Program-made: the position numbers and the translations under genes
In this document: positions 1 to 64,000 of the stretch, piece after piece
How positions within the stretch are numbered: position 1 is the stretch's first letter
Layout of the letters: each line of letters opens with the position of its first letter
Notes under the pieces: generated by a model
The model's input: only the letters and a program-made list of their open reading frames with translations
Told to the model about the DNA's origin: nothing
Database searches by the model: none
Assembly: GCF_900166585.1 (NCBI RefSeq)
Contig: NZ_FVZC01000008.1
Coordinates: forward strand, 496,001-560,000
Origin: Mesobacillus jeotgali
GTDB lineage: Bacteria; Bacillota; Bacilli; Bacillales; Cytobacillaceae
Direction: 5' to 3'
Length of the DNA stretch: 64,000 nucleotides

Positions 1-213
1 GGCCTCGGATTTGAGCCTGGCCGTACAGACGGCTACTTCAGCGATAAAACGGAGATTGCTGTCAAAGCATTCCAGCGGAAAAATGGCATGGATGTAACGG
101 GTATAATTGACGGCAAGACAGCATCCGCACTGGAGAATGCCGCCAGGGAAGCGATGAAGCAGGAAGAAAATGATTTGCAGCTGCAGACCGCATTGAGACT
201 GCTGGCAAAGTAG
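1..213 (+). CDS. ctpB: C-terminal end of S41 carboxy-terminal processing protease CtpB (partial)
   Basis: The first 70 codons in frame 1 form the end of a longer protein whose start lies outside the window. They read as a peptidoglycan-binding type 1 domain: DGYFSDKTEIAVKAFQ, then NGMDVTGIIDGKTASAL, followed by a short charged tail ending LRLLAK and TAG. This domain closes the CtpB-type S41 serine proteases of Bacillus, which cleave SpoIVFA during sporulation and act in the forespore/mother-cell intermembrane space. The identity rests on the C-terminal domain plus the neighbouring minJ, since ctpB and minJ are neighbours in related Bacillus. The protease catalytic residues are not visible here. 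Another PG-binding-domain protein is possible. Confidence 0.72.
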   Translation, partial: GLGFEPGRTDGYFSDKTEIAVKAFQRKNGMDVTGIIDGKTASALENAAREAMKQEENDLQLQTALRLLAK

Positions 214-269
214 TGATAATTTTGACCTTCATCGGTTTTAAAATGTTGGGGAGATGGACTGTAAAACAG

Positions 270-302
270 CCGCACTATAATATGGTGCGGTTTTGTTTTT
301 TT
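270..302 (+). terminator. Rho-independent terminator after ctpB
   Basis: A CCGCAC...GTGCGG stem with an AT-rich loop is followed by TTTTGTTTTTTT, 57 bp after the ctpB stop codon. Confidence 0.8.
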
Positions 303-320
303 ACAACGAATTGTAAAAAG

Positions 321-509
321 TAGTGATTAAAGAAAAATGGATTGATTATATCCAGAACCATAGTGATGCAAGCTTAAAACGTAGTGATTCGAGTGTGAAA
401 AACATAGTGATGCAAGCTTAAAACGTAGTGATTCGAGTGTAAAACATAGTGATTCAAGCTTAAACAGTAGTAAATAAATTCTAAAACGCAGTGATTGTAC
501 AAATGATTC
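321..509. repeat. Degenerate 21-bp tandem repeat array, TAGTGAT type
   Basis: Units beginning TAGTGAT (or CAGTGAT/TAGTAAA) start at 321, 361, 382, 405, 426, 447, 468 and 489, so the step is 21 bp except one of 23 and one of about 2 x 20. The unit reads roughly TAGTGATTCRAGYNTAAAAC plus one base. It fills the gap between ctpB and minJ. No ribosome binding site or long open frame is associated. Small minus-strand frames here only mirror the period. Nothing else is seen from 510 to 658 apart from the likely minJ promoter region. Confidence 0.85.
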
Positions 510-658
510 AAAACCACTGCAATTAAACACAAAAAGATATGTTTTCTCCACAAGAAAAAAATCCCATCAAGATTCCGCAACTATTGATAGGTTTTAACCT
601 TTAGATTTGATAGAATAAGCTTAATATCAAGTAATTTACGAAGGCTGGTGACATAGGG

Positions 659-1852
659 TTGGCACAGGATTGGTTCATTGAACTTTTGAAAGGGACGGGC
701 AGGCTTCTGCTTCACCCTGTGTTCTATTATTCTTTCTTTATAGCAGCAGTCCTTGGGGTATCGCGCGTGAAACGGGAGCGGAAAAATTTCACGGTCCGGT
801 CGAAGGATGCATATTTTGAGCTCAGGCAGCTGTATCCTCTGGGACTGCTGATCGGGCTGGTGGTTTCCATCATCACCATTGCAGCAGGGATCACGATTCC
901 ATTCGCGGCAATTATTTTAGTTGCAACTGCAACCATATTATTGAGCTTTACAACCAGAGTCAGGCTTCTGGCTCCTGCCTATACTGTTGGCGTTGCTTTT
1001 TTTGCTTTAATTTTTCTATCAGGTAAGGAATACAAACTCCCGTTAATCGGTGACCTTTTTTCGAGCCTTGATGAAAAAATCTATCCCTCCATCGCGATTT
1101 TGTTGGCGTTACTGACAATTGGCGAAGGGTTCCTTATTTTGAAAAATGGCAAAAAGGGGACTTCCCCTAAATTGGTCAAGAGCAAGCGCGGCCAGATGGT
1201 TGGTGTCCATGAGGTGAAACGCTTGTGGATGGTACCGGCATTTATGCTTGTTCCGGGCAGTGTGCTTACACTTCCGTTCGACTGGTGGCCGGTGTTCACA
1301 CTTGGCGACAATACATATTCATTGATTCTTGTTCCATTTGCAATCGGCATGCATCAGCAAATCCAGGGCATGCTGCCGAAGGATGCTATCCAGCAGCAGG
1401 GGAGCCGGGTAATTGGCCTTGGTATACTGATCACTTTGATTGCTGCAGCGGGTTACTGGTACCCCATCGCAGCCATCGCAGCCGTGTCAGCTGCCATAAT
1501 CGGCCGCGAAGCCCTGACCTTTACTCAACGAATGCACGAAGAGGGCAGGCCGTTTTATTTTTCGAAAAAGAATCATGGGGTGATGATTCTTGGTGTCCTG
1601 CCAGAATCGCCGGCAGAGAAGATGGCTCTTGAAGTCGGGGAGCTTGTGACAAAGGTCAATGGCACGAACGTCAATGACGAAAAGACATTCTATGAGGCTC
1701 TGTCGCGCAACAGGGCACATTGCAAGCTTGAAGTGCTTGATACAAACGGTCAAATCCGCTTCGTCCAGAGAGCGTTATATGAAGGGGATCACCACGAGTT
1801 GGGCATCCTTTTTGTCCAGGACGAGAAGAAGTGGGACAGTGCAGTGGTTTAA
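659..1852 (+). CDS. minJ: Cell-division topological determinant MinJ (PDZ membrane protein)
   Basis: A 397-residue protein, the same length as B. subtilis MinJ. It has about six to eight hydrophobic segments in residues 15-270 and a C-terminal PDZ domain (about 295-380), including GVMILGVLPESPAEKM and GELVTKVNG. In Bacillus, MinJ bridges DivIVA to MinCD at poles and septa, so it restricts FtsZ ring assembly, and it also affects swarming. The N-terminal FIELLKGTGRLLLHPVFYY matches the family start. The start is TTG at 659. The upstream ribosome site (AAGGCTGG) is weak and somewhat far away, but an in-frame TAG just upstream leaves no better start. ctpB lies upstream on the same strand and a terminator follows. 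Confidence 0.88.
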   Translation: MAQDWFIELLKGTGRLLLHPVFYYSFFIAAVLGVSRVKRERKNFTVRSKDAYFELRQLYPLGLLIGLVVSIITIAAGITIPFAAIILVATATILLSFTTRVRLLAPAYTVGVAFFALIFLSGKEYKLPLIGDLFSSLDEKIYPSIAILLALLTIGEGFLILKNGKKGTSPKLVKSKRGQMVGVHEVKRLWMVPAFMLVPGSVLTLPFDWWPVFTLGDNTYSLILVPFAIGMHQQIQGMLPKDAIQQQGSRVIGLGILITLIAAAGYWYPIAAIAAVSAAIIGREALTFTQRMHEEGRPFYFSKKNHGVMILGVLPESPAEKMALEVGELVTKVNGTNVNDEKTFYEALSRNRAHCKLEVLDTNGQIRFVQRALYEGDHHELGILFVQDEKKWDSAVV

Positions 1853-1878
1853 TGCATCAAATTCAAATTTATGACTTA

Positions 1879-1909
1879 GCGGGAGCCAATCAAGAGGCTC
1901 CCGCTTTTT
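1879..1909 (+). terminator. Rho-independent terminator of minJ
   Basis: A perfect 9-bp stem GCGGGAGCC / GGCTCCCGC with an 8-nt loop is followed by TTTTT. It separates minJ from the convergent germination operon. Confidence 0.92.
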
Positions 1910-1913
1910 CAGG

Positions 1914-3038
1914 TTATTCGACCACACCTGTTCTCATAATTTCAAAATCAATCTTCACATCGACTTTGCTTTCTGGGTACATGCTATGCCATTTCTCAGT
2001 TGTTAAGTTAGTCCCCCTGACACTCTTTCGATAAATTTCTCCAAATCCGAATGGATCTGCCCCCAACTCCCGTGCTTTTGTAATGAGATTTTCAATTTCG
2101 GATGTGATTTTTTCGTCAAGCTTCGTTTCTAGTTGCTTAAGGTATACGGGGTTTTTTAAATCCAGCGCCTGGTTGATTTCGAGAAGCCTTGTTTCCATTT
2201 TGACTTTCAGCTCGAACTGCAGGTTATCTTTGTTAATCAGTTTAATGTCGCTTCTGCTCTCGATTGTGTCAAGAACGACTGCCAGATTGTCTGGCTGTTC
2301 ATGAGTCTCTCGAAGGTCAAAATCTTCTTTAGGAATTTCAAGTTCAATCGCTCCGGCGTCGTATCGGTCGTTGACAAGCTTTAAATAAAAAGCCTCTTTT
2401 GCACTGATTTTACCGACCATCTTTTCATTTTTTAACAGGGCCATTCCAGTTATTTTTACAATGCCTTTTTCACCTTTTAAAGTGGGCGCGATTGGATCAA
2501 TACCTGGTGCGTAGTAATCATGCAATACTTCCTGAAGGGTGGAAGACGGGATTTTTTCACCCTTTATGTTTTGATCCAGTTCCTTATATATGAGCTGGCT
2601 TATATCGGAAAATTGTTCGTTATTTTGGTTAAGGAGATCATTTGCCCTTCCCTCTACCACGGCAAGATAGGTGAGATCACTTATAGAGGGGTCACGTGCG
2701 AGCGTATCTGCCAGATTGATGAGGCCGGCTCGGACAACTTCCTCACTGAAAAGCGCAACCCGCAGCTGCCCCGACTGCAGCTTTTTAGGGCTTTTTAAAT
2801 CTGCCTCATTTCTGGCTCCTTTACTGGTTGCTGACTTTGCGGACAGGATAACAGAACTTTTGGGAGCCTCCGGGTCGATTTGGAGCAGTACCATTGTCGC
2901 CAGAATCTGCCTATCCTCTGTGAGATCATAGCCTACTGTTGTAAGCAAACCCATCCGCTCCAGTGTTTTCTGTTCTGCACAGCCAGAGAGGATTAACACA
3001 AGTATGACAATCAGGATTTTATTCCCCTTTTTGCGCAT
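1914..3038 (-). CDS. Ger(x)C-family spore germination lipoprotein (GerAC-like)
   Basis: A 374-residue protein with a lipoprotein signal peptide (MRKKGNKILIVILVLILSGC, lipobox Cys20) and the Ger(x)C fold. Recognisable pieces are ERMGLLTTVGYDL near the start, DLTYLAVVEGRAN in the first third and EIENLITKARELGADPFGFGE near the end. GerC-type subunits sit on the outer face of the spore inner membrane and, with the GerA- and GerB-type subunits, form a nutrient germinant receptor. It is the third gene of a tricistronic operon and overlaps the GerB-type gene by 20 bp. The ribosome site GGGGGAGG precedes the ATG. The nutrient recognised cannot be read from the sequence. Confidence 0.9.
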   Translation of the reverse strand: MRKKGNKILIVILVLILSGCAEQKTLERMGLLTTVGYDLTEDRQILATMVLLQIDPEAPKSSVILSAKSATSKGARNEADLKSPKKLQSGQLRVALFSEEVVRAGLINLADTLARDPSISDLTYLAVVEGRANDLLNQNNEQFSDISQLIYKELDQNIKGEKIPSSTLQEVLHDYYAPGIDPIAPTLKGEKGIVKITGMALLKNEKMVGKISAKEAFYLKLVNDRYDAGAIELEIPKEDFDLRETHEQPDNLAVVLDTIESRSDIKLINKDNLQFELKVKMETRLLEINQALDLKNPVYLKQLETKLDEKITSEIENLITKARELGADPFGFGEIYRKSVRGTNLTTEKWHSMYPESKVDVKIDFEIMRTGVVE

Positions 3039-4146
3039 GTGCCTCCCCCTTTTTACCGAAAAGTTTCTTTCTAATCAGTACAGCACCGAATAGAAGCAAT
3101 GGATAAACAAAGACAATATAGAGTGCGCCCCTTGCGAAATAGTCATTCATCATGTTGGTTTGCACCCTGGTGAGTGGATATAGCAGGGTCAAAAAAATAA
3201 AGATAAGGAGAACCCAGCTGACTTTCTGCTCCTTCTTATTAAAAATCCTGGAAATCCCTCGGGTGGCTGCCCACATATAGAGCATCAGGTTTGGTAAAAC
3301 AAGCAGGACCCAGAAAGTGATCGCAACGTACTCAAACCTTTCAATGAAAGGGAAACGGACAATTTTAAAAAGGGAGAGCGTGCCCCAGATGGTCCGTTCA
3401 AGCTGGCCGCCGCTGAAATAGGCAAGGGAAATAACCATGAGGGCCAGATACAGGATGGTTGTAAAGCCAAGTCCAAGCTGCATATATTTATGGACACGGT
3501 CTTTTTCTTTTAAAAAGGGATAGATCACATAGATGATTTCAAAGCCGATGACTGTGAAGGTCATTTGTTTTGTACCCTTTAAGATTTCCGGAATGCTCGC
3601 TTCGAATATTGGAAATAAGTAATCCCAGTTAGCGAATTGAGCTGGATAGGCAATCAGGAGAATCAGCCATAATGACAGAACAACACTAAAGAAGCTGACC
3701 CCGACTACTGTCCTCAAACCGCCATTCAGGCCGTAATAAACAAGGTAGGCGAGGGTGAGGGAAAGCAGCCAGGTCGGAACTTCAGGGAAAATCCATGCCT
3801 GGATAACCTCAATATAATTTCGGACGATGACGTGGAATCCTCCGAGAAAGTATAAAACATACACGATATTAAGAAAATTCCCAAGCCATTTACCAAGTAC
3901 ATCATATTGAATCCCGTATAGATCAGAATTCTCATATGCCTGTAAAGTCTTTACCATAATAAACCCTACAATGGCAGTTGCGACGCCGCTTAGTATGACG
4001 GAAACCCAGGCATCATGCTTGGCCTCCAAGTATATAATTCGCTGGAACCCCTGGATGCCAACACCTACCTGCATTGAATGGATCACGAAGAAAAGCAGTA
4101 AAGTATTGATCATGTTTTGGGGTTTAGGCTCAATGTGAATTTTCAT
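3019..4146 (-). CDS. GerB-family (GerAB-like) germinant receptor permease subunit
   Basis: A 375-residue, about ten-helix membrane protein of the spore germination APC-superfamily group. The N-terminal stretch QVGVGIQGFQRIIYLEAKHD and the central VIRNYIEV-like and FEIIYVIYPFLK motifs are typical. Family members bind the germinant (an amino acid in studied cases) within a LeuT-like fold. It lies 16 bp downstream of the GerA-type gene and overlaps the lipoprotein gene. Its ribosome site is poor, so translation coupling from the upstream gene is likely. Start chosen at MKIHIEPKP, which gives the usual family length. Confidence 0.9.
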   Translation of the reverse strand: MKIHIEPKPQNMINTLLLFFVIHSMQVGVGIQGFQRIIYLEAKHDAWVSVILSGVATAIVGFIMVKTLQAYENSDLYGIQYDVLGKWLGNFLNIVYVLYFLGGFHVIVRNYIEVIQAWIFPEVPTWLLSLTLAYLVYYGLNGGLRTVVGVSFFSVVLSLWLILLIAYPAQFANWDYLFPIFEASIPEILKGTKQMTFTVIGFEIIYVIYPFLKEKDRVHKYMQLGLGFTTILYLALMVISLAYFSGGQLERTIWGTLSLFKIVRFPFIERFEYVAITFWVLLVLPNLMLYMWAATRGISRIFNKKEQKVSWVLLIFIFLTLLYPLTRVQTNMMNDYFARGALYIVFVYPLLLFGAVLIRKKLFGKKGEAHAQKGE

Positions 4147-4162
4147 TCAATAACACCACGAC

Positions 4163-5668
4163 TTATTCTTTGGTTTTTCGTTCTGCGTACTTTATCCTGT
4201 CCAATGGCCTAGTCTGCAACGGACGCTTGTTGGTCCATCCAATAGGAAGACGAATGATACTGTCACGCCAATCTTCAAATCTCGGCGGGTAAAACGGAGC
4301 CAAAAACGGTGTATCCAGGCTGGATAGGCGGAGCAGGTGGATCAGCAGGAAGCAAAAGCCAACCATAAGTCCGTAAAATCCCCATAAACCTGCCAATATG
4401 ATTAATGGAAAACGCAAGACCCTGATGACGTTGCCCATCATATAGTTTGGCGTCGTGAACGAAGCGAGTGCGCTAACAGCGATGATGATAATCAGGATAT
4501 TGCTGGTGAATCCCGCGTCCACTGCCGCTGTTCCGACGACAATACCGCCTACGATACCCATTGTCTGGCCGACCTTGGTTGGCAGCCGTGCCCCGGCTTC
4601 CCGGAGGAGTTCAATCATGGTTTCCAGCAGCAATGCCTCAATAATAGGCGGAAAAGGTACCCGTGATCTGGATTCACCAAGCGGTATGAGCAGTGTTTGC
4701 GGGATGATCTCATAATGGAAAGTCAATGCTGCCACATATATCGCCGTAAAAAAAATCGACACAATCATCGAGAACACTCGTAAGACTCTGAGAAAGGTCG
4801 CGATTTGCCATCTGACACTTTGATCCTCCATGCTCTGGAAAAATTCAATGAAGGTTTGCGGTGCTCCGATGACCTGGACACTGCCATCAACCAGGACGAT
4901 CATCTTACCATTCAACAGCCAGGCACAGGCACGGTCTGGTCTTTCCGTCAGCAGCATTTGAGGGAAAATTGCAAATGAGTTATCCTCAATGAGCTGGACA
5001 AAAATAGAGCTGTCAAGGATCCCATCCACTTCAATGGATTTGATTCTCTCACGCATTCGGTCAATCATATCATCGTCGGCAATCCCCTTCATATAGAGAA
5101 GTGAAATCGCTGACTTCGTCTGTTTTCCGACGGAATAGCTTTCATTGCATAGATTTGGATTGGTAAGGTATCGACGGATTAGTGAGATATTGGTCGCAAG
5201 GCTCTCATTGAAAGCGATTTGCGGCCCCAAAACCTGTGATTCATTTTCCGGGCGGGTCAATGATCGGTTTTCCTGGGTAGCGACTACAGCACTAATGATG
5301 ACTGGGTGTCCCGGCGAATGGACCGCCACTGCTCCATGTAAAACGGAATTAATCACATCTTCGACATATTTTTGCTTAGAAGTACCTGAAACTGTAATAT
5401 GCTTGAATGCTTCGCTTGGATTAGGCTCAGCATCTTCGAGACGAGCTAGAACATTTTCATTCAGCATCTTCTTATCTGTCAAAGTATCTAGGAAGATAAG
5501 GGTGAAGCCGTTCGAGAGTTCCTTGATATTCAAGTCTGCACTGTGATGAAGACGCTCCTTCATTATTGTGATGAACTCATCTTTGTAAACAGGGATTAAC
5601 TCCTTGTCGTCGAAGTTTTTTTCATTCTTGCTGTCAGGAGTCTCAGGTTTCTTTTTCTTGAAGAACAT
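4163..5668 (-). CDS. GerA-family spore germination protein (GerAA-like)
   Basis: A 501-residue protein with a hydrophilic N-terminal half (about residues 1-240) and a C-terminal membrane domain of about five helices, including ALLLETMIELLREAGARLP and VGQTMGIVGGIVVG, the classic GerA signature. GerA subunits make oligomeric channels for ion release in the spore inner membrane. The frame is open further upstream to 5692, but GGAGGG at 5676-5681 sits 8 bases before the ATG at 5668, which encodes MFFKKKKPE, so this start is preferred. It is the first gene of the ger operon. I could not identify a convincing SigG promoter by eye. Confidence 0.92.
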   Translation of the reverse strand: MFFKKKKPETPDSKNEKNFDDKELIPVYKDEFITIMKERLHHSADLNIKELSNGFTLIFLDTLTDKKMLNENVLARLEDAEPNPSEAFKHITVSGTSKQKYVEDVINSVLHGAVAVHSPGHPVIISAVVATQENRSLTRPENESQVLGPQIAFNESLATNISLIRRYLTNPNLCNESYSVGKQTKSAISLLYMKGIADDDMIDRMRERIKSIEVDGILDSSIFVQLIEDNSFAIFPQMLLTERPDRACAWLLNGKMIVLVDGSVQVIGAPQTFIEFFQSMEDQSVRWQIATFLRVLRVFSMIVSIFFTAIYVAALTFHYEIIPQTLLIPLGESRSRVPFPPIIEALLLETMIELLREAGARLPTKVGQTMGIVGGIVVGTAAVDAGFTSNILIIIIAVSALASFTTPNYMMGNVIRVLRFPLIILAGLWGFYGLMVGFCFLLIHLLRLSSLDTPFLAPFYPPRFEDWRDSIIRLPIGWTNKRPLQTRPLDRIKYAERKTKE

Positions 5669-5754
5669 CAAAAATCCCTCCGATGCAGTCATCTACACAA
5701 AAGGTTTTGCATTAAAGGGAAAAATTATACTGCTGATAGATTTTGTGATTGCAT

Positions 5755-5784
5755 GAAAAAAGAAGCTGACGTAAAGTCAGCTTC
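5755..5784 (-). terminator. Rho-independent terminator of the NSS transporter gene
   Basis: On the minus strand a perfect 9-bp stem GAAGCTGAC / GTCAGCTTC is followed by TTTTTT. It lies directly after the transporter stop codon and before the ger operon. Confidence 0.9.
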
Positions 5785-5787
5785 CCA

Positions 5788-7125
5788 TTAAATAACGCCA
5801 AGTGAATCAAGGAACACGATGATGATGACTACAGGAACGATAAACCTCATCACATTATACCAGAGGCTGAAGAGCAAGCTGCCGGCCTTCGACTGTTGCA
5901 AAAGCTCCTGCCTTAAGATTTCTTTTTTGATTTTTAGCGGAACGAAAATCGAAATCAGAAGAACTCCCAGCGGCATCAGGATATTGCTTACCAGGAAATC
6001 GGCTGTGTCGAAAATGTTTTTTCCGAAAATCGTTACATCTGCCAGTGTCCCGAAAGACAGGGCAGAAGGGATGCCAAGCAGGAAAATCAGGCCCCCAGCA
6101 ATCCATGCGAATCTTGCGCGCTTATTTGGGTCTCCTTTAGCGAGTGTGGCGACGACAATCTCAAGCATCGAGAATGCGGAGGTCAGTGTCGCGAACAGGA
6201 ATAATGCCAAAAACAGCAGCAGGAACAGCTCGCCGAAGACCATTTTTTCAAAGACGGCGGGAAGGACGACGAATAACAATCCAGGTCCTTCTGCCGGTTC
6301 GAACCCGAGTGAGAAAACGGCTGGGAAAATCGCCAGCCCGGCAAGCAGGGCAATAAAAAGGTTCATCCCGACAACAGACAGGGCAGGCTGAACGATGCTG
6401 CCTTTCTTCGGCAGGTATGAACTATAAGTCACCATTACCGAAACGCCGACGCTGAGGGAGAAAAAGGATTGTCCCATCGCGAACAAAATGCTTTCAGAGG
6501 TGATGCTTGAAAAATTCGGAGCGAGGAAAAATTTTACGCCAGCAAGTGCATTATTGAGCGTTAGTGAACGGACGATTAGAATGATGAAAAGCAGGAATAA
6601 GGCCGGCATCATGATTTTGCTTGCTTTTTCAATGCCAGACTGGATGCCTTTAGCGACCACGACGATTGTGATCAGCAAGAATGCAGCCTGGGCAGCAAGT
6701 ACACTAGATGGGCTGCCGATCGTGTTTTCAAACATCTTACCGTAATCAGCACCTTCCTGAATAACTCCTCCAGCCAGTCCCTTTACAAAATAAAGGCTGA
6801 TCCAGCCGCCGACTACACTGTAAAAGCTGAGCAGCACGAAGCTGGTCACAACACCGAGTATCCCGATTAGATACCAGTTGCTTTTTGGCGCTATTTCCAG
6901 GTAAGCGCGGATCGCTTCCTTACCGGTACTGCGGCCAATCACGAATTCCGCAAGCAACAGCGGAAGGCCGATGAACAGCGAGAACAAAATGAACATGAGG
7001 AAAAAGGCTCCGCCCCCGCTTACCCCGGTAACATACGGAAGCTTCCAGATCGCCCCGATTCCGATGGCGGAACCGGCTGCGGCAAGGATAAATCCAATCT
7101 TTGATGACCACTGTTCTTTCTCCAT
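5788..7125 (-). CDS. Neurotransmitter:sodium symporter (NSS/SNF) family amino acid transporter
   Basis: A 445-residue protein with 11-12 predicted membrane helices. The N-terminus [26 protein letters not shown] is the NSS signature (usual form G-x-GN-x-WRFPY, here [10 protein letters not shown]). GGGAFFLMF follows, and SFYSVVGGW lies in helix 3. NSS proteins such as TnaT, MhsT and MetP import amino acids with sodium. It is similar to the YocR/YhdH group of Bacillus. It is a single gene behind a T-box leader, so the substrate is expected to be the amino acid of the tRNA read by that leader, with tryptophan or methionine as candidates. ATG start with GGGAGAG 7 bases upstream. Confidence 0.9.
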
Positions 7126-7180
7126 AAAAACTCTCCCTTTTCTCTCCCTATTTCAGCGTTGCATGATCGATGTCCGGGCA

Positions 7181-7450
7181 AAATAAAAAGCCGCGCCGCT
7201 ATCCATCGATCTGGATAGGGACGTGGCTGAACACGCGGTACCACCCTATTTGGAAGCAAAAATCGCTTCCCGCTCAAGTTTTACGATAACGGTTTTTGAC
7301 CGCCCTTTTTAAAATGCTATTCAAAAGCATTCTGTTTAAGGGATAGCTCCAAGAACGAAATTCACCATGTCTTTGTATCAGTTCTCACCAACCACTGATT
7401 CTCTAGTAACAGGGAGACCGGCTTAATAGACTCTCTTCAACGCTTCAACT
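7181..7450 (-). promoter_or_regulatory. T-box riboswitch leader controlling the NSS transporter
   Basis: Read on the minus strand. Stem I carries AGAGAATCAGT, GGTTGGTGAGAACTGAT and a specifier region AAAGACATGGTGAA. The T-box core AGGGTGGTACCGCG is at 7234-7247, with the terminator hairpin immediately downstream (stem about 7190-7226, then TTTTTATTTT at 7180-7189). Uncharged tRNA pairing with the core would form the antiterminator and allow transcription. The specifier codon is ATG (7365-7367, methionine) or the overlapping TGG (7364-7366, tryptophan). I cannot decide between them without an alignment. Both amino acids are known NSS substrates. Confidence 0.93.
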
Positions 7451-7470
7451 TATTAAAATATATAACCGAA

Positions 7471-7499
7471 ATTATAGTACGATACCAAAATGTTGTCAA
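7471..7499 (-). promoter_or_regulatory. Consensus SigA promoter for the T-box/NSS transcript
   Basis: On the minus strand TTGACA (7494-7499) and TATAAT (7471-7476) are separated by exactly 17 bp. Transcription would start about 10-15 bp before stem I of the T-box. Confidence 0.92.
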
Positions 7500-7565
7500 C
7501 CTTCTTTTTCAGATTATTGAAACAGGATATAATTGAACTACTAAAGAATATATGGAGGATCGCGT

Positions 7566-8735
7566 ATGCTGACACTGATCAAAAATGGAGAGATTTACGC
7601 ACCAGATCACCTTGGAAAAAAAGATATCTTACTTGTTGATAAGAAAATCGGATACATACAGGATGAAATTGAAGTTCCAGAAAAATTCGTTGATATGAAG
7701 GTCATTGATGCTTCCGGCAAAAAAATCGTGCCTGGGTTCATTGATTCACATGTCCATCTGATTGGCGGCGGGGGAGAGGGAGGCTTTCGAACCAGGACAC
7801 CTGAAATCCAGCTCACCCAGGCGACAACCTCGGGCATCACTACGCTTGTCGGCGTTCTTGGCACTGACGGCACTACCCGGACAATGCCTAGCTTGATTGC
7901 CAAGGCACGCGCATTAGAGGAAGAAGGAATCACCACCTATGTCCAGACTGGATCCTATCAGGTCCCTGTCAAAACACTCACTGGCAAAATCGAGGATGAC
8001 ATCATTTTAATCGATAAAGTGATTGGGGCAGGAGAAATTGCGATTGCTGATCATCGTTCATCACAGCCTACACCCGAGGAAATGGCGAAGATTGCTTCGG
8101 CTGCCAGGATTGGCGGGATGCTCGGCGGAAAAAGCGGCATCGTCAACGTCCATGTCGGCGATAGCCTGGATCATCTTAAACTGATCGAGGAGGTGGTCGA
8201 GAACACCGACATCCCGATCAGACAATTTTATCCGACCCACATCAATCGCAATCCTCATCTGTTTGAAGCTGGCATCGAGTACGCGAAAAAAGGCGGCTGG
8301 GTTGATTTTACAACCAGTTCCATTCCCAAGTTTTTAGAGGAAGGGGAGGTAAAATGCAGCGTCGGATTGAAGCGGATGCTCGAAGCGGGTGTTGACATCA
8401 GCCAGATTACCTTCACATCCGATGGCCAGGCAAGCCTGCCTGATTTTGATAAAAATGGTGAATTGATCGGTTTGCAGATCGGCCAGGTTTCTTCTTTGTA
8501 TGAAGCTGTTAAGGAAGCGGTCGTAACAGAAGGAATCCCTCTTGAAGTGGCCATCCGTGTCATCACCGCAAACCCTGCGGCTATCCTGAAGCTCAGCCAA
8601 AAAGGCCGGGTTGAAGCTGGCCGTGACGCAGATCTTGTCCTGCTCGATGAGAATCTCGAAGTCAACACCGTGATTGCTATGGGGCAGTTGATGGTGGAGA
8701 ACCGTGTGGCTTTGGTAAAAGGAACGTTTGAATGA
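7566..8735 (+). CDS. iadA: Beta-aspartyl (isoaspartyl) dipeptidase
   Basis: A 389-residue amidohydrolase-superfamily enzyme, almost the same length as E. coli IadA (390). Visible metal-site motifs are DSHVHLIGGGGEGG (HxH), NVHVGD, YPTHINRN and TSDGQAS (catalytic Asp). AIADHRSSQPT matches the loop after the bridging lysine/glutamate region of the family. The enzyme hydrolyses isoaspartyl dipeptides that arise from damaged asparagine and aspartate residues during protein turnover, in the cytoplasm. ATG start with GGAGG 7 bases upstream. The gene is monocistronic, divergent from the T-box unit, with its own terminator. A TATAAT at 7528-7533 may be the -10 box, although its -35 is poor. Confidence 0.9.
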   Translation: MLTLIKNGEIYAPDHLGKKDILLVDKKIGYIQDEIEVPEKFVDMKVIDASGKKIVPGFIDSHVHLIGGGGEGGFRTRTPEIQLTQATTSGITTLVGVLGTDGTTRTMPSLIAKARALEEEGITTYVQTGSYQVPVKTLTGKIEDDIILIDKVIGAGEIAIADHRSSQPTPEEMAKIASAARIGGMLGGKSGIVNVHVGDSLDHLKLIEEVVENTDIPIRQFYPTHINRNPHLFEAGIEYAKKGGWVDFTTSSIPKFLEEGEVKCSVGLKRMLEAGVDISQITFTSDGQASLPDFDKNGELIGLQIGQVSSLYEAVKEAVVTEGIPLEVAIRVITANPAAILKLSQKGRVEAGRDADLVLLDENLEVNTVIAMGQLMVENRVALVKGTFE

Positions 8736-8740
8736 TAGGG

Positions 8741-8775
8741 AGAACCTTGACCGCGAGTGGTCAAGGTTCTTTTTT
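8741..8775 (+). terminator. Rho-independent terminator of iadA
   Basis: A perfect 12-bp stem AGAACCTTGACC / GGTCAAGGTTCT with a 6-nt loop is followed by a T run. Confidence 0.93.
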
Positions 8776-8782
8776 AATCTGG

Positions 8783-8905
8783 TTGATATATCTGGAAAAG
8801 TGGTCGATATATTCTAAAATGTGGTCGATATATTTTAAAATCGACTGATATATTCAAAAAAGTGTTCGATAAAATCTGATTTTCGCCAATAAAATCTACT
8901 CTGCG
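8783..8905. repeat. 20-21 bp periodic array, TCGATATAT composite element (one copy)
   Basis: GATA cores lie at 8785, 8806, 8827, 8847 and 8868, followed by CCAATAAAAT at 8887 (steps 21, 21, 20, 21, 20). The order of variants is GTTGATATAT, GTCGATATAT, GTCGATATAT, CTGATATAT, TTCGATAAAAT, CGCCAATAAAAT. The same order recurs at 46 kb and, in reverse orientation, at 55 kb. The array sits between the convergent iadA and chrA, outside both terminators. Confidence 0.85.
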
Positions 8906-8940
8906 TAAATCTGAGCCCGGAATAAGCGTGTCTATTTATT

Positions 8941-8970
8941 AAAAAGCAAAAACCGGGCCGCTGCCCGGTC
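8941..8970 (-). terminator. Rho-independent terminator of the padR-fetAB-chrA operon
   Basis: On the minus strand GACCGGGC-AGC-GGCCCGGT is followed by TTTTGCTTTTT, 4 bp past the chrA stop codon. Confidence 0.9.
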
Positions 8971-8973
8971 TTT

Positions 8974-10167
8974 TTAAAAAATCATATACAAAATCATGCC
9001 GCCTACAGCTCCAGTAACTACAACAATCCATGGCGCAAGCTTCCAGTACACCAGCATGCTGAACAACACGGCAGCGAACACAAAGTCGATTGGTTCTAGA
9101 ATCGAACTTGTCCAGATTGGCTGGTAGAACGCCGCGATCAGGATACCGACCACGGCGGCATTCACACCCATAAGTGCCCGGCTGATTTTGCTGTTCCGTC
9201 TTAACGCATCCCAGAATGGCAGTGTCCCCAAAATCAGCAGGAATGCCGGCAAAAAGATGGCAGCAGTTGCAAGCAGGCCGCCCTGCCAACCGTTGATGAT
9301 CGCTCCGATATAGGCAGCGAATGTGAAAAGAGGACCTGGAACTGCCTGGGCAGCGCCATAGCCTGCCAGGAATGCTTCTTCACTCAGCCATCCGGTCGGG
9401 ACGAATTCACGTTCAAGCAATGGCAGGACAACATGGCCGCCGCCGAACACAAGTGAGCCTGAGCGGTAAAAGCTGTCAAACATCGCAATCCAATTAAGTG
9501 AAGTAGCTTCACGTAAAATCGGCAGGAGAATCAGCAAACCGAAAAACAAACCAAGACTTACAAAACCCACAGTTTTTGAAATTGAAAAGGTCATTCTTTT
9601 ATCATCTGTGGCGTTGTGGGACTTGAACAACACGTAGCCTAAAATTCCGGCGATGATAATAACGCCTATTTGCGTGAACGCGGTCTGCCATAGCAGAGTT
9701 GCTGCGAGCGCGAACAGGGCAATCGTCTTTCTCGGCAAATCAGGAGTCAGCTTTTGGGCCATTCCGAGAATGGCATGAGCAACGACGGCAACAGCAACGA
9801 CTTTAAGGCCATGAATCCAGCCTGCGTCTGCGACATCAAATCCCTGTAAAATCAATGCGAAAATAATAAGGGCAAAAACAGAGGGCAGTGTGAATCCAAG
9901 GAAGGCGAATAATCCTCCGAGCAATCCTCCGTGCATCAGGCCTACTCCGATTCCGACCTGGCTGCTTGCGGGTCCGGGCAGGAACTGGCATAAAGCCACC
10001 AGATCCGCATAGCTTTTTTCATCCATCCATTTCCTGCGGCGGACATATTCTTCATGGAAGTAGCCAAGGTGGGCAACAGGACCGCCGAAAGATGTCAGTC
10101 CGAGCCTTGTGGATACCATCAAAATCTCCAACAGTGACTGGAATGAAACACTCTTTTTATCTGTCAT
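8974..10167 (-). CDS. chrA: Chromate transporter, CHR family, two-domain form
   Basis: A 397-residue membrane protein with two homologous CHR halves (about residues 12-185 and 200-395). Signature motifs are RLGLTSFGGPVAHLGYFHEEYVR and FLPGPASSQVGIGVG in the first half, and RSGSLVFGGGHVVLPLLERE with GYGAAQAVPGPLFTFAAYIG in the second. ChrA proteins export chromate, and many homologues probably move other oxyanions. The start codon overlaps the fetB stop by 4 bp (ATGA), with AAGGAGAAAAAGAA in front, so it is the last gene of the padR-fetA-fetB-chrA operon. The substrate in this organism is an inference from the family only. Confidence 0.92.
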   Translation of the reverse strand: MTDKKSVSFQSLLEILMVSTRLGLTSFGGPVAHLGYFHEEYVRRRKWMDEKSYADLVALCQFLPGPASSQVGIGVGLMHGGLLGGLFAFLGFTLPSVFALIIFALILQGFDVADAGWIHGLKVVAVAVVAHAILGMAQKLTPDLPRKTIALFALAATLLWQTAFTQIGVIIIAGILGYVLFKSHNATDDKRMTFSISKTVGFVSLGLFFGLLILLPILREATSLNWIAMFDSFYRSGSLVFGGGHVVLPLLEREFVPTGWLSEEAFLAGYGAAQAVPGPLFTFAAYIGAIINGWQGGLLATAAIFLPAFLLILGTLPFWDALRRNSKISRALMGVNAAVVGILIAAFYQPIWTSSILEPIDFVFAAVLFSMLVYWKLAPWIVVVTGAVGGMILYMIF

Positions 10168-10958
10168 TTCTTTTTCTCCTTCATAACTAATTGTAATCGA
10201 TCATTGAAAAAGGATTTGTATGCGAGCTGCAAATACAGAATCACTGTCAGCGACACGCTTCCGACGATGCCTAGCATAATCGCGATCTGATATTCCACCG
10301 CTACGATGGGCGACGTTCCGGACAGGATTTGCCCTGTCATCATGCCGGGGAGGAATATGATCCCCATGCCGACCATCGAGTTGATCGTCGGCAGCATCGC
10401 TGCATCAAAGGCCTGGTTGACGACTTTTTTTGCAGCGTGCTTTGGAGTTGCCCCAAGCATTAATGCACCTTCAATTTGTTCTTTGTTCGCTTCAAAGCCT
10501 GATATTAGATTGTTCACCCCAAGTGAAATGCCCGTCATCGAGTTCCCAATAATCATCCCGGCAATTGGGATGAAATAACGAGGCTCATACCACGGCGTGA
10601 CGTTAAGGACGAAGAGAATGAAAAAGAACAAACTTGTCAGGATGCCGATTGCCATGGCTAAAGCGATATACTTTTTCATCATGTCGCCAAGCGGATGCTT
10701 TGTCCTTTTGTAGACATTATAGATGGCGAAAATTTGCATGATGGCAATGATCAACAAGGTATAAAAGGGGTTCGGGTTGTCAAACAGATAGACGAGCAGA
10801 TATCCCACAAGGATGAGCTGCAGCGACATCCGGGCAGTTGCCAGCAGGATTTCTTTTTCACGAGGAATCCCGCGGACCCTGACAATCACGATTAAAATCA
10901 GGATGAAAATGTAGGCAGCAGCAAGCTGCCAAAAGCTCAAATCCATAACATCATCCAT
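10164..10958 (-). CDS. fetB: ABC transporter permease, FetB/UPF0014 family
   Basis: A 264-residue protein with about seven hydrophobic helices. Family motifs seen are ARMSLQLILVGYLL near the N-terminus, the central PIAGMIIGNSMTGISLGVNNL, and LMLGATPKHAA with MVGMGIIFLPGMMTGQILSG. With FetA it forms an ABC exporter that raises resistance to iron and peroxide stress in E. coli. The ATP-binding gene is directly upstream (15 bp gap) and the chromate transporter gene overlaps downstream. ATG start preceded by GGGAGG. The family is assigned with confidence. Iron as the substrate is by homology. Confidence 0.88.
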   Translation of the reverse strand: MDDVMDLSFWQLAAAYIFILILIVIVRVRGIPREKEILLATARMSLQLILVGYLLVYLFDNPNPFYTLLIIAIMQIFAIYNVYKRTKHPLGDMMKKYIALAMAIGILTSLFFFILFVLNVTPWYEPRYFIPIAGMIIGNSMTGISLGVNNLISGFEANKEQIEGALMLGATPKHAAKKVVNQAFDAAMLPTINSMVGMGIIFLPGMMTGQILSGTSPIVAVEYQIAIMLGIVGSVSLTVILYLQLAYKSFFNDRLQLVMKEKKK

Positions 10959-10973
10959 TAGCTATGCCTCCCA

Positions 10974-11627
10974 TCATTCCATTCCGCCTTCAATCGAATA
11001 ACGTGACATATCAATCTTATTTTCGGCAACAATCTCAGCAAGCTCCTTCGAATGGGTAATCATAATGACCGTTTTGGAGTGCTTCCTAACATATTCAAGG
11101 AATCGCAGCAAAACAGTCCTGGCCGTATCCTCATCCAATGCAGAGGTCGGCTCGTCCAGCAGAAAAACCTCGGGATCAAGAAGCATCACCCTTGCCCAGG
11201 AAAGCCGCTGTTTTTCACCTCCGGAAAGGTGGTCTGCTTCTTCATCCAACCGCTTATCCAGCAGAAACAGCTGAAGCAATTCTTCTATGTCCTTTTTGCT
11301 CGCTGGCTCTTTTTCGGAAAAAGCGAGGCCAATCTGCAGATTATCCTCAATGCTGCCGTCAAAAATGACTGGAGCCTGGGGCACCATTCCAACCGTTCTT
11401 CTTAGTTGAAGGGGATTTATTGTGCTGATGGCTTTATTTTTAAAAAGAATCTCTCCCTGATCAGGGCTGGATAGGTCATTCAGCATTCGCAGCAAGGTTG
11501 ATTTTCCGCTGCCGCTTGGACCGGTGATGCAGGTGAACTGATTGCCTGGAATGGTTAAGGTGTCAACATGGATAATCCCGTCCACTTTTACATCTTTAAG
11601 TTCAAACAAACTCCTCACTCCAATCAA
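10974..11627 (-). CDS. fetA: ABC transporter ATP-binding protein, FetA-like
   Basis: A 217-residue ATPase with Walker A GPSGSGKST (about residues 36-44), Q-loop region GMVPQAPVIF, signature LSGGEKQRLSWAR, Walker B VFLLDEPTSALD and switch His in MITHSKEL. It is a complete single nucleotide-binding domain paired with the adjacent FetB permease. The likely TTG start overlaps the end of the padR gene by 4 bp, indicating translational coupling. A GTG three codons downstream is another possible start. Expression is expected to follow the PadR regulator encoded first in the operon. Confidence 0.87.
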   Translation of the reverse strand: MIGVRSLFELKDVKVDGIIHVDTLTIPGNQFTCITGPSGSGKSTLLRMLNDLSSPDQGEILFKNKAISTINPLQLRRTVGMVPQAPVIFDGSIEDNLQIGLAFSEKEPASKKDIEELLQLFLLDKRLDEEADHLSGGEKQRLSWARVMLLDPEVFLLDEPTSALDEDTARTVLLRFLEYVRKHSKTVIMITHSKELAEIVAENKIDMSRYSIEGGME

Positions 11628-11932
11628 TCCTTGATTTCCTTGAACAATTCATAAGCCTTTTTACGGGCTTCGTCCAGCACACTGCTGCCTTTCTCTGTCG
11701 TCCGGTAATATTTTCGGATTTTCCCTTCAACATTTCTTTCTTCTTTTAAAAGAAGGCCGTCCGATTCCATCGAGTGGAGAATCGGATACAGGGTGCCTGC
11801 GCTGATCGTATACCCATGTTCCTTAAGCTCCTCGAGCATCCACAGTCCAAAAATCGGCTGTTCCTTCGCATGGTGCAAAATATGAATATGGATGAATCCA
11901 AGAAACAATTTCCTTAAAACCTTGTCCTCCAT
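11624..11932 (-). CDS. PadR-family transcriptional regulator
   Basis: A 102-residue winged-helix protein. The core motifs YTISAGTLYPILHSMESDGLL and EGKIRKYYRTTEKGSSVLDEA are classic PadR family. These proteins are usually repressors released by a ligand or stress. It is the first gene of the operon with fetA, fetB and chrA, so it probably controls a metal or oxyanion efflux unit. The start is ATG at 11932 (MEDKVLRK) with AGAAGG six bases upstream. An ATG two codons earlier (11938) is also possible. A related start region is preserved in the relic near 14.5 kb, where only the second ATG has good spacing. Confidence 0.9.
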   Translation of the reverse strand: MEDKVLRKLFLGFIHIHILHHAKEQPIFGLWMLEELKEHGYTISAGTLYPILHSMESDGLLLKEERNVEGKIRKYYRTTEKGSSVLDEARKKAYELFKEIKD

Positions 11933-11950
11933 TTTCATCCTTCTTTCCTT

Positions 11951-11997
11951 GATATCGAAATTCGATATCATTATAACGTAACCGGGAATTTAATCAA
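11951..11997 (-). promoter_or_regulatory. padR operon promoter with adjoining perfect palindrome (likely PadR operator)
   Basis: On the minus strand TTGATT (11992-11997), 16 bp, then TATAAT (11970-11975). Immediately downstream lies GATATCGAA-N-TTCGATATC (11951-11969), a perfect inverted repeat with 9-bp arms that covers the expected transcription start. Autorepression by the PadR protein is the simplest reading. A decayed copy of the palindrome is found at 14554-14580. Confidence 0.8.
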
Positions 11998-12103
11998 CTG
12001 TTATACGTATCGCTGGTTTGGAAAAACAAAAATTTTACAATAGAATTTTGCAGAAATTATCAATTTCAAAAAGATGTTGAAATTAAAATAGAATATCTGA
12101 TTA

Positions 12104-12150
12104 AGTGATGTAGTTCACATTTCCGAGTGGTTTAAGCGGATTATCATAAT
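12104..12150 (+). promoter_or_regulatory. Fnr/Crp-type site at class II position before the YVTN lipoprotein gene
   Basis: AGTGA-TGTAGT-TCACA (12104-12119) matches the Fnr consensus TGTGA-N6-TCACA at 9 of 10 fixed bases. A possible -10 box TATCAT (12142-12147) puts the dyad centre near -42 from the expected start, the usual class II activator position. There is no good -35 box, as expected for an activated promoter. AATTTCA-N9-TGAAATT (12063-12085) upstream is a second, unassigned inverted repeat. Confidence 0.62.
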
Positions 12151-12178
12151 GATAGATTCCCAATAAGGAGGGCTCAAC

Positions 12179-13234
12179 ATGAGTCGTATGAATGTAAAAA
12201 TCATTAGTGTATTAGCATCTGTTGGTATAGCTCTGGCGGGGTGCGGATCAACAGCCACCAAGGAGGCAGAAAAGCCTGCAGTAAATGCAGCCAAACAGGA
12301 ACATACTGTGGAAAGGTTCTATTTTACGGCGAATGAGGGCGGGACCATCAGCAAGGTTTCTGCAACAGACAATAAAGTGGCTGCAACCATCAAGGCGGAT
12401 GGTGTTGTCCATAATATCCAGCTGTCCCCTGACGGTAAAGTTGTTGCTGCTACTCTCATTCCGGAGACAGGGCACAGCCATGGCGGTCACGAAGAAAAAA
12501 CACCAGGGAAAGTAGTATTCTTTGATGCTTTTACAAACCAACTTTTAAAAACGGTTGAAGTCGGGAATCATCCGGCGCATGTGGTGTATTCAGAGGATGG
12601 AAAATACGTATTGGCAACAAACAACGAAGATAACACGGTTTCGGTAATCAATGCAGCAACCTATGACCTGGTAAAAACTGTTCCAACCGGCAAGGGCCCC
12701 CATGGGTTCAGGATTTCGGCAGACAGCAAATTTGCCTATATTGCCAATATGGGAGAGGACACGGTAAGTGCAATTAATCTGGAAACATTTAAAGAAGAAA
12801 GAATCAAAACTGGCAATACCCCTGTGACGACCGGAATTACAAGGGATGGAAAGACCCTTGCGGTGACCCTATTCGCTGAAAGTTCCCTGGCCATAGTCAA
12901 TGTGGAGACAAAAGAGATTGTGAAGGTGAAAGTTGGCAATGGACCTGCGCAGGTATATATAGGTCCGGATGACAAATTTGCCTATGTCGCCAATCAGGGA
13001 ACAGAGGAATCTCCATCGAATTCACTTTCAATAGTAGACCTCGAAACAAAGAAGGTTGTCGAGGAAATCGAAACAGGGAATGGAGCGCATGGTGTAACTG
13101 TCAGCAGTGATGGTAAGTTTGCCTATGTAACCAATATGTTTGACAATACCGTCAGTGTGATAGACCTTGAAAGTAAGCATGTAAACACAATCGACGTCGG
13201 GGAAATACCAAACGGCATCACAATCATGGACTGA
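12179..13234 (+). CDS. YVTN beta-propeller repeat lipoprotein
   Basis: A 351-residue exported protein with signal peptide and lipobox ending LAGC (Cys22), so it is probably anchored to the outer face of the membrane. The rest is a seven-bladed-type propeller built from about seven YVTN/NHL-like repeats, each with a GN-x-P-A/H-x-V..DGK-x-AYV-N pattern (for example DGKYVLATNNEDNTVSVIN and DGKFAYVTNMFDNTVSVID). A His-rich insert GHSHGGHEE lies around residue 100 and could bind metal. Such proteins often accompany nitrogen-oxide or metal redox systems. The Fnr-like box upstream and the sirohaem-reductase-like gene downstream agree with that. ATG start behind AAGGAGGG. Precise function unknown. 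Confidence 0.8.
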   Translation: MSRMNVKIISVLASVGIALAGCGSTATKEAEKPAVNAAKQEHTVERFYFTANEGGTISKVSATDNKVAATIKADGVVHNIQLSPDGKVVAATLIPETGHSHGGHEEKTPGKVVFFDAFTNQLLKTVEVGNHPAHVVYSEDGKYVLATNNEDNTVSVINAATYDLVKTVPTGKGPHGFRISADSKFAYIANMGEDTVSAINLETFKEERIKTGNTPVTTGITRDGKTLAVTLFAESSLAIVNVETKEIVKVKVGNGPAQVYIGPDDKFAYVANQGTEESPSNSLSIVDLETKKVVEEIETGNGAHGVTVSSDGKFAYVTNMFDNTVSVIDLESKHVNTIDVGEIPNGITIMD

Positions 13235-13328
13235 TGTTATCATGCATTCAAAAAAATCCACACTTTCTCCACTTTTTCACGGTATTATGTAAATAAATCA
13301 ACTCGTGAAAAAGGAGGAAGGCAGATCA

Positions 13329-13955
13329 TTGGAAGCGACAGAGAAAACAATCAAGCTGGCGGTTAACGGAGGGATTGGTTTTGGATCCAAGCTGAACGCC
13401 AGACAACTGCTCGTCCTGGCAAAGTATATGGAAGAAGATCAGGAATTGGAACTGACAACATTCCAGCAACTGTATATTGAAATACCGGAAAGCCGGAAAG
13501 ACGAGGCGTTGGCTGAGTTTGAACAGGCGGGACTCAGCTGTTATCCGGTCGGAAGCTTTGTGAAAAGCCTGCGAACCTGCAATTTTTGCAAGGGAGCTGA
13601 GGAGGAAGGCATGCCGGTCGCGATTGAACTCAATAAAAGAATGGCCGGCAAACCCGTACCTTTCACGCTTAAGCCAGCATATACCGGCTGCCCGGTTGGC
13701 TGCGGCGAACCGCTGATCAACGACATCGGGATCATGAAGATTAAAGATGGATACAATTTGTATGCAGGCGGCAAGTCAAAAGGTCAGGATGCCGCTGCAG
13801 GAACTATGCTGTTCGAAAATCTAACACCTGACGAACTTTATCAAAAGGTCGACAGATTGATAGAAATCTATAGTGAACAAGGAAGAAAGCGCGAACAGAT
13901 GCACAAATTCATCAGCCGATTTGAAAAAGATGAGCTCATGGAGCTTTTGAATTAG
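13329..13955 (+). CDS. Half-size nitrite/sulfite reductase-like protein
   Basis: A 208-residue protein resembling one half of a nitrite/sulfite reductase: a ferredoxin-like part (about 1-75, TFQQLYIEIP) followed by a sirohaem/4Fe-4S-like part. Its cysteines are C84-x2-C87 (RTCNFCKGAEE) and C121-x3-C125 (TGCPVGCGEP). Full-size enzymes have a duplicated fold and a C-x5-C plus C-x3-C arrangement, so the first pair here is atypical. Related small proteins are annotated as nitrite reductase-like, with no proven role. The start is TTG at 13329, placed by AAGGAGG 11 bases upstream. An upstream GTG at 13305 lacks a ribosome site. It follows the YVTN lipoprotein by 94 bp and is probably co-transcribed with it. 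Confidence 0.75.
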   Translation: MEATEKTIKLAVNGGIGFGSKLNARQLLVLAKYMEEDQELELTTFQQLYIEIPESRKDEALAEFEQAGLSCYPVGSFVKSLRTCNFCKGAEEEGMPVAIELNKRMAGKPVPFTLKPAYTGCPVGCGEPLINDIGIMKIKDGYNLYAGGKSKGQDAAAGTMLFENLTPDELYQKVDRLIEIYSEQGRKREQMHKFISRFEKDELMELLN

Positions 13956-13976
13956 CAGGATAAAAGAAGCGAGTCT

Positions 13977-14022
13977 AAAAACATTGCTTGTAACAATTGG
14001 AATCATTACAAGCAATGTTTTT
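13977..14022 (+). terminator. Rho-independent terminator after the sirohaem-reductase-like gene
   Basis: A long stem AAAACATTGCTTGTAA / TTACAAGCAATGTTTT with a short loop, then T-rich sequence. Confidence 0.85.
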
Positions 14023-14042
14023 CTTGCCTTTTAAAAAATAGT

Positions 14043-14256
14043 CCAACCGTTAATTAAAATGTTCCAACCGGCAATAAAATCGCTCCAACCGGCAATAAAA
14101 TCGCTCCAACCGGCAATAAAATGGCTCCAACCGGCAATAAAATGGCTCCAACCGGTAATAAAGTTGCTTGAACCGGTAATAAAATCGCCTCAACTGAAAA
14201 TAAAGTTATTCGATCGGTAAATAAATCCGATTCAACTGACTTTTCAGAGGTTCTGA
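14043..14256. repeat. 21-bp tandem repeat array, CCAACCGGCAATAAAAT type
   Basis: CCAACC-like cores start at 14043, 14064, 14085, 14106, 14127, 14148, 14169 and 14190 (every step exactly 21 bp), then at 14210 and 14232 in more decayed form. The best units read CCAACCGGCAATAAAATCGC plus T. The central copies are almost identical and the flanks diverged. The AATAAAAT part resembles the closing motif of the composite arrays at 8.8, 46 and 55 kb. Because 21 is seven codons, the minus strand shows a false heptapeptide repeat (VGAILLP). I see nothing else between 14257 and 14390. Confidence 0.9.
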
Positions 14257-14390
14257 CAGGAAATAAAGCGACCAAACTATTAAAACGTCTTATTTAATTG
14301 GCAAAAATCCGCGAAAATGCAATATACCTTGCACCCCCCTCAAAGTCTTATTTCCCGCATAAGCCACCCAGGCTTATGCTTTTTTACGCC

Positions 14391-14419
14391 AAAAAAAAGC
14401 CCCGGAAAAATACCGGAGC
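14391..14419 (-). terminator. Terminator of the multicopper oxidase relic
   Basis: On the minus strand GCTCCGG-TATTTTT-CCGGGGC is followed by eight T residues, 10 bp after the relic's TAA. Confidence 0.85.
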
Positions 14420-14428
14420 CTGCATTAT

Positions 14429-14580
14429 TTATTCTTCTACTTTAAATTGTCCCATCATTCCAGCATCTTCATGCTCAAGGATATGGCAGTGGGACATAAA
14501 AACTCCTTTAAAATCTTGTCCTTCATTTTCATCCCTCTTTTGACAGAAGAAGATCCAATAACGAAATGCGATATCATTTC
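14429..14580 (-). pseudogene. Deletion scar: padR-like promoter/start joined to the C-terminus of a multicopper oxidase
   Basis: On the minus strand the right half resembles the promoter and start of the intact padR gene: ATGATATCGCATTTCG (a decayed operator), AGAGGG, then ATGAAAATGAAGGACAAG encoding MKMKDKIL (compare MKMEDKVL). Within a few codons, in another frame, the sequence becomes [18 protein letters not shown] and ends [13 protein letters not shown]. That is the type 1/2/3 copper motif HCHxxxHxxxxM and tail of a laccase/CotA-like multicopper oxidase. The join falls at the shared stretch around GACAAGATTTTAAAGG. No intact reading frame spans it. This looks like a deletion that removed most of a padR-regulated unit. 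Confidence 0.82.
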
Positions 14581-14692
14581 ACCTAAATATAGACAGATAT
14601 TCAAGCCAGACCATCGTGTCGCGAAAAATAGCATATTTTTAAGATAGGGTGTAAAAATGAGCATATGGAGAGAAAAAGAGGAGTGGAGCGGA

Positions 14693-15214
14693 ATGTCCAA
14701 AAATGCTTTGTCAAAATGGATTAAATTTGGCGGCTGCACCGTTATTGTAATCTCTGCAGGATTATTCATCCTGGGATTTATGACCGGTGAAACAGATTTG
14801 ATGAGCGAGTTTTTCGAGAAGGTCGGAACTATAGCCGAAATAGGGGTGATCACTGCATTTGCATTATGGATGGCCAGATTATTATTCCTTCAGCTAAAAA
14901 AACGAAATTTTATATTTGTAAAGTCGGTTCAACTGGCTTTCAAGCTATTAAGAGAACATCACACCCTGATTGGCTGGGCTGCTTTTTCTGCCGCACTTGC
15001 CCATGGTTCTTATTTTTTCCTGCAGACAAACGAAGAATGGGAAAGCATCTATAGCGGATTGGCGACTTTAATTGGTTTTGGCATCCTTGTGATCTTCGGC
15101 TTGATCCTGGACAAGAGCGCCAGGGGGAAGAAGTATCTTACTTTTAAAAAAGTTCACCAGGCTATGGCAATTGTCTTTGGATTTGCATTAGGAATACATC
15201 TTCTGTTTGGATAA
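14693..15214 (+). CDS. Four-helix membrane protein, probable di-haem cytochrome b-like
   Basis: A 173-residue protein with four predicted membrane helices (about 10-32, 45-65, 85-110 and 118-138, then the last at 150-170 depending on prediction). Histidines lie 14 residues apart in two of the helices: HTLIGWAAFSAALAH and HQAMAIVFGFALGIH. That spacing on two helices is what bis-histidine ligation of two b haems requires in ferric-reductase-like and cytochrome b561-like proteins. The start is ATG at 14693 behind GAGGAG. An ATG at 14657 is open but has only a weak ribosome site. Function unknown. The neighbouring redox genes suggest electron transfer across the membrane. I infer haem binding and have no direct evidence for it. 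Confidence 0.65.
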   Translation: MSKNALSKWIKFGGCTVIVISAGLFILGFMTGETDLMSEFFEKVGTIAEIGVITAFALWMARLLFLQLKKRNFIFVKSVQLAFKLLREHHTLIGWAAFSAALAHGSYFFLQTNEEWESIYSGLATLIGFGILVIFGLILDKSARGKKYLTFKKVHQAMAIVFGFALGIHLLFG

Positions 15215-15334
15215 TAAAAATAAAGACTTCTGCATTCGTTGTCTTAGTTTTCCCAGAGTCGATAGGGATAAAATCGCCTAAAGAGGGAGACAGCTAAAAA
15301 GGTGTGACCTACTATTATTAATAAGGATGTTTCT

Positions 15335-15817
15335 ATGCCTCTCCCAATTTATCTCACCATTGCAATCTTGTTGATTCTGTATATGTTTTTTATGCGCAAA
15401 CCGCTGAACTTTCTGCATAATTCCATAATATATATGGTCATTGTGTTTTTCGGTACGCAATTCATCACGATTGTACGGATGGAGTTTCATTTAATGGAAA
15501 AATCCAGCGGCCATTTGGATTACGTATCATTTCTGCTGTATCGCAACATTTTGCTGCCTGCAGTGGTCTTGATTTTTCTCAATTACTACCTGCAGCAGCA
15601 AGCGGGAAAATATAAAATGGTTCTATTATTGTTCTGTACATTATTGTTGGCTGGACTTGATTGGCTTAACAACTACTTCGGAATCCTGATGTATACCCGC
15701 TGGAACCTGTTGTTCAGTGTGGTTGTTGATGTAGTGTACCTGCTAATTGCCCTGGGAGTCTTGAAGCTGCTTTTGAAAACCAATATCCGGGAGAGCAACC
15801 GAGATGAAAATATATGA
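15335..15817 (+). CDS. Membrane protein of unknown function
   Basis: A 160-residue, very hydrophobic protein with about five predicted membrane helices and a short charged tail (NIRESNRDENI). There is no catalytic motif I can recognise. ATG start with AAGGATG eight bases upstream. It overlaps the next gene by 14 bp, and that gene also encodes a small membrane protein of the same length class, so the two are probably translated together and may form one complex. The 120 bp before it hold AT-rich sequence without a clear promoter or terminator. Confidence 0.7.
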   Translation: MPLPIYLTIAILLILYMFFMRKPLNFLHNSIIYMVIVFFGTQFITIVRMEFHLMEKSSGHLDYVSFLLYRNILLPAVVLIFLNYYLQQQAGKYKMVLLLFCTLLLAGLDWLNNYFGILMYTRWNLLFSVVVDVVYLLIALGVLKLLLKTNIRESNRDENI

Positions 15818-16292
15818 GGATGCTTTTAATCAGAATGAGTGGTTCATTATTGGCAGCCTCCTTGTGCTGCATGGTGCCCTCTGGTTTGCACCGAAAATAT
15901 TCAGTAAAATCGAAACGATAGCCTATTACTTGTTTGGTGTGAGTGTTGTCTTATTTTTTGACCATACCATCAGTGTGAAGCCCTGGGATTTTTATGATGT
16001 GAATGACAATTCCTCTTATCAATTCATAGACTTCCTTAGTTATATAACGTATGGACCATATAGTTACTTCTTTATTTATTTCTATGAAAGATGGAAGGTT
16101 TCGGGTTTAAAGACGATTCCTTATATATTGATCTGGTCGGCCTTTTCGGTACTGATGGAATGGATTGGTGTCCAGATTGGCATGATGCATTATGAAAAAG
16201 GGTACAAGATGCATTGGTCTTTTCCGATTTATTTTTCTGTTCAAAGTTTGTTGCTCGCTTTTTATCATCTTGTAAAAAGGCAGAGGGAATAA
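15804..16292 (+). CDS. Membrane protein, similar to CBO0543-type Bacillus proteins
   Basis: A 162-residue protein with four to five predicted helices. Conserved-looking features are the aromatic segment DHTISVKPWDFYDVND and WSAFSVLMEWIGVQIGMMHYEKGYKMHWSFP. This pattern occurs in a family of small Bacillaceae membrane proteins labelled CBO0543 family, of unknown role. I recognise the pattern but cannot verify it here. The ATG lies inside the end of the upstream gene (14-bp overlap). The two form a small unit before an independent permease operon. Confidence 0.68.
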   Translation: MKIYEDAFNQNEWFIIGSLLVLHGALWFAPKIFSKIETIAYYLFGVSVVLFFDHTISVKPWDFYDVNDNSSYQFIDFLSYITYGPYSYFFIYFYERWKVSGLKTIPYILIWSAFSVLMEWIGVQIGMMHYEKGYKMHWSFPIYFSVQSLLLAFYHLVKRQRE

Positions 16293-16374
16293 GCGTCTGA
16301 TTTTAAATGTTCCTGTCATATTTTCGGAAAATTATATATAATTAGGAAGGAATTTAAAGTAAGGGGATCAATAG

Positions 16375-17223
16375 ATGATAAAGACCAGTGCGATTCATTT
16401 AATCAGATTCATTATCCAATACATCACAGGTGTATTTATTTTTATTGCCATTGGCAGCCTTCCCATTTTGCTGAGTGATCTTGCATTTGATACTGAAGGG
16501 TACTTTAATAGTGTCAAGGTGCTGACAGTGAAAATCTTTACATTGAGTGACTTGACTTACGATGGTTTTCACGAAATGCTGCCGGCGGTGATGGACCGTT
16601 TTCTCTATTCGATGAAGACATTGGGAATCGCCCTCGCTGTGGCTGCAGGAGCGGCGTTCCTGTTGTCCTATTTGCTCGTCCTTTTTTTTGAAAAGAAAAA
16701 AGACTATATTTTAAGCTTCATAGAAATCATCCGATCCATCCCTGATGTGTTATGGATGTTCCTGCTCCAGGCAGGTGTCATTTGGCTTTTTAAATCAACT
16801 GGAGTCAAATTCATCCAGACGACTTCACTGGGCAGCGATAACGAGGCTGTCCTGCTTCCGCTCATCAGCCTGAGCCTGCCGATTTTTCTATTTTTGACAC
16901 AGATTATCGTCCTTAAAATTTTTGAGGAACTGGATAAACAGTATATTTTCCTGGCAAAAGCGAAAGGGCTGTCCAATTTTTACATACTGAATGTCCATGT
17001 GATACGCAATATCAGTCAGGACCTGCTGGGACATTTTAAGACGATTGTTTGGATGATGCTCTCAACGCTGGTCATGGTGGAATACATTTTTAACCTGGAA
17101 GGTTTGATGCTGTTCAATTTCAAGCATATTTCCGTTGAACTGTTCGTTTTTAGCTGCATTCTATTTTTTACTCCGTTTTTCCTGATTTACAGACTAATAG
17201 ATTATAGAAGGTTATCAATATGA
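16375..17223 (+). CDS. ABC transporter permease, OppB/DppB type (orphan)
   Basis: A 282-residue binding-protein-dependent transport permease with six predicted helices. The cytoplasmic EAA-type loop is visible as FLAKAKGLSNFYILNVHVIRN, where the G of AKGL is the invariant residue. In Opp/Dpp systems this subunit pairs with an OppC-type partner to pass peptides or nickel. Here the partner gene overlaps by 4 bp, but no ATP-binding or substrate-binding gene is adjacent. ATG start behind AAGGGG, with TATAAT at about 16335 as a possible -10 box. It is less conserved than canonical OppB, so the substrate is unknown. Confidence 0.82.
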   Translation: MIKTSAIHLIRFIIQYITGVFIFIAIGSLPILLSDLAFDTEGYFNSVKVLTVKIFTLSDLTYDGFHEMLPAVMDRFLYSMKTLGIALAVAAGAAFLLSYLLVLFFEKKKDYILSFIEIIRSIPDVLWMFLLQAGVIWLFKSTGVKFIQTTSLGSDNEAVLLPLISLSLPIFLFLTQIIVLKIFEELDKQYIFLAKAKGLSNFYILNVHVIRNISQDLLGHFKTIVWMMLSTLVMVEYIFNLEGLMLFNFKHISVELFVFSCILFFTPFFLIYRLIDYRRLSI

Positions 17224-18149
17224 TTAGATTGCTGAAAACAAAGAAATTCATGATTGGTTCTTCATTCCTGACAATCCTGCTTACGCTTAGCATCTTGAAT
17301 ACCCTTGTGAATGATGGGGAAATCAGGCAGGTTCAATTCGTCTATCATGAGGATGGCAGTCTGGAAAAGGCGCCACCGTACCCGCCGTTTGATGTTTTTC
17401 TTTTGGGCTCGGACATGTATGGCTATGACGTGCTCCATACAGTGATCGAAGGGGCAAAATACTCAATTGGAATTGTATTGATTGTCGCATTTTTAAGGAT
17501 GATGCTTTCCATTGTGCTCAGTTATTTTCTATTCCGGGTGCCGGAACGGATCTTCAGGCTGATAAAAGCAGTCTCGGAACCGTTATCCTTTGTGCCGCAG
17601 ACCTTGATTGCCTTTTTCCTTCTATATACAGTGGTCATGTATACCATTGAAGGCTTCCATCATCCCTTTTGGGTGAGAGCATTGTATGAATTCGTCATTT
17701 TGATCCTGGTGGCACTGCCAGCCTTGACGGTTCAGCTTATGGAACAAAAACGGCTTGTCTGGAAAGAAGAGTTTATTGAATCCGCGATCACCCTTGGCGG
17801 TTCCAAGCGCCATATTTACTCTAAGCACGTCCTTCCGCAGCTGTATGAAGAATGGATCATAATGTTCGGTCAGCAGTTCCTTCAGGTACTGACGCTGCTG
17901 GTCCATCTTGGCGTGATGACGGTCTTGTTCGGCGGCACGATAACGGGTGAAGGCCCTCCATCCTCTGTCACCCATGAATGGGCAGGGCTGATTGGACTGA
18001 ATAAGCGCTTTATGCTGTCATACGAGTGGATTGTTTATGTGCCAATCCTGTTTTTCGCACTGACCGCCCTGAGTGTTGCGATGATCAACAAAGCCATGAG
18101 TGACTTCTTCAACCAGAAGGATATTGTGAGGAAGGACAAGGGGCTATAA
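17220..18149 (+). CDS. ABC transporter permease, OppC/DppC type (orphan)
   Basis: A 309-residue permease. The N-terminal helix is followed by an extracytoplasmic segment with LLGSDMYGYDVLHTVIEGAKYSI, the OppC signature (G-T/S-D-x-x-G-x-D). The EAA loop FIESAITLGGSKRHIYSKHVLPQL follows. Together with the upstream OppB-type gene (ATGA overlap) it makes a permease pair. A strong terminator follows, so the operon ends without ATPase or binding-protein genes. Either these are supplied in trans or the pair has a specialised role. Start ATG at the overlap. Confidence 0.83.
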   Translation: MIRLLKTKKFMIGSSFLTILLTLSILNTLVNDGEIRQVQFVYHEDGSLEKAPPYPPFDVFLLGSDMYGYDVLHTVIEGAKYSIGIVLIVAFLRMMLSIVLSYFLFRVPERIFRLIKAVSEPLSFVPQTLIAFFLLYTVVMYTIEGFHHPFWVRALYEFVILILVALPALTVQLMEQKRLVWKEEFIESAITLGGSKRHIYSKHVLPQLYEEWIIMFGQQFLQVLTLLVHLGVMTVLFGGTITGEGPPSSVTHEWAGLIGLNKRFMLSYEWIVYVPILFFALTALSVAMINKAMSDFFNQKDIVRKDKGL

Positions 18150-18243
18150 CACTTTTGTACTATAAAAATACCCCGTTTGATGAATGGTCAATGCCAGATG
18201 CTTTTGTCATAATAATGTTCAACGAAACTCTTCGTGAGTTTGG

Positions 18244-18295
18244 CCCATTCATTGGCTAGTGGCATCCCCATTCGGCCAGTGAGTGGGTTTTATTT
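18244..18295 (+). terminator. Terminator of the orphan permease operon
   Basis: The stem CCCATTCATTGGC pairs with GCCAGTGAGTGGG (13 bp with two G-U pairs) around an 18-nt loop, followed by TTTTATTT. Confidence 0.8.
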
Positions 18296-18325
18296 GTATT
18301 TTGCTATCCGCCGGGATAAAATTAA

Positions 18326-20215
18326 TTGACTGAAAATTCTAAAATAAGGCAGGCGAGTTGCTTGGAACGTGTCAGAACAAGGGAAAGGTACGCAAAACTG
18401 TTCATGAATTCAGTTACGCTGATTGGCTGGCTGCTCATCCTTTTCTCCTTTGTAAAATTACAGGTGCCAGATGAACCTGTTGTACTGGCTCTTTTATTTA
18501 TCTTTTTACTGATCAGTGAGTACTACCCCATGCCGGTGTGGAGGGGACAGACTGCGATTACTTTTCCGGTTGTTTATGTCCTGTTTTTACTTTATGGATT
18601 CTCCTGGACGGCAATTGCCTATGCAGGTGCTGTCCTGGCCGTAAATCTCCTTCACAGAAGGCCGCTCCGGACAGTATTGTTCAATCCGGCCCAGCTTGTG
18701 CTCAGTTTCTTAGGTGCGGCTTCCATGCTTCCGCTTGCGGAATCCCTTCTGGAAAAACTGGCGCTGACACCGACTTTACAGGGGATCCTGGGTTATTTTT
18801 TCCTGTTAGCTGTTTATGTCATCGTTAATAACCTGATTGTCGACCTGGTGTTGTTCATCAGGCCGCAGCCGTACTCCTTTCAGTTTTGGAAGCAGAAATC
18901 TCTTACGGAACTGAATAGTGCTGGTATTTCCTTGATTTACGGAATCACCCTTTATGTTGTCGGCAGTCAAAACCGCGGCGAAATCGATGTGTTTGCTTAC
19001 TTTTTCTTTTTTTCTCCCCTTGTCGGAATTTCACTGTTGAGTGCGACCATTGCGAGGCTGAGAAGAGAAAAGAACCGGCTGAAGCTGCTTTTCTCGATTA
19101 CATCGGAGTTAAATCAGATGCTCCCTTCCCAGGACTGGCTTTCCGCGTTGAAAGGGAGCTTCAATGAGTTGATTGGGGCAGATGCAAGTGTATTATGGAA
19201 AAAAAAAGATGGGGAATGGGTTTTGAGCTTCAAGGATGGCAGGACAAATCCAGATTTCAGGCTGCCGCCAGAAGTGTTTGCTGAATTCGAGGAGATGCGC
19301 CATCCGGTAATCTATAATGACCGAAAAAAAGATGGCGGTATTGCCGCTGCCTGCTTTGAAGAGGATGTGAAGGCGTTCGTTTACTCACCCCTTGTCATCG
19401 AGAACGAGACGATTGGAATGTTCATTGTCGCCCGCAGCCGGACGAAAAGCTTTGAGGACCATGATGTCCAATCAATTGCAACGCTCGCCAATCAGCTTGC
19501 GGTCATCATCAAGACTCGGATGCTTTTCACCGAAAAAGAAAAGCGGATTGTCCTTGAAGAACGCAACCGGATTGCGCGCGATATCCATGACGGCGTCGCC
19601 CAGACACTGGCAGGTGCAGTGATGAAGCTGGAAACCGCGGGAAAGAAGTTCAGCAAAAATCCTGAAGAGACAAAGAAGCTTGTCGATGAAAGTGTCCTCG
19701 GCCTCCGGGAAAGCCTGAAGGAGGTCCGTGAATCGATCTATGCGCTGCGTCCATATCCAACCCAGAAAGCGACACTTGCAGAAGCGATTTTGCAGAAAAT
19801 CGAAGCTGTCCAGAAGGAATATGGGCAGGGGATTGAATTTGAGATCAGGGGACAGGAGCAGGGCCTTAGCCCGATGGTAGAGAAGGTGTTATTCGATACC
19901 TTTCAGGAAAGCCTGCACAATGCCATCAAGCATTCGCAGTCAAAGAAAATAGAGGTTCTGTTAAGTTATCAATCGGAGCATATTCTGTTAAGAATCAAGG
20001 ATGACGGAAAGGGGTTTTCGCTGTTCCAGGCGATGCTGAAGGCAAGGAACCAGCCGCATTTTGGCATCCTGCAAATGAATGATGCCGCTGAAAAAATAAA
20101 TGCTTCCTTGCAAATCGACAGCAAGGAAGGCTCGGGAACGGAAGTCAGCATCACCGTTCCAAAAATGGGAATCGAGGGGGAGAACAACCATGATCAGGCT
20201 CATGCTAGTGGATGA
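18326..20215 (+). CDS. Membrane sensor histidine kinase with GAF domain (NarL-partner type)
   Basis: A protein of up to 629 residues: a seven-helix-like membrane module (about 25-230), a GAF domain (about 255-395), a HisKA_3 dimerisation/phosphotransfer domain with the phospho-accepting His in [14 protein letters not shown] (about residue 422), and a HATPase domain with [13 protein letters not shown] and DDGKGF. This is the NarX/DegS-like class that phosphorylates NarL/FixJ regulators. The regulator gene overlaps by 26 bp. The stimulus is unknown. The GAF domain could sense a small molecule or redox state. The TTG at 18326 has no clear ribosome site. A TTG at codon 13 behind AAGGCAGG is another possible start. 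Confidence 0.88.
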
Positions 20216-20846
20216 CCACGCGGTGCTGCGTGATGGACTGCGCAATATCCTGTCAGTCGAGGAAGATATCGAAGTCGTCGGCGAAGCCGTTTCCGGCGAC
20301 GAAGCCCTTTTACAGGTAGAAAAATGCAAGCCGGATATGATCCTGATGGACATCAATATGCCAGTGAAAAACGGAGTGGAAGTGACAGGGATCCTGAAAA
20401 AGAAATATCCTCATATCAAAATCCTTGTGCTGACGATGCATAGCCACGAGGAATACTTCATGTCTGCGATCCGTGAAGGAGCGGACGGCTATTTATTGAA
20501 GGACGCCCCATCCGACCAGGTCGTACAGGCAATCCGGACTGTCGCCCGCGGCGAATCGGTCATCCATCCGTCGATGACCAGGAAGCTGCTCGCCTTTCAT
20601 CAGCAAAAACAATCCGAACAGGAGGACAACACCCTGACGGAAAGGGAAAAAGAGGTTCTGCTCTGCCTGGTGGAAGGGTTGAGCAACAAAGAAATCGCCG
20701 ACCGGCTGTTCATCAGCGACAAAACGGTTAAGATCCATGTCAGCAAAATCTTCAAAAAGCTGAACGTCAAGAGCCGTTCCCAGGTCGTCATCCATGCTGT
20801 CCAGCACCAGTTAGTACCGATTCCGCCTACATCGAGCGGGGTATAA
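20190..20846 (+). CDS. NarL/FixJ-family response regulator
   Basis: A 218-residue protein. Its receiver domain carries acidic pair D8-D9, phosphorylation site D54 (MDINMP), T82 and K104. A LuxR-type helix-turn-helix follows (about 148-208) with [28 protein letters not shown] and [14 protein letters not shown]. The ATG at 20190 ([10 protein letters not shown]) is the correct start: it lies behind GAGGGGGAG inside the end of the kinase gene, and the open frame upstream is overlap with that gene. Partner of the upstream kinase. Target genes are not evident. The paired subtilase genes downstream are possible but unproven targets. Confidence 0.93.
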
Positions 20847-20847
20847 A

Positions 20848-20880
20848 GGAGTCCTCCTCAGGAGGCCTCTTTTTCTTTTC
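20848..20880 (+). terminator. Terminator of the two-component operon
   Basis: GTCCTCC-TCA-GGAGGCC hairpin followed by TCTTTTTCTTTTC, starting 2 bp after the regulator stop codon. Confidence 0.85.
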
Positions 20881-20903
20881 GATACTACTTTGGTAGTATC
20901 GAA
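20878..20903. promoter_or_regulatory. Perfect inverted repeat upstream of the first subtilase
   Basis: TTCGATACTAC-TTTG-GTAGTATCGAA: 11-bp perfect arms around 4 bases. It follows the terminator directly and has no T run of its own on the plus strand. It may be an operator for the subtilase gene or a stabilising hairpin. Not assigned. Confidence 0.6.
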
Positions 20904-21005
20904 AATTAGTACAGAGGATATTATTTTTTAAACACAATGCAGAATAGTTTTTATGTAAATGTTGTGGGAATATTAAGAAAAATAGCTAAGGAGCTGAAAA
21001 ACTCA

Positions 21006-22433
21006 ATGAAGTTGAAAGCTGCATTTTTCTCATTTATTCTCATGGCCGCAACTATCTTTGCTTCTATCGTTCCCGGAACTAATACAAAGGCAATCGAGCC
21101 TGTCAAAGCAGTTGTTGATGCTGAACTGACGAAATCTCTTTTAACAGCATTAGGTCCAGTGGAAGCAATTGTTACGTTTAAAAGTGACGCAGGAGTGCTG
21201 CCGGGACAGGTGAAGCTTCTTGAAGAGATCGGCATTACGAAAGGGTTGACATTAAAAAGCCTGCCAATCGCAGGGGTTCTGGCAACAAAAACACAAATTG
21301 ACAGACTGGCGCAGAGCGACCAGGTGGTTTCGATTTATCTGAACAAGAAGCTGAAATATGAGAATGCCGAAGCGACCGATCTGACAGGTGTAGACAAAGT
21401 CCGAACAGACGATGCGATGAGAAAGCTGAACGGCGGATTGCCAGTAACGGGTAAAGGAATCGGAGTTGTCATTAATGACAGCGGTGTCGATGGCACACAT
21501 AGGGATCTGGAGTTTGGGAAGCATCTTGTACAGAACGTGCTGGGGTCCACTAACTTGAATGCACTAAGCACCCTGCTGCCTGTCACATATGTTGAAAACG
21601 TGCCTAATACGGACTCTAGCTCTGGCCACGGCACTCATGTCGCGGGAATTGTCGGCGGGACTGGCGCGATGTCAGGCGGCAAATATGAAGGTGTGGCACC
21701 AGGTGCAAACCTGATAGGCTATGGTTCTGGTGCGGCAGTTGCGATGCTTGATACAATCGGCGGTTTTGATTACGCACTAACGCATCAGCAGCAGTACAAT
21801 ATCCGTGTCATTACAAATTCATGGGGAGACACCGGGGATGCCGGGACAGATTTTGATCCCTACAATCCTATTAATATCGCAACAAAAAAGCTGTACGACC
21901 GGGGAATTGTAACTGTATTCTCCGCAGGTAATTCAGGTCCTGATGCTAAAACCATTTCCGGAAACTATAAGAAAGCACCCTGGGTAGTGACGGTCGCTGC
22001 CGGAGATAAATCTGGCAAGCTCGCAGACTTTTCTTCGCGCGGTGAAAAAGGCCGCGGCGGAACCGTCACAGTCGACGGGCAGTCCTGGACATGGGTAGAC
22101 CAGCCGACGGTGACTTCACCGGGAGTCGACATCATTTCAACACGAGTCATCAGCCCGCTTGTAGCACTTGGTGCAACAGCAGATGCGGAATACATTGAGC
22201 CAGCCTACCTGCCTTATTACACGACGATGAGCGGAACATCGATGGCAGCTCCGCATGTCGCAGGGATCATCGCGTTGATGCTTGAAGCAAACCCCTTGCT
22301 TTCGCCTTCCGAGGTAAAATCTATCCTTGAAAACACGGCAACAGCGATGCCGGACTACGAAGCATGGGAAGTAGGCTCAGGCTATGTGAATGCTTATAAC
22401 TCAGTTGACGCAGCATTTAAAGCAAGGAAATAA
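21006..22433 (+). CDS. Secreted subtilisin-like serine protease (S8)
   Basis: A 475-residue exported protease: signal peptide (MKLKAAFFSFILMAATIFAS), I9-like propeptide (about 35-125, VEAIVTFKSDAG and LPIAGVLATKTQ), then the S8 catalytic domain. The catalytic triad is seen in VVINDSGVDGTH (Asp about 158), SGHGTHVAGI (His about 208) and SGTSMAAPHVAG (Ser about 411), with the oxyanion Asn in VITNSWG. It ends shortly after the catalytic domain. The start is ATG at 21006 behind AAGGAG. An upstream ATG at 20937 would add 23 residues before the signal peptide and is unlikely. It is a tandem paralogue of the next gene. Confidence 0.92.
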   Translation: MKLKAAFFSFILMAATIFASIVPGTNTKAIEPVKAVVDAELTKSLLTALGPVEAIVTFKSDAGVLPGQVKLLEEIGITKGLTLKSLPIAGVLATKTQIDRLAQSDQVVSIYLNKKLKYENAEATDLTGVDKVRTDDAMRKLNGGLPVTGKGIGVVINDSGVDGTHRDLEFGKHLVQNVLGSTNLNALSTLLPVTYVENVPNTDSSSGHGTHVAGIVGGTGAMSGGKYEGVAPGANLIGYGSGAAVAMLDTIGGFDYALTHQQQYNIRVITNSWGDTGDAGTDFDPYNPINIATKKLYDRGIVTVFSAGNSGPDAKTISGNYKKAPWVVTVAAGDKSGKLADFSSRGEKGRGGTVTVDGQSWTWVDQPTVTSPGVDIISTRVISPLVALGATADAEYIEPAYLPYYTTMSGTSMAAPHVAGIIALMLEANPLLSPSEVKSILENTATAMPDYEAWEVGSGYVNAYNSVDAAFKARK

Positions 22434-22443
22434 CCAGTTTTTT

Positions 22444-22475
22444 AATCTCTCTTGTCTTGGCAAGGGAGATTTTTA
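22444..22475 (+). terminator. Terminator of the first subtilase gene
   Basis: AATCTCTCTTG...CAAGGGAGATT stem followed by TTTTTAATT. Confidence 0.8.
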
Positions 22476-22651
22476 ATTCTTCCGAGGATCAGGCGAATAA
22501 GAAGCACTACTCATCTATAACTTTTGTACGATGCCAAAATAGTCATTCCGGAAAAGGAGTTTACAACCTTTGAAGAATAGTTTTCCAGCAGAGCATTCAT
22601 GATAATTAAGTTGGGAATATTCAAAATTTTATAGAATGTGAGGAGAATTTG

Positions 22652-25108
22652 ATGAAACGCTTTATGTATCTGTTGTTCGCACTCCTGCTTGTTATTCCGG
22701 TATTTGCTGTACCCCCGGGGAAAGCGAGCAGTCTTGCGGTCATTGATCCGCTTGTCAGCAAGGCAATGGACACGGCCAGTTCACTGGAAGTGATCGTCAC
22801 CTTTAAAGGAGACAGCGCACCCACTGGTTCCCAGTTATCGCTGCTAAAGACGCTCGGAATTGAAACGGGAGTAAGCATGAAGTCTCTGCCAATTGCCGGA
22901 GTCATCGCCACGAAAGTCCAAATTGAAAAGCTTGCGGCAAATCCGGAGGTACAATCGATCTACATGAACAAAAAGCTTTCCTACTTCAATGCGGATGCAA
23001 CAGCCATTACTGGCGTCGATAAAGCAAGGACGGACGACAGCTTCCGCAAAGCGAATGGCGGACTGCCTGTTTCAGGCAAGGGAGTCGGCGTTGTCGTGAA
23101 CGACAGTGGTGTCGATGGCACCCACAAAGATCATGAGCTTGGCAAAAATCTTGTACAGAACGTATTGGGCTCAACCAACCTGAATGCACTTGCACCAGGC
23201 TTGCTGCCAATCACCTACCAGGAAAACGTCCCAAACACTGATACAAACTCAGGACACGGTACTCATGTGGCAGGAACTGTTGGCGGAACTGGCGCGATGT
23301 CAGGCGGCAAGTATGAGGGTGCAGCACCGGGCGCGGATCTGATTGGCTACGGTTCAGGAGCCGCATTGTTTGTTCTTGACGGCATAGGAGGCTTTGACTA
23401 CGCAATCACTCACCAGTCACAGTACAATATCCGTGTCATCACGAATTCATGGGGCTCTTCAGGAGACTTCGATCCAAATGACCCAATCAATATTGCCAGC
23501 AAAAAAGCTCATGACCGCGGCATCACGGTTCTTTTTGCGGCAGGTAATGAAGGTCCTGGAGAGAACACTCATAATCCATATGCGAAAGCACCATGGGTCA
23601 TTTCAGTGGCAGCTGGAGTGAAAGACGGTACACTGGCTGATTTCTCTTCAAGGGGGACGAAGGGTGCCGGCGGTACATTTACAATGGATGGCAAGGAATG
23701 GACATGGAAGGATGAACCGACCGTTACTGCTCCTGGGGTAGATATCGTTTCCACCCGTGTTCTCGGGCCAGTTTCGTCACTGGCTGCCGACCAGGATGCA
23801 CAAACAATCGAAACAGCCTACCTACCTTATTACACAACCATGAGCGGAACCTCAATGGCGACTCCCCATGTTGCCGGGATCGTCGCCTTGATCCTTGAAG
23901 CAAATCCATTATTATCGCCTGGTGAAATCAAGCAAATTCTTGAGCAGACCGCTACAAATATGCCAGGTTATGAAACATGGGAAGTTGGGGCAGGGTATGT
24001 GAATGCATATGCAGCGATTGACCAGGCATTCAATGGAACTGCTTATGGGTCGACCCTGAACTCAACCAAGACATTTTACAGCAATGTTGAATCATCTACA
24101 GAACGCAAGGAGTTTTCAGTAGACTATAATCCGCTGACTTTTATCTCAGATAATCGATACGAATTCACAGTCCAGGAAGGGATGTCCAGTCTTGTAGCCA
24201 AAGTCAACGGAGCAGGCATCATTGAGCAAACAGGCAATCCAATCAACCTGGTATTGATTGCCCCAGATGGCACAGAATACAGTTCGGGTGTCAGCCTGCT
24301 GTTCCCTCTTTACTATGACCGTACCGTATCAGTATCCTCGCCGGCCGCCGGAAAATGGAAGGCTGAAATCCGCGGGCTTCGCGGTGCAGATGCCAATCCG
24401 CTGGGCCTGGCTTTGCCTGAAACAGTAAAAGGGGAAATGGCGTTGACGAAGGTCAGCGGTTTCTCCGGGTTGAACGATATTGCCGGACACCCGGCAGCGG
24501 AAGCGATTAAAATGGGTGTAAGTGAGCGTCTATTCGACGGCTTTTCAAATGGCGCCTTTAAGCCTGACACACTTTTAACAAGAGCGGAACTGGCAAAATA
24601 CCTGGTAATGGGCGCAGAAATCAAGCAATCATTGCCTGCAGCACCAAGCTTCACAGATGTTTCCGGCTCAGAGCTTCCATTTGTTGAAGCAGCCGCCGCG
24701 AAGGGAGCATCCTTCCGTGACCAGCACCACATCCAGAATGGAGTCATCCTTCCTAAAGCAGCAGGGAAATTTGCGCCAAAGGATGGCGTGACCCGCGCAG
24801 AACTGGCATACTCCCTAGTTCAGGCATTGGGACTGCAAAAAGAAGCGGAAGAATTCGATGGTCAGCTGACAGTTCAATACAATAACGAAAGAATCGCGAT
24901 TTCAGATGCTTCCGAAGTACCTGAACACTTAAAAGGGTATGTCCAGGCAGCTCTTGATTTGAATATCCTGAATGCCAAGTTTGCAGTAACACAGGGCCCA
25001 TATGATCTGAAGCCAAAAGTGACAGCAAGCTTCAGCCCTTCTGTAAAAACAACCCGCGGCGATTTTGCGGTTGCAATGACACGATACTATAATGCATTTC
25101 TTAAGTAA
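22652..25108 (+). CDS. Cell-surface subtilisin-like protease with three SLH domains
   Basis: An 818-residue protein closely similar to the upstream subtilase over signal peptide, propeptide and catalytic domain. Triad: VVVNDSGVDGTH (Asp about 151), SGHGTHVAGT (His about 201), SGTSMATPHVAG (Ser about 400). It adds a beta-rich linker (about 460-595) and three C-terminal S-layer homology domains (about 602-818), with GFSNGAFKPDTLLTRAELAK, FAPKDGVTRAELAYSL and FSPSVKTTRGDFAVAMTRY. SLH domains bind pyruvylated secondary cell-wall polymers, so this copy stays on the wall while the first is released. The start is ATG behind GAGGAG; a TTG one codon before is not needed. It has its own promoter region of about 200 bp. 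Confidence 0.92.
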   Translation: MKRFMYLLFALLLVIPVFAVPPGKASSLAVIDPLVSKAMDTASSLEVIVTFKGDSAPTGSQLSLLKTLGIETGVSMKSLPIAGVIATKVQIEKLAANPEVQSIYMNKKLSYFNADATAITGVDKARTDDSFRKANGGLPVSGKGVGVVVNDSGVDGTHKDHELGKNLVQNVLGSTNLNALAPGLLPITYQENVPNTDTNSGHGTHVAGTVGGTGAMSGGKYEGAAPGADLIGYGSGAALFVLDGIGGFDYAITHQSQYNIRVITNSWGSSGDFDPNDPINIASKKAHDRGITVLFAAGNEGPGENTHNPYAKAPWVISVAAGVKDGTLADFSSRGTKGAGGTFTMDGKEWTWKDEPTVTAPGVDIVSTRVLGPVSSLAADQDAQTIETAYLPYYTTMSGTSMATPHVAGIVALILEANPLLSPGEIKQILEQTATNMPGYETWEVGAGYVNAYAAIDQAFNGTAYGSTLNSTKTFYSNVESSTERKEFSVDYNPLTFISDNRYEFTVQEGMSSLVAKVNGAGIIEQTGNPINLVLIAPDGTEYSSGVSLLFPLYYDRTVSVSSPAAGKWKAEIRGLRGADANPLGLALPETVKGEMALTKVSGFSGLNDIAGHPAAEAIKMGVSERLFDGFSNGAFKPDTLLTRAELAKYLVMGAEIKQSLPAAPSFTDVSGSELPFVEAAAAKGASFRDQHHIQNGVILPKAAGKFAPKDGVTRAELAYSLVQALGLQKEAEEFDGQLTVQYNNERIAISDASEVPEHLKGYVQAALDLNILNAKFAVTQGPYDLKPKVTASFSPSVKTTRGDFAVAMTRYYNAFLK

Positions 25109-25118
25109 GGTAGAATGA

Positions 25119-25147
25119 GAACAGGCCAATCTGGCCTGTTCTTTTTT
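25119..25147 (+). terminator. Terminator of the SLH subtilase gene (MITE target site)
   Basis: A perfect 9-bp stem GAACAGGCC / GGCCTGTTC with a 5-nt loop and six T residues. The T run and following AA form the left copy of the 8-bp duplication that flanks the MITE-like element. Confidence 0.92.
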
Positions 25148-25149
25148 AA

Positions 25150-25311
25150 GGCTGTTTTCGTAAAGATTGTTGTTAAGATGATAAAAGCCATTTTGCAGGT
25201 CGATACTAAGTTGGCAAGCTCTTTTCTCTTATTAAGCGTTAGTTTGTGAAGAAACTTAGGTAATTCCATCCTATTTTGTAGTCAATAGCGACAAAGTTTG
25301 AGAAAAGAGCC
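25150..25311. mobile_element. 162-bp MITE-like element with terminal inverted repeats and 8-bp target duplication
   Basis: The left end GGCTGTTTTCGTAAAGATTG matches the reverse complement of the right end (GGCTCTTTTCTCAAACTTTG) over about 26 bp with roughly three quarters identity. TTTTTTAA flanks both ends (25142-25149 and 25312-25319) as an exact 8-bp direct repeat. There is no coding capacity. An inner copy of the right-end motif (GCTCTTTTCTC at 25218-25228) can pair with 25300-25310, so the element can also fold as a hairpin followed by six T residues just before the next gene. Confidence 0.78.
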
Positions 25312-25339
25312 TTTTTTAAAAAAAAGGGAGGTGTTTGTT

Positions 25340-26026
25340 TTGCGTCAAGTTGCAGCTGTATTGTTTGATTTGGACGGTACCTTACTCGATCGGGAATCAT
25401 CTCTTTTAAAATTTGCTGGAAGTCAGTATGACAGATTTTATAGGGATTTAAGCGTGATAAATAAAGAGGATTATATCAACAGATTCATAGAATTGGACAG
25501 CAGGGGTTATGTCTGGAAGGACAAAGTTTACAACTCCCTTTTAAAGGAATTCAACCTCAGGGGCATGACATGTGAAGTCCTTCTAGAGGATTACATGACA
25601 AATTTCAAGTATACATGTATCGGCTTTCCCCATTTGCACGAGGTCCTCGTGAGCCTTCAGCAAATGGGACTTAAATTAGGATTAATCTCGAACGGCAAAA
25701 CCCGATTCCAGATGGATAATGTAAAAGCTTTGGGTATTGAGGGTTTCTTTGATTGCATCCTTATTTCGGAAGAAGTCAGGCTTAGCAAGCCGGATCCGCT
25801 GATTTTTCAAAAAGCGCTTGAAAAGCTTGGAGTATCGGCAGCACAAAGTATATATGTGGGCGATCATCCTGAGAAAGACGTCAGTGCTTCCCGGAAAATC
25901 GGGATGGTTGGAGTCTGGAAGCGGGATGATTATTGGCAAAACGCGGATGCGGATTATATCATAGAAAATCTAAATAATCTGCTAAGCATCATATCGGAAG
26001 GAGCTATGTTACATGGAAAATTTTAA
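25340..26026 (+). CDS. HAD-family hydrolase (phosphatase-like)
   Basis: A 228-residue haloacid dehalogenase-superfamily protein. Motif I is [14 protein letters not shown] (nucleophile Asp), motif II is LGLISNGKTR, the motif III Lys is in RLSKPDPLIFQKAL and motif IV is YVGDHPEKDVSASRKIG. The cap is inserted after motif I (C1 type). Family members hydrolyse small phosphorylated metabolites; the substrate is unknown. The start is TTG at 25340 (MRQVAAVLF), set by GGGAGGTG 8 bases upstream. The open frame extends upstream into the MITE-like element and should not be used. It overlaps the acetyltransferase gene by 14 bp. Confidence 0.88.
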   Translation: MRQVAAVLFDLDGTLLDRESSLLKFAGSQYDRFYRDLSVINKEDYINRFIELDSRGYVWKDKVYNSLLKEFNLRGMTCEVLLEDYMTNFKYTCIGFPHLHEVLVSLQQMGLKLGLISNGKTRFQMDNVKALGIEGFFDCILISEEVRLSKPDPLIFQKALEKLGVSAAQSIYVGDHPEKDVSASRKIGMVGVWKRDDYWQNADADYIIENLNNLLSIISEGAMLHGKF

Positions 26027-26420
26027 AATTCATTACCATCCGCCCGATGCACTTGATTATATTAATCTGCGTATAGAGGCAGGAATGAGCGGAAAATCGC
26101 TGGAAGGTGCAAAGGTCGGATTAAAGAATTCATTGTTTGCAGTCACTATTTATGAGGAATCAGAATTGGCGGCCATGGGACGGATCATCGGCGATGGCGG
26201 GACGTTTTACCAGATCGTTGATATTGCCGTAAAGCCAGCCTTTCAGGGCAGGGGATTGGGTAAGCAGCTCATGAAAGAGATTATGAAATATTTAGATGAA
26301 CATACATACGAAGGTTCATATGTCAGCCTGATAGCCGATGAGCCGGCAAATAAACTTTATGAGCAATTTGGATTTGCTTATACCTTTCCAAAATCTCATG
26401 GGATGTACCGGAAATACTAA
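26013..26420 (+). CDS. GNAT-family N-acetyltransferase
   Basis: A 135-residue acetyltransferase. The acetyl-CoA pyrophosphate-binding motif A is DIAVKPAFQGRGLGKQLMKE (QGRGLG), and the C-terminal motif B is NKLYEQFGFAYT. It is of typical GNAT length and resembles YdaF/YjcF-like small acetyltransferases. The acceptor substrate cannot be inferred. ATG start behind GGAAGGAG, inside the end of the HAD gene, so the two are translationally coupled. The 200 bp after it contain a weak inverted repeat and AT-rich sequence but no clear terminator. Confidence 0.85.
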   Translation: MENFKIHYHPPDALDYINLRIEAGMSGKSLEGAKVGLKNSLFAVTIYEESELAAMGRIIGDGGTFYQIVDIAVKPAFQGRGLGKQLMKEIMKYLDEHTYEGSYVSLIADEPANKLYEQFGFAYTFPKSHGMYRKY

Positions 26421-26629
26421 TCCAGTCATCATCATTATAAAACCTGGCTGACTTCTTATTTTTAAAAGATTAAAATTAATGAAATGCACTCATCAAAGAG
26501 AAAATGGTTAAAACTGGACGAAATATTACATTAATGGAATTTGACCCAATTTTACATATGAGGGTATTATTCAGAATGTTCAAATGTGCTTTAATTAGCT
26601 GAAGAATATTGTGTTAGATTAAAGGATGG

Positions 26630-27196
26630 TTGAGCTTTAAGATGAAGTACGCACCCGAAGATTTACAGATGATCAAAGAGCAGCTGGGCAGCCAATCATT
26701 GTCGGCTATTGCCAGGAGGCTGAACCGTACAATCACAGCCCTCGAAGTGAAAATCACCAGAATGGGCCTTTCTCATACCAAATCCCACACAGGAATGATA
26801 ACGGCAGGAGAGCTTGCCAGAATTCTCAAGATTGACCGAAATACTGTCATGCAGTGGATTCTAAACCACGAATTGGATTCCTATCAGCGTATCACACGCA
26901 ATAAAAAAAGATTCACATTTATCAATATCGATGATTTTTGGGCCTGGGCGGATAAAAATCGTCATAAAATTGATTTTTCAAGGCTGGAACTGGACTCTCT
27001 TCCGCCAGAACCACACTGGGTGGCAATTGAACGCACACTCAAAAAACAAACAACGAACTACAAGGCCTGGACAAAGCAGGAAGAAAGACAACTATTGGAA
27101 TGTTACTGCTGCGGCAAGTCTCTGACTGAAATATCCAAGATTCTGGGAAGGACACAGGAGTCTATCCGGAAGAAGCTTAAACGGTTAATTAATTAA
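26630..27196 (+). CDS. Putative DNA-binding protein with paired HTH/Myb-like segments
   Basis: A 188-residue basic protein. An N-terminal HTH-like segment (about 8-45, QSLSAIARRLNRTITALEVKI) is repeated in related form at the C-terminus (about 150-186, KSLTEISKILGRTQESIRKKL, preceded by AWTKQEERQLLE, a SANT/Myb-like start). In between lies a MerR/excisionase-type HTH (about 56-105, ITAGELARILKIDRNTVMQWI). Two similar trihelical modules around a central winged HTH suggest site-specific DNA binding. The TTG at 26630 has AAAGGATGG just upstream. An ATG at codon 5 is also possible. Target and role unknown. Confidence 0.72.
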   Translation: MSFKMKYAPEDLQMIKEQLGSQSLSAIARRLNRTITALEVKITRMGLSHTKSHTGMITAGELARILKIDRNTVMQWILNHELDSYQRITRNKKRFTFINIDDFWAWADKNRHKIDFSRLELDSLPPEPHWVAIERTLKKQTTNYKAWTKQEERQLLECYCCGKSLTEISKILGRTQESIRKKLKRLIN

Positions 27197-27339
27197 AAGA
27201 ACTTCTCCTAAAAGCCACAATTTATGGTAAATTTATGATTAATCTTGTAATGATTGTTAAATAATAGTATATTTTTCCTATTAAACTATTTTTCAATAAT
27301 TATCAGATGTGTTGGTTTACGTCCCCAGGAGGAATCAGT

Positions 27340-28581
27340 ATGGATATTTATGTTGCAAGGCAGCCTATTTTTGATATTAATGAGAAAACGGTTGCTTATG
27401 AATTGCTATATCGAAGCAGTACAGTCAATAATTATCAGCACACAGATGGGGACCAGGCTACAACTGACGTTATTGTAAATAGTTTCTTGAATATTGGTGT
27501 CAAAGAGTTATCGAACGGCAAGCCATGTTTTATTAATTTTACCGAAAAACTATTAAAGCTGGGTGTGCCTTCTTACTTCAATCCATTATCAATCGTTGTG
27601 GAGATCCTCGAAACAGTCGATTTGAATGAAGATATCCTGAGTATTTGCCAGGAATTGAAGGCTCATGGATATACAATTGCGCTTGATGACTTTTTCGTTT
27701 CACAATGGAATGAAATGACGGTTAAGTTATTGGACTATATTGACATCATTAAGATTGATTTTCGGACGACGAGCCGAACTGACAGACAGGAAATCATTCG
27801 TTTTTTAAAGGGCCGGGATATTCGGTTCCTGGCTGAAAAAGTCGAAACGATTGAAGAATACCAGGAAGCAAAGGAAGATGGCTTCGTTTACTTCCAGGGC
27901 TTTTACTTCAGCAAGCCAGTCATCCTGAACAGTTATGATATACCAACATACTATCATTCCTATTTTCAAATTTTAAAAGAAATTGAGAATCCGGAGCCAG
28001 ATCTGGAAAAGATAAAGACCGTCATTGAAAAAGATATTTCCCTTTCCTATAAACTTCTAAGGTTGATCAACAACCCGGTTTTCCGGCCGAAGAATGAGGT
28101 CTCTTCTATAAAACAGGCCATCATCCTTTTGGGACTGAATGAAATCAAAAAGTGGATATATGTATTAGCCATAAGGGGTGCCGACAAGGGGTCGGGCAAT
28201 TCTAAAGAGAGGGAAATCATTGAACTTTCCCTTAAGCGGGGAAAGCTCGGCGAATTGATTGGCAGGAAGGTAGGAAGAGAGGTTCTGGCCTCAAAGTACT
28301 TCCTTCTCGGAATGTTTTCCCTGATGGATTCCTTGCTTCATCACCCAATGGAGGACTTGCTTCAAGACCTGCCGCTAAGCAATGAACTGAAAAATGCCTT
28401 ATCCGGTGAAAAGAACGATGAATATGTCATGCTCCAATTCCTGAAAGACATTGAGCATGCATTCCACGAAAATCTGGAGCTTCCGTTTAACCCGACTGCC
28501 ATGCCTGAAGAAGAACTTTTCAGGCTTTATGGTGTAGCGAGTGATTGGGCTGCAAAGGTTTTGGGCGAAGAGAATCCATAA
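27340..28581 (+). CDS. EAL-HDOD signalling protein, YuxH-like
   Basis: A 413-residue cytoplasmic protein with an EAL-like domain (about 1-200) and a HDOD domain (about 205-395, EKDISLSYKLLRLINNP). The EAL domain starts YVARQPIFDINEKTVAYELLYR, but key catalytic positions are altered: the E-x-L motif is weak and the DDFG(T/A)G loop reads DDFFVSQW. It is therefore probably a c-di-GMP-binding or purely regulatory domain without phosphodiesterase activity. B. subtilis YuxH has the same architecture. The start is ATG at 27340 behind CAGGAGG. An upstream ATG at 27307 lacks a ribosome site. Confidence 0.88.
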   Translation: MDIYVARQPIFDINEKTVAYELLYRSSTVNNYQHTDGDQATTDVIVNSFLNIGVKELSNGKPCFINFTEKLLKLGVPSYFNPLSIVVEILETVDLNEDILSICQELKAHGYTIALDDFFVSQWNEMTVKLLDYIDIIKIDFRTTSRTDRQEIIRFLKGRDIRFLAEKVETIEEYQEAKEDGFVYFQGFYFSKPVILNSYDIPTYYHSYFQILKEIENPEPDLEKIKTVIEKDISLSYKLLRLINNPVFRPKNEVSSIKQAIILLGLNEIKKWIYVLAIRGADKGSGNSKEREIIELSLKRGKLGELIGRKVGREVLASKYFLLGMFSLMDSLLHHPMEDLLQDLPLSNELKNALSGEKNDEYVMLQFLKDIEHAFHENLELPFNPTAMPEEELFRLYGVASDWAAKVLGEENP

Positions 28582-28589
28582 TATATCAG

Positions 28590-28615
28590 GCATGCATCCG
28601 CATGCTTTTTCTTTT
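28590..28615 (+). terminator. Terminator of the EAL-HDOD gene
   Basis: GCATGC-ATCC-GCATGC hairpin followed by TTTTTCTTTT. Confidence 0.85.
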
Positions 28616-28726
28616 GTGAAGTAAATTCTTGTAACCTGACGATAAAAAAGATATATTTTTACATAGATAAAATTGTTTTCGTGATATCTTGCCATAATAT
28701 TCTCTCTGAATGAGGTGTTTTTTCCA

Positions 28727-28954
28727 TTGGTGCTGAAATATTTATCCGCACTGCTCCTTCCTGGTTTCATGGTCATTTTTTTCACCAGGGTTGCCTATAA
28801 CCACATTCTTGCGCTCGTATTGACGGTCGCGCTGATCGCAGCTTCCGTTTATAAAGGGTATACAGATTCCTTCCTGCTGATCGTCGTCGATGCTTTCTCA
28901 TTGACGCTTGGCTTCTTTTTGGCCAATCAGATGATGAAGCGGAACAAGAATTAA
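28727..28954 (+). CDS. csbA: CsbA family membrane protein
   Basis: A 75-residue protein with two to three hydrophobic helices. It matches CsbA, whose B. subtilis gene also lies directly upstream of uvrB. The segment TRVAYNHILALVLTVALIAASVYKGYTD is characteristic. In B. subtilis csbA belongs to the general stress (SigB) regulon, and its biochemical role is unknown. The start TTG at 28727 is chosen because GAGGTG lies 9 bases upstream. A GTG at 28715 would lie inside that ribosome site. I could not find a clear SigB promoter by eye. It has its own terminator before the SOS-controlled uvrBA. Confidence 0.87.
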   Translation: MVLKYLSALLLPGFMVIFFTRVAYNHILALVLTVALIAASVYKGYTDSFLLIVVDAFSLTLGFFLANQMMKRNKN

Positions 28955-28973
28955 CCAAAATAAGTAAAATGCG

Positions 28974-29001
28974 CCTGTCGAATCCTGTTCGGCGGGTTTT
29001 T
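28974..29001 (+). terminator. Terminator of csbA
   Basis: CCTGTCGAA-TCCTG-TTCGGCGGG (9 pairs, two of them G-U) followed by TTTTT. Confidence 0.82.
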
Positions 29002-29029
29002 CTTATGTCAGCTGGTTAAAATGAAGCTC

Positions 29030-29045
29030 AATCAAACATTTGATT
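29030..29045. promoter_or_regulatory. AATCAAA-CA-TTTGATT inverted repeat
   Basis: 7-bp perfect arms around CA. It is nearly identical to the 20-bp palindrome at 42932-42951. Unassigned; it could be an operator for a TetR-type regulator. Confidence 0.5.
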
Positions 29046-29097
29046 AACAATAATAAGACAGGTTCCAGCAAACTTCTCGTAAAAGAAGATTGCCATT

Positions 29098-29111
29098 CGA
29101 ATGTTTGTTCG
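29098..29111 (+). promoter_or_regulatory. LexA (DinR) SOS box upstream of uvrBA
   Basis: CGAATGTTTGTTCG agrees with the Bacillus consensus CGAAC-N4-GTTCG at all but one fixed base. A -10-like TAGAAT lies at 29144-29149. The uvrBA operon is a known SOS target in B. subtilis. Confidence 0.82.
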
Positions 29112-29257
29112 CTTTTTGTTGGTTTGTTTCGCCTGCTTTGTGGTAGAATGAGGATATGACTTTTTGACATCAATGTAAGGCTTATATATAAGAAGGTTTA
29201 TTTTATAACAGTAAATAAATGAACCTGGCTTTAAATTAAATTACAGGAGGCTTTTCT

Positions 29258-31237
29258 GTGAAGGACCAATTTGAATTAGTCTCGAAGTATTCCCCGCAGG
29301 GAGACCAGCCTGCAGCAATCAAAGAGCTGGTAAAAGGCATTCGCGAAAATAAGAAGCATCAGACGCTTCTTGGAGCGACAGGTACAGGGAAGACATTCAC
29401 GATTTCGAATGTCATCAAGGAAGTAAACAAGCCGACCCTTGTCATTGCCCATAACAAGACATTGGCCGGGCAGTTATACAGCGAGTTCAAGGAATTTTTC
29501 CCTAACAATGCGGTTGAGTATTTCGTCAGTTACTATGATTACTACCAGCCGGAGGCTTATGTACCCCAGACCGATACATTCATTGAAAAAGATGCGAGCA
29601 TCAATGATGAGATCGACAAGCTGCGCCACTCTGCCACATCGTCTTTATTCGAGCGCAAGGATGTCATCATCATTGCCAGCGTATCTTGCATCTATGGTCT
29701 CGGTAATCCGGATGAATACCGAGACATGGTGGTGTCGCTGAGGACAGGGATGGAAATTGAGCGTAACAAGCTGCTTCATAAGCTGGTGGATATCCAGTAT
29801 GAACGGAATGACATTGATTTCAAGCGTGGGACATTCCGAGTCCGCGGGGATGTCGTCGAGATTTTTCCCGTCTCCCGTGATGAGCACTGCATGAGGGTCG
29901 AATTTTTCGGAGATGAAATCGACCGGATTCGTGAGGTCGATGCGCTGACAGGCGAGATCATTGGTGAGCGGGATCATGTGGCCATCTTCCCGGCTTCCCA
30001 CTTCGTAACCCGTGAAGAAAAACTGAGAATCGCAATCGAAAATATCGAAAAAGAACTGGAAGAGCGCCTTGAAGTGCTGCGCGGCGAGGAAAAATTGCTT
30101 GAGGCCCAGAGGCTCGAACAGCGGACGAGATATGATCTTGAAATGATGAGGGAAATGGGTTTCTGTTCCGGCATCGAAAACTATTCGCGCCACCTGACGC
30201 TGAGGCCGGCAGGGGCGACTCCATACACCTTGCTTGATTACTTCCCAGATGACTTTTTGATCGTTGTCGATGAGTCGCATGTTACATTGCCGCAAATACG
30301 GGGAATGTTTAATGGTGACCAGGCCCGTAAACAAGTGCTTGTTGACCACGGCTTCCGACTGCCGTCTGCAATGGATAACCGCCCGCTGACATTTGCGGAA
30401 TTCGAGAATCATGTCAAACAGGCTGTATTCGTTTCCGCTACCCCGGGTCCGTACGAACTCGAGCATACTCCGGAAATGGTCCAGCAAATCATCCGTCCGA
30501 CAGGATTGCTTGATCCGACTATCGATGTAAGGCCGATTGAGGGCCAGATCGATGACCTGATCGGCGAAATCCAGGAGCGGACGAAGCGCAATGAGCGTGT
30601 CCTCGTGACGACTTTGACAAAGAAGATGTCCGAGGACCTGACAGATTATCTGAAGGAAATTGGCATCAAGGTCCAGTACCTGCACTCTGAAGTCAAAACG
30701 CTCGAGCGAATTGAAATCATCCGTGAGCTGAGACTTGGTAAGTACGATGTTCTCATCGGAATCAACCTCCTGAGGGAGGGGCTTGATATCCCTGAAGTGT
30801 CACTTGTCACTATTCTTGATGCTGATAAGGAAGGCTTCCTTCGTTCAGAAAGATCCCTTATCCAGACAATCGGGCGTGCGGCGAGGAATGCAGGCGGGCA
30901 CGTCATCATGTATGCTGACAGGATGACCGATTCTATGGAAAAGGCGATCAGCGAGACGAAGCGCCGCCGTGCGATCCAGGAAGAGTACAACGAAAAGCAC
31001 GGAATCACGCCGCAGACGATCCAGAAGGATATCCGCGATGTAATCCGCGCGACAATTGCTGCCGAGGAGCAGGAAGCCTACAGCCCGGCAGAAGGTTTGA
31101 AGAAGCTGACGAAGAAAGATCGCGAGCAAGTGATCTTCAATATGGAAAAGGAAATGAAGGATGCGGCGAAGGCTCTCAACTTCGAAAGAGCGGCCGAGCT
31201 GCGTGACCTCATTCTTGAGTTAAAAGCGGAAGGATGA
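29258..31237 (+). CDS. uvrB: Excinuclease ABC subunit B
   Basis: A 659-residue UvrB, standard length. Walker A GATGTGKT (residues 39-46), the beta-hairpin [20 protein letters not shown] that opens damaged DNA, Walker B VVDESHV, helicase motifs [20 protein letters not shown] and QTIGRAARN, and a C-terminal UVR motif ([12 protein letters not shown]) that contacts UvrC. In nucleotide excision repair UvrB receives damage from UvrA and loads UvrC. GTG start behind AGGAGG. It is followed after 7 bp by uvrA. Control by LexA is indicated by the upstream SOS box. Confidence 0.98.
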
Positions 31238-31244
31238 CGATAAT

Positions 31245-34124
31245 ATGGCTATGGATAAACTGATTGTAAAAGGCGCCAGGGCCCATAATTTAAAAAATAT
31301 AGATGTCACCATTCCGAGAGATAAGCTTGTTGTGCTGACAGGGCTTTCCGGTTCAGGAAAGTCCTCGCTGGCGTTCGATACAATCTATGCTGAAGGACAG
31401 CGCCGCTACGTAGAGTCATTGTCTGCGTACGCACGCCAGTTCCTCGGCCAGATGGACAAGCCGGATGTCGATTCAATCGAGGGATTATCACCGGCAATCT
31501 CTATCGACCAGAAGACAACAAGCAGAAATCCCCGTTCAACGGTTGGAACGGTGACAGAGATTTATGATTATTTAAGACTGCTATTTGCAAGGGTGGGAAG
31601 GCCAACCTGCCCGGTTCATAATATAGAGATTTCCTCCCAGACGATTGAGCAGATGGTCGATCGCGTACTTGAATATCCTGAGAGAACAAAGCTGCAAATC
31701 ATGGCGCCGCTCGTTTCCGGCAGGAAGGGCACCCATGTAAAAGTCCTCGAGGATATAAAAAGACAGGGCTATGTCCGTGTCCGTGTTGACGGGGAAATGC
31801 TTGACCTGGGGGACGAAATCGAGCTTGAAAAGAACAAGAAGCATTCGATTGAAGTCGTCATCGACCGGATTGTCGTGAAGGAAGGAATTGCAGCTCGTTT
31901 GGCGGATTCACTTGAAGCAGCGCTCAAGCTTGGTGAAGGCAATGTCCTGATTGACGTCATGGGAGAAGAAGAATTGATGTTCAGCGAAAACCATGCCTGC
32001 CCGATTTGCGGCTTTTCAATCGGTGAGCTTGAGCCCCGGATGTTCTCATTCAACAGCCCGTTTGGTGCCTGCCCGGAATGTGACGGACTCGGCGCAAAGC
32101 TGGAGGTTGACGTTGACCTGGTCATCCCGAACAAGGACCTGACATTGAAGCAGCATGCGATTGCTCCATGGGAACCGACCAGCTCGCAATATTATCCGCA
32201 GCTGCTTAAGGCAGTCTGCAATCACTATGGAATCGATATGGATATACCGGTAAAAGACCTGCCGGAAAACCAGATGGAGAAGATCCTTTATGGTTCCGCC
32301 AAGGACAGGATTTATTTCCGTTATGAAAACGACTGGGGACAGGTCCGCGAAAATTATATTATTTTTGAGGGTGTACTCAAAAACGTTGAGCGCCGTTACA
32401 AAGAAACAAGCTCCGACTTTATCCGTGAACAGATGGAGAAATATATGGGCGAGCACGCCTGCCCGACTTGTAAGGGGTATAGGCTGAAGCGGGAAACTCT
32501 TGCTGTCCTGGTAGACGGACGCCATATCGGTGAAGTGACGGCATTGTCTGTTGAGGAGGCACACCAATTTTTCAATAGTCTCCAGCTTTCCGAAAAAGAG
32601 ATGCAGATTGCCAATATGATTTTCCGAGAAATCACAGAACGTCTAGGCTTCCTGATCAACGTTGGTTTGGATTATCTGACGATGAGCCGTTCAGCAGGGA
32701 CACTTTCCGGCGGGGAGGCGCAGCGAATCCGGCTGGCCACCCAGATTGGCTCACGCCTCACTGGGGTATTGTATATCCTGGATGAGCCGTCCATTGGTTT
32801 GCATCAGCGTGACAATGACAGGCTGATCGATACGCTGAAAAATATGCGTGACATCGGCAACACATTAATCGTTGTTGAACATGATGAAGACACGATGCTC
32901 GCAGCTGACCACCTGATTGATATCGGCCCTGGCGCGGGTGTCCATGGCGGGGACATCATCTCCCAGGGGACGCCGGCTGAGGTAATGGATGATCCGAACT
33001 CCCTGACTGGCCAGTATCTCTCAGGCAAAAAATTCATTCCGCTCCCAATCGAGCGCCGCAAACCAGATGGCCGCTATATTGAAATCAAGGGAGCAAAGGA
33101 AAACAACCTGAAAAACGTCAATGTGAAGTTCCCGCTCGGAACCTTCATGGCGGTAACAGGTGTATCAGGGTCCGGCAAAAGTACACTGATCAATGAAATC
33201 CTTCATAAATCGCTGGCAATGAAGCTGCACCGGGCAAAAAGCAAGCCAGGTGAGTTCAAGGAGATAAAGGGTGTCGAGCACCTGGACAAGGTTATTGATA
33301 TTGACCAGTCACCAATCGGACGAACACCAAGATCGAACCCGGCAACGTACACAGGCGTGTTTGATGATATCCGTGATGTCTTCGCTTCGACTAACGAGGC
33401 AAAAGTCCGCGGCTATAAAAAAGGCCGCTTCAGCTTCAATGTCAAAGGCGGACGCTGTGAAGCCTGCCGTGGCGACGGGATCATCAAAATCGAAATGCAC
33501 TTCCTGCCTGATGTATATGTTCCATGTGAAGTCTGTCATGGCAAGCGTTACAACCGCGAAACACTGGAAGTGAAATATAAAGGGAAGAATATTTCCGATA
33601 TCCTTGATATGACTGTCGAAGCTGCGGTAGAATTCTTCGCTAACATTCCGAAGATCGCCCGTAAGTTGCAGACGATATATGATGTCGGACTCGGCTATAT
33701 CACACTCGGACAGCCGGCGACGACTCTGTCCGGCGGCGAAGCGCAGCGTGTTAAGCTGGCATCCGAACTGCATCGCCGATCCACCGGCCGCTCTCTGTAT
33801 ATTTTGGATGAACCGACGACCGGTCTGCACGTGGATGATATTTCCCGTTTGCTTGTCGTCCTCCAGCGCCTCGTTGAAAATGGCGATACCGTGCTGGTCA
33901 TCGAGCATAACCTGGATGTCATTAAAGCGGCCGACTATCTGGTCGACCTTGGCCCAGAAGGCGGAGACCGAGGAGGTACAATCCTCGCCACCGGCACACC
34001 AGAAAAAATCGCCGAAGTTCCGGAATCCTATACAGGCAGGTACCTGAAGCCGATTTTGGAACGTGACCGATTGAGGATGAAAGAACAAATCCAGGAAAAA
34101 GAAAAAAGCACAAGCAACGCATGA
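31245..34124 (+). CDS. uvrA: Excinuclease ABC subunit A
   Basis: A 959-residue UvrA. It has two ABC-type ATPase modules with Walker [10 protein letters not shown] (33-41) and GVSGSGKST (about 638) and signatures [11 protein letters not shown] and [11 protein letters not shown]. It also has zinc modules CPICGFSIG...CPECDG (about 250-280) and CEACRGDG...CEVCHGKR (about 735-770). The dimer scans DNA for bulky lesions and hands them to UvrB. ATG start behind GGAAGG, 7 bp after uvrB. The sequence [20 protein letters not shown] agrees with the Bacillus orthologue. A terminator follows. Confidence 0.98.
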
Positions 34125-34136
34125 TTTTAATGATAA

Positions 34137-34166
34137 AAGCTCTTCCTTGACTGGAAGGGCTTTTTC
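34137..34166 (+). terminator. Terminator of uvrBA
   Basis: AGCTCTTCC-TTGACT-GGAAGGGCT stem followed by TTTTTC. Confidence 0.85.
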
Positions 34167-34224
34167 GCATTCCTATAGCTTTCTCACAGTTGCTTACCGT
34201 GAAATAAGGACTTTACTAGGCCGC

Positions 34225-35109
34225 TCATTTTAAATGGATCGGGGTCATTTCTGCATCTAAAGCTCTAAAACTATAATTTTGCTCTTTCAGGTACTGGAGC
34301 AGTTCGGGCAGCTGGACCAGAGTTTCTTCTCTTTCATGAAGAAGAATGACAAGTGGCTCTTCCTTCTTTGATTTTTCTGCAATCTGGGCAATCGTATTGT
34401 CTACCAGTCTCTTGTCACGATAAAACCAATCCTTGCTGTCAATGTTCCAGTCCCACAACTGGTATCCTTTGTCACTGACCGCTTTCTTATGTGGCTCTTT
34501 CATATGCGGGACGCTCCCATAAGGTGTCCGGATCAAACTCGAATCAATGCCTGTTATTTCTTTGATTGTCTTTAATGTTTGGTCCATTTCAGCAACAACG
34601 GTTTGGGGTGACTGGTAGATTTTCTTTTTGTCATGTGTAACTCCATGTGCCCCGAGACTATGGCCATCTTCAGCCATTCTCTTTACAGAATCGGGAAAAT
34701 TCCTCATATTACCGTCCAGCATAAAAAAAGTTGCCTTTGCGTCATACTCATTCAATATCGCTAAAATTCGATCAGATACCTTGTGTGGTCCATCATCAAA
34801 TGTAAGATAGACAGTTTTAGAAGGGGCTTGCGCAGGAGTGGATGCTGGGACTGCAGTCAGGTCATTGGTTTCTGATTGGGTAACCGGCTTCGTATCATCG
34901 TCAGAAAATCTGGGAGGCTTTGACTCTAGTTGCTTTAAAACATCATCACTGCGGTGGTAAGCCATTTTTATTTCTTTTGGCTCGCTGAAACTTTGATTGA
35001 CCACAGGTTTTTTAACCTGGCCTGCAACTGCAGAAGAGGAGGTGACCAGTCCGCCAATCAAACACAATACTGTACACCATCTGGCTGTTTTCCTTTTCAT
35101 GCTGAACAC
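34225..35109 (-). CDS. Exported polysaccharide (peptidoglycan) deacetylase
   Basis: A 294-residue protein with an N-terminal signal segment (about 4-30) and a NodB/CE4 deacetylase domain (about 95-285). Motif 1 TFDDGPHK holds the catalytic Asp pair, motif 2 SLGAHGVTHDK the zinc His residues, motif 3 IRTPYGS, then LWDWNIDSKDW and VILLHERE. It probably removes acetyl groups from peptidoglycan GlcNAc, like B. subtilis CE4 deacetylases. GTG at 35109 (TGAGGG 7-8 bases upstream) is preferred over the ATG three codons later. It is monocistronic, convergent with uvrA and divergent from the yvl operon. Confidence 0.87.
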   Translation of the reverse strand: MFSMKRKTARWCTVLCLIGGLVTSSSAVAGQVKKPVVNQSFSEPKEIKMAYHRSDDVLKQLESKPPRFSDDDTKPVTQSETNDLTAVPASTPAQAPSKTVYLTFDDGPHKVSDRILAILNEYDAKATFFMLDGNMRNFPDSVKRMAEDGHSLGAHGVTHDKKKIYQSPQTVVAEMDQTLKTIKEITGIDSSLIRTPYGSVPHMKEPHKKAVSDKGYQLWDWNIDSKDWFYRDKRLVDNTIAQIAEKSKKEEPLVILLHEREETLVQLPELLQYLKEQNYSFRALDAEMTPIHLK

Positions 35110-35289
35110 TCTGCATCCCTCACTGAAATTAAAATTGTTTACTATAACATAGACGTTAATATTTCAGAAATGTTACATTCATATTTCTCTTTAATTACAG
35201 AATAATAGTTTGCCAGTCAGAATTGAATAAGAAAATAGTGGGAATTTTTTTATGGAGTTCATGGAAGATTCAATTAGTTGAGGAAAAAT

Positions 35290-35314
35290 GACAAGGATTC
35301 TTATAAGACTTGTC
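35290..35314. promoter_or_regulatory. GACAAG/CTTGTC imperfect palindrome upstream of the SigW promoter
   Basis: GACAAG arms pair with CTTGTC around an inner TCTTATAAGA, in the gap between the deacetylase and the yvl operon. Unassigned. Confidence 0.4.
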
Positions 35315-35334
35315 GAACTAATTCCATAATAAAA

Positions 35335-35360
35335 TGAAACTTCTCATGTTCCGCTGCGTA
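35335..35360 (+). promoter_or_regulatory. SigW-type ECF promoter of the yvlABCD operon
   Basis: TGAAAC (35335-35340), exactly 16 bp, then CGTA (35357-35360): the SigW consensus. The B. subtilis yvlABCD operon is a SigW target. The promoter also shows that the first in-frame ATG at 35334 cannot be the start of yvlA. Confidence 0.88.
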
Positions 35361-35384
35361 TTAATTGCTAAGGAGATGAAGAGG

Positions 35385-35699
35385 ATGGATACGAAAAGGA
35401 TTCTGTCTGCTTTGTGCTATTTCAGCATTATGTATGCCGGGATTTTGTTCCCGTTGGTTGCTTACCTCGCATCAGATGATGGGGAAGTGAAGTTTCATGC
35501 GAAAAAGGCTTTGCTTTCACATCTCATTCCGCTGATTCCGATGCCTTTTATCTTAGTTGCAGTTTTTCTTGATTTTACCGGTGGCACGGGAGGATTCCCA
35601 GTGCTCATGTTTAGCATCGGTATATTAATGGTCATATTGAGTTTCATCGTGTTGGTATGGAATTTAGTCAAAGGGATCAAAGTTCTTACTATAAACTGA
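35385..35699 (+). CDS. yvlA: YvlA-like DUF4870 membrane protein
   Basis: A 104-residue protein with three membrane helices in a DUF4870 pattern: LSALCYFSIMYAGILFPLVAYLAS, then a DDGEVKFHAKKALLSHL loop, and two further helices. The position and size agree with yvlA as the first gene of the SigW-controlled cell-envelope-stress operon. The start is ATG at 35385 behind AAGGAGATGAAGAGG. Upstream in-frame ATGs lie inside the SigW promoter. It is followed after 12 bp by yvlB. Confidence 0.82.
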   Translation: MDTKRILSALCYFSIMYAGILFPLVAYLASDDGEVKFHAKKALLSHLIPLIPMPFILVAVFLDFTGGTGGFPVLMFSIGILMVILSFIVLVWNLVKGIKVLTIN

Positions 35700-35711
35700 G
35701 GGGGAAGGACC

Positions 35712-36806
35712 ATGAAAGAGGAAAGAAAACGAATTTTAAAGCTTGTTGAAGAGGGAAAGATGACCGTGGATGAAGCATTGTTCCTGATTGAGCAGCTGGA
35801 ACAAGGGAACGCACAGCAACAGGAAAAATCAACTGCCCTTTCCACGGATGTAAAGTTTGATCAAGCAAAAAAAGAAGAATTCAATGCGTATAAATTCAAT
35901 TCTGTAAAAGATAAGGTTCTCGATTTCGTCGATTCTGCATTTAAAAAAATTAAAGACTTCGATCTAGATTTGAATTTTGGTCCGTCAGTGGATATCACTC
36001 ATATTTTTCAGCAGGGTGACGCATATTTAAACCAGGTAGATATTGATATGGCGAATGGTTCGGTAAAAGTAGTTCCGTGGGAGCAAAAGGATGTGAGGGT
36101 CGAGTGCAGCGCCAAGGTATATCGGGTCGATAACCAGGATGAAGCACGCCGTAAGTTCTTGGAGGATGCCATTTTCACTATTGAAAATCAGAAGCTGCGG
36201 TTTTCAGTGCAGCAGAAATGGATGAAGGTGGATGCTGTCATTCATATTCCGGCAGAGGAGTATGAAAATGTTCGGATCCGATTGTTTAATGGCTCCATTG
36301 AAGGTGAAAACTTAACCGTAAAGGATTGCCGCGCAAAAACAGCGAACGGAAAAGTACTGCTTGGGAATCTTGAGTGTGGCAAGCTGGAAACGGAAACGGC
36401 AAATGGACAAATCAGCATCAGCAAAAGTGCAATCAAAGACCTTGAAGCTGAAACAATCAATGGCGCTATAAAGGCAGATGGCTTTTTTGACCATGTCGAT
36501 CTTCAGTCTTTCAATGGAAACGTTACGTGTACCGTTAAAAATCAGGATTGCGAAAGCGTGGAAGTGAAGGCGACTACTGGAAGCATCGAGGTTTTCCTGC
36601 CAGAGAAAACTCCCGCCAGTGGTGAATTGAAATCGAATCTTGGCGGTTTTACAATTGAAATTGACGGCATTCAGGTTGTTGAGGAAAAAAGCGATATGGT
36701 CCAAAAAAACCTTCGCTTCAAGCCTGCTGATGGCGGGCAAAAAGCTGTCAGCCTCTATGCGGATACCAAAACTGGTTCGATTGCGATAAAGAAACTAATT
36801 CAGTAG
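35712..36806 (+). CDS. yvlB: YvlB-like DUF4097 protein (envelope stress)
   Basis: A 364-residue cytoplasmic protein, the same length class as B. subtilis YvlB. The N-terminus carries a SHOCT/YvlB-type helical motif (about 3-35, ERKRILKLVEEGKMTVDEALFLIEQL). Residues about 125-360 form a DUF4097 right-handed beta-helix with repeated N-G turns (FNGSIEGENL, TANGKVLLGNL, TANGQISISKS, INGAIKADG, FNGNVTCTV). It belongs to the SigW-type operon with yvlA, yvlC and yvlD. The homologous system responds to antimicrobial and membrane stress. ATG start behind GAGGGGGAAGG. Confidence 0.88.
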   Translation: MKEERKRILKLVEEGKMTVDEALFLIEQLEQGNAQQQEKSTALSTDVKFDQAKKEEFNAYKFNSVKDKVLDFVDSAFKKIKDFDLDLNFGPSVDITHIFQQGDAYLNQVDIDMANGSVKVVPWEQKDVRVECSAKVYRVDNQDEARRKFLEDAIFTIENQKLRFSVQQKWMKVDAVIHIPAEEYENVRIRLFNGSIEGENLTVKDCRAKTANGKVLLGNLECGKLETETANGQISISKSAIKDLEAETINGAIKADGFFDHVDLQSFNGNVTCTVKNQDCESVEVKATTGSIEVFLPEKTPASGELKSNLGGFTIEIDGIQVVEEKSDMVQKNLRFKPADGGQKAVSLYADTKTGSIAIKKLIQ

Positions 36807-36821
36807 CAGGAAGGTGTTAAT

Positions 36822-37010
36822 ATGAAAATTACCCGCTCAAGGACGAATCGGATGCTTGCAGGAGTGCTCGGGGGAATGGCGGAATCTTTAGGGATTAAGG
36901 CGTCGCTGCTGAGGATCCTGTTTGTGATCCTGTTGTTCAGTACGGCATTTTTCCCAATGGCCCTTCTTTATGTACTGGTGTTCATACTTCCAAACAGGGG
37001 GGAGCATTAA
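36822..37010 (+). CDS. yvlC: PspC-domain protein YvlC
   Basis: A 62-residue protein made of one PspC domain: a basic N-terminus ITRSRTNRMLAGVLGGMAESLG followed by two hydrophobic segments. PspC-type proteins act with phage-shock-like membrane protection systems. The gene is the third of the operon, 15 bp after yvlB and 2 bp before yvlD. ATG start behind GGAAGGTG. Confidence 0.9.
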   Translation: MKITRSRTNRMLAGVLGGMAESLGIKASLLRILFVILLFSTAFFPMALLYVLVFILPNRGEH

Positions 37011-37012
37011 GA

Positions 37013-37378
37013 ATGAGATGGCTGTTAGGGATTGTCATTAATGCTGTCCTTTTCATGGCTCTTGCCGGGTATTTCGAAGATGAGATATACCTCTCCGGCT
37101 TCAGTGCCGCATTAGGCGCAAGCTTCATTCTTTCGATTTTGAACATCCTGGTCAAACCAATTTTAATTATCCTGACACTCCCTGTCACGGTGCTTAGCCT
37201 TGGGTTATTCCTTTTTGTCATAAATGCGATTACGCTTATGCTGACAGATAGCCTGATGGGAAGTTCTTTTGAGATAGCGGGTTTTGGCATGGCGCTGTTG
37301 ACTGCGGTGATCATGTCAATCGCAAACCTGATCATCCAGAACACAGTGTTGCGTGAATCCGATAAAAAGGGCAGATAA
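37013..37378 (+). CDS. yvlD: Phage-holin family 4 membrane protein YvlD
   Basis: A 121-residue protein with four predicted helices. ILSILNILVKPILIILTLPVTVLSLGLF is the typical core of the mycobacterial/phage holin superfamily IV (YvlD family). Its role is unknown beyond membership of the SigW envelope-stress operon. ATG start behind GGGGGAG that overlaps the end of yvlC. A bidirectional terminator follows. Confidence 0.9.
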   Translation: MRWLLGIVINAVLFMALAGYFEDEIYLSGFSAALGASFILSILNILVKPILIILTLPVTVLSLGLFLFVINAITLMLTDSLMGSSFEIAGFGMALLTAVIMSIANLIIQNTVLRESDKKGR

Positions 37379-37393
37379 GGCAGAACAGATACC

Positions 37394-37423
37394 AAAGGGC
37401 CGGCACCTAAGTGTCGGCCCTTT
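37394..37423. terminator. Bidirectional terminator between yvlD and the amidase gene
   Basis: AAAGGGCCGGCAC / GTGTCGGCCCTTT stem between two convergent genes. The T run is only three long on the plus side, so efficiency is uncertain. Confidence 0.7.
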
Positions 37424-37425
37424 AA

Positions 37426-38175
37426 CTATTCTTTGTCAATATACACATCAAAGCCTGCTTTCCTCAAACGGGAGGCGAGCTCCTCGGCGTTTCGCAAATC
37501 CTCAAACGCACCTGCCTGGACTTTATATAGACCGCTACTTCTCGCTGTGGCTGCAGAGTTGGCCGATGATGGAGCTGGAGCTGATGTGGGAGCCTGTGCA
37601 GGAACTGGCGCCACGTTAACCTTTCGCTGCAGCTTGAACTGTTCTGCTAAGGCTTTGACAATGCCTTCTGCTATCGTTCTTCTGTAAGTTTCGGAACGCA
37701 GCAGCTGGGCTTCATTCCTGTTTGTCATGAACCCGCACTCCACCAATACGGCATCCATTTCCGTTTCCCTGAGCACGTGGAAATCTGCTGTTCTGACTCC
37801 GCGATTTTCGAGACCTGTTGCAATGACAAGATTGCGCTGTATCTTTTGGGCCAGCTGATAAGCTGCAGGCGGCCTGGATGGATAGACATATGTCTCAATC
37901 CCGCCTGCATTGGTCCACCCGCCGCTGCCAAATGCATTGGCATGGATTGATACGAATATATCCACTTTCAGATTGTTCGCCTTGTCTGTCCTCGCTGTCA
38001 ACGACACCTCTCGCTGATCGGAATGAGAAAAATAGACGGTGACATTCTTGTAGTTGTCCAGAAGCTGTTTCGCATAGTTCGCCACAGCCCTGTTAAACTC
38101 ATATTCTCTCAAACCATCAGGACTTCGCTTACCCGGGGTGTTATAGCCATGCCCAGCATCAAGCATGATCTTCAA
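37426..38175 (-). CDS. N-acetylmuramoyl-L-alanine amidase with SPOR domain
   Basis: A 249-residue protein. An Amidase_3 domain (about 1-175) shows the zinc motifs MLDAGHGYN, EYEFN (Glu), SIHANAF and ECGFMTN. A Pro/Ala/Ser linker follows, then a SPOR domain (about 205-249, YKVQAGAFEDLRNAEELASRLRKAGF) that binds denuded septal peptidoglycan. There is no signal peptide, as in CwlC-type amidases released by mother-cell lysis. That makes a sporulation role likely but not proven. The start TTG at 38175 is placed by GGAAGGTG 8 bases upstream. An open TTG at 38196 would lie upstream of that site. Confidence 0.88.
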   Translation of the reverse strand: MKIMLDAGHGYNTPGKRSPDGLREYEFNRAVANYAKQLLDNYKNVTVYFSHSDQREVSLTARTDKANNLKVDIFVSIHANAFGSGGWTNAGGIETYVYPSRPPAAYQLAQKIQRNLVIATGLENRGVRTADFHVLRETEMDAVLVECGFMTNRNEAQLLRSETYRRTIAEGIVKALAEQFKLQRKVNVAPVPAQAPTSAPAPSSANSAATARSSGLYKVQAGAFEDLRNAEELASRLRKAGFDVYIDKE

Positions 38176-38282
38176 GTTTATCACACCTTCCGACAAAAGA
38201 TTTCCTCATCAGTATATATATGACCAAAGGCAGGAAAAGGATATAGCGATATAGGAAATAAATACTATCTATTAGAATGTTA

Positions 38283-38510
38283 TTACTTGTTAAGCTCAAA
38301 AATGTCTTCCAGACGCTGTGACATGAACTCGTGTGCGTCCTGTACACCTTTGTTATAGAAGTGTGGGGCGAGCTTGTCCGCCATGAATTCAAGTATCAGC
38401 ATAGCAGCCAGATCCCCAAGCTCCTCGCCGCGCTCTTCAAGGAAATACCTCTTAATTTCATCTGTCATTTGGTTCCTTGCATGATCATCTAACTGAAAAT
38501 TCTTAAGCAT
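38283..38510 (-). CDS. DUF2164-family protein
   Basis: A 75-residue acidic protein, LDDHARNQMTDEIKRYFLEERGEELGDLAAMLILEFM and so on, which I recognise as DUF2164. It is soluble, all-helical and of unknown role. The ATG is preceded by AGGAGA. The 38511-38660 stretch upstream holds its promoter region, and beyond it lies the 52-bp hairpin repeat array. Confidence 0.78.
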   Translation of the reverse strand: MLKNFQLDDHARNQMTDEIKRYFLEERGEELGDLAAMLILEFMADKLAPHFYNKGVQDAHEFMSQRLEDIFELNK

Positions 38511-38664
38511 CCCATTCTCTCCTTATCGTTTTTATTACCCCATTCTAAGCCAATCAGACAAACATTTCGACAAGTACGTTCGATTATTTCCGTGGAAATA
38601 AGCTAAAATTTCATTCTGTAACCGACAATTGTGTCATAACGGAAAATTATGTAGGAATTTTGCA

Positions 38665-38945
38665 ATCGGGTTTCAGGTTCAGACAAAATACTGGGATGGG
38701 ATCGCGTACTTTGTCCGAAGCGGGGACAGATTTGGACAAAACTCAAGGTGGAGTTGCTCGGTTTGTAGGAAGTGGGGCCAGGTTCGGACAGAACTCACGG
38801 TGGAGTCGTTTATTTTGTCCGAAGTAGGGTCAGGTTCAGACAAAACACAAGGTGGAGGCGCTCGTTTTGTCCGAAGTAGGGTCAGGGTTCAGACAAACCT
38901 CGGAAAAAGAGCTCACCCTTTGTCTGAAGCTGGTGCACGAATTAT
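38665..38945. repeat. 52-bp tandem repeat with hairpin arms (TTTTGTCCGAA / TTCAGACAAAA)
   Basis: TTTGTCC-like motifs start at 38710, 38762, 38814, 38866 and 38919 (steps 52, 52, 52, 53). Each unit contains TTTTGTCCGAA, a G-rich spacer GTAGGGTCAGG, then TTCAGACAAAA, which pairs with the first part (TTTTGTC/GACAAAA plus GAA/TTC). The joining part reads CACAAGGTGGAGNCGCTCG. The array lies between the end of the nag operon and the promoter of the DUF2164 gene. The frame-open stretch through it on the plus strand is not a gene. Confidence 0.88.
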
Positions 38946-38960
38946 CTAAAAGGAAACGAA

Positions 38961-38984
38961 TAAAGAAAGACCCTTATCGGGGTC
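38961..38984 (-). terminator. Terminator of the nag operon
   Basis: On the minus strand GACCCC-GATAA-GGGTC is followed by TTTCTTT, 13 bp past the nagR stop codon. Confidence 0.85.
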
Positions 38985-38996
38985 TCCGGTAATATA

Positions 38997-39722
38997 TCAT
39001 CCACGCTGCATAGAGTGCACAAATTTATAACGGTCTGCACGATAGGCGGATTTTACGTATTCGAAGGGTGTTCGATCTTTTAAATAGGAAGTCGTGTGAA
39101 TCAGCAGGACAGGGGAGCCTTTTTCTATTTCCAGGAGGCGCAGTTCTTGTTCCTTTGCAAGCGTCGCTTCGATTTGCTGTGTTGCCTCGTGGATCTTCAG
39201 CGATAACTTCTCCTCGATATACTGGTAAAGCGACTGATTGATGATTTCCTCTGTCAGACCCTTTACCAGATTGGCAGGCAGATAGGTGGTCTCAAGGGCC
39301 AATGGGGTATCGTCAGCAAGTCTGACACGTTTTATTTCATATACAGGTGTATTTTCAGGAAGCTGAAGACGGTCGGCTATTTTATAGGTTGCCGGGATGA
39401 TTTCGAATGACACTAATCTGCTCCCTGGAATAAGACCTCGCTCGTTCATGTCCTCTGTAAAACTTGTCATTCCCTCCAGCTGCTTTTCAACCTTCTTTTG
39501 ATTGACGAAGGTGCCTTTTCCTTTTTGGCGATACAGGTAGCCGTCGTTCACCAGGTTGGTCAAAGCTTGCCTGATGGTCATCCTGCTGATTTTGAACATC
39601 TCTGCATAAACACGTTCCGAGGGAATTGCTTCGTCCTGCTGAAGTTCCCCGCTTTCAATCTGGCTTTTTATAAACTCTTCAAGCTGGTGGTAAATCGGTA
39701 TGGGTGAATTTTTATCAATCAT
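38997..39722 (-). CDS. nagR: GntR/HutC-family repressor of GlcNAc utilisation
   Basis: A 241-residue regulator: winged HTH (about 8-72, IPSERVYAEMFKISRMTIRQALTNL and YRQKGKGTFV) and a UTRA effector domain (about 90-235). It corresponds to B. subtilis YvoA/NagR, which binds dre sites and is released by glucosamine-6-phosphate or GlcNAc-6-phosphate. It is the last gene of nagA-nagB-nagR, 41 bp after nagB. Two dre-like operators precede nagA, so the operon is probably autoregulated. ATG start behind CAGGAG. Confidence 0.93.
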   Translation of the reverse strand: MIDKNSPIPIYHQLEEFIKSQIESGELQQDEAIPSERVYAEMFKISRMTIRQALTNLVNDGYLYRQKGKGTFVNQKKVEKQLEGMTSFTEDMNERGLIPGSRLVSFEIIPATYKIADRLQLPENTPVYEIKRVRLADDTPLALETTYLPANLVKGLTEEIINQSLYQYIEEKLSLKIHEATQQIEATLAKEQELRLLEIEKGSPVLLIHTTSYLKDRTPFEYVKSAYRADRYKFVHSMQRG

Positions 39723-39763
39723 TGATTATTCTCCTGACTGCATGGTGTTAATTATAAGGGATA

Positions 39764-40489
39764 TCAAAGTAATGCCGTTGCTTCCTTATCTGCAAATATC
39801 GATACATTGGGGTGCTTTTTCAGAACGGAAGCAGGGAAGTCTTCGCTGACATCGCCATTGATTAAACGGGCAAGCGCCTCCGCTTTGGCATGGCCGGAAA
39901 CGAGCAAGAAGATCTCCTTGCTATCCATAATGGAGGCGATTCCCATTGTGATGGCCTGTAAAGGGACATCATCAACAGAAGCGAAAAATCTCGAGTTAGC
40001 CTTCCTGGTGCTTTCCGCAAGGTCGATAATATGCGTCCTGCTGTCAAAGGATGTTCCCGGTTCGTTAAAACCAATATGGCCATTTTGTCCAATCCCTAGA
40101 ATCTGCAGGTCGATGCCTCCATGCTCTTGAATGAACTGTTCATAGCGCGTGCACTCCTCGTCGAGAAGCCTTGCTGTCCCGTCAGGTATATGAGTCTGAT
40201 CAAGCGGAATGTCAATGTGTTTAAATAACTTTTCACACATGAAGTAGTGATAGCTATGACTGTCCTTTTTCGGAATCCCAATGTATTCATCAAGATTAAA
40301 GGTGTTGATTTGTTTGTAGGAGGTCTTATTCTGCTGATGGTCTTTGATGAGCTCCTGATAAAGTCCGGTTGGAGTGCTTCCGGTTGCAAGGCCAAGGTTG
40401 AGCGATGGCTTCCTTTTTATCCGGGAGATGATTTGCTCTGCTGCCTGCTGGCTAAGCTCTGCGTAATCGAATGTTTGAATCAGTTTCAC
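39764..40489 (-). CDS. nagB: Glucosamine-6-phosphate deaminase
   Basis: A 241-residue enzyme converting glucosamine-6-phosphate into fructose-6-phosphate and ammonia. Motifs: LGLATGSTPTGLY (phosphate loop), FNLDEYIGI (catalytic Asp), GIGQNGHIGFNEPG (active-site His and Glu) and TMGIASIMDSKEIFLLVSG. The length is that of Bacillus NagB, shorter than the allosteric E. coli form. Middle gene of the nag operon, 22 bp after nagA. ATG start at MKLIQTFDY. Confidence 0.95.
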   Translation of the reverse strand: MKLIQTFDYAELSQQAAEQIISRIKRKPSLNLGLATGSTPTGLYQELIKDHQQNKTSYKQINTFNLDEYIGIPKKDSHSYHYFMCEKLFKHIDIPLDQTHIPDGTARLLDEECTRYEQFIQEHGGIDLQILGIGQNGHIGFNEPGTSFDSRTHIIDLAESTRKANSRFFASVDDVPLQAITMGIASIMDSKEIFLLVSGHAKAEALARLINGDVSEDFPASVLKKHPNVSIFADKEATALL

Positions 40490-40511
40490 ATCATCACTTC
40501 TTTCAATTTGT

Positions 40512-41684
40512 TTATAAACGGGTATAGCCGGCGATTCCGCGGCAGAAGGTCATGGATATTTCATGGTTATGGTCCAGAACGACAAGATCAGCATCCTTCC
40601 CCGGAGCGATACTTCCTTTCCGGTCAAAAACCTTTAACTGCCTGGCCGGATTCTCGCTTGCCATTTTTACCGCTTCCTCAAGGTTTACGCCTGTGTATTC
40701 AACCATGTTTTTCAATGAATCCTTCATTTTTAAAATGCTGCCGGCAAGCGTTCCGTCTGTTAACGAAGCCCGGCCGTCTGCCACACTCACTTCCTGCCCG
40801 CCAAGGTCGTAAGTCCCATTCTTAAGGCATTTCGCCCTCATGGAATCGGTGATTAAGATGACACCATCGGTTCCTTTTGCCCTTATTGCCAGGTCGATCA
40901 TTTCGGGAACTACATGGATTCCGTCCGCGATCAGCTCGATTTTTAACTCATCATAAAGCAGCGCAGCACCTGCGACTCCCGGATCTCTGTGGTGGATTCC
41001 ACGCATGCCATTGAATAAATGGGTCACATGGGTTGCCCCTGCATTTACTGCTTCAGCCATCTGGGCGTATGTCGCATCTGAATGGCCAATCGAGGCAATC
41101 ACATCATTGTTGGCCAAATAAGCGATAAAATCATTTCCGTTTTCCTTTTCAGGTGCCAGCGTGACAAGTCTGATATTGTTTCCCGATGCTTCCTGCATCT
41201 GCGAAAAAAGTTCGATATCAGGGTTAATAATATATTCCTCTGGCTGTGCGCCTTTACGAGCTTTATTGATGAAGGGCCCTTCCAGGTGAATTCCCAGCAT
41301 CTCTGCTTTGCCTGGATTGTTGTGAGTGCTTTTATACTTGGCGCCATTTTTCAAAGCTTTGAAAATCGCTGATTGTTCCTGAGTAATGGTCGTAGCAAGA
41401 AAACTTGTGGTTCCTTCTGCAGGCAGGGTCGAAGCAATTGTAGTCAGGGCATCAACCGTAGCATCCATTGCATCAGCTCCACCGGCCCCGTGGATGTGGA
41501 CATCGATGAATCCAGGAATAATCGTATTTTCCTCTGGCAGCTCAACGACCTCCGCATGATGGTGAGGGAGTGATGAAACAGGTCCGGTTTCGGCAATTTT
41601 GCCATCCTTTATATAAATGAATCCTTTTTCGATTAAACGTTCTTCTGTTAAAACCTTTGCATTAACAAGCAATAATTCGTGCAT
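40512..41684 (-). CDS. nagA: N-acetylglucosamine-6-phosphate deacetylase
   Basis: A 390-residue amidohydrolase. Motifs: PGFIDVHIHGAGG (metal site), GIHLEGPFIN (Glu ligand), SIGHSDATYAQ (His), THLFNGMRGIHHRDPG and ILITDSMRA (catalytic Asp). It makes glucosamine-6-phosphate from GlcNAc-6-phosphate, feeding NagB. It is the first gene of the operon, with its promoter covered by a dre-like operator. ATG start MHELLLVNAKVLT, with GCGGGTGG nearby as a modest ribosome site. Confidence 0.95.
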   Translation of the reverse strand: MHELLLVNAKVLTEERLIEKGFIYIKDGKIAETGPVSSLPHHHAEVVELPEENTIIPGFIDVHIHGAGGADAMDATVDALTTIASTLPAEGTTSFLATTITQEQSAIFKALKNGAKYKSTHNNPGKAEMLGIHLEGPFINKARKGAQPEEYIINPDIELFSQMQEASGNNIRLVTLAPEKENGNDFIAYLANNDVIASIGHSDATYAQMAEAVNAGATHVTHLFNGMRGIHHRDPGVAGAALLYDELKIELIADGIHVVPEMIDLAIRAKGTDGVILITDSMRAKCLKNGTYDLGGQEVSVADGRASLTDGTLAGSILKMKDSLKNMVEYTGVNLEEAVKMASENPARQLKVFDRKGSIAPGKDADLVVLDHNHEISMTFCRGIAGYTRL

Positions 41685-41719
41685 TTCATACCACCCGCAA
41701 GTTATGTCTTTGTAATATC

Positions 41720-41795
41720 ATTATACGAATTCTAATGTATGGTTGTCTAGACCACTTGTTAAAAATAGGTCGAATCGCAAAGTGGTATAGACATC
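41720..41795 (-). promoter_or_regulatory. nagA promoter with two NagR (dre) operators
   Basis: On the minus strand TAGACA (41744-41749) and TATAAT (41720-41725) are 18 bp apart. The -35 box lies inside GGTTGTCTAGACCACTTG (41741-41758), close to the dre palindrome TGGTCTAGACCA. A second site AAGTGGTATAGACATC (41780-41795) resembles the nagP dre site. The 41796-41964 stretch holds the hprK leader and nothing else I can identify. Confidence 0.85.
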
Positions 41796-41964
41796 TTCCG
41801 TGTGAAATTAAGGTCTGAACCCCTTCATCCAAACTATCTAGTCATACCAGCCAGTGAAAAGCTTGTTTTTTGCTTCCTTGTATTTGGTTCTTCCCGAAAA
41901 AGTGCTAAAATATAAAGTATTGTTATCTTGTGGAAATTAACGCCCTAATAAAGGAGGAACTTCT

Positions 41965-42900
41965 TTGCCAAAAGTCCGTACTAAAGACCTCATCGAGAAA
42001 TTCGACATGGAATTGGTAAGTGGAGAGGAAGGGATCAACCGACCGATTACGACAACAGATATTTCTAGACCGGGGTTGGAAATTGCCGGTTATTTTGAAT
42101 ATTATCCTGCGGAGCGTCTGCAGCTGCTTGGGAAAACAGAACTTACTTTCTTTGAAAAACTCGATCCTCGCGTCCGGGCAGAACGGATGGAAAAGCTTTG
42201 CACCGACATTACTCCTGGAATAATCGTCACCAGGGACATGGATGTTCCAGATGAGCTGATAAAAGCCGCAGAACGTGAATCTGTTCCGGTTATGCGCTCA
42301 AAACTAAAAACAACAAGGCTTTCAAGCCATCTGACAAACTATCTTGAAAGCAAGCTGGCACCTACTACGGCTGTTCATGGTGTACTCGTAGACCTTTATG
42401 GCATTGGAGTGCTGATCACAGGCAAAAGCGGTGTCGGTAAAAGTGAAACCGCTCTTGAGCTGGTCAAACGCGGACATCGTCTGGTTGCCGATGATTGTGT
42501 TGAAATCCGCCAGGAAGATATCGGGACACTTGTCGGTAACTCGCCGGATTTAATTGAACATTTGCTGGAAATCCGCGGTGTAGGCATTATTAATGTGATG
42601 ACGCTGTTCGGAGCTGGAGCTGTGCGTTCGCATAAACGGATTTCTCTGATCATCGACCTCGAGATTTGGGATCAGAAAAAATCATATGACAGATTGGGCC
42701 TTGACGAGGAGAAAATGAAAATCCTCGACACCGATGTAACGAAGCTGACGATTCCTGTTCGTCCCGGCCGAAACCTTGCTGTTATCATCGAGGTAGCTGC
42801 GATGAACTTCAGGTTGAAACGCATGGGAATGAACGCAGCAGAGCAATTCACCAACAGGCTTTCCGACGTCATCGAAGACGGCGACCATGATGAACATTAA
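41965..42900 (+). CDS. hprK: HPr kinase/phosphorylase
   Basis: A 311-residue bifunctional enzyme that phosphorylates and dephosphorylates Ser46 of HPr and Crh, so it drives CcpA-dependent catabolite repression. Walker [15 protein letters not shown] (about 153-166), catalytic His in [12 protein letters not shown], and the HprK signature [19 protein letters not shown]. The N-terminal domain (1-125) is of the usual type. TTG start behind AAGGAGG. First gene of a hprK-lgt-yvoD-ppaX-yvoF cluster ordered as in B. subtilis. Confidence 0.97.
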
Positions 42901-42931
42901 GGGAAAACCCAATCATATTCGTAAGAAAACC

Positions 42932-42951
42932 TTAATCAAACGTTTGATTAA
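42932..42951. promoter_or_regulatory. Perfect 20-bp palindrome between hprK and lgt
   Basis: TTAATCAAACGTTTGATTAA, perfect inverted symmetry and no T run. It nearly repeats the palindrome at 29030-29045. It looks like an operator. The regulator is unknown. Confidence 0.55.
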
Positions 42952-43004
42952 ATAGGCCAAAGTGTTGATGCGCCTGACTTTTATACAGAAAAAGGGGAAA
43001 TGAT

Positions 43005-43817
43005 ATGGAAAAAAATATTCAGCCAATCGACCCGATTGCCTTTTCACTCGGTCCGATCCAGGTGCACTGGTATGGAGTCATCATCGGACTTGGAATTGCA
43101 CTGGCTCTGTGGATTGCCATGCGTGAAGGTGAACGCCGCGGACTGCCAAAAGATATATTTGCAGACTTGATGCTTTGGGCCATCCCAATCGCGATTATCT
43201 CTGCAAGGATATACTATGTCATTTTTCAGTGGGATTATTACAGCCAGTATCCGGGTGAAATATTTAAGGTATGGAATGGCGGGATTGCCATTCATGGTGC
43301 GTTGATTGGTTCTGTGGCCACAGCCTATTTCTTCACGAAGTCCCGGAATGTCTCCTTCTGGAAGCTCGCTGATGTCGCAGCGCCAAGCATCATTCTTGGC
43401 CAGGCAATCGGCCGATGGGGGAACTTCATCAACCAGGAAGCACATGGAGGAGGAGTTTCAAGAGCGTTTTTGGAAAACCTGTATATTCCAGAATTCATCA
43501 TCAACCAGATGTATATCAATGGAGCTTACTATCACCCAACCTTCCTTTATGAATCTATCTGGAATCTGCTAGGGTTCATACTGCTCATGTCCTTGCGCAG
43601 AGTTAACCTTGGCCGAGGGGAGATTTTCCTCAGCTATGTCATCTGGTACTCAATTGGACGCTTCTTTGTTGAAGGCATGCGAACAGACAGCTTGATGCTG
43701 ACAGAATCACTTCGGATTGCCCAGACGATTTCGATTGCTTTGATTGTTTTGGCCATCGGTTTATGGATCTATAGAAGAGTCAAGGGCTATTCAAAAGTAA
43801 GATATTTAGAAACCTAG
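43005..43817 (+). CDS. lgt: Prolipoprotein diacylglyceryl transferase
   Basis: A 270-residue membrane enzyme with seven helices. The Lgt signature is [18 protein letters not shown], with [20 protein letters not shown] at the N-terminus and [15 protein letters not shown] near the end. It transfers diacylglycerol to the lipobox cysteine of prolipoproteins such as the GerC-type and YVTN lipoproteins in this window. ATG start behind AAAAGGGG, 104 bp after hprK. Second gene of the conserved hprK cluster. Confidence 0.97.
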
Positions 43818-43881
43818 AATTTTTGGGTTGCTAAATTCAATAAATTATATAAAAGGCTAAAAAAATGGGAGAGATGCTTCG

Positions 43882-44826
43882 ATGGGTTCTTCGTTGAAAA
43901 ACGGGTTGATAGTTGGATTGAAGACGACCTGGGCGCTGGGGAAGGTCATTTTTCCCGTTACTCTAATTGTTTCGATCCTGCAATACACTCCTGTCCTGCC
44001 CTGGGTCATCGAAATGATCACACCTTTGATGTCGTTGCTTGGCTTGTCAGGAGATGCGGCGATTCCGCTCGTCATCGGGAATTTTCTTAATTTGTACGCG
44101 GCCATCGGTGCTATATTGACCCTTGATCTGACGGTAAAAGAAGTTTTCATCATCGCAGTGATGCTGAGCTTTTCGCACAATATGCTTGTTGAATCAAGTG
44201 TTGCCGTCAAAGTCGGTGTCAAGCTATGGGTCATCGTCCTTGTTCGTTTGGGGCTTGCGTTCTTATCAGCAATTGTCATTAATCTTGTTTGGAATGGCGG
44301 TTCTGAAATGGCGCAATATGGAATGATTCCTCCCAAAAGTGAAGCAGTTTCCGGATGGGGATCGATTCTGCTTGAAAGCATCACAAAGGCTGGAATCGGC
44401 ATATTCCAGCTTGCCCTCATAGTCATCCCGCTTATGGTGGTCGTGCAAATCATGAAGGATAAGCAATGGCTTGCCATTTTTTCAAAATGGATGGCTCCTG
44501 CAACAAAGGCGCTCGGCATGAAAGAAAACACATCGACAACGATGGCGGCTGGCCTGCTGTTCGGCCTTGCCTTCGGTGCGGGAGTGATGATTCAGGCGGT
44601 CAAGGAGGATGGAGTCAGCAAGAAGGATGTCACACTTGCGTTCATATTCCTTGTAGCCTGCCACGCAGTCGTTGAGGATACACTAATTTTTGTTCCGCTC
44701 GGCATACCGGTGCTGCCGCTATTATTGATCCGCCTGGGAATCGCCATTCTTTTGACCATAGTAGTCGCGTTCATCTGGAACCGCGCGGACATCGCAAAAA
44801 GAAAGGAAGCAGTATATGAGCAATAA
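43882..44826 (+). CDS. yvoD: Nucleoside-recognition (Gate) domain membrane protein YvoD
   Basis: A 314-residue membrane protein with about eight helices and two nucleoside-recognition/Gate modules, seen in [19 protein letters not shown] and [14 protein letters not shown] in the first half and [23 protein letters not shown] and [16 protein letters not shown] in the second. The position between lgt and ppaX matches B. subtilis yvoD. The biochemical function is unknown and transport is only inferred. ATG start with GGGAGAG upstream. It overlaps ppaX by 11 bp. Confidence 0.88.
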
Positions 44827-45460
44827 AATAGACACGGTCCTGTTCGATTTGGATGGGACGTTAATTGACACAAATGAATTGATTATCTCCTCGTTCCTCC
44901 ACACAATGGAAAGCTATTATCCTGGCCAGTATAAACGGGAGGATGTCCTTCCGTTTCTTGGGCCGTCACTTAAGGAAACATTTGAGCCGATGAGCCCTGA
45001 AGGATATGAGGAAATGATCAAAACCTACCGTACTTACAATCTGGCAAACCATGACCTGCTGGTAAAAAGCTTTGAGGGTGTATACGAAACGGTCAGAACC
45101 CTGAAGGAAAATGGCTTTCATCTTGGAATCGTCACGACGAAGATGTCGGATGTTGTTCAGATGGGGCTGAAACTGACAGGTCTCGATGAGTTCTTCGAGG
45201 TCATTGTGGCGCTTGATCATGTCGAAAAAGCGAAGCCGGACCCGGAGCCGCTTTTAAAAGCATTGGACTTGCTTGGTTCCTCACCTGACCGGGCAATTAT
45301 GGTCGGCGATAACCACCATGACATTCTTGGCGGCAAAAATGCCGGTACGAAGACGGCCGGCGTTGCCTGGTCAATCAAAGGAAGAGAGCATCTGGAACAG
45401 TACAAGCCTGATTACATTCTCGAAAAGATGGCTGATATCCTGCCGATCCTCGGGGTGTAA
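44816..45460 (+). CDS. ppaX: Pyrophosphatase PpaX
   Basis: A 214-residue HAD-family pyrophosphatase: motif [17 protein letters not shown], motif [12 protein letters not shown], motif III Lys in [15 protein letters not shown], motif [18 protein letters not shown]. In B. subtilis PpaX removes the pyrophosphate formed when HprK dephosphorylates P-Ser-HPr. The linkage to hprK in this cluster supports that role. ATG start behind AAGGAAGCAG inside the end of yvoD. yvoF starts 2 bp after its stop. Confidence 0.95.
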
Positions 45461-45461
45461 A

Positions 45462-46007
45462 ATGAGAAGGACGACTCGTTATCGAGTAGAAGGAGCAAAT
45501 TCGCTCTGGCATGTGTATAAAACCGTCCCGTTCATGAAGGTCGTCAAAAACTTCGTCGTCATCCAGGTGGCACGCTACACGCCATTCCTCGGATTGAAAA
45601 ACTGGCTTTACCGGACATTCTTACGGATGAAAGTCGGCGACCAGACATCCTTCGCGCTGATGGTCATGCTTGATGTGATGTTCCCGGAAAAAATTTCGGT
45701 CGGCCGCAACACGGTCATCGGATACAACACCACCATCCTGGCGCACGAGTACCTGATCAGGGAATACCGGCTCGGCGATGTCGAAATCGGCAGTGAAGTC
45801 ATGATTGGCGCCAATTCCACGATCATGCCAGGCATTAAAATCGGCGATGGGGCGATCGTCTCCGCCGGAACACTTGTCCACAAAGACGTCCCTGAAGGCG
45901 CCTTTGTAGGAGGCAACCCGATGCGCGTCATCTACACCAAGGAAGAACTCGCAAAACGCTGGGCGAATGATGAAATATATGGAACAAAAAGCGAAGCGGA
46001 TTACTGA
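45462..46007 (+). CDS. yvoF: YvoF-like acetyltransferase (left-handed beta-helix, hexapeptide)
   Basis: A 181-residue protein of the hexapeptide-repeat (LbH) acyltransferase family. The helix coils run from about 80 to 160: ISVGRNTVIGYNTTILAHEY, VEIGSEVMIGANSTIMPG, IKIGDGAIVSAGTLVHKD, VPEGAFVGGNPMRVI, ending like maltose/galactoside O-acetyltransferases. The acceptor is unknown. The ATG at 45462 (MRRTTRYRVEG) is the only start consistent with the family. The longer open frame overlaps ppaX and is spurious. Last gene of the hprK cluster. Confidence 0.9.
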   Translation: MRRTTRYRVEGANSLWHVYKTVPFMKVVKNFVVIQVARYTPFLGLKNWLYRTFLRMKVGDQTSFALMVMLDVMFPEKISVGRNTVIGYNTTILAHEYLIREYRLGDVEIGSEVMIGANSTIMPGIKIGDGAIVSAGTLVHKDVPEGAFVGGNPMRVIYTKEELAKRWANDEIYGTKSEADY

Positions 46008-46026
46008 TATCCGCTTCGCTTTTTTT
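45991..46026 (+). terminator. Terminator of the hprK cluster, overlapping the yvoF stop
   Basis: A perfect 11-bp stem GCGAAGCGGAT / ATCCGCTTCGC followed by seven T residues. The left arm lies in the last codons of yvoF. Confidence 0.94.
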
Positions 46027-46054
46027 GTGTGTTATGGCAATCCAGTTTTTTGGA

Positions 46055-46340
46055 TGTGGTTGATATATTGGAAAAAGTGATCGATAAAATTGAAAAACGA
46101 CTGATATATCCTGAAAAGTGGTCGATATATTTCTGTTTCCGCTAGTAAAATTCAGCAGGGTTTTTAAAATAGGTAATTTTTATTTCGATTTAATCTAATT
46201 CACTGCCAATCTATCGATGTGGTCGATATATTGGGAATAGTGATCGATAAAATCCGAAATGTGTTCGATAAAATTGAAAATCCACTGATAAATTCGATAA
46301 AGTGGCCGATAAAATTTCCATTTTCGCCAATAAAATTAAT
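46055..46340. repeat. Two copies of the TCGATATAT composite 20-21 bp array
   Basis: Block 1 has cores at 46062, 46083, 46103, 46124 and 46145 (steps 21, 20, 21, 21). Block 2 has cores at 46225, 46246, 46267, 46287, 46308 and 46329 (steps 21, 21, 20, 21, 21) and ends TTTTCGCCAATAAAAT. The short 20-bp step always involves the CTGATA variant, as in the 8.8 kb copy. The array lies between the convergent yvoF and the broken metallo-hydrolase gene. The 46150-46220 sequence between the blocks is AT-rich without clear structure. Confidence 0.88.
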
Positions 46341-46391
46341 TGGCCTGCAAATTCTACTGAAAATCACGTTAGAACTTGCGTTTAACTTCTT

Positions 46392-47237
46392 TTAATCTTC
46401 ATCTACAAACCTTCCATGCTCGGGCACCGCAATTTTTTCAAAATCCCTGACAAGTAAATCAAGATTCCGCTCCAGTTCCTCTCCTTCCATCGGCCTGCCG
46501 TGCCCGGTAATCGCACGCGCCGGGTGCAGGGCGTATAAGTCCTCAACGGATTTTCGCGCTGCCGGCCAATCGGGTGTTAAATACCTTGGGGGTCCGCTGA
46601 TTTCTTTTTTCTGGATGACTACTTTATATAATGATTCCTGTTTCACCGTGACAAAGGCATCGCCGGCAATCAATGTCCGGTCTGCCTCTCGGAAAAGAGA
46701 GATATGCCCCGGTGTATGGCCTGGTGTATGGACCCAGCTCCAGCCGTCCATTTAAGGCACCGTTCCATCCAGCGGCAGTGCCTTGATCAGGCTGCCGAGT
46801 TTGATGGCTTCGTTTGGATAAAGCTTCGCAGCCTTGGCAAGTAGTCCGCCATCTACAGTTGGATCGGGTTCAGGGTAATTTTTTACGCCGGACAAATAAG
46901 GCATCTCCAGTTCGTGTGCGTAAACATTCACATTCCATCGCTCCACCAGTTCGACCAGCGCACCCACATGATCAAAATGCCCGTGAGTGAGAATGATGGC
47001 TTTTGGCGGGTTATCGGACCCGAACAGTTTTTCTGCAGCCTCTAAAATGGAATCTGCTGACCTCGGCATTCCTGCATCAATCAGCACCCAGTCGTTTTTT
47101 TCACCAGGTATACCATAAAAACAAACATTTACAATTTGGGTAGTCAAATAGTGAACATCATTCGTTACTGCTTCTAAATCTCCACTGTCAATGGATGTAA
47201 CAGGAATGATTCTATCTTCAGCATTATTCTCCATCAA
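46392..47237 (-). pseudogene. Metallo-beta-lactamase-fold hydrolase interrupted by one in-frame stop codon
   Basis: Two adjacent frames in the same phase make one MBL protein of about 281 residues. The upstream part (46752-47237) holds LTHGHFDHVGAL (HxHxDH) and ends GTVP-TAA. The downstream part (46392-46751) begins directly with ATG and holds HTPGHTPGH, IAGDAF and ITGHGRPM, the remaining metal ligands. Neither half alone could form the binuclear metal site. A single nonsense change (TAA at 46752-46754) explains it. The stop-start juxtaposition TAA-ATG would permit reinitiation but not an active single chain. Sequencing error is possible. It is divergent from hisZ. Confidence 0.85.
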
Positions 47238-47343
47238 AACAGCCCTCCTTTTTGTTTAAGAACCTTTACCCGCTGTCCCTTAAGAAAAACAATACCCTTT
47301 TTGCACGTGCGATTTAAAAAAAGAAATCATGAAGAGCTAATGG

Positions 47344-47372
47344 TTGACGGATAATAAAATGAACGGTAAACT
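47344..47372 (+). promoter_or_regulatory. Likely SigA promoter of the his operon
   Basis: TTGACG (47344-47349), 17 bp, TAAACT (47367-47372). I see no T-box or other leader structure in the 90 bp before hisZ. Confidence 0.65.
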
Positions 47373-47462
47373 ACATATAACTTCATCTTATTACCATATT
47401 AGCGAACTAAAGGATTTCGATAATTTTAATAAAAAAACACCGCAACGAAGAGGGTGAACATA

Positions 47463-48638
47463 TTGAGTCGATTATTCATGTTTGAAAAACCACTTGGCAT
47501 GCGGGATACCCTTCCTGAGCTTCATGAAGCAAAGGAGAGAGTCCGCAGCGCGATTGAAACGGAAATGAAACGCTGGGGTTTCCAATTCATCGAAACTCCT
47601 GCGCTGGAATATTACGAAACGGTCGGAACAGCATCTGCCATCCTTGATCAGCAATTGTTCAAGCTATTGGACCAGCAGGGGCATACACTTGTACTCCGGC
47701 CCGATATGACGGCGCCGATTGCCAGGGTTGCAGCCTCAAAACTATACAAAGAACAAATACCATTACGACTGGCTTACTCCGCGAATGTCTACCGAGCCCA
47801 GCAGCGTGAAGGAGGGAGGCCGGCAGAGTTTGAGCAAATCGGTGTCGAGTGTATTGGAGATGACTCGGTTAGCGCTGATGGAGAAATGATTTCGCTGGCC
47901 ATTTCCTCACTGAAAAAGGCAGGATTAGAACAATTTCAGCTATCAGTGGGACATGTCGGCTTTGTCAACGAATTGTTCGTACAAATCCTTGGAAACGAGG
48001 AGCGAGCCAGGGAACTGACGAAATTTTTATATGAGAAGAATTATGTGGGCTATCGTGAGCATGTAAAATCACTTCCGCTGTCATCAATTGATTCACAAAG
48101 ATTGCTGGCATTCCTCGAGTTGCGCGGCGGTCCAGAAGTGATCGGCAAAGCATTGGAGCTCGTCGAGAACGGAAAAGGCAGGGCCGCACTTGACGAATTA
48201 AAGCTGCTCTGGGATGTCATCGAAGATTTCGGCGAGAGCAGCCGAATTAAATTTGACTTAACAATCGTAAGCCATATGAGCTACTATACAGGCATCTTAT
48301 TCGAGGTTTATGCAGGGATGGTCGGATTCCCGATCGGCAATGGCGGGCGCTATGATAAATTGCTTGAGAAATTCGGAAAAACAACCGGTGCGACAGGGTT
48401 TGCCATCAGGCTCGACCGACTGCTTGAAAGTCTCGGCGACCTTGGAGAATCGGACCCGGTTACATGCATCCTTTTCAGTCCGGAACGGAGAAAGGAAGCA
48501 TACCAGATGGCCATGCAAAAACGGGCAGATGGAGAGCGAATCGTTCTCCAGGATATCAGTGCGGTACGTAATCTTGATGCGTGCTCTGACGTCTATGCTA
48601 ATTGTGTTTTCCTTGTAGGGAAGGAGGGAGCGCGATGA
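47463..48638 (+). CDS. hisZ: ATP phosphoribosyltransferase regulatory subunit HisZ
   Basis: A 391-residue HisRS-like protein without tRNA-synthetase function. Class II motifs are visible ([31 protein letters not shown]), and HisRS-like [12 protein letters not shown] and [14 protein letters not shown] follow. HisZ pairs with short-form HisG to form an active, histidine-regulated ATP phosphoribosyltransferase. The start TTG at 47463 is favoured by GAGGGTG 7 bases upstream. A GTG at 47454 overlaps that site. First gene of the complete his operon. Its stop overlaps hisG by 4 bp. Confidence 0.94.
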
Positions 48639-49258
48639 ATGATCAGCTGACAATCGCCATGCCAAAGGGCAGGATTTTTACCGAAGCAGTTGATTTGCTC
48701 CGCAATGCCGGATTTGATCTTCCGCCTGAATTTGATGATTCGCGCAAGCTGATTATCGATGTCGAAGAGGAAAGATTTCGCTTCATACTGGCGAAGCCGA
48801 TGGATGTGGCTACATATGTTGAACATGGTGTTGCCGATCTTGGGATTGCTGGCAAGGACGTTCTTCTCGAGGAAGAACGGGATGTGTACGAGCTGCTTAA
48901 CCTGAAAATCAGCGGCTGTTATCTGGCAGTCGCTGGACTTCCAGATACGAAAATGAACGATGTTGCGCCGAAAATAGCGACGAAATATCCGAACATTGCT
49001 GCCGCTTATTTCCGCGAACAGGGTGAGCAGGTCGAGATTATTAAATTAAATGGATCCATTGAGCTTGCTCCGATGATTGGCCTTGCCGACCGGATTGTTG
49101 ACATTGTCTCAACAGGAAGAACCCTGAAAGAGAACGGTCTGGTGGAATATGAAACAATCACGGATGTCACTTCGAGATTGATCGTGAACCCGGTCAGTTA
49201 TCGGATCAAGGATGAACGGATCAGCGAACTGATCAAGAGGTTGAATGAAGTAATTTAA
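48635..49258 (+). CDS. hisG: ATP phosphoribosyltransferase catalytic subunit (short form)
   Basis: A 207-residue short-form HisG, lacking the C-terminal regulatory ACT-like domain and therefore dependent on HisZ. Motifs: [32 protein letters not shown] and the PRPP-binding [14 protein letters not shown]. It catalyses the first step of histidine synthesis, joining ATP and PRPP. The start is ATG at 48635 behind AAGGAGGGAG; an upstream open frame overlaps hisZ and is spurious. Coupled to hisZ through an ATGA overlap. Confidence 0.96.
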
Positions 49259-49286
49259 TAGTTGAATCTGAAAGGATTTGATTTCA

Positions 49287-50552
49287 GTGGAAATTTTACA
49301 GATAGATGGCAATTTGTCGCTGAAACGAACGGTTGATGGCGGTACGGAGGAACAGCGCAAGGCCGTACAGGCAATCATCGCGGAAATAAGGTCCGAGGGC
49401 GACAAGGCTCTTAAGGCTTTTACCGAGAAATTCGACTCAGTGACGCTTGAGGAATTCCGTGTAACCGAGGAGGAAATCTCTGAAGCCTATAAGACCGTCA
49501 GCAGCCAGCTAGTCGACATCATCACCGAAGCAGCAGCCAATATTCGCAAATACCATGAAAAGCAGCTGCGCCCATCATGGATGACAACAGAGGAAAATGG
49601 CACGATGCTTGGCCAGAAGGTGACGCCGCTTGATTCGGTTGGTGTATATGTGCCAGGAGGAACCGCTGCATACCCATCTTCAGTCTTGATGAATGTCATT
49701 CCGGCCCGGACCGCCGGAGTAGAACGAATTGTCATGGTTTCGCCGCCGGGCATGGATGGGAAGCTTCCGGCTGGTGTGCTGGTTGCAGCACATATTGCCG
49801 GGATAAAAGAAATCTATAAAGTTGGCGGTGCACAGGCCATTGCGGCACTTGCGTATGGAACAGAAACCATTACACCAGTCGATAAAATCACAGGCCCAGG
49901 CAATATTTATGTGGCACTGGCTAAACGCGAAGTTTTCGGCGATGTCGCGATTGATATGATTGCAGGGCCTAGTGAGATCGGAATCCTCGCCGATGATACA
50001 GCGAGAGCCAATGAAATTGCGGCCGACCTGCTTTCCCAGGCGGAGCACGACCCACGCGCATGTGCCGTTTTGGTGACAACGTCCCGTACCCTGGCGGAAG
50101 ATGTGCAGGACGAGGTGTATAAACAGCTGTCGCAATTGCCGCGAAAAGAAATCGCTGCAGCCTCCATTGAGGACTTTGGCGCAATCTATGTCGCATCAGA
50201 TTTGGATGAAGCCATCGGAGCGATTAACCAGCTGGCTCCTGAACACCTTGAAATTGTTACGGAAAATCCAGTTGAATTGCTCGGCAAAATCAAGCACGCG
50301 GGAGCAATTTTTCTCGGCAGATATAGCTCGGAACCAGTAGGGGATTATTTTGCCGGACCGAATCATGTCCTTCCGACGAATGGAACAGCGCGCTTTTCAA
50401 GTCCGTTGAGCGTCGAGGATTTCCAGAAAAAATCAAGCATCATTTTATACAGTGAGCAGGCAATGAAAGATAATGGTGCGAAAATTGCCGAATTCGCAAG
50501 GCTTGAAGGGCTTGAAGCACACGCCCGTGCAGTAGAGGCGCGGCTGAAATAA
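49287..50552 (+). CDS. hisD: Histidinol dehydrogenase
   Basis: A 421-residue zinc enzyme catalysing the last two oxidations, L-histidinol to L-histidine. Motifs: [68 protein letters not shown], and the base-pair of residues in LAPEHLEI with [18 protein letters not shown] start at 49287 is favoured by spacing from AAAGGA. A TTG at 49278 is almost on top of that site. 28 bp after hisG. Confidence 0.97.
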
Positions 50553-50576
50553 GAATTTTTCCAGGAGGTACATTTC

Positions 50577-51164
50577 ATGGAACGGATTGCAACAGTGAAC
50601 AGGTATACAAATGAAACAAAAATAGATTTAACTTTTGGGATTGATGGGGAAGGAAAATCCTCTCTCGAAACAGGAGTGCCTTTTCTCTCTCACATGCTCG
50701 ATTTATTTGCGAAGCACGGACAGTTTGACCTGAATGTGGATGCAAAGGGTGATGTTGAGGTTGATGGCCACCATACAACCGAGGATATCGGCATTTGCAT
50801 CGGTCAGGCGCTCCGCGAAGCACTAGGAGATAAAAAGGGAATCAAACGCTACGGAAACGCCTTTGTGCCGATGGATGAGGCACTTGCACAGGTTGTAATC
50901 GATCTAAGCAACCGTCCGCACCTCGAAATGCGCGCAGAATTCCCTGCCCAGCAGGTCGGAACTTTCGATGTTGAGCTTGTCCATGAATTTCTCTGGAAGC
51001 TTGCACTTGAAGCGAGAATGAACCTGCACGTTATCGTACATTACGGAAAAAATACACACCATATGATAGAGGCAGTATTTAAGGCGCTTGGGCGAGCACT
51101 TGACGAAGCAACGACCATCGACCCGCGCATAAAAGGTGTTCCTTCAACGAAGGGGATGCTGTAA
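50577..51164 (+). CDS. hisB: Imidazoleglycerol-phosphate dehydratase
   Basis: A 195-residue monofunctional HisB. Manganese-binding His motifs: LSHMLDLFAKHGQFDL, DGHHTTEDIGI, VHEFLWKLALEARMNLHV and KNTHHMIEAVFKALGRAL, plus DLSNRPHLE. It converts imidazoleglycerol phosphate to imidazoleacetol phosphate. ATG start behind AGGAGG. The following 104-bp gap to hisH is the largest in the operon and carries three AAATGCT copies at uneven spacing. hisC is not in the operon, as in other Bacillus. Confidence 0.97.
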   Translation: MERIATVNRYTNETKIDLTFGIDGEGKSSLETGVPFLSHMLDLFAKHGQFDLNVDAKGDVEVDGHHTTEDIGICIGQALREALGDKKGIKRYGNAFVPMDEALAQVVIDLSNRPHLEMRAEFPAQQVGTFDVELVHEFLWKLALEARMNLHVIVHYGKNTHHMIEAVFKALGRALDEATTIDPRIKGVPSTKGML

Positions 51165-51268
51165 AGAGATTTAAAATGCAAAAAATGCTCCAATAGCAAA
51201 AATGCTGTTAGAAACCGTTAAATAAAAGAAATGCTCTAAGAGATCTTCAAACGGAAGGAAGTTGAACC

Positions 51269-51910
51269 ATGATTGGCATCGTCGATTACGGAATGGGCAA
51301 TTTGTTCAGCGTAAGCAAAGCGCTTGAACGGCTGGATGCGCCCTATTTCATCTCACAATATAAAGAAGGATTAATGGAAGCAGATGCATTGCTTGTTCCC
51401 GGCGTTGGTTCATTCCGAGACGCAATGGACGTGTTGAATCGAACTGGTTTGACGGATATGATCCGGAATTTTGCTGCGACAGGCAAGCCAGTGCTTGGCA
51501 TTTGCCTTGGCATGCAGCTGCTGTTTGAAGAAAGTACAGAGAATGGCCTGACAGAAGGTTTGAAGCTTTTGCCTGGAAAAGTCGGCCGTTTCAGCGGAAA
51601 GACAGCTGATGGGGAGTCCTACAAGGTGCCGCATATGGGTTGGAACAAGCTTCGGTTTACCGGTGAATCGCCTCTGCTTGATTCTCTTCAAGAGGATTAT
51701 GTGTACTTCGTTCATTCTTATTATGTAAAAACGGATGACCAGGACGTGCTTGTTGCAGTTGGGGATTATTATGATATCGAAGTGCCGGCCATAGTGGGCA
51801 GAGGGAATATATACGGCATGCAATTCCATCCGGAAAAAAGCAGTGACATGGGAATGGGGCTGCTCCGCAACTTTACGAAACTTGCAGCAGAAAGGAAGTC
51901 TGAGCAATGA
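51269..51910 (+). CDS. hisH: Imidazole glycerol phosphate synthase, glutaminase subunit
   Basis: A 213-residue class I glutamine amidotransferase. The nucleophile Cys is in [16 protein letters not shown], and the His-Glu pair in [11 protein letters not shown]. It feeds ammonia to HisF for synthesis of IGP and AICAR from PRFAR. ATG start behind GGAAGGAAG. Overlaps hisA by 4 bp. Confidence 0.97.
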
Positions 51911-52638
51911 AATTCACCATCTACCCGGCAATCGACATGCGCGGCGGAAAATGTGTCCGGCTGCTGCAGGGCGATTATGATAAGGAAACAGTGTATGGGG
52001 ATTCGCCCTTCGAAATGGCTAAGAAATTCGCCGCGGAAGGTGCGGAGTGGATTCACATGGTTGATCTCGACGGTGCCAGGGATGGCAAGCGCGTTAATGA
52101 TCAGTTTGTTATCCAGGCAGCTCAGGAGCTAGGCGTGAACGTACAGATTGGCGGCGGAATTCGCAGCGAATCGGACATCACCCATTATCTTGAAAATGGT
52201 GTTAACCGTGTCATCATCGGAAGCATCGCGGTTTCCAATCCTGAATTTGCAGAGGAGATGGTCAGGAAGTACGGCGCCAAAATCGCAATCGGCCTTGACG
52301 CCAAAAACGGCTTTGTCGCAACACACGGCTGGCTGAACACTTCCGAAGTGAGCGCTCTTGAGCTAGGCAAAAGATTCGCTGATGCCGGTGCCGAAACATT
52401 CATTTTTACCGATATTGCAACGGATGGCACACTTGCTGGACCAAACGCCGAGGCAACACGTCAACTAGCATTGGAAACAGGAAAAAGCGTCATAGCTTCT
52501 GGGGGTGTCAGCTCGCTTGACGACCTGGCTGATCTCCGTCGGTTAAGTAAAGATGGCGTCAGCGGTGCGATTGTCGGCAAAGCCATTTATGAAGGCCGCT
52601 TTTCGGTAAAATCAGCGCTGGAAATGGGGAATGCCTGA
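51907..52638 (+). CDS. hisA: ProFAR isomerase
   Basis: A 243-residue TIM-barrel enzyme. The catalytic Asp pair is in [19 protein letters not shown] and [14 protein letters not shown], with half-barrel phosphate motifs [12 protein letters not shown] and [14 protein letters not shown]. It isomerises ProFAR to PRFAR. Overlaps hisH by 4 bp, and its stop codon shares a base with the hisF start. Confidence 0.97.
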
Positions 52639-53396
52639 TGTTAAGCAAACGGATTATTCCCTGTCTTGATGTTAAGGATGGACGCGTCGTAAAAGGAATT
52701 CAGTTCGTCCAGCTCCGTGATGCCGGCGACCCGGTCGAGCTTGCCAGGTTCTATGACGAGCAGGGAGCAGACGAGCTTGTGTTCCTCGATATCTCAGCTT
52801 CTGTCGAAGGCAGGAAAACCATGGTCGAGGTGGTCAGGGAAGTGGCCTCAGAACTGGCGATTCCTTTTACAGTTGGAGGAGGAATCAACACTCTCGAAGA
52901 TATGAAGAAAATGCTCCGTTCGGGTGCTGATAAGGTATCCCTGAACACCGCAGCTGTGAACAACCCGAAACTCATCGCACAGGGATCTGATTATTTTGGC
53001 GCCCAGTGCATTGTCGTTGCGATTGATGCAAAGTTTGATCCCGAGCTCGGTTCATGGCGGGTGTATACCCACGGCGGCCGCACCTCGACAGAATGGGAAG
53101 TCATTGAATGGGCAAAAGAAGCCGTTCGCCTCGGCGCAGGGGAAATCCTCCTCACGAGCATGGACAGCGACGGTGAAAAGAATGGATTCGACCTTGAGTT
53201 GACGCGTGCCGTCAGTGAAGCGGTGACAGTTCCGGTCATTGCTTCAGGCGGTGCCGGAAACGCCGACCATTTTGTCGAAGCTTTTATTGAAGGAAAAGCA
53301 GATGCCGCCCTCGCCGCATCGATTTTCCACTACCGCGAAACATCGGTTAAAGAAGTGAAATCCCACCTCCAAGAAAAAGGAGTGACAGTACGATGA
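52638..53396 (+). CDS. hisF: Imidazole glycerol phosphate synthase, cyclase subunit
   Basis: A 252-residue TIM-barrel cyclase. Catalytic Asp residues are in [20 protein letters not shown] and [15 protein letters not shown]. Phosphate motifs are [12 protein letters not shown] and [13 protein letters not shown]. It works with HisH. The start is ATG at 52638, sharing the last A of the hisA stop. It overlaps hisI by 4 bp. Confidence 0.97.
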
Positions 53397-54037
53397 ATAT
53401 AGAAGAATTGAAATTCGACGCCAGCGGGCTGATTACCACCGTCGTTCAGGATGCAGCGACACGTGAAGTCCTGACTGTAGCCTACATGAATAAAGAGTCG
53501 CTCGCAAAATCTCTGGAAACACGAGAGACCTGGTTCTACAGCCGTTCCCGCCAGGAGCTCTGGCATAAGGGGGCAACTAGCGGCAATACCCAGAAAATCG
53601 TTGAGATCAAATACGATTGTGATGGGGACGCTCTGGTCGTTCTAGTTGAACCTGCCGGGCCAGCCTGCCATACAGGCGCAGTCAGCTGTTTTTCGGAAAA
53701 CCTGCTAGGTGAGATTGATACTGAAAGCACATCAATAGCCGATTTCGCCGTCATGCTCGAGCTGGAAAAAACGATTCGCGAGCGTGAGCAGACGATGCCA
53801 GAAGGCGCCTATACCACCTACCTGTTTGAAAAAGGGGTGGACAAGATCCTGAAAAAAGTAGGCGAAGAAGCCTCCGAAGTCATCATTGCCGCCAAAAACC
53901 GGGATGCTGAAGAACTAAAATGGGAAGCCGCCGATTTGCTGTATCATCTGATGGTCCTGTTGCAGGAGCAAAAGCTGCCTCTAAAAGAGGTACTTGGAGT
54001 TTTAAATAAAAGGAAGAAACCCAGCGCTGGAGAGTAA
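53393..54037 (+). CDS. hisI: Bifunctional PR-AMP cyclohydrolase / PR-ATP pyrophosphatase
   Basis: A 214-residue HisIE fusion. The N-terminal cyclohydrolase (about 1-115) has [22 protein letters not shown] and the zinc/magnesium motif [22 protein letters not shown]. The C-terminal pyrophosphohydrolase (about 125-210) has [15 protein letters not shown] and [13 protein letters not shown]. It carries out steps 2 and 3 of the pathway. Last gene of hisZGDBHAFI. The terminator begins within its last codons. Confidence 0.97.
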
Positions 54038-54058
54038 ATCGCGCTGGGTTTGTTTTTT
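54018..54058 (+). terminator. Terminator of the his operon, overlapping the hisI stop
   Basis: AACCCAGCG(C) pairs with (G)CGCTGGGTT around the stop codon region, followed by TGTTTTTT. Confidence 0.88.
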
Positions 54059-54061
54059 GGA

Positions 54062-55036
54062 TTATTGGTCGAAGAAATTTTTGGGAGGAGAATAGGTTCG
54101 CCCTTTGTTTGTGCCGTTGTAAACCAAATTGAGGGAGGTCAGGATTCTATTTGCGGTGGTAGTAGAGTTAATGTTGGTGAGTTCGCGAAATTGCCTGTTT
54201 GTAATGAATGGTCCGTAGATCAGGAAATAATCCTTTAATGCCTGAATGTGGGCATCCTTTGAAGTGTTCCCGCAGTAGTTGCAAGTCCAATTCCCCTGGC
54301 GGTAGTCCATACCGAATGTCTCACACGATGGGCACTGCGCCCCCTGAATCATTTGGTCGAGAGGAAGGTTCATAGTTTTGTTATCAGGGATAAGTGGTTG
54401 GTGGGCTTTTATTAAATGTCTGGAGATTTTCTTCATATCATTTTTTGAGAGTATGGCCTTGGGATACTTTTGATAGACCTGAGGGATTTTGTAAGCCACA
54501 AATGATGACCTGAAAACTCGGTAGCTGACATCGGGATCATGGTCGGGGTTTTTAATCAGTGCCTGTGAGTTGCTGATAGCTACCAGGTATTCAACAGGTG
54601 GAGGATCAATATGGTGCTTTTTCAAGAAGGCTTTTAACTGAGATGCCTGAATTCTTGCCTGGAGGATGGGGTCGGAAAAAACTTCTTGGATATCGTTTTG
54701 CACTCGAATCAATTGATTGAATTCGGGAAGGAAAATGAGTGTTCCAGCGTAATTTTTGGAATCGATATTGAGGAGAAATTGTGGAGTGATGATGAGAGTA
54801 TCGAGTTGGAAGAAAGTATCGTTGATGGGAATTCTTAAATCCTGCAAAATCAGCATTTCAGAGTGGTCGATTTGTGATAAGTGATAATCCAGTGTCTTTT
54901 CACCCTTATACCCGGCTAATTTTCGATATAGTTTCTTCTCAAAGTCAGCTTTTCTGTAATCATCAGCAGGAAATCGCCTTACAATTGCCTCTAAAATCAT
55001 AATCTCCTTGGGAAATTCTCTTACTTTTCCTATCAA
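54062..55036 (-). CDS. NERD-domain protein with C-terminal zinc ribbon
   Basis: A 324-residue protein. The nuclease-related (NERD) domain spans about 35-150, with GEKTLDYHLSQI, ILQDLRIP, FQLDTLIITPQFLLNIDSKNYAG (the D...D/E-x-K core) and LKAFLKKHHI. The C-terminal part has a zinc ribbon CPSCETFGMDYRQ...CNYCG (about 235-255) and a short helical tail with an HTH-like NSTTTANRILTSL. NERD proteins are linked to DNA processing by homology, with no defined reaction. TTG start behind AAGGAGTG. It lies between his and yvcD, genes that are close neighbours in B. subtilis, next to a long repeat array. Probably a lineage-specific insertion. Confidence 0.82.
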   Translation of the reverse strand: MIGKVREFPKEIMILEAIVRRFPADDYRKADFEKKLYRKLAGYKGEKTLDYHLSQIDHSEMLILQDLRIPINDTFFQLDTLIITPQFLLNIDSKNYAGTLIFLPEFNQLIRVQNDIQEVFSDPILQARIQASQLKAFLKKHHIDPPPVEYLVAISNSQALIKNPDHDPDVSYRVFRSSFVAYKIPQVYQKYPKAILSKNDMKKISRHLIKAHQPLIPDNKTMNLPLDQMIQGAQCPSCETFGMDYRQGNWTCNYCGNTSKDAHIQALKDYFLIYGPFITNRQFRELTNINSTTTANRILTSLNLVYNGTNKGRTYSPPKNFFDQ

Positions 55037-55117
55037 ATGCTATCACTCCTTAAAAATTGTACTGTTTTATTCGCCTTTAATATAGAAAATACCTTCTTTT
55101 AAATTTAACATTATTGG

Positions 55118-55945
55118 CGGAACTAGCAAGAACTCCAAAGAAAAATTACCTGTTTTAAAAAACCCCCGCTGCACTTTATTGGCGAAAAATAAAATATATC
55201 AACCACATTTTGAAATATATCAGTCGATTTTGGATTTTATCGACCACATTCAGAGATATATCGCCCACTTTTCGAATTATATCGACCACATCGAAAAAAT
55301 GCCGGATCACTTATCGCAATAGTGAAGCACATTACGAAAACTAGCAATACCTCCAAAGAAAAATTACCTGTTTTAAAAAACCCCGCTGCACTTTATTGGC
55401 GAAAAATAAAATATATCAACCACATTTTAAAATATATCAGTCGATTTTGGATTTTATCGACCACCTTCAGAGATATATCGCCCACTTTTCGAATTATATC
55501 AACCGCATCAAAAAAATGCCGGATCACTTGCTTATCGCAATAGTGAAGCACATTACGAATACTAGCAATACCTCCAAAGAAAAATCACCTGTTTTATAAC
55601 CCCCGCTGCACTTTATTGGCGAAAATAAACTATATCAACCACATTTTAAAATATATCAGTCGATTTTGATTTTATCGACCACATTCAGAGATATATCGCC
55701 CACTTTTCGAATTATATCGACCACATCGAAAAAATGCCGGATCACTTATCGCAATAGTGAAGCAAAAAATAGCAATACCTCCAAAGAAAAATCACCTGTT
55801 TTAAAACCCCCGCTGCACTTTATTGGCGAAAAATAAAATATATCAACCACATTTTAAAATATATCAGTCGATTTTGGATTTTATCGACCACATTCAGAGA
55901 TATATCGCCCACTTTTCGAATTATATCGACCACATCGATCCACCC
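55118..55945. repeat. Four tandem 207-221 bp units, each a reverse copy of the TCGATATAT composite array
   Basis: The landmark CTCCAAAG occurs at 55133, 55351, 55572 and 55779. Each unit reads: CTCCAAAGAAAAATTACC, CCCGCTGCACTTTATTGGCG, then periodic TATC cores (in the first unit at 55197, 55218, 55238, 55259 and 55280, steps 21, 20, 21, 21), then TGCCGGATCAC and a short tail. Reverse-complemented, the variant order and the closing TTTTCGCCAATAAA are those of the arrays at 8.8 and 46 kb. The units are over 90% alike by eye, with small indels (GCTT, GGATT). From 55946 to 56132 is the yvcD promoter region. Confidence 0.92.
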
Positions 55946-56132
55946 ACCGGCCACACGTCAAACAACTTCTCCCCAACTACCCACAATTTAAAATCCACAC
56001 CTTCTCGAATCCTCTGTCCGTATGTTATACTACATTAGTTAAAGTTGCTTCGATAAAACACTGTATGTGTATTTCTATACAAACATAAGGTTCTAAACAA
56101 ATAGTTTTACAAAATTACTTACGGAGGATCAC

Positions 56133-57641
56133 ATGGGAAAAGACTCTAAAGCAATGAAGCAAAAAGGCCAATTGCTGTCATTCGTTCCAACTGGCGAGTA
56201 TTATTTCGCCAAAGGGGTCAAGGCTTTCCACAGGCGGGATCTGAAGAAGGCTGAGAAGTATTTCCAGCGTGCGATGCATCTTGAGCCGGGCGAGCCGATG
56301 ATTGTTTGCCAGCTGGCGATTGTGCAGTCGGAGTTGGGTGAGTATCAGCAGTCAAACCGCCTTTTGCACTTGGTCCTCGAAGAACTGGATGAAAACATGG
56401 CTGAATGCCATTACTTTCTGGCCAATAACTACGCTCATTTGGGCTTGTTCCGAGATGCGTTCAGGCATGCGAATTTGTACCTTGAATTGAATGAAGACGG
56501 CGAGTTTGCGGAGGACGCGAACGATCTTCTTGAGCTTTTGACTATGGAAGCGGAAGAAATGGATGAGGATTTTTACGAAGAGGATGACCTGATCGTCAAG
56601 CAGGAGGAAGCGAGAAATCATCTTGAATCTGGTGAGTTTCCTCGGGCGATTGAGATTTTCCAGGAGGTCGTTGAAGAGTACCCGGAATATTGGTCGGCAT
56701 ACAACAACCTCGCGCTGGCGTATTTTTATCTCGGGGAAACGATAAAAGCCCGTGATATCCTGAACGATGTTCTTGAGCGCAATCCGGGGAACCTGCACGC
56801 GCTGTGTAATGCTCTTGTTTTCGCGCATTACCAGGGGGAAGAGAAGGAAGGCCAGGATCTTAAGGACTCTCTTGAAAAAATCCATCCAATCCACGTTGAG
56901 CATCAGTTCAAGCTGGGCGCCACGTTTGCGCTTGTCGGCGAGTACGAACTTGCTTATCGCTGGCTGAAGAAACTGCAAAAGTCTGGTTTTGAAGGCGACG
57001 GTGCTTTCTTTTACTGGCTGGCGCATGCATCCCATTTTACCGGCCGGGAAAATACAGCAAAATCAGCCTGGAAAAAGGTCCTTGAGTTCAATCCTGAAAA
57101 AGACGGAATGGAACCATGGGCGGAAAAATCCGGCGTAAAGTTTGAGGCACAGGTTTCAGTCATCCTTAGCCAGCTGAACAGCGACTATCCTGAGGAACGC
57201 CTTTTTGCATTATTCCTTACATCTGTATCCGCCAAGAAGAAGGAAATTCTCGCAGCGGAGAAATCGACGGATAAAATGACGGAGATGGAAAAATCATACC
57301 TTGCATTTGTAACTTCCGGGAAGCTTGTCAGCAGGAAAGAGGAAGTCAAGGGCGCGCATGAAACGGCGAAGTTATTGTACGACCATCATCAGCCGATTGG
57401 CAAAAATGAAGCCGGCGTCTACATTATGTGGTTTTCGGTATTCGAGCAGGCAGCAAAGGCAGGCTACGATTTTAAAAACAAGAAAGCATGGGCGGCCGCG
57501 GTGGATTACCTCTGGGATAAACTGAGGAATATCCAGACTACAAAAGCAGCAGTCGCGAAAAAATACGGATTGTCTGTATCCACGCTATCCAAATATATCA
57601 ATATGGCAAGCGAGTTTCTTCACGAAGAAGACAGCATCTAA
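56133..57641 (+). CDS. yvcD: Tetratricopeptide-repeat protein YvcD
   Basis: A 502-residue cytoplasmic protein. TPR units are clear at about 24-60 (AKGVKAFHRRDLKKAEKYFQRAMHLEPG), 60-95, 155-190 (EARNHLESGEFPRAIEIFQEVVEEYP) and 190-225 (AYNNLALAYFYLGETIKARDILNDVLERNP). An acidic linker (MEAEEMDEDFYEEDDL) lies between the two pairs, and the C-terminus ends in an HTH-like segment (AVAKKYGLSVSTLSKYINMAS). It matches the B. subtilis gene that follows the his operon. Role unknown; TPRs suggest a partner protein. ATG start behind ACGGAGGATC. Confidence 0.87.
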   Translation: MGKDSKAMKQKGQLLSFVPTGEYYFAKGVKAFHRRDLKKAEKYFQRAMHLEPGEPMIVCQLAIVQSELGEYQQSNRLLHLVLEELDENMAECHYFLANNYAHLGLFRDAFRHANLYLELNEDGEFAEDANDLLELLTMEAEEMDEDFYEEDDLIVKQEEARNHLESGEFPRAIEIFQEVVEEYPEYWSAYNNLALAYFYLGETIKARDILNDVLERNPGNLHALCNALVFAHYQGEEKEGQDLKDSLEKIHPIHVEHQFKLGATFALVGEYELAYRWLKKLQKSGFEGDGAFFYWLAHASHFTGRENTAKSAWKKVLEFNPEKDGMEPWAEKSGVKFEAQVSVILSQLNSDYPEERLFALFLTSVSAKKKEILAAEKSTDKMTEMEKSYLAFVTSGKLVSRKEEVKGAHETAKLLYDHHQPIGKNEAGVYIMWFSVFEQAAKAGYDFKNKKAWAAAVDYLWDKLRNIQTTKAAVAKKYGLSVSTLSKYINMASEFLHEEDSI

Positions 57642-57648
57642 TCTTAAG

Positions 57649-57686
57649 GCTAACCGATCTATTTATATAGAAGGGTTAGCTTTTTT
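57649..57686 (+). terminator. Terminator of yvcD; its 3' arm seeds the following repeat array
   Basis: GCTAACC / GGTTAGC stem with a 17-nt loop, then TTTTTT. The 3' arm plus T run (GGTTAGCTTTTTT) recurs in the next repeat units. Confidence 0.83.
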
Positions 57687-57900
57687 AATGCAAAAAGAGT
57701 GATTGCAAGGAAATAGGTTAGCTTTTTTAATGCAAAAAGAGTGATTGCAAGGAAATAGGTTAGCTTTTTAATGCAAAAAGTGGATTGCAAGGGGATGGTA
57801 GTAGCTTTTTTAAATGCAAAAATCGTGATCGCGATGTGATAGAAGTCGCTTTTTGAAATGTTAAAAGTCAGATTGGGAGTAGAATAGTTAGCCCTTTTTA
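57674..57900. repeat. 42-bp tandem repeat array (GGTTAGCTTTTTTAATGC type)
   Basis: About five units of 41-44 bp: GGTTAGCTTTTTTAATGC, AAAAAGAGTGATTGCAAGG, AAATA, with the first two identical and the later ones decaying (TAGTAGCTTTTTTAAATGC, AAGTCGCTTTTTGAAATG, TAGTTAGCCCTTTTTAAA). 42 bp is twice the 21-bp period of the other arrays. The array separates the convergent yvcD and thiF. Confidence 0.88.
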
Positions 57901-57935
57901 AAAGTGAGATGAATTGTTGTCGGGAATTGAATTCA

Positions 57936-57973
57936 AAAAAGTCATTGCCAGCCCCTGGCAATGACTTTTTTTA
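57936..57973. terminator. Bidirectional terminator between yvcD array and thiF
   Basis: A perfect 11-bp stem AGTCATTGCCA / TGGCAATGACT with a 5-nt loop, flanked by A6 on the left and T7 on the right. It serves the thi operon on the minus strand. Confidence 0.93.
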
Positions 57974-57976
57974 AAA

Positions 57977-58996
57977 TTAGCCCAGATAGCGATGATAAAG
58001 TGTTTTTGCTTCGGAAATGTCTTTGATTCCATGTACGAAAACTCTTCCATCCTTAAAAACTACCAACCTTGCGGAGCCGACCTGAAATGAAAGCAGATAT
58101 GGATTGCGATTGGTTTTGAATCCTTGTCCTGCCAGGGTCTTCTCTAAATGGTCGAGATTCCTTGTCTGGATTGTCCCCGGCCTGATTTGGACTGTATCCC
58201 TTCCGCAAAGCACGGCTGCCTTGGTCTGGTTATCATATGATAGAAATGGATAAGTCTGTTCTTCTCCGCAGGAAGGGCAGGATGCTTTTTTCATGGAGGA
58301 GACGTTGATGGTTCGAAACTGGTTTTTCCATAGATCGAATGAGACAAGTTTGCAGTTCAGAGAATCGAGGTCATCTGTCAATATCTTTAGCGCTTCTGCT
58401 GATTGATGGGCGGCTACCATATGAATGGCAGGCTGTATCACCCCTACGGTATCACAGGTGATTCCTCCCAATGGCATTGACTCCAATAAGCAGTTCAAGC
58501 AGGGTGTAGTCCCAGGCAGTATCGTAAAACTGAGGCCATAGCTGCCGACACAGCCTCCGTAAATCCAGGCTATTCTATGTTTTTGCGATATATCGTTGAT
58601 CATCAGGCGAATGTCAAAATTATCAGTACCGTCAATGATCAAATCTACACCCTTGATTAACTGTTCCAGTTCCTGGGCTCCGACATCAGTTATATGGGGG
58701 ATGATTTCGACATCCGAATTAATGGCCTTTAACCTTCTGGATGCTGCCACTGCTTTTGGCATTCTTTCCAGAGCATCCGCTTCACAATAGAGCTGCTGCC
58801 GCTGAAGATTGCTCCATTCTACATAATCCCTGTCAGCAATGGTCAGTTTTCCAATTCCAGCCCTGGCAAGAAGCTCTGCATTTGCGGACCCAAGAGCACC
58901 TGCACCGATGATTAAAACATGCTTGGTATGAAGTCTTTTCTGGCCTTCTTTGCCGATTGGTGCAAATAATTCCTGGCGGGAGTACCGGCTGGTCAA
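57977..58996 (-). CDS. thiF: ThiF-type sulfur carrier adenylyltransferase
   Basis: A 339-residue E1-like enzyme. The nucleotide-binding [17 protein letters not shown] is at about 31-47. Then come [29 protein letters not shown] and zinc cysteines in PCLNCLLES and CPSCGEE. A C-terminal extension (about 260-339) follows the catalytic core, as in Bacillus ThiF/MoeB-like proteins. It adenylates the ThiS C-terminus for sulfur transfer. TTG start behind AAGGGAAG, overlapping the thiG stop by 4 bp (TTGA). Last gene of the thi operon. thiD is not found next to it. Confidence 0.9.
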
Positions 58997-59760
58997 CTAA
59001 AGATCTTCCCTTCAACAGGACTGCTTGCGGCAGCGTATTGCCTTTTTGCCATTCTTCCTGCTTCAAAGCCCAATCTCCCCGCATCCACTGCCAGCTTCAT
59101 CGCCTTTGCCATTTTTACTGGATCCTTTGCAGAAGATACGGCGGTATTCAACAGGACACCATCTGCTCCCAGTTCCATGGAAGCAGCTGCATCTGCTGGA
59201 CTGCCAATCCCGGCATCGACAATTACCGGTACTGTTGCCTGCTCAATGATGAATTTCAGATAAAGTGGGTTGATGATTCCCTGTCCTGAGCCGATTGGCG
59301 AAGCGCAAGGCATGACGGCATGGCAGCCGAGTTCCTGCAGCTTCCTTGCCAGAACAACATCGTCCGAGGTATAAGGAAGTACGATAAACCCTTCATTTAA
59401 AAGAATTTCTGAAGCCCTTAGAGTTTCTACAGGATCAGGGAGAAGTGTTTTGTCACAGCCGATGACCTCAACTTTCACCATGTCACAGAGTCCCGAGGCT
59501 TTGGAGAGTCTCGCAATCCGGACAGCTTCCTCTGCGGTCTTTGCTCCGGCCGTGTTTGGTAGGAGTTTGTATTTCTTTAAATCTAGCTGTTCGAGAAAAT
59601 TGGGCTGGCTTGCTTCGAATATATTCATGCGCCGAACTGCAAAAGTAAGCACCTCTGTGCCGGATTCCTCTACAGCTTTCCTTTGGATATCAAAGTCAGG
59701 GTATTTCCCGGTTCCCAGCAATAAACGGGAGTTAAATTCATATGGTCCGATTTTTAGCAT
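58993..59760 (-). CDS. thiG: Thiazole synthase
   Basis: A 255-residue TIM-barrel enzyme forming the thiamin thiazole from DXP, dehydroglycine and ThiS thiocarboxylate. The Schiff-base lysine is in [11 protein letters not shown]. Motifs [41 protein letters not shown] and [15 protein letters not shown] are typical. Of two nearby ATGs, the second (59760, MLKIGPYEF) has the better spacing from AGGAGG. The first (59766) overlaps the thiS stop. Confidence 0.95.
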
Positions 59761-59762
59761 GA

Positions 59763-59966
59763 TCATCCGCCTCCTACAAAATGTACGATTTCAATCCGGT
59801 CACCAGCAGAGAGTATTGTATCCTGATGCGTGCTTTTTTCTAGAATTGCTTCATTCAATTCGACGATTAACACTTTGTCTTCAAGTTGAAAATAGTTTAA
59901 TAGGGCAGCGGCTGTTTTAATATCATCTGGAATATTAATAGCTTCCCCGTTTATGATAAGCTCCAT
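59763..59966 (-). CDS. thiS: Sulfur carrier protein ThiS
   Basis: A 67-residue ubiquitin-like protein ending in the required Gly-Gly (HFVGGG). ThiF adenylates this C-terminus, which then carries sulfide to Thi[14 protein letters not shown] and VAVELNE-like [11 protein letters not shown] fit the family. The ATG at 59966 is chosen from spacing to AAAGGAG. An ATG two codons earlier is possible. Located between thiO and thiG. Confidence 0.93.
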
Positions 59967-59979
59967 GTTCATTCTCCTT

Positions 59980-61101
59980 TCATGCGCTTACGCTGCTGTT
60001 TATGCGTGACAGCCGGAAGGGCCCTGAATCCTTTGATTTCCCGTCCATCAAATCAGCAATCAATTCCCCGGTAGCTGGCGACAGTAAAATTCCATTCCGG
60101 AAATGACCGGCTGCAATATATAAGTTACGGCATGATGGGTGCTCTCCGAGAAAAGGCAAGCCATCTTTAGAAAGCGGGCGAATCCCAGACCAGGCACGTT
60201 CCAGTTCGGATTCGCCGATTCCCGGCACAAGGCGCTTGGCTTTTTCCATAAGTGAGGAGATTCCATCCACTGTCACTCTCTCATCAAAAGTGTCTGGTTT
60301 GACGGTCGCCCCGATAATAAGCCTCCCGGATTTCTTAGGAACGATATAGCATCCATGAGAGAACACCGTTCCTTTAATAAGCGGCTTATTTGTCAGCACC
60401 GATAAACATTCTCCTTTTACAGGGGAAATCGGGAGGGTAAGGCCGGTTTTCTCTATTAAAAAGGGACTCCACGCGCCTGTGGCAATGACAATTGACTCTG
60501 CATACATAGGACCCAAATCCGTTTGGATCCCATGTGCTTTCTCATTACCAAGAATCAAATCATTAACATTCGTAAACTCGTAAAATTCCGCTCCGTTCAA
60601 CATGGCTGCTTTAGCGAAGGCAATGGTCAACTCCCGCGCATCCACCTGACCGTCATTCGGAATAAACATTGCTCCGATCAGGCTGCTTGATACATGAGGC
60701 TCTTGTTCCATTAATTCTTGGAACGAGACCCATTTTGCTGTTTCGCCAGATTTTGTCTGAAACTCAATCAACTTCTTTAATTCTATTGCTTCCTTTTCAG
60801 TTGCAGCGACCCTGTACATGCCTCTATTCTGTAATCCGATATGGACGCCCGTAAGCTCTTCAAGCTCCCTTGCCAATTCAGGGAACATGGCACGGCTTTT
60901 TCTTGCAAACTCGAACAGTGGTCCATCGTCGGTAAGTTCTGTTTGGGCTCCAAGCATCCCGGCTGCAGCGCCTGATGCTTTATCAGCCAGACGTCCTTTT
61001 TCTATGACGGCGACACTTCTGCCTCGTTTTGCTAATTGATAGGCAATCGAACAGCCATTGATGCCGCCGCCAATTACGATAGCATCATAGGTCTTTTTCA
61101 T
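59980..61101 (-). CDS. thiO: Glycine oxidase ThiO
   Basis: A 373-residue FAD-dependent amine oxidase supplying dehydroglycine for thiazole synthesis. The dinucleotide motif DAIVIGGGINGCSIAYQLAKRG and GRLADKASGAAAGMLGAQTE are at the N-terminus. PVKGECLSVL and YIVPKKSGRLIIGATVKPD follow, with AWSGIRPLSKDGLPFLGEHP and GHFRNGILLSPATGE near the end. The ATG at 61101 lies behind AAGGAGGTG. It overlaps tenI by 17 bp. Confidence 0.94.
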   Translation of the reverse strand: MKKTYDAIVIGGGINGCSIAYQLAKRGRSVAVIEKGRLADKASGAAAGMLGAQTELTDDGPLFEFARKSRAMFPELARELEELTGVHIGLQNRGMYRVAATEKEAIELKKLIEFQTKSGETAKWVSFQELMEQEPHVSSSLIGAMFIPNDGQVDARELTIAFAKAAMLNGAEFYEFTNVNDLILGNEKAHGIQTDLGPMYAESIVIATGAWSPFLIEKTGLTLPISPVKGECLSVLTNKPLIKGTVFSHGCYIVPKKSGRLIIGATVKPDTFDERVTVDGISSLMEKAKRLVPGIGESELERAWSGIRPLSKDGLPFLGEHPSCRNLYIAAGHFRNGILLSPATGELIADLMDGKSKDSGPFRLSRINSSVSA

Positions 61102-61711
61102 TAAAACCACCTCCTTGATGGATTATTTGTGAATAGCATTCAGCAGCATGGCAGGGATCTTCTGCATGAAGAATCCCTGACATCACTGCAGCCCCATCTG
61201 CTCCGGCCGATGAGGCCAATTCGACGTTTTCAGGCTTAATGCCGCCTATGACAATGACCGGAACCTCTACAATTTCTTTTATCGATTCCAGTTCGTGAAG
61301 ACCTTTCCCCGGGAGTCCCTCTTTGGAAGGAGTCTCAAAAATATGCCCATAAAGAAGGAAGTCCGCACCCCCGTTTACTGCTTCAAGAGCATCATTATAG
61401 GAATGAACCGAACAGCCAGCTGTAATCCCCGGGAAGTGTTGTTTGACAAGGTTGACTGGAAGGCTGTGATATGCGAGCTGGACACAGGTGTTATAGGACC
61501 AGGCGATATCTGCTCGATCATTGACGACTATTTTTCCGGAAGGTATCCCTTTATTTATAAGCATTTCGACTCCAGCGGCAATCTCCTTTGCAGTGAGCTG
61601 TTTTTCGCGCAAATGAAATCTGTCGACGAATGGGTTGATTTTACCGGCAATGTCGGCAAATTCTTTCAATGGAAGCTTTCCGTCTGATATGACATGCAAT
61701 TGTTTCTTCAT
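61085..61711 (-). CDS. tenI: Thiazole tautomerase TenI
   Basis: A 208-residue ThiE-like TIM barrel. FHLREKQLTAKEI, IVVNDRADIA, GCSVHSYNDALEAVNGGADFLLYGHIFETPSK and PVIVIGGIKPENV agree with TenI, which aromatises the thiazole tautomer. Gene context (tenI-thiO-thiS-thiG-thiF as in B. subtilis) distinguishes it from ThiE. ATG start behind GAGAAAGGTG. It lies 57 bp after the ECF transporter gene. Confidence 0.88.
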   Translation of the reverse strand: MKKQLHVISDGKLPLKEFADIAGKINPFVDRFHLREKQLTAKEIAAGVEMLINKGIPSGKIVVNDRADIAWSYNTCVQLAYHSLPVNLVKQHFPGITAGCSVHSYNDALEAVNGGADFLLYGHIFETPSKEGLPGKGLHELESIKEIVEVPVIVIGGIKPENVELASSAGADGAAVMSGILHAEDPCHAAECYSQIIHQGGGFNEKDL

Positions 61712-61768
61712 GTATTACACCTTTCTCCGTGAGTACAACGACTACCCATTAAAACAGCAGCGCCCGTA

Positions 61769-62569
61769 TTATAGTGACCGGACATCGACAGCAGGGAAAA
61801 GCGGATAATGCCCGGAAATATAAAAGACAAGCGAAAAAAATATTGCGAAATAGGCTATGAAAATCAAGTCGTACCTTGAAAAGCCTGTCTGATAATAATA
61901 GGTCCGCTTGGTGCGGTCCGAGAACCGCTTTGCTTCCATTGCCACCGCAATCCTGTATGCTCGGCGGATGCTCTGGGAAAGCAGCGGAATCGAATAGCCT
62001 TTGATTGATGACAAAATTCCTCTGACAGTAAAGGTATTCTGGATTCCTCTAATTGTCCTTGCATACCTTATAGTGGCCAGTTCTTCGATCATGATTGGAA
62101 TCAACCGGATACCTGCCATGAAGCTGTATGCATATTTGGGGTTCAGCTTCAGCTGCTGCATCAAAGAATAGAAAAGCAGGACCTGACTGGTTGTCAGGGC
62201 AAAGGTGAGACCAAGCATGGCATAAATGAATGCCCTGAATCCAAGGTGAATTCCCCTGTAAAGACTTTCCTCAGTAATATGGATCAAGCCCCATTTGAAT
62301 AGCGTCAATTCCCCTTTCCCGAACAGGATCATCGACGAAGAGGTCGATAGGAAAATCAGCAGGAAAGGGATAGAGAAAAGCATAATCGTTCTGACGGGGT
62401 GGCCTGTGAAAAAGAGAAACAATATGGCAGGTCCAAATGCAAAGAGGACCATCGTGTTCAGGTTATGGATGAACAGAACCACAACAAAAAGACAGGCAAG
62501 CACCATTAGTTTCACACTGGGGTTGATTCTATGAAGCCAGGTCACTTTCTTGTCAAATTGAATATGCAT
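61769..62569 (-). CDS. ykoC: ECF transporter transmembrane subunit (YkoC/EcfT-like)
   Basis: A 266-residue CbiQ/EcfT family protein with five to six helices. The cytoplasmic coupling motifs are ARTIRGIQ and MEAKRFSDRTKR (the A-R-G / A-x-x-R-x signatures). It couples the ATPases to a substrate-binding S subunit. Location in a thiamin operon and pairing with a double ATPase point to the YkoEDC hydroxymethylpyrimidine/thiamin system. The S subunit gene is not in view. ATG start behind GGAGG. It overlaps the ATPase gene by 17 bp. Confidence 0.86.
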   Translation of the reverse strand: MHIQFDKKVTWLHRINPSVKLMVLACLFVVVLFIHNLNTMVLFAFGPAILFLFFTGHPVRTIMLFSIPFLLIFLSTSSSMILFGKGELTLFKWGLIHITEESLYRGIHLGFRAFIYAMLGLTFALTTSQVLLFYSLMQQLKLNPKYAYSFMAGIRLIPIMIEELATIRYARTIRGIQNTFTVRGILSSIKGYSIPLLSQSIRRAYRIAVAMEAKRFSDRTKRTYYYQTGFSRYDLIFIAYFAIFFSLVFYISGHYPLFPAVDVRSL

Positions 62570-64000
62570 GGCTGGCCTCCGCTTCTGTCATTTCTGCTTC
62601 TTTAACCACTAATTCACCGTCAATGACATTCCAGACCTTTGTGGCAAAGTGCTGGATGATTTGATTGTCGTGGGTTGCCATAATGATGATATGCCCGCTT
62701 TTTCGGCAGCTTTCTAAAAGTTCCAGGACCGCAAATGTATTTTTTGAATCCTGGCCAAATGTCGGCTCATCAAGAAGGAGGATGGCAGGATTCTGGGCAA
62801 CAGCTGTGGCAACACTAAGACGCCGCTTTTGGCCCATCGATAACTGATAAGGATGCAGCTTCCTTTGATCCGTGAGATTGAACAGCACTAACAGCTCGGA
62901 AACCTTCTCCTCAATCAGTTCTGGCTCATCAAGTTTTTGCCGGAAAGTAATCGCAAGCTCGTCAAAAACCGTATTCGCAACGAATTGGAGTTCAGGATTT
63001 TGAAAAACAAACCCTGCCTCGCTTGATATGTCCTTATTCCTTCTAATATTCCGTCCGTTCACGTGATAAGTCCCAGACGTTTTCAGCAGCTGAATGAGTG
63101 ATAAAAGCAATGTGCTTTTCCCGGCTCCATTTTTGCCGGTAACCGCAATCCAATCACCAGACGTTGCTTCAGCATGCTTAATCTTGATTCTGATTTCTTT
63201 ATTTCGGAAACCTTTAAAGTTTTCTAAAAATACTTCCCTCTTAATCTGGAAATCTGTCGTTTTAAAAGGAGGTGCTGTCGCTTTGTATTGGTCCCATACT
63301 CCCGGATACCAGATTCCATATCTCTCGAACTCAGTTCTATAGGATTTAAAAACAGACTCAGGGCTGCCATCCGCCAAAATGGTTCCTGCCGCATCAAATA
63401 CGATGATCCGATCAATGAAGTCAATCACATGCTCAATTTTATGCTCAACAATGATAACTGTCTTATCAGCTGAGATTCTCTTTACCGTTTCCCAGATTGC
63501 TTTTGTTCCTTCCGGATCGAGCATCGCGGTTGGCTCGTCAAAGAACAGGACCTCTGGATCAAGTGCAAGCACAGATGCAATCGCCAGCCGCTGCTTCATG
63601 CCGCCAGAGAATGTATTGATCCTTGAATGTGGGTCAGCCAGGTCAAGGCCTACCAGTGACAGGAGCTCGGAAATCCTTTTGGGCATCTGTTCTCTTGGAA
63701 CCTGAAGGTTTTCCAATACAAAGGCAATTTCTTCATCAGCGTATGGCATGCAGAACTGCGTGTCTGGATCCTGGAAGACAAATCCCCAGGAATCAGGATA
63801 CTTGGAGCGTTCAAATTTGATCGGTACCTCAATGGAATTTGGAATCAACCCAGAAAGTGCCTGTAACAGAGTCGACTTGCCGCATCCTGAAGGGCCAAGC
63901 AGGAGCACTTTTTCTCCTTTTTCAAATGATATGGACAGATCCTCGAAGAGAAGCTCTTTCGTGCCAGGAAATTTTAATCTCAGCTTTTCAAATGAAGATA
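62553..64000 (-). CDS. ykoD: ECF transporter double ATP-binding protein (YkoD-like), 5' end outside the window
   Basis: At least 482 codons in view, with two fused ABC ATPase domains. Domain 1: GPSGCGKSTLL, TFSGGMKQRLAIASVLAL, VLFFDEPTAMLDP, switch His in IIVEHKIEHV. Domain 2: TGKNGAGKSTLL, LSMGQKRRLSVATAVAQ, ILLLDEPTFGQD, MATHDNQ. The frame runs without interruption to the window edge (KFPGTKELLFEDLSISF), so the ATG at 63908 is not the start. It powers the ECF importer together with the overlapping ykoC-type gene. The expected TPP riboswitch would lie upstream, outside the window. Confidence 0.9.
   Translation of the reverse strand, partial: SSFEKLRLKFPGTKELLFEDLSISFEKGEKVLLLGPSGCGKSTLLQALSGLIPNSIEVPIKFERSKYPDSWGFVFQDPDTQFCMPYADEEIAFVLENLQVPREQMPKRISELLSLVGLDLADPHSRINTFSGGMKQRLAIASVLALDPEVLFFDEPTAMLDPEGTKAIWETVKRISADKTVIIVEHKIEHVIDFIDRIIVFDAAGTILADGSPESVFKSYRTEFERYGIWYPGVWDQYKATAPPFKTTDFQIKREVFLENFKGFRNKEIRIKIKHAEATSGDWIAVTGKNGAGKSTLLLSLIQLLKTSGTYHVNGRNIRRNKDISSEAGFVFQNPELQFVANTVFDELAITFRQKLDEPELIEEKVSELLVLFNLTDQRKLHPYQLSMGQKRRLSVATAVAQNPAILLLDEPTFGQDSKNTFAVLELLESCRKSGHIIIMATHDNQIIQHFATKVWNVIDGELVVKEAEMTEAEASHAYSI

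Follow-up and report, generated by a model that had tools for sequence, protein, structure and literature searches.

Composite arrays in the window

Seven copies of a composite repeat element lie at three loci, near 8.8, 46.1 and 55.1 kb, of the window, the whole 64-kb stretch of DNA that was analysed, just as an earlier sequence-only reading of this DNA had reported. Each copy is a row of five or six units, each unit consisting of a GC-rich box and then an AT run, and successive units are 20–21 bp apart. The mean step is 20.6 bp, or about 10.3 bp per helical turn, slightly below 21.0. With G denoting a GTGGTCGATAWA-type unit, C denoting TCGACTGATATA and T denoting TTTTCGCCAATAAA, the first array (8779–8898, plus strand; L009) reads G,G,G,C,G,T with steps of 21, 21, 20, 21 and 20 bp. 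The second locus (L011) holds two plus-strand arrays: the one at 46055–46150 reads G,G,C,G,T, with one G unit fewer and TTTCCGCTAGTAAA as its end unit, and the one at 46218–46338 reads G,G,G,C, a GTGGCC unit and T. The four arrays of the third locus are on the minus strand (55813–55934, 55607–55725, 55386–55507 and 55169–55290); they lie inside a tandem block, which occupies 55121–55938 on the same strand as 3.8 copies of a 217-bp unit composed of an array and a linker. The GATA cores of the five-core copies are spaced 21, 21, 20 and 21 bp, with one exception that carries a 19.

Some rules proposed for the element were stricter than the copies themselves. The C unit was said always to come with a 20-bp step, which is the case in six of the seven copies; in the array at 55607–55725 one base is missing ahead of the C unit and the step is 19 bp. 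Six of seven copies also end with TTTTCGCCAATAAA, the invariable end according to the same reading, the exception being the 46055 copy, which ends with TTTCCGCTAGTAAA. This end signature is simply one more unit, placed 20 bp past the preceding one in most decoded chains, and its family makes arrays of its own elsewhere. The copies are located between genes, as claimed, but the further statement that they lie beyond terminators fails at the 55-kb locus, which is flanked on both sides by the starts of divergent ORFs (54062–55036, minus; 56133–57641, plus).

The window contains other arrays as well. Two 21-bp arrays on the plus strand, at 361–496 (6.4 copies of TAGTGATTCAAGCTTAAAACG) and 14035–14188 (7.4 copies of AAAATCGCTCCAACCGGCAAT), have units unrelated to the composite, and a 52–53-bp array is present at 38710–38929. 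With the composite and the two 21-bp arrays, several families of equal size and differing sequence coexist here, as they do in the samples of genomes G010 and G008.

Distribution in the genome, the genus and the order

A profile scan of the own genome, probably that of a Mesobacillus, found the element far beyond the three loci, with 62 matches at E ≤ 1 (best 7.5e-34) and 45 at E ≤ 1e-3, where one locus may hold several matches; a chance origin of the copies is therefore excluded. To compare unit order, 22 distinct loci were picked out of the 30 best matches, and all except L012 yielded a chain. The flipped-box C unit takes the penultimate place in 12 of the 13 decoded loci with one C unit, against 2.9 expected; L011 is outside these 13, because two C units appear in its longest chain as read. 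The T unit is terminal in 12 of the 21 decoded loci and internal in none, and 121 of 126 steps are 20 or 21 bp when steps of 19–22 bp are allowed. The conserved order that had been proposed was thus borne out, and neither of the outcomes named beforehand as refuting, confinement to three loci or a sub-unit order conserved no better than local duplication would give, was found.

The R1 profile had matches in 18 of the 20 other members of the genus; under strict filters, none at E ≤ 1e-3 came from G007 or G011. Across the order, GATAWA triplets spaced 20/21 bp are present in 96 of 249 genomes, with 2430 overlapping matches versus 56 for the reversed pattern, from loci that are partly non-independent (the 55-kb block and the C7 block described below are copies of each other). 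At least five triplet matches were found in 63 genomes from 23 families, compared with five genomes for the reversed control, and the core at this spacing reaches 49 of 102 genera, in some by a single match. G010 was sampled evenly, and among the intergenic arrays selected there a period of 20–21 or 52–53 bp was found in 46 of 48, the selection being noncoding arrays (less than half ORF-covered) with at least three copies, a TRF score of at least 75 and a period of at least 8, and the period being the shortest one whose score was 60% of the best or higher; the list at a TRF score of at least 50 holds many two-copy arrays with other periods. In G045, from another family, 20–22-bp arrays were absent from the 400 kb sampled.

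One array block occurs as copies at two loci. A block at G000:C7:305–306 kb resembles the 55-kb tandem block, being 82–84% alike over long alignments that include the linkers. Within the 620-bp stretch covered at the site orthologous to the 55-kb block, one array is seen in eight of nine other species and more in G013, and the array block has been multiplied locally in both G000 and G013.

Position relative to genes and to the chromosome

Only one of 70 array rows is overlapped by an ORF of at least 150 aa, in a count that ignores shorter ORFs and in which some loci are entered twice. A coding origin of the arrays was rejected, since steps of 20 bp do not preserve the reading frame and the arrays are outside long ORFs; a likeness to DnaA boxes was considered and dropped. 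The arrays often lie 25–120 bp past a gene end and occur in tandem, convergent and divergent gaps alike. Their frequency was highest in convergent gaps (7/105) and lowest in divergent ones (2/159; p = 0.049), as counted from 25 sampled 20–22-bp arrays in gaps of at least 150 bp, spread over 22 gaps.

In pooled samples of two genomes of one genus, the two size classes differ in their chromosomal distribution. The ratio of the origin half to the terminus half was 22:3 for 20–22-bp arrays versus 21:31 for 52-bp arrays (Fisher, 7e-5), a bias that is clear in one of the two: the ratios are 16:1 versus 13:16 in G010 (p = 0.001) and 6:2 versus 8:15 in G008 (p = 0.10). By terminus third, they are 17:0 versus 20:9 in G010 (p = 0.017) and 6:2 versus 15:8 in G008 (p = 1.0). 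The point opposite dnaA was taken as the terminus, because a search with a B. subtilis dif pattern (three mismatches) gave no match. In six complete genomes, which share orthologous loci and whose lengths were rounded, the R1 loci numbered 23, 34, 29, 13, 1 and 2 in sextiles from origin to terminus. Relative to the replication fork, 45 loci were opposite and 8 codirectional on the right arm, and 26 and 23 on the left arm; as the six species share loci, we make no claim on orientation.

The period is kept while the unit is replaced

The arrays at four orthologous sites have differing unit families, yet 35 of the 37 share a 20–21-bp period (multiples counted), the exceptions being one array with a period of 33 (site A, G007) and one with 52 (site D, G006). 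The tally was restricted to the genus, and hits outside it were excluded. Rows of 41, 42 or 63 bp were taken as multiples if a 20–21-bp row was also present, and 11–12-bp repeats scoring 40–45 were entered as none. At site B, 24-bp rows at the far end in G010 and G013 were set aside, the one in G013 outscoring its 20-bp row; at site C, five genus members with only weaker, paralog-like hits and no close ortholog were omitted; at site D, the paralogous hits L308, L309, L312 and L313 were omitted, and at site A, L134 was unused. At the sites examined, therefore, the period and often also the place are kept across species, whereas the unit sequence drifts or gives way to an unrelated unit of the same period.

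In close relatives, many of the sites hold no array: site A in two of 15, plus G011 with 131 bp visible; site B in five of 15, G009 with just 175 bp visible; and site D in six of 11. The 10 other sites orthologous to the 14035–14188 array have a 21-bp array in three cases, a 52-bp array in one and none in six. Because so many sites are empty, and G007 and G011 have no R1 match, a single array is dispensable.

The way in which the letters change differs along the unit. Among variable columns with a majority of A or T, 25 of 32 in the AT run change only between A and T. The corresponding figure for the flanks is 45 of 146 (p = 1.4e-6), and for the spacers it is 24 of 58 (p = 9e-4). These counts come from site C minus G000, G001 and G014 and from five of the seven GGTC-type species of site B, after removal of the columns with gaps, which numbered 12 in AT runs, 9 in spacers and 108 in flanks.

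Possible origins and roles of the arrays

The main rival to selection on the arrays is that they are a tolerated satellite, generated by replication slippage and recombination, spread between loci as a passenger and persisting for no reason other than that intergenic DNA tolerates it, with a period that comes from the mutational process. Empty and replaced orthologous sites are common, one block of arrays has been copied from one locus to another far away and multiplied locally, and arrays are commonest in convergent gaps and rarest in divergent ones, all as expected of a satellite. However, the AT run drifts by A/T exchange only while the flanks drift ordinarily, unrelated units take the same place with the same period, steps stay exact in diverged arrays, and the two size classes are distributed differently in the pooled samples. 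We regard the satellite as a real possibility, though on the doubtful side.

A dispersed mobile element of the MITE or REP type, with its enzyme encoded elsewhere, would account for an ordered composite that recurs at many loci. MITEs are characterized by terminal inverted repeats and target-site duplication; in the aligned copies no terminal inverted repeat stood out by eye, the copy length varies with the number of units, and the same sites are occupied across species, also by unrelated units, making this explanation improbable.

It is still less probable that the arrays act as RNA, as a small RNA, a sponge or a 3′-end signal, even though the 52-nt repeats of B. coagulans are reported to be transcribed (PMC8161180; PMC8625621). 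Eight single folds compared with shuffles gave z values from −1.5 to +0.4, none clearly better, the consensus fold of the arrays had zero compensatory pairs, and at the gathering score Rfam matched no array, its only match in the window being a T-box leader; furthermore, the arrays are found in tandem, convergent and divergent gaps.

Wrapping by a topoisomerase such as gyrase seems the least probable of all: the element is helically phased, ~120 bp long and often 25–120 bp past a gene end, but the GC box and the origin bias would be left unexplained. In this reading, gyrase would wrap ~120–130 bp of flexible, phased DNA next to active genes, and the BIMEs of E. coli would be comparable.

We tentatively favor the reading, which we put a little short of even chances, that the arrays are phased minor-groove sites for a predicted architectural protein, shaped by selection on geometry. 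Since the units follow in steps of 20–21 bp (mean, 20.6), their AT runs face almost the same side of the DNA. A spacing that stays at two helical turns through drift and replacement of the sequence fits a protein that reads a single face, as had been suggested from the copies in the window. The retention of period and often of place while letters change suggests that the cell reads the spacing, not the exact word, and from this we infer selection on geometry. The selected feature would be a weak base pair at intervals of two turns, recognized through the minor groove, in which A:T resembles T:A. The putative reader, an abundant nucleoid protein that may bind the arrays cooperatively, would bend or wrap ~100–130 bp between genes into a fixed structure, and wrapped arrays could serve as anchoring or organizing points, chiefly in the origin half of the chromosome. 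The arrays may spread and be renewed by copying between loci, as seen with one block at two loci, and by local duplication.

A bolder form, in which a protein conserved across this order reads the geometry as a code, with little regard to sequence, at sites mostly in the origin half, we consider rather unlikely. If true, unit words could be exchanged completely without loss of site or period, and the arrays would form a class of chromosome element, akin to a centromere or an anchor, that is marked by its spacing instead of a motif, adding a chromosome-organizing signal overlooked by motif searches. The Bacillus repeats that vary in sequence but not in size have posed a puzzle ever since they were first described, and the turnover, the A/T drift and the positional difference between size classes make it testable: the protein should favor spacing over letters.

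Comparison with known systems

Noc-binding sites of Bacillus are described as DNA sites of a chromosome-associated protein scattered along the chromosome, as the arrays would be. Noc sites are single short palindromes, not known from the terminus, and by this description are set apart from phased arrays. The BIME and REP elements of E. coli are short ordered composites dispersed between genes, often past gene ends, and REPs are palindromic and fold, whereas no such fold was found in the arrays. Helically phased A-tracts of prokaryotes share AT runs in helix phase and are thought relevant to nucleoid structure, but as described they are a 10–11-bp periodic signal over genomes, unlike discrete arrays of 20–21-bp units.

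The element had been called an undescribed system, which cannot be upheld for its class. Subirana & Messeguer (2021) described Bacillus repeats of 20–21 nt and 52 nt, of constant size, variable sequence and unknown function; according to the text of that paper, the 20–21-nt repeats are noncoding, with several families per species and without sequence conservation between species, and the authors remark on two helical turns and propose a DNA-polymerizing protein or small RNAs (PMC8161180). The arrays share with that class the size, at least four repeats (here five or six), the noncoding location and the several families. The description as species-specific and unconserved, by which the paper does not decide inclusion, differs from our finding of R1 in 18 of the 20 other members of the genus and GATAWA in 49 of 102 genera. 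The 52-nt repeats, as presented there, are likewise intergenic and constant in size with several families per genome, but their unit has inverted pairs of short words, and in our samples they spread from origin to terminus.

The ordered composite of mixed units, the unit turnover at orthologous sites, the A/T drift, the origin-half bias and a GATAWA core common to several genera go beyond the text of PMC8161180, in the main text of which the words oriC, origin of replication, terminus, orthologous, AT-rich and minor groove are absent. Apparently new, then, are the 20–21-bp period kept at orthologous sites with differing unit families, the variation of the AT run through A/T swaps, the origin-half placement of 20–22-bp versus 52-bp arrays, clear in one of two genomes, and the GATAWA core that recurs across the order at 20/21-bp spacing, in 96 of 249 genomes.

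Composite element and its copies in the genome

All seven copies that the sequence-only reading had claimed were found in the window (C8:496001-560000), which lies ~0.5 Mb from the origin because dnaA is at C8:9651-10967 (minus strand) of the 4.63-Mb genome. Each copy is a row of five or six units, each with a GC box and an AT run, in a constant order: the GTGGTCGATAWAWT... unit occurs two to three times and is followed by a flipped-box unit (TCGACT or TCCACT + GATAWA), then GTGGTYGATAWA and then TTTTCGCCAATAAA, a terminal piece that is itself another unit, as a rule 20 bp beyond the preceding one. The unit TCGCCAATAAAAT builds entire arrays by itself in the relatives G010, G008 and G004.

When a profile of the element, built from sequence only, was searched against its own genome, 62 matches were obtained at E<=1, spread over contigs C4-C9, and 45 at E<=1e-3, extending the element far beyond the three loci first seen. 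From the 30 best matches, 22 distinct loci were picked out for unit decoding, and chains of at least three units were obtained in 21 of them; 121 of 126 steps were 20 or 21 bp (mean 20.6, with 19-22 admitted). The flipped-box unit was second to last in 12 of the 13 loci with exactly one such unit (2.9 expected), in agreement with the claimed internal order, and the end unit, which was internal in none, closed the longest chain in 12 of the 21 loci; the decoded loci are partly non-independent, as the block at 55 kb and that on C7 are copies, and three loci adjoin rRNA-like sequence. Because unit order and exact steps are conserved across loci, the composite was dispersed, or else is kept, as a whole. 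The 55-kb block has a 217-bp period (3.8 copies) and is 82-84% alike to the block at C7:305-306 kb in long alignments, linkers included. Copying is thus seen at both scales, locally and between loci. We favor phased protein-binding sites; a satellite explanation of the arrays is the main rival and seems to us only somewhat less likely.

Composite arrays lie directly past apparent rRNA operon ends, judged by eye from 5S-like sequence and a terminator, at three loci (L014 on C5, L021 on C9 and L022 on C4). At L024 and L027, GTGG-type and CCAC-type boxes alternate with a super-unit of ~41 bp; since these boxes are reverse complements, the box flips and the AT run stays in place.

Arrays keep their period and often their site as the letters change

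Four window sites were traced via a flanking gene into 15 same-genus genomes, this one included. At site A (8.8 kb), 12 of 15 sites carried arrays, 11 of period 21 (seven GGTC type, three GAGAGATTAT type, one CAACGGGGAATAAA type) and one of period 33; two sites had none, and G011 had just 131 bp of sequence. Site B (46 kb) had ten arrays at 15 sites, all of period 20-21 (seven GGTC type, two TCGCCAATAAA type, one GTAGTGATT type), the five sites without an array including G009 with just 175 bp. All ten sites at C (55 kb) carried arrays of period 20-21, nine of GGTC type (core GATAWA or GAATWA) and one of TTCGCAAAATT type. Among 11 sites at D (14 kb) there were four 21-bp arrays with related CCAACCG boxes (one of merely 2.7 copies), one 52-bp array and six without any. 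Pooled over 51 sites, the period was 20-21 in 35 of 37 arrays, with 41, 42 and 63 counted as multiples. These arrays are not independent events because the species have common ancestry; independent evidence comes from the switches between unit families seen at A, B and C. The period-33 array (L128), its period near three helical turns, is GC-rich, carries GGAACCTGGC words, and sits in G007, a genus member without matches to the composite profile.

The sites were also aligned (A, seven species; B, five; C, seven), columns were classed as GC box, AT run, spacer or flank, and variable columns with an A/T majority were tested; two further AT-run columns have a G/C majority. Variation was between A and T only in 25/32 AT-run columns, versus 24/58 spacer columns (p 9e-4) and 45/146 flank columns (p 1.4e-6), and the cores GATATA, GAAATA, GAATTA and GAATAA interchange. 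Change outside the array in the same intergenic regions did not show this pattern. Such drift would be the trace expected from minor-groove reading of weak pairs, or of local flexibility.

Spread among relatives

At E<=1e-3, 18 of the 20 other genus members searched had 5-29 composite-profile matches each, and G007 and G011 had none. An exact two-unit pattern was found in 26 stretches of named records, whose titles include M. selenatarsenatis, M. subterraneus and M. boroniphilus as well as Bacillus sp., Cytobacillus oceanisediminis, B. methanolicus and Chryseobacterium sp. Five loci (L084, L088, L102, L108 and L109) are Bacillaceae elements in records titled Chryseobacterium sp. ISL-80, a title that is probably wrong.

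Outside the genus the exact words fade and GATAWA arrays at 20/21 bp persist; examples from other genera have the identical build with different boxes. The GATAWA pattern occurred in 96/249 genomes and 49/102 genera of the order (2430 overlapping matches), against 56 matches in 22 genomes for a backwards-read control. At least five matches were present in 63 genomes of 23 families (control, 5 genomes). Some of the low-count cases in the order are simple repeats or chance. In a class-wide draw 30/200 genomes matched, 25 of them outside the order and mostly with one or two matches; three of these exceeded five (G285, 49, part of which resembles a coding repeat; G332, 8; G377, 37).

Chromosome position and gene context

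Even samples were run through TRF (G010, 60 x 20 kb; G008, 40 x 20 kb; G045, from outside the genus, 20 x 20 kb), counting noncoding arrays with at least three copies and a score of at least 75. G010 gave 17 arrays of period 20-21, one of 41, 29 of 52-53 and one of 35; G008 gave eight of 20-22, 23 of 52-53 and one of 30; the G045 sample had neither the 20-22- nor the 52-bp class, its four arrays having other periods. Effects of gene dosage and of intergenic space are controlled for internally by the 52-bp class. By distance from dnaA, the origin half:terminus half ratio in G010 and G008 together was 22:3 for 20-22-bp arrays and 21:31 for 52-bp arrays (Fisher 7e-5). The bias is clear in G010 (halves 16:1 vs 13:16, p 0.001; terminus third 17:0 vs 20:9, p 0.017) and not in G008 (6:2 vs 8:15, p 0.10; 6:2 vs 15:8, p 1.0). 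The composite profile in six complete genomes gave 102 merged loci, partly orthologous, with counts per sextile, running from origin to terminus, of 23, 34, 29, 13, 1 and 2.

The window also holds a 52/53-bp tandem array (38710-38929), of the second size class known in Bacillus. Units of this class in G010 and G008 span origin to terminus and frequently carry inverted word pairs, e.g. GACAG..CTGTC and CATAAGGGTA..TACCCTTATG. An ORF ending at 57641 is followed, at 57674-57829, by 3.7 copies of a 42-bp repeat (GGTTAGCTTTTTTAATGCAAAAAGAGTGATTGCAAGGAAATA), a length of four helical turns.

Among intergenic gaps of at least 150 bp in the G010 and G008 samples, with crude ORF calling, 20-22-bp arrays were present in 7/105 convergent, 13/424 tandem and 2/159 divergent gaps (p 0.049). 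The 55-kb block lies between divergent genes, and the proposed position beyond terminators is therefore a tendency. Reading the arrays as RNA found no supporting fold, compensatory pairs or RNA family. A T-box leader (112.6 bits) is at 7214-7449 on the minus strand.

Reading of the arrays and known repeats

The first observation holds and extends further than could be seen from the window. Build, spacing, order, turnover and drift are observed features of the arrays, which most likely work as phased minor-groove sites for a putative architectural protein and may serve chiefly in the origin half; the protein, the wrapping and the function are what we infer.

The arrays had been proposed as a candidate for an undescribed system, but their kind is already known. 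The titles and abstract beginnings searched contained no account of such arrays in Mesobacillus, nor, for such repeats, of origin bias, ordered composites or orthologous-site replacement, though a J. Bacteriol. predecessor of PMC8161180 may mention chromosomal position. PMC8161180 surveys tandem repeats in 176 Bacillus genomes, with 20-21-nt units in 781/4029 and 51-53-nt units in 1886/4029, constant in size, variable in sequence and assigned no function. It remarks that 20-21 nt is two helical turns and proposes a protein that polymerises on DNA, or small RNAs.
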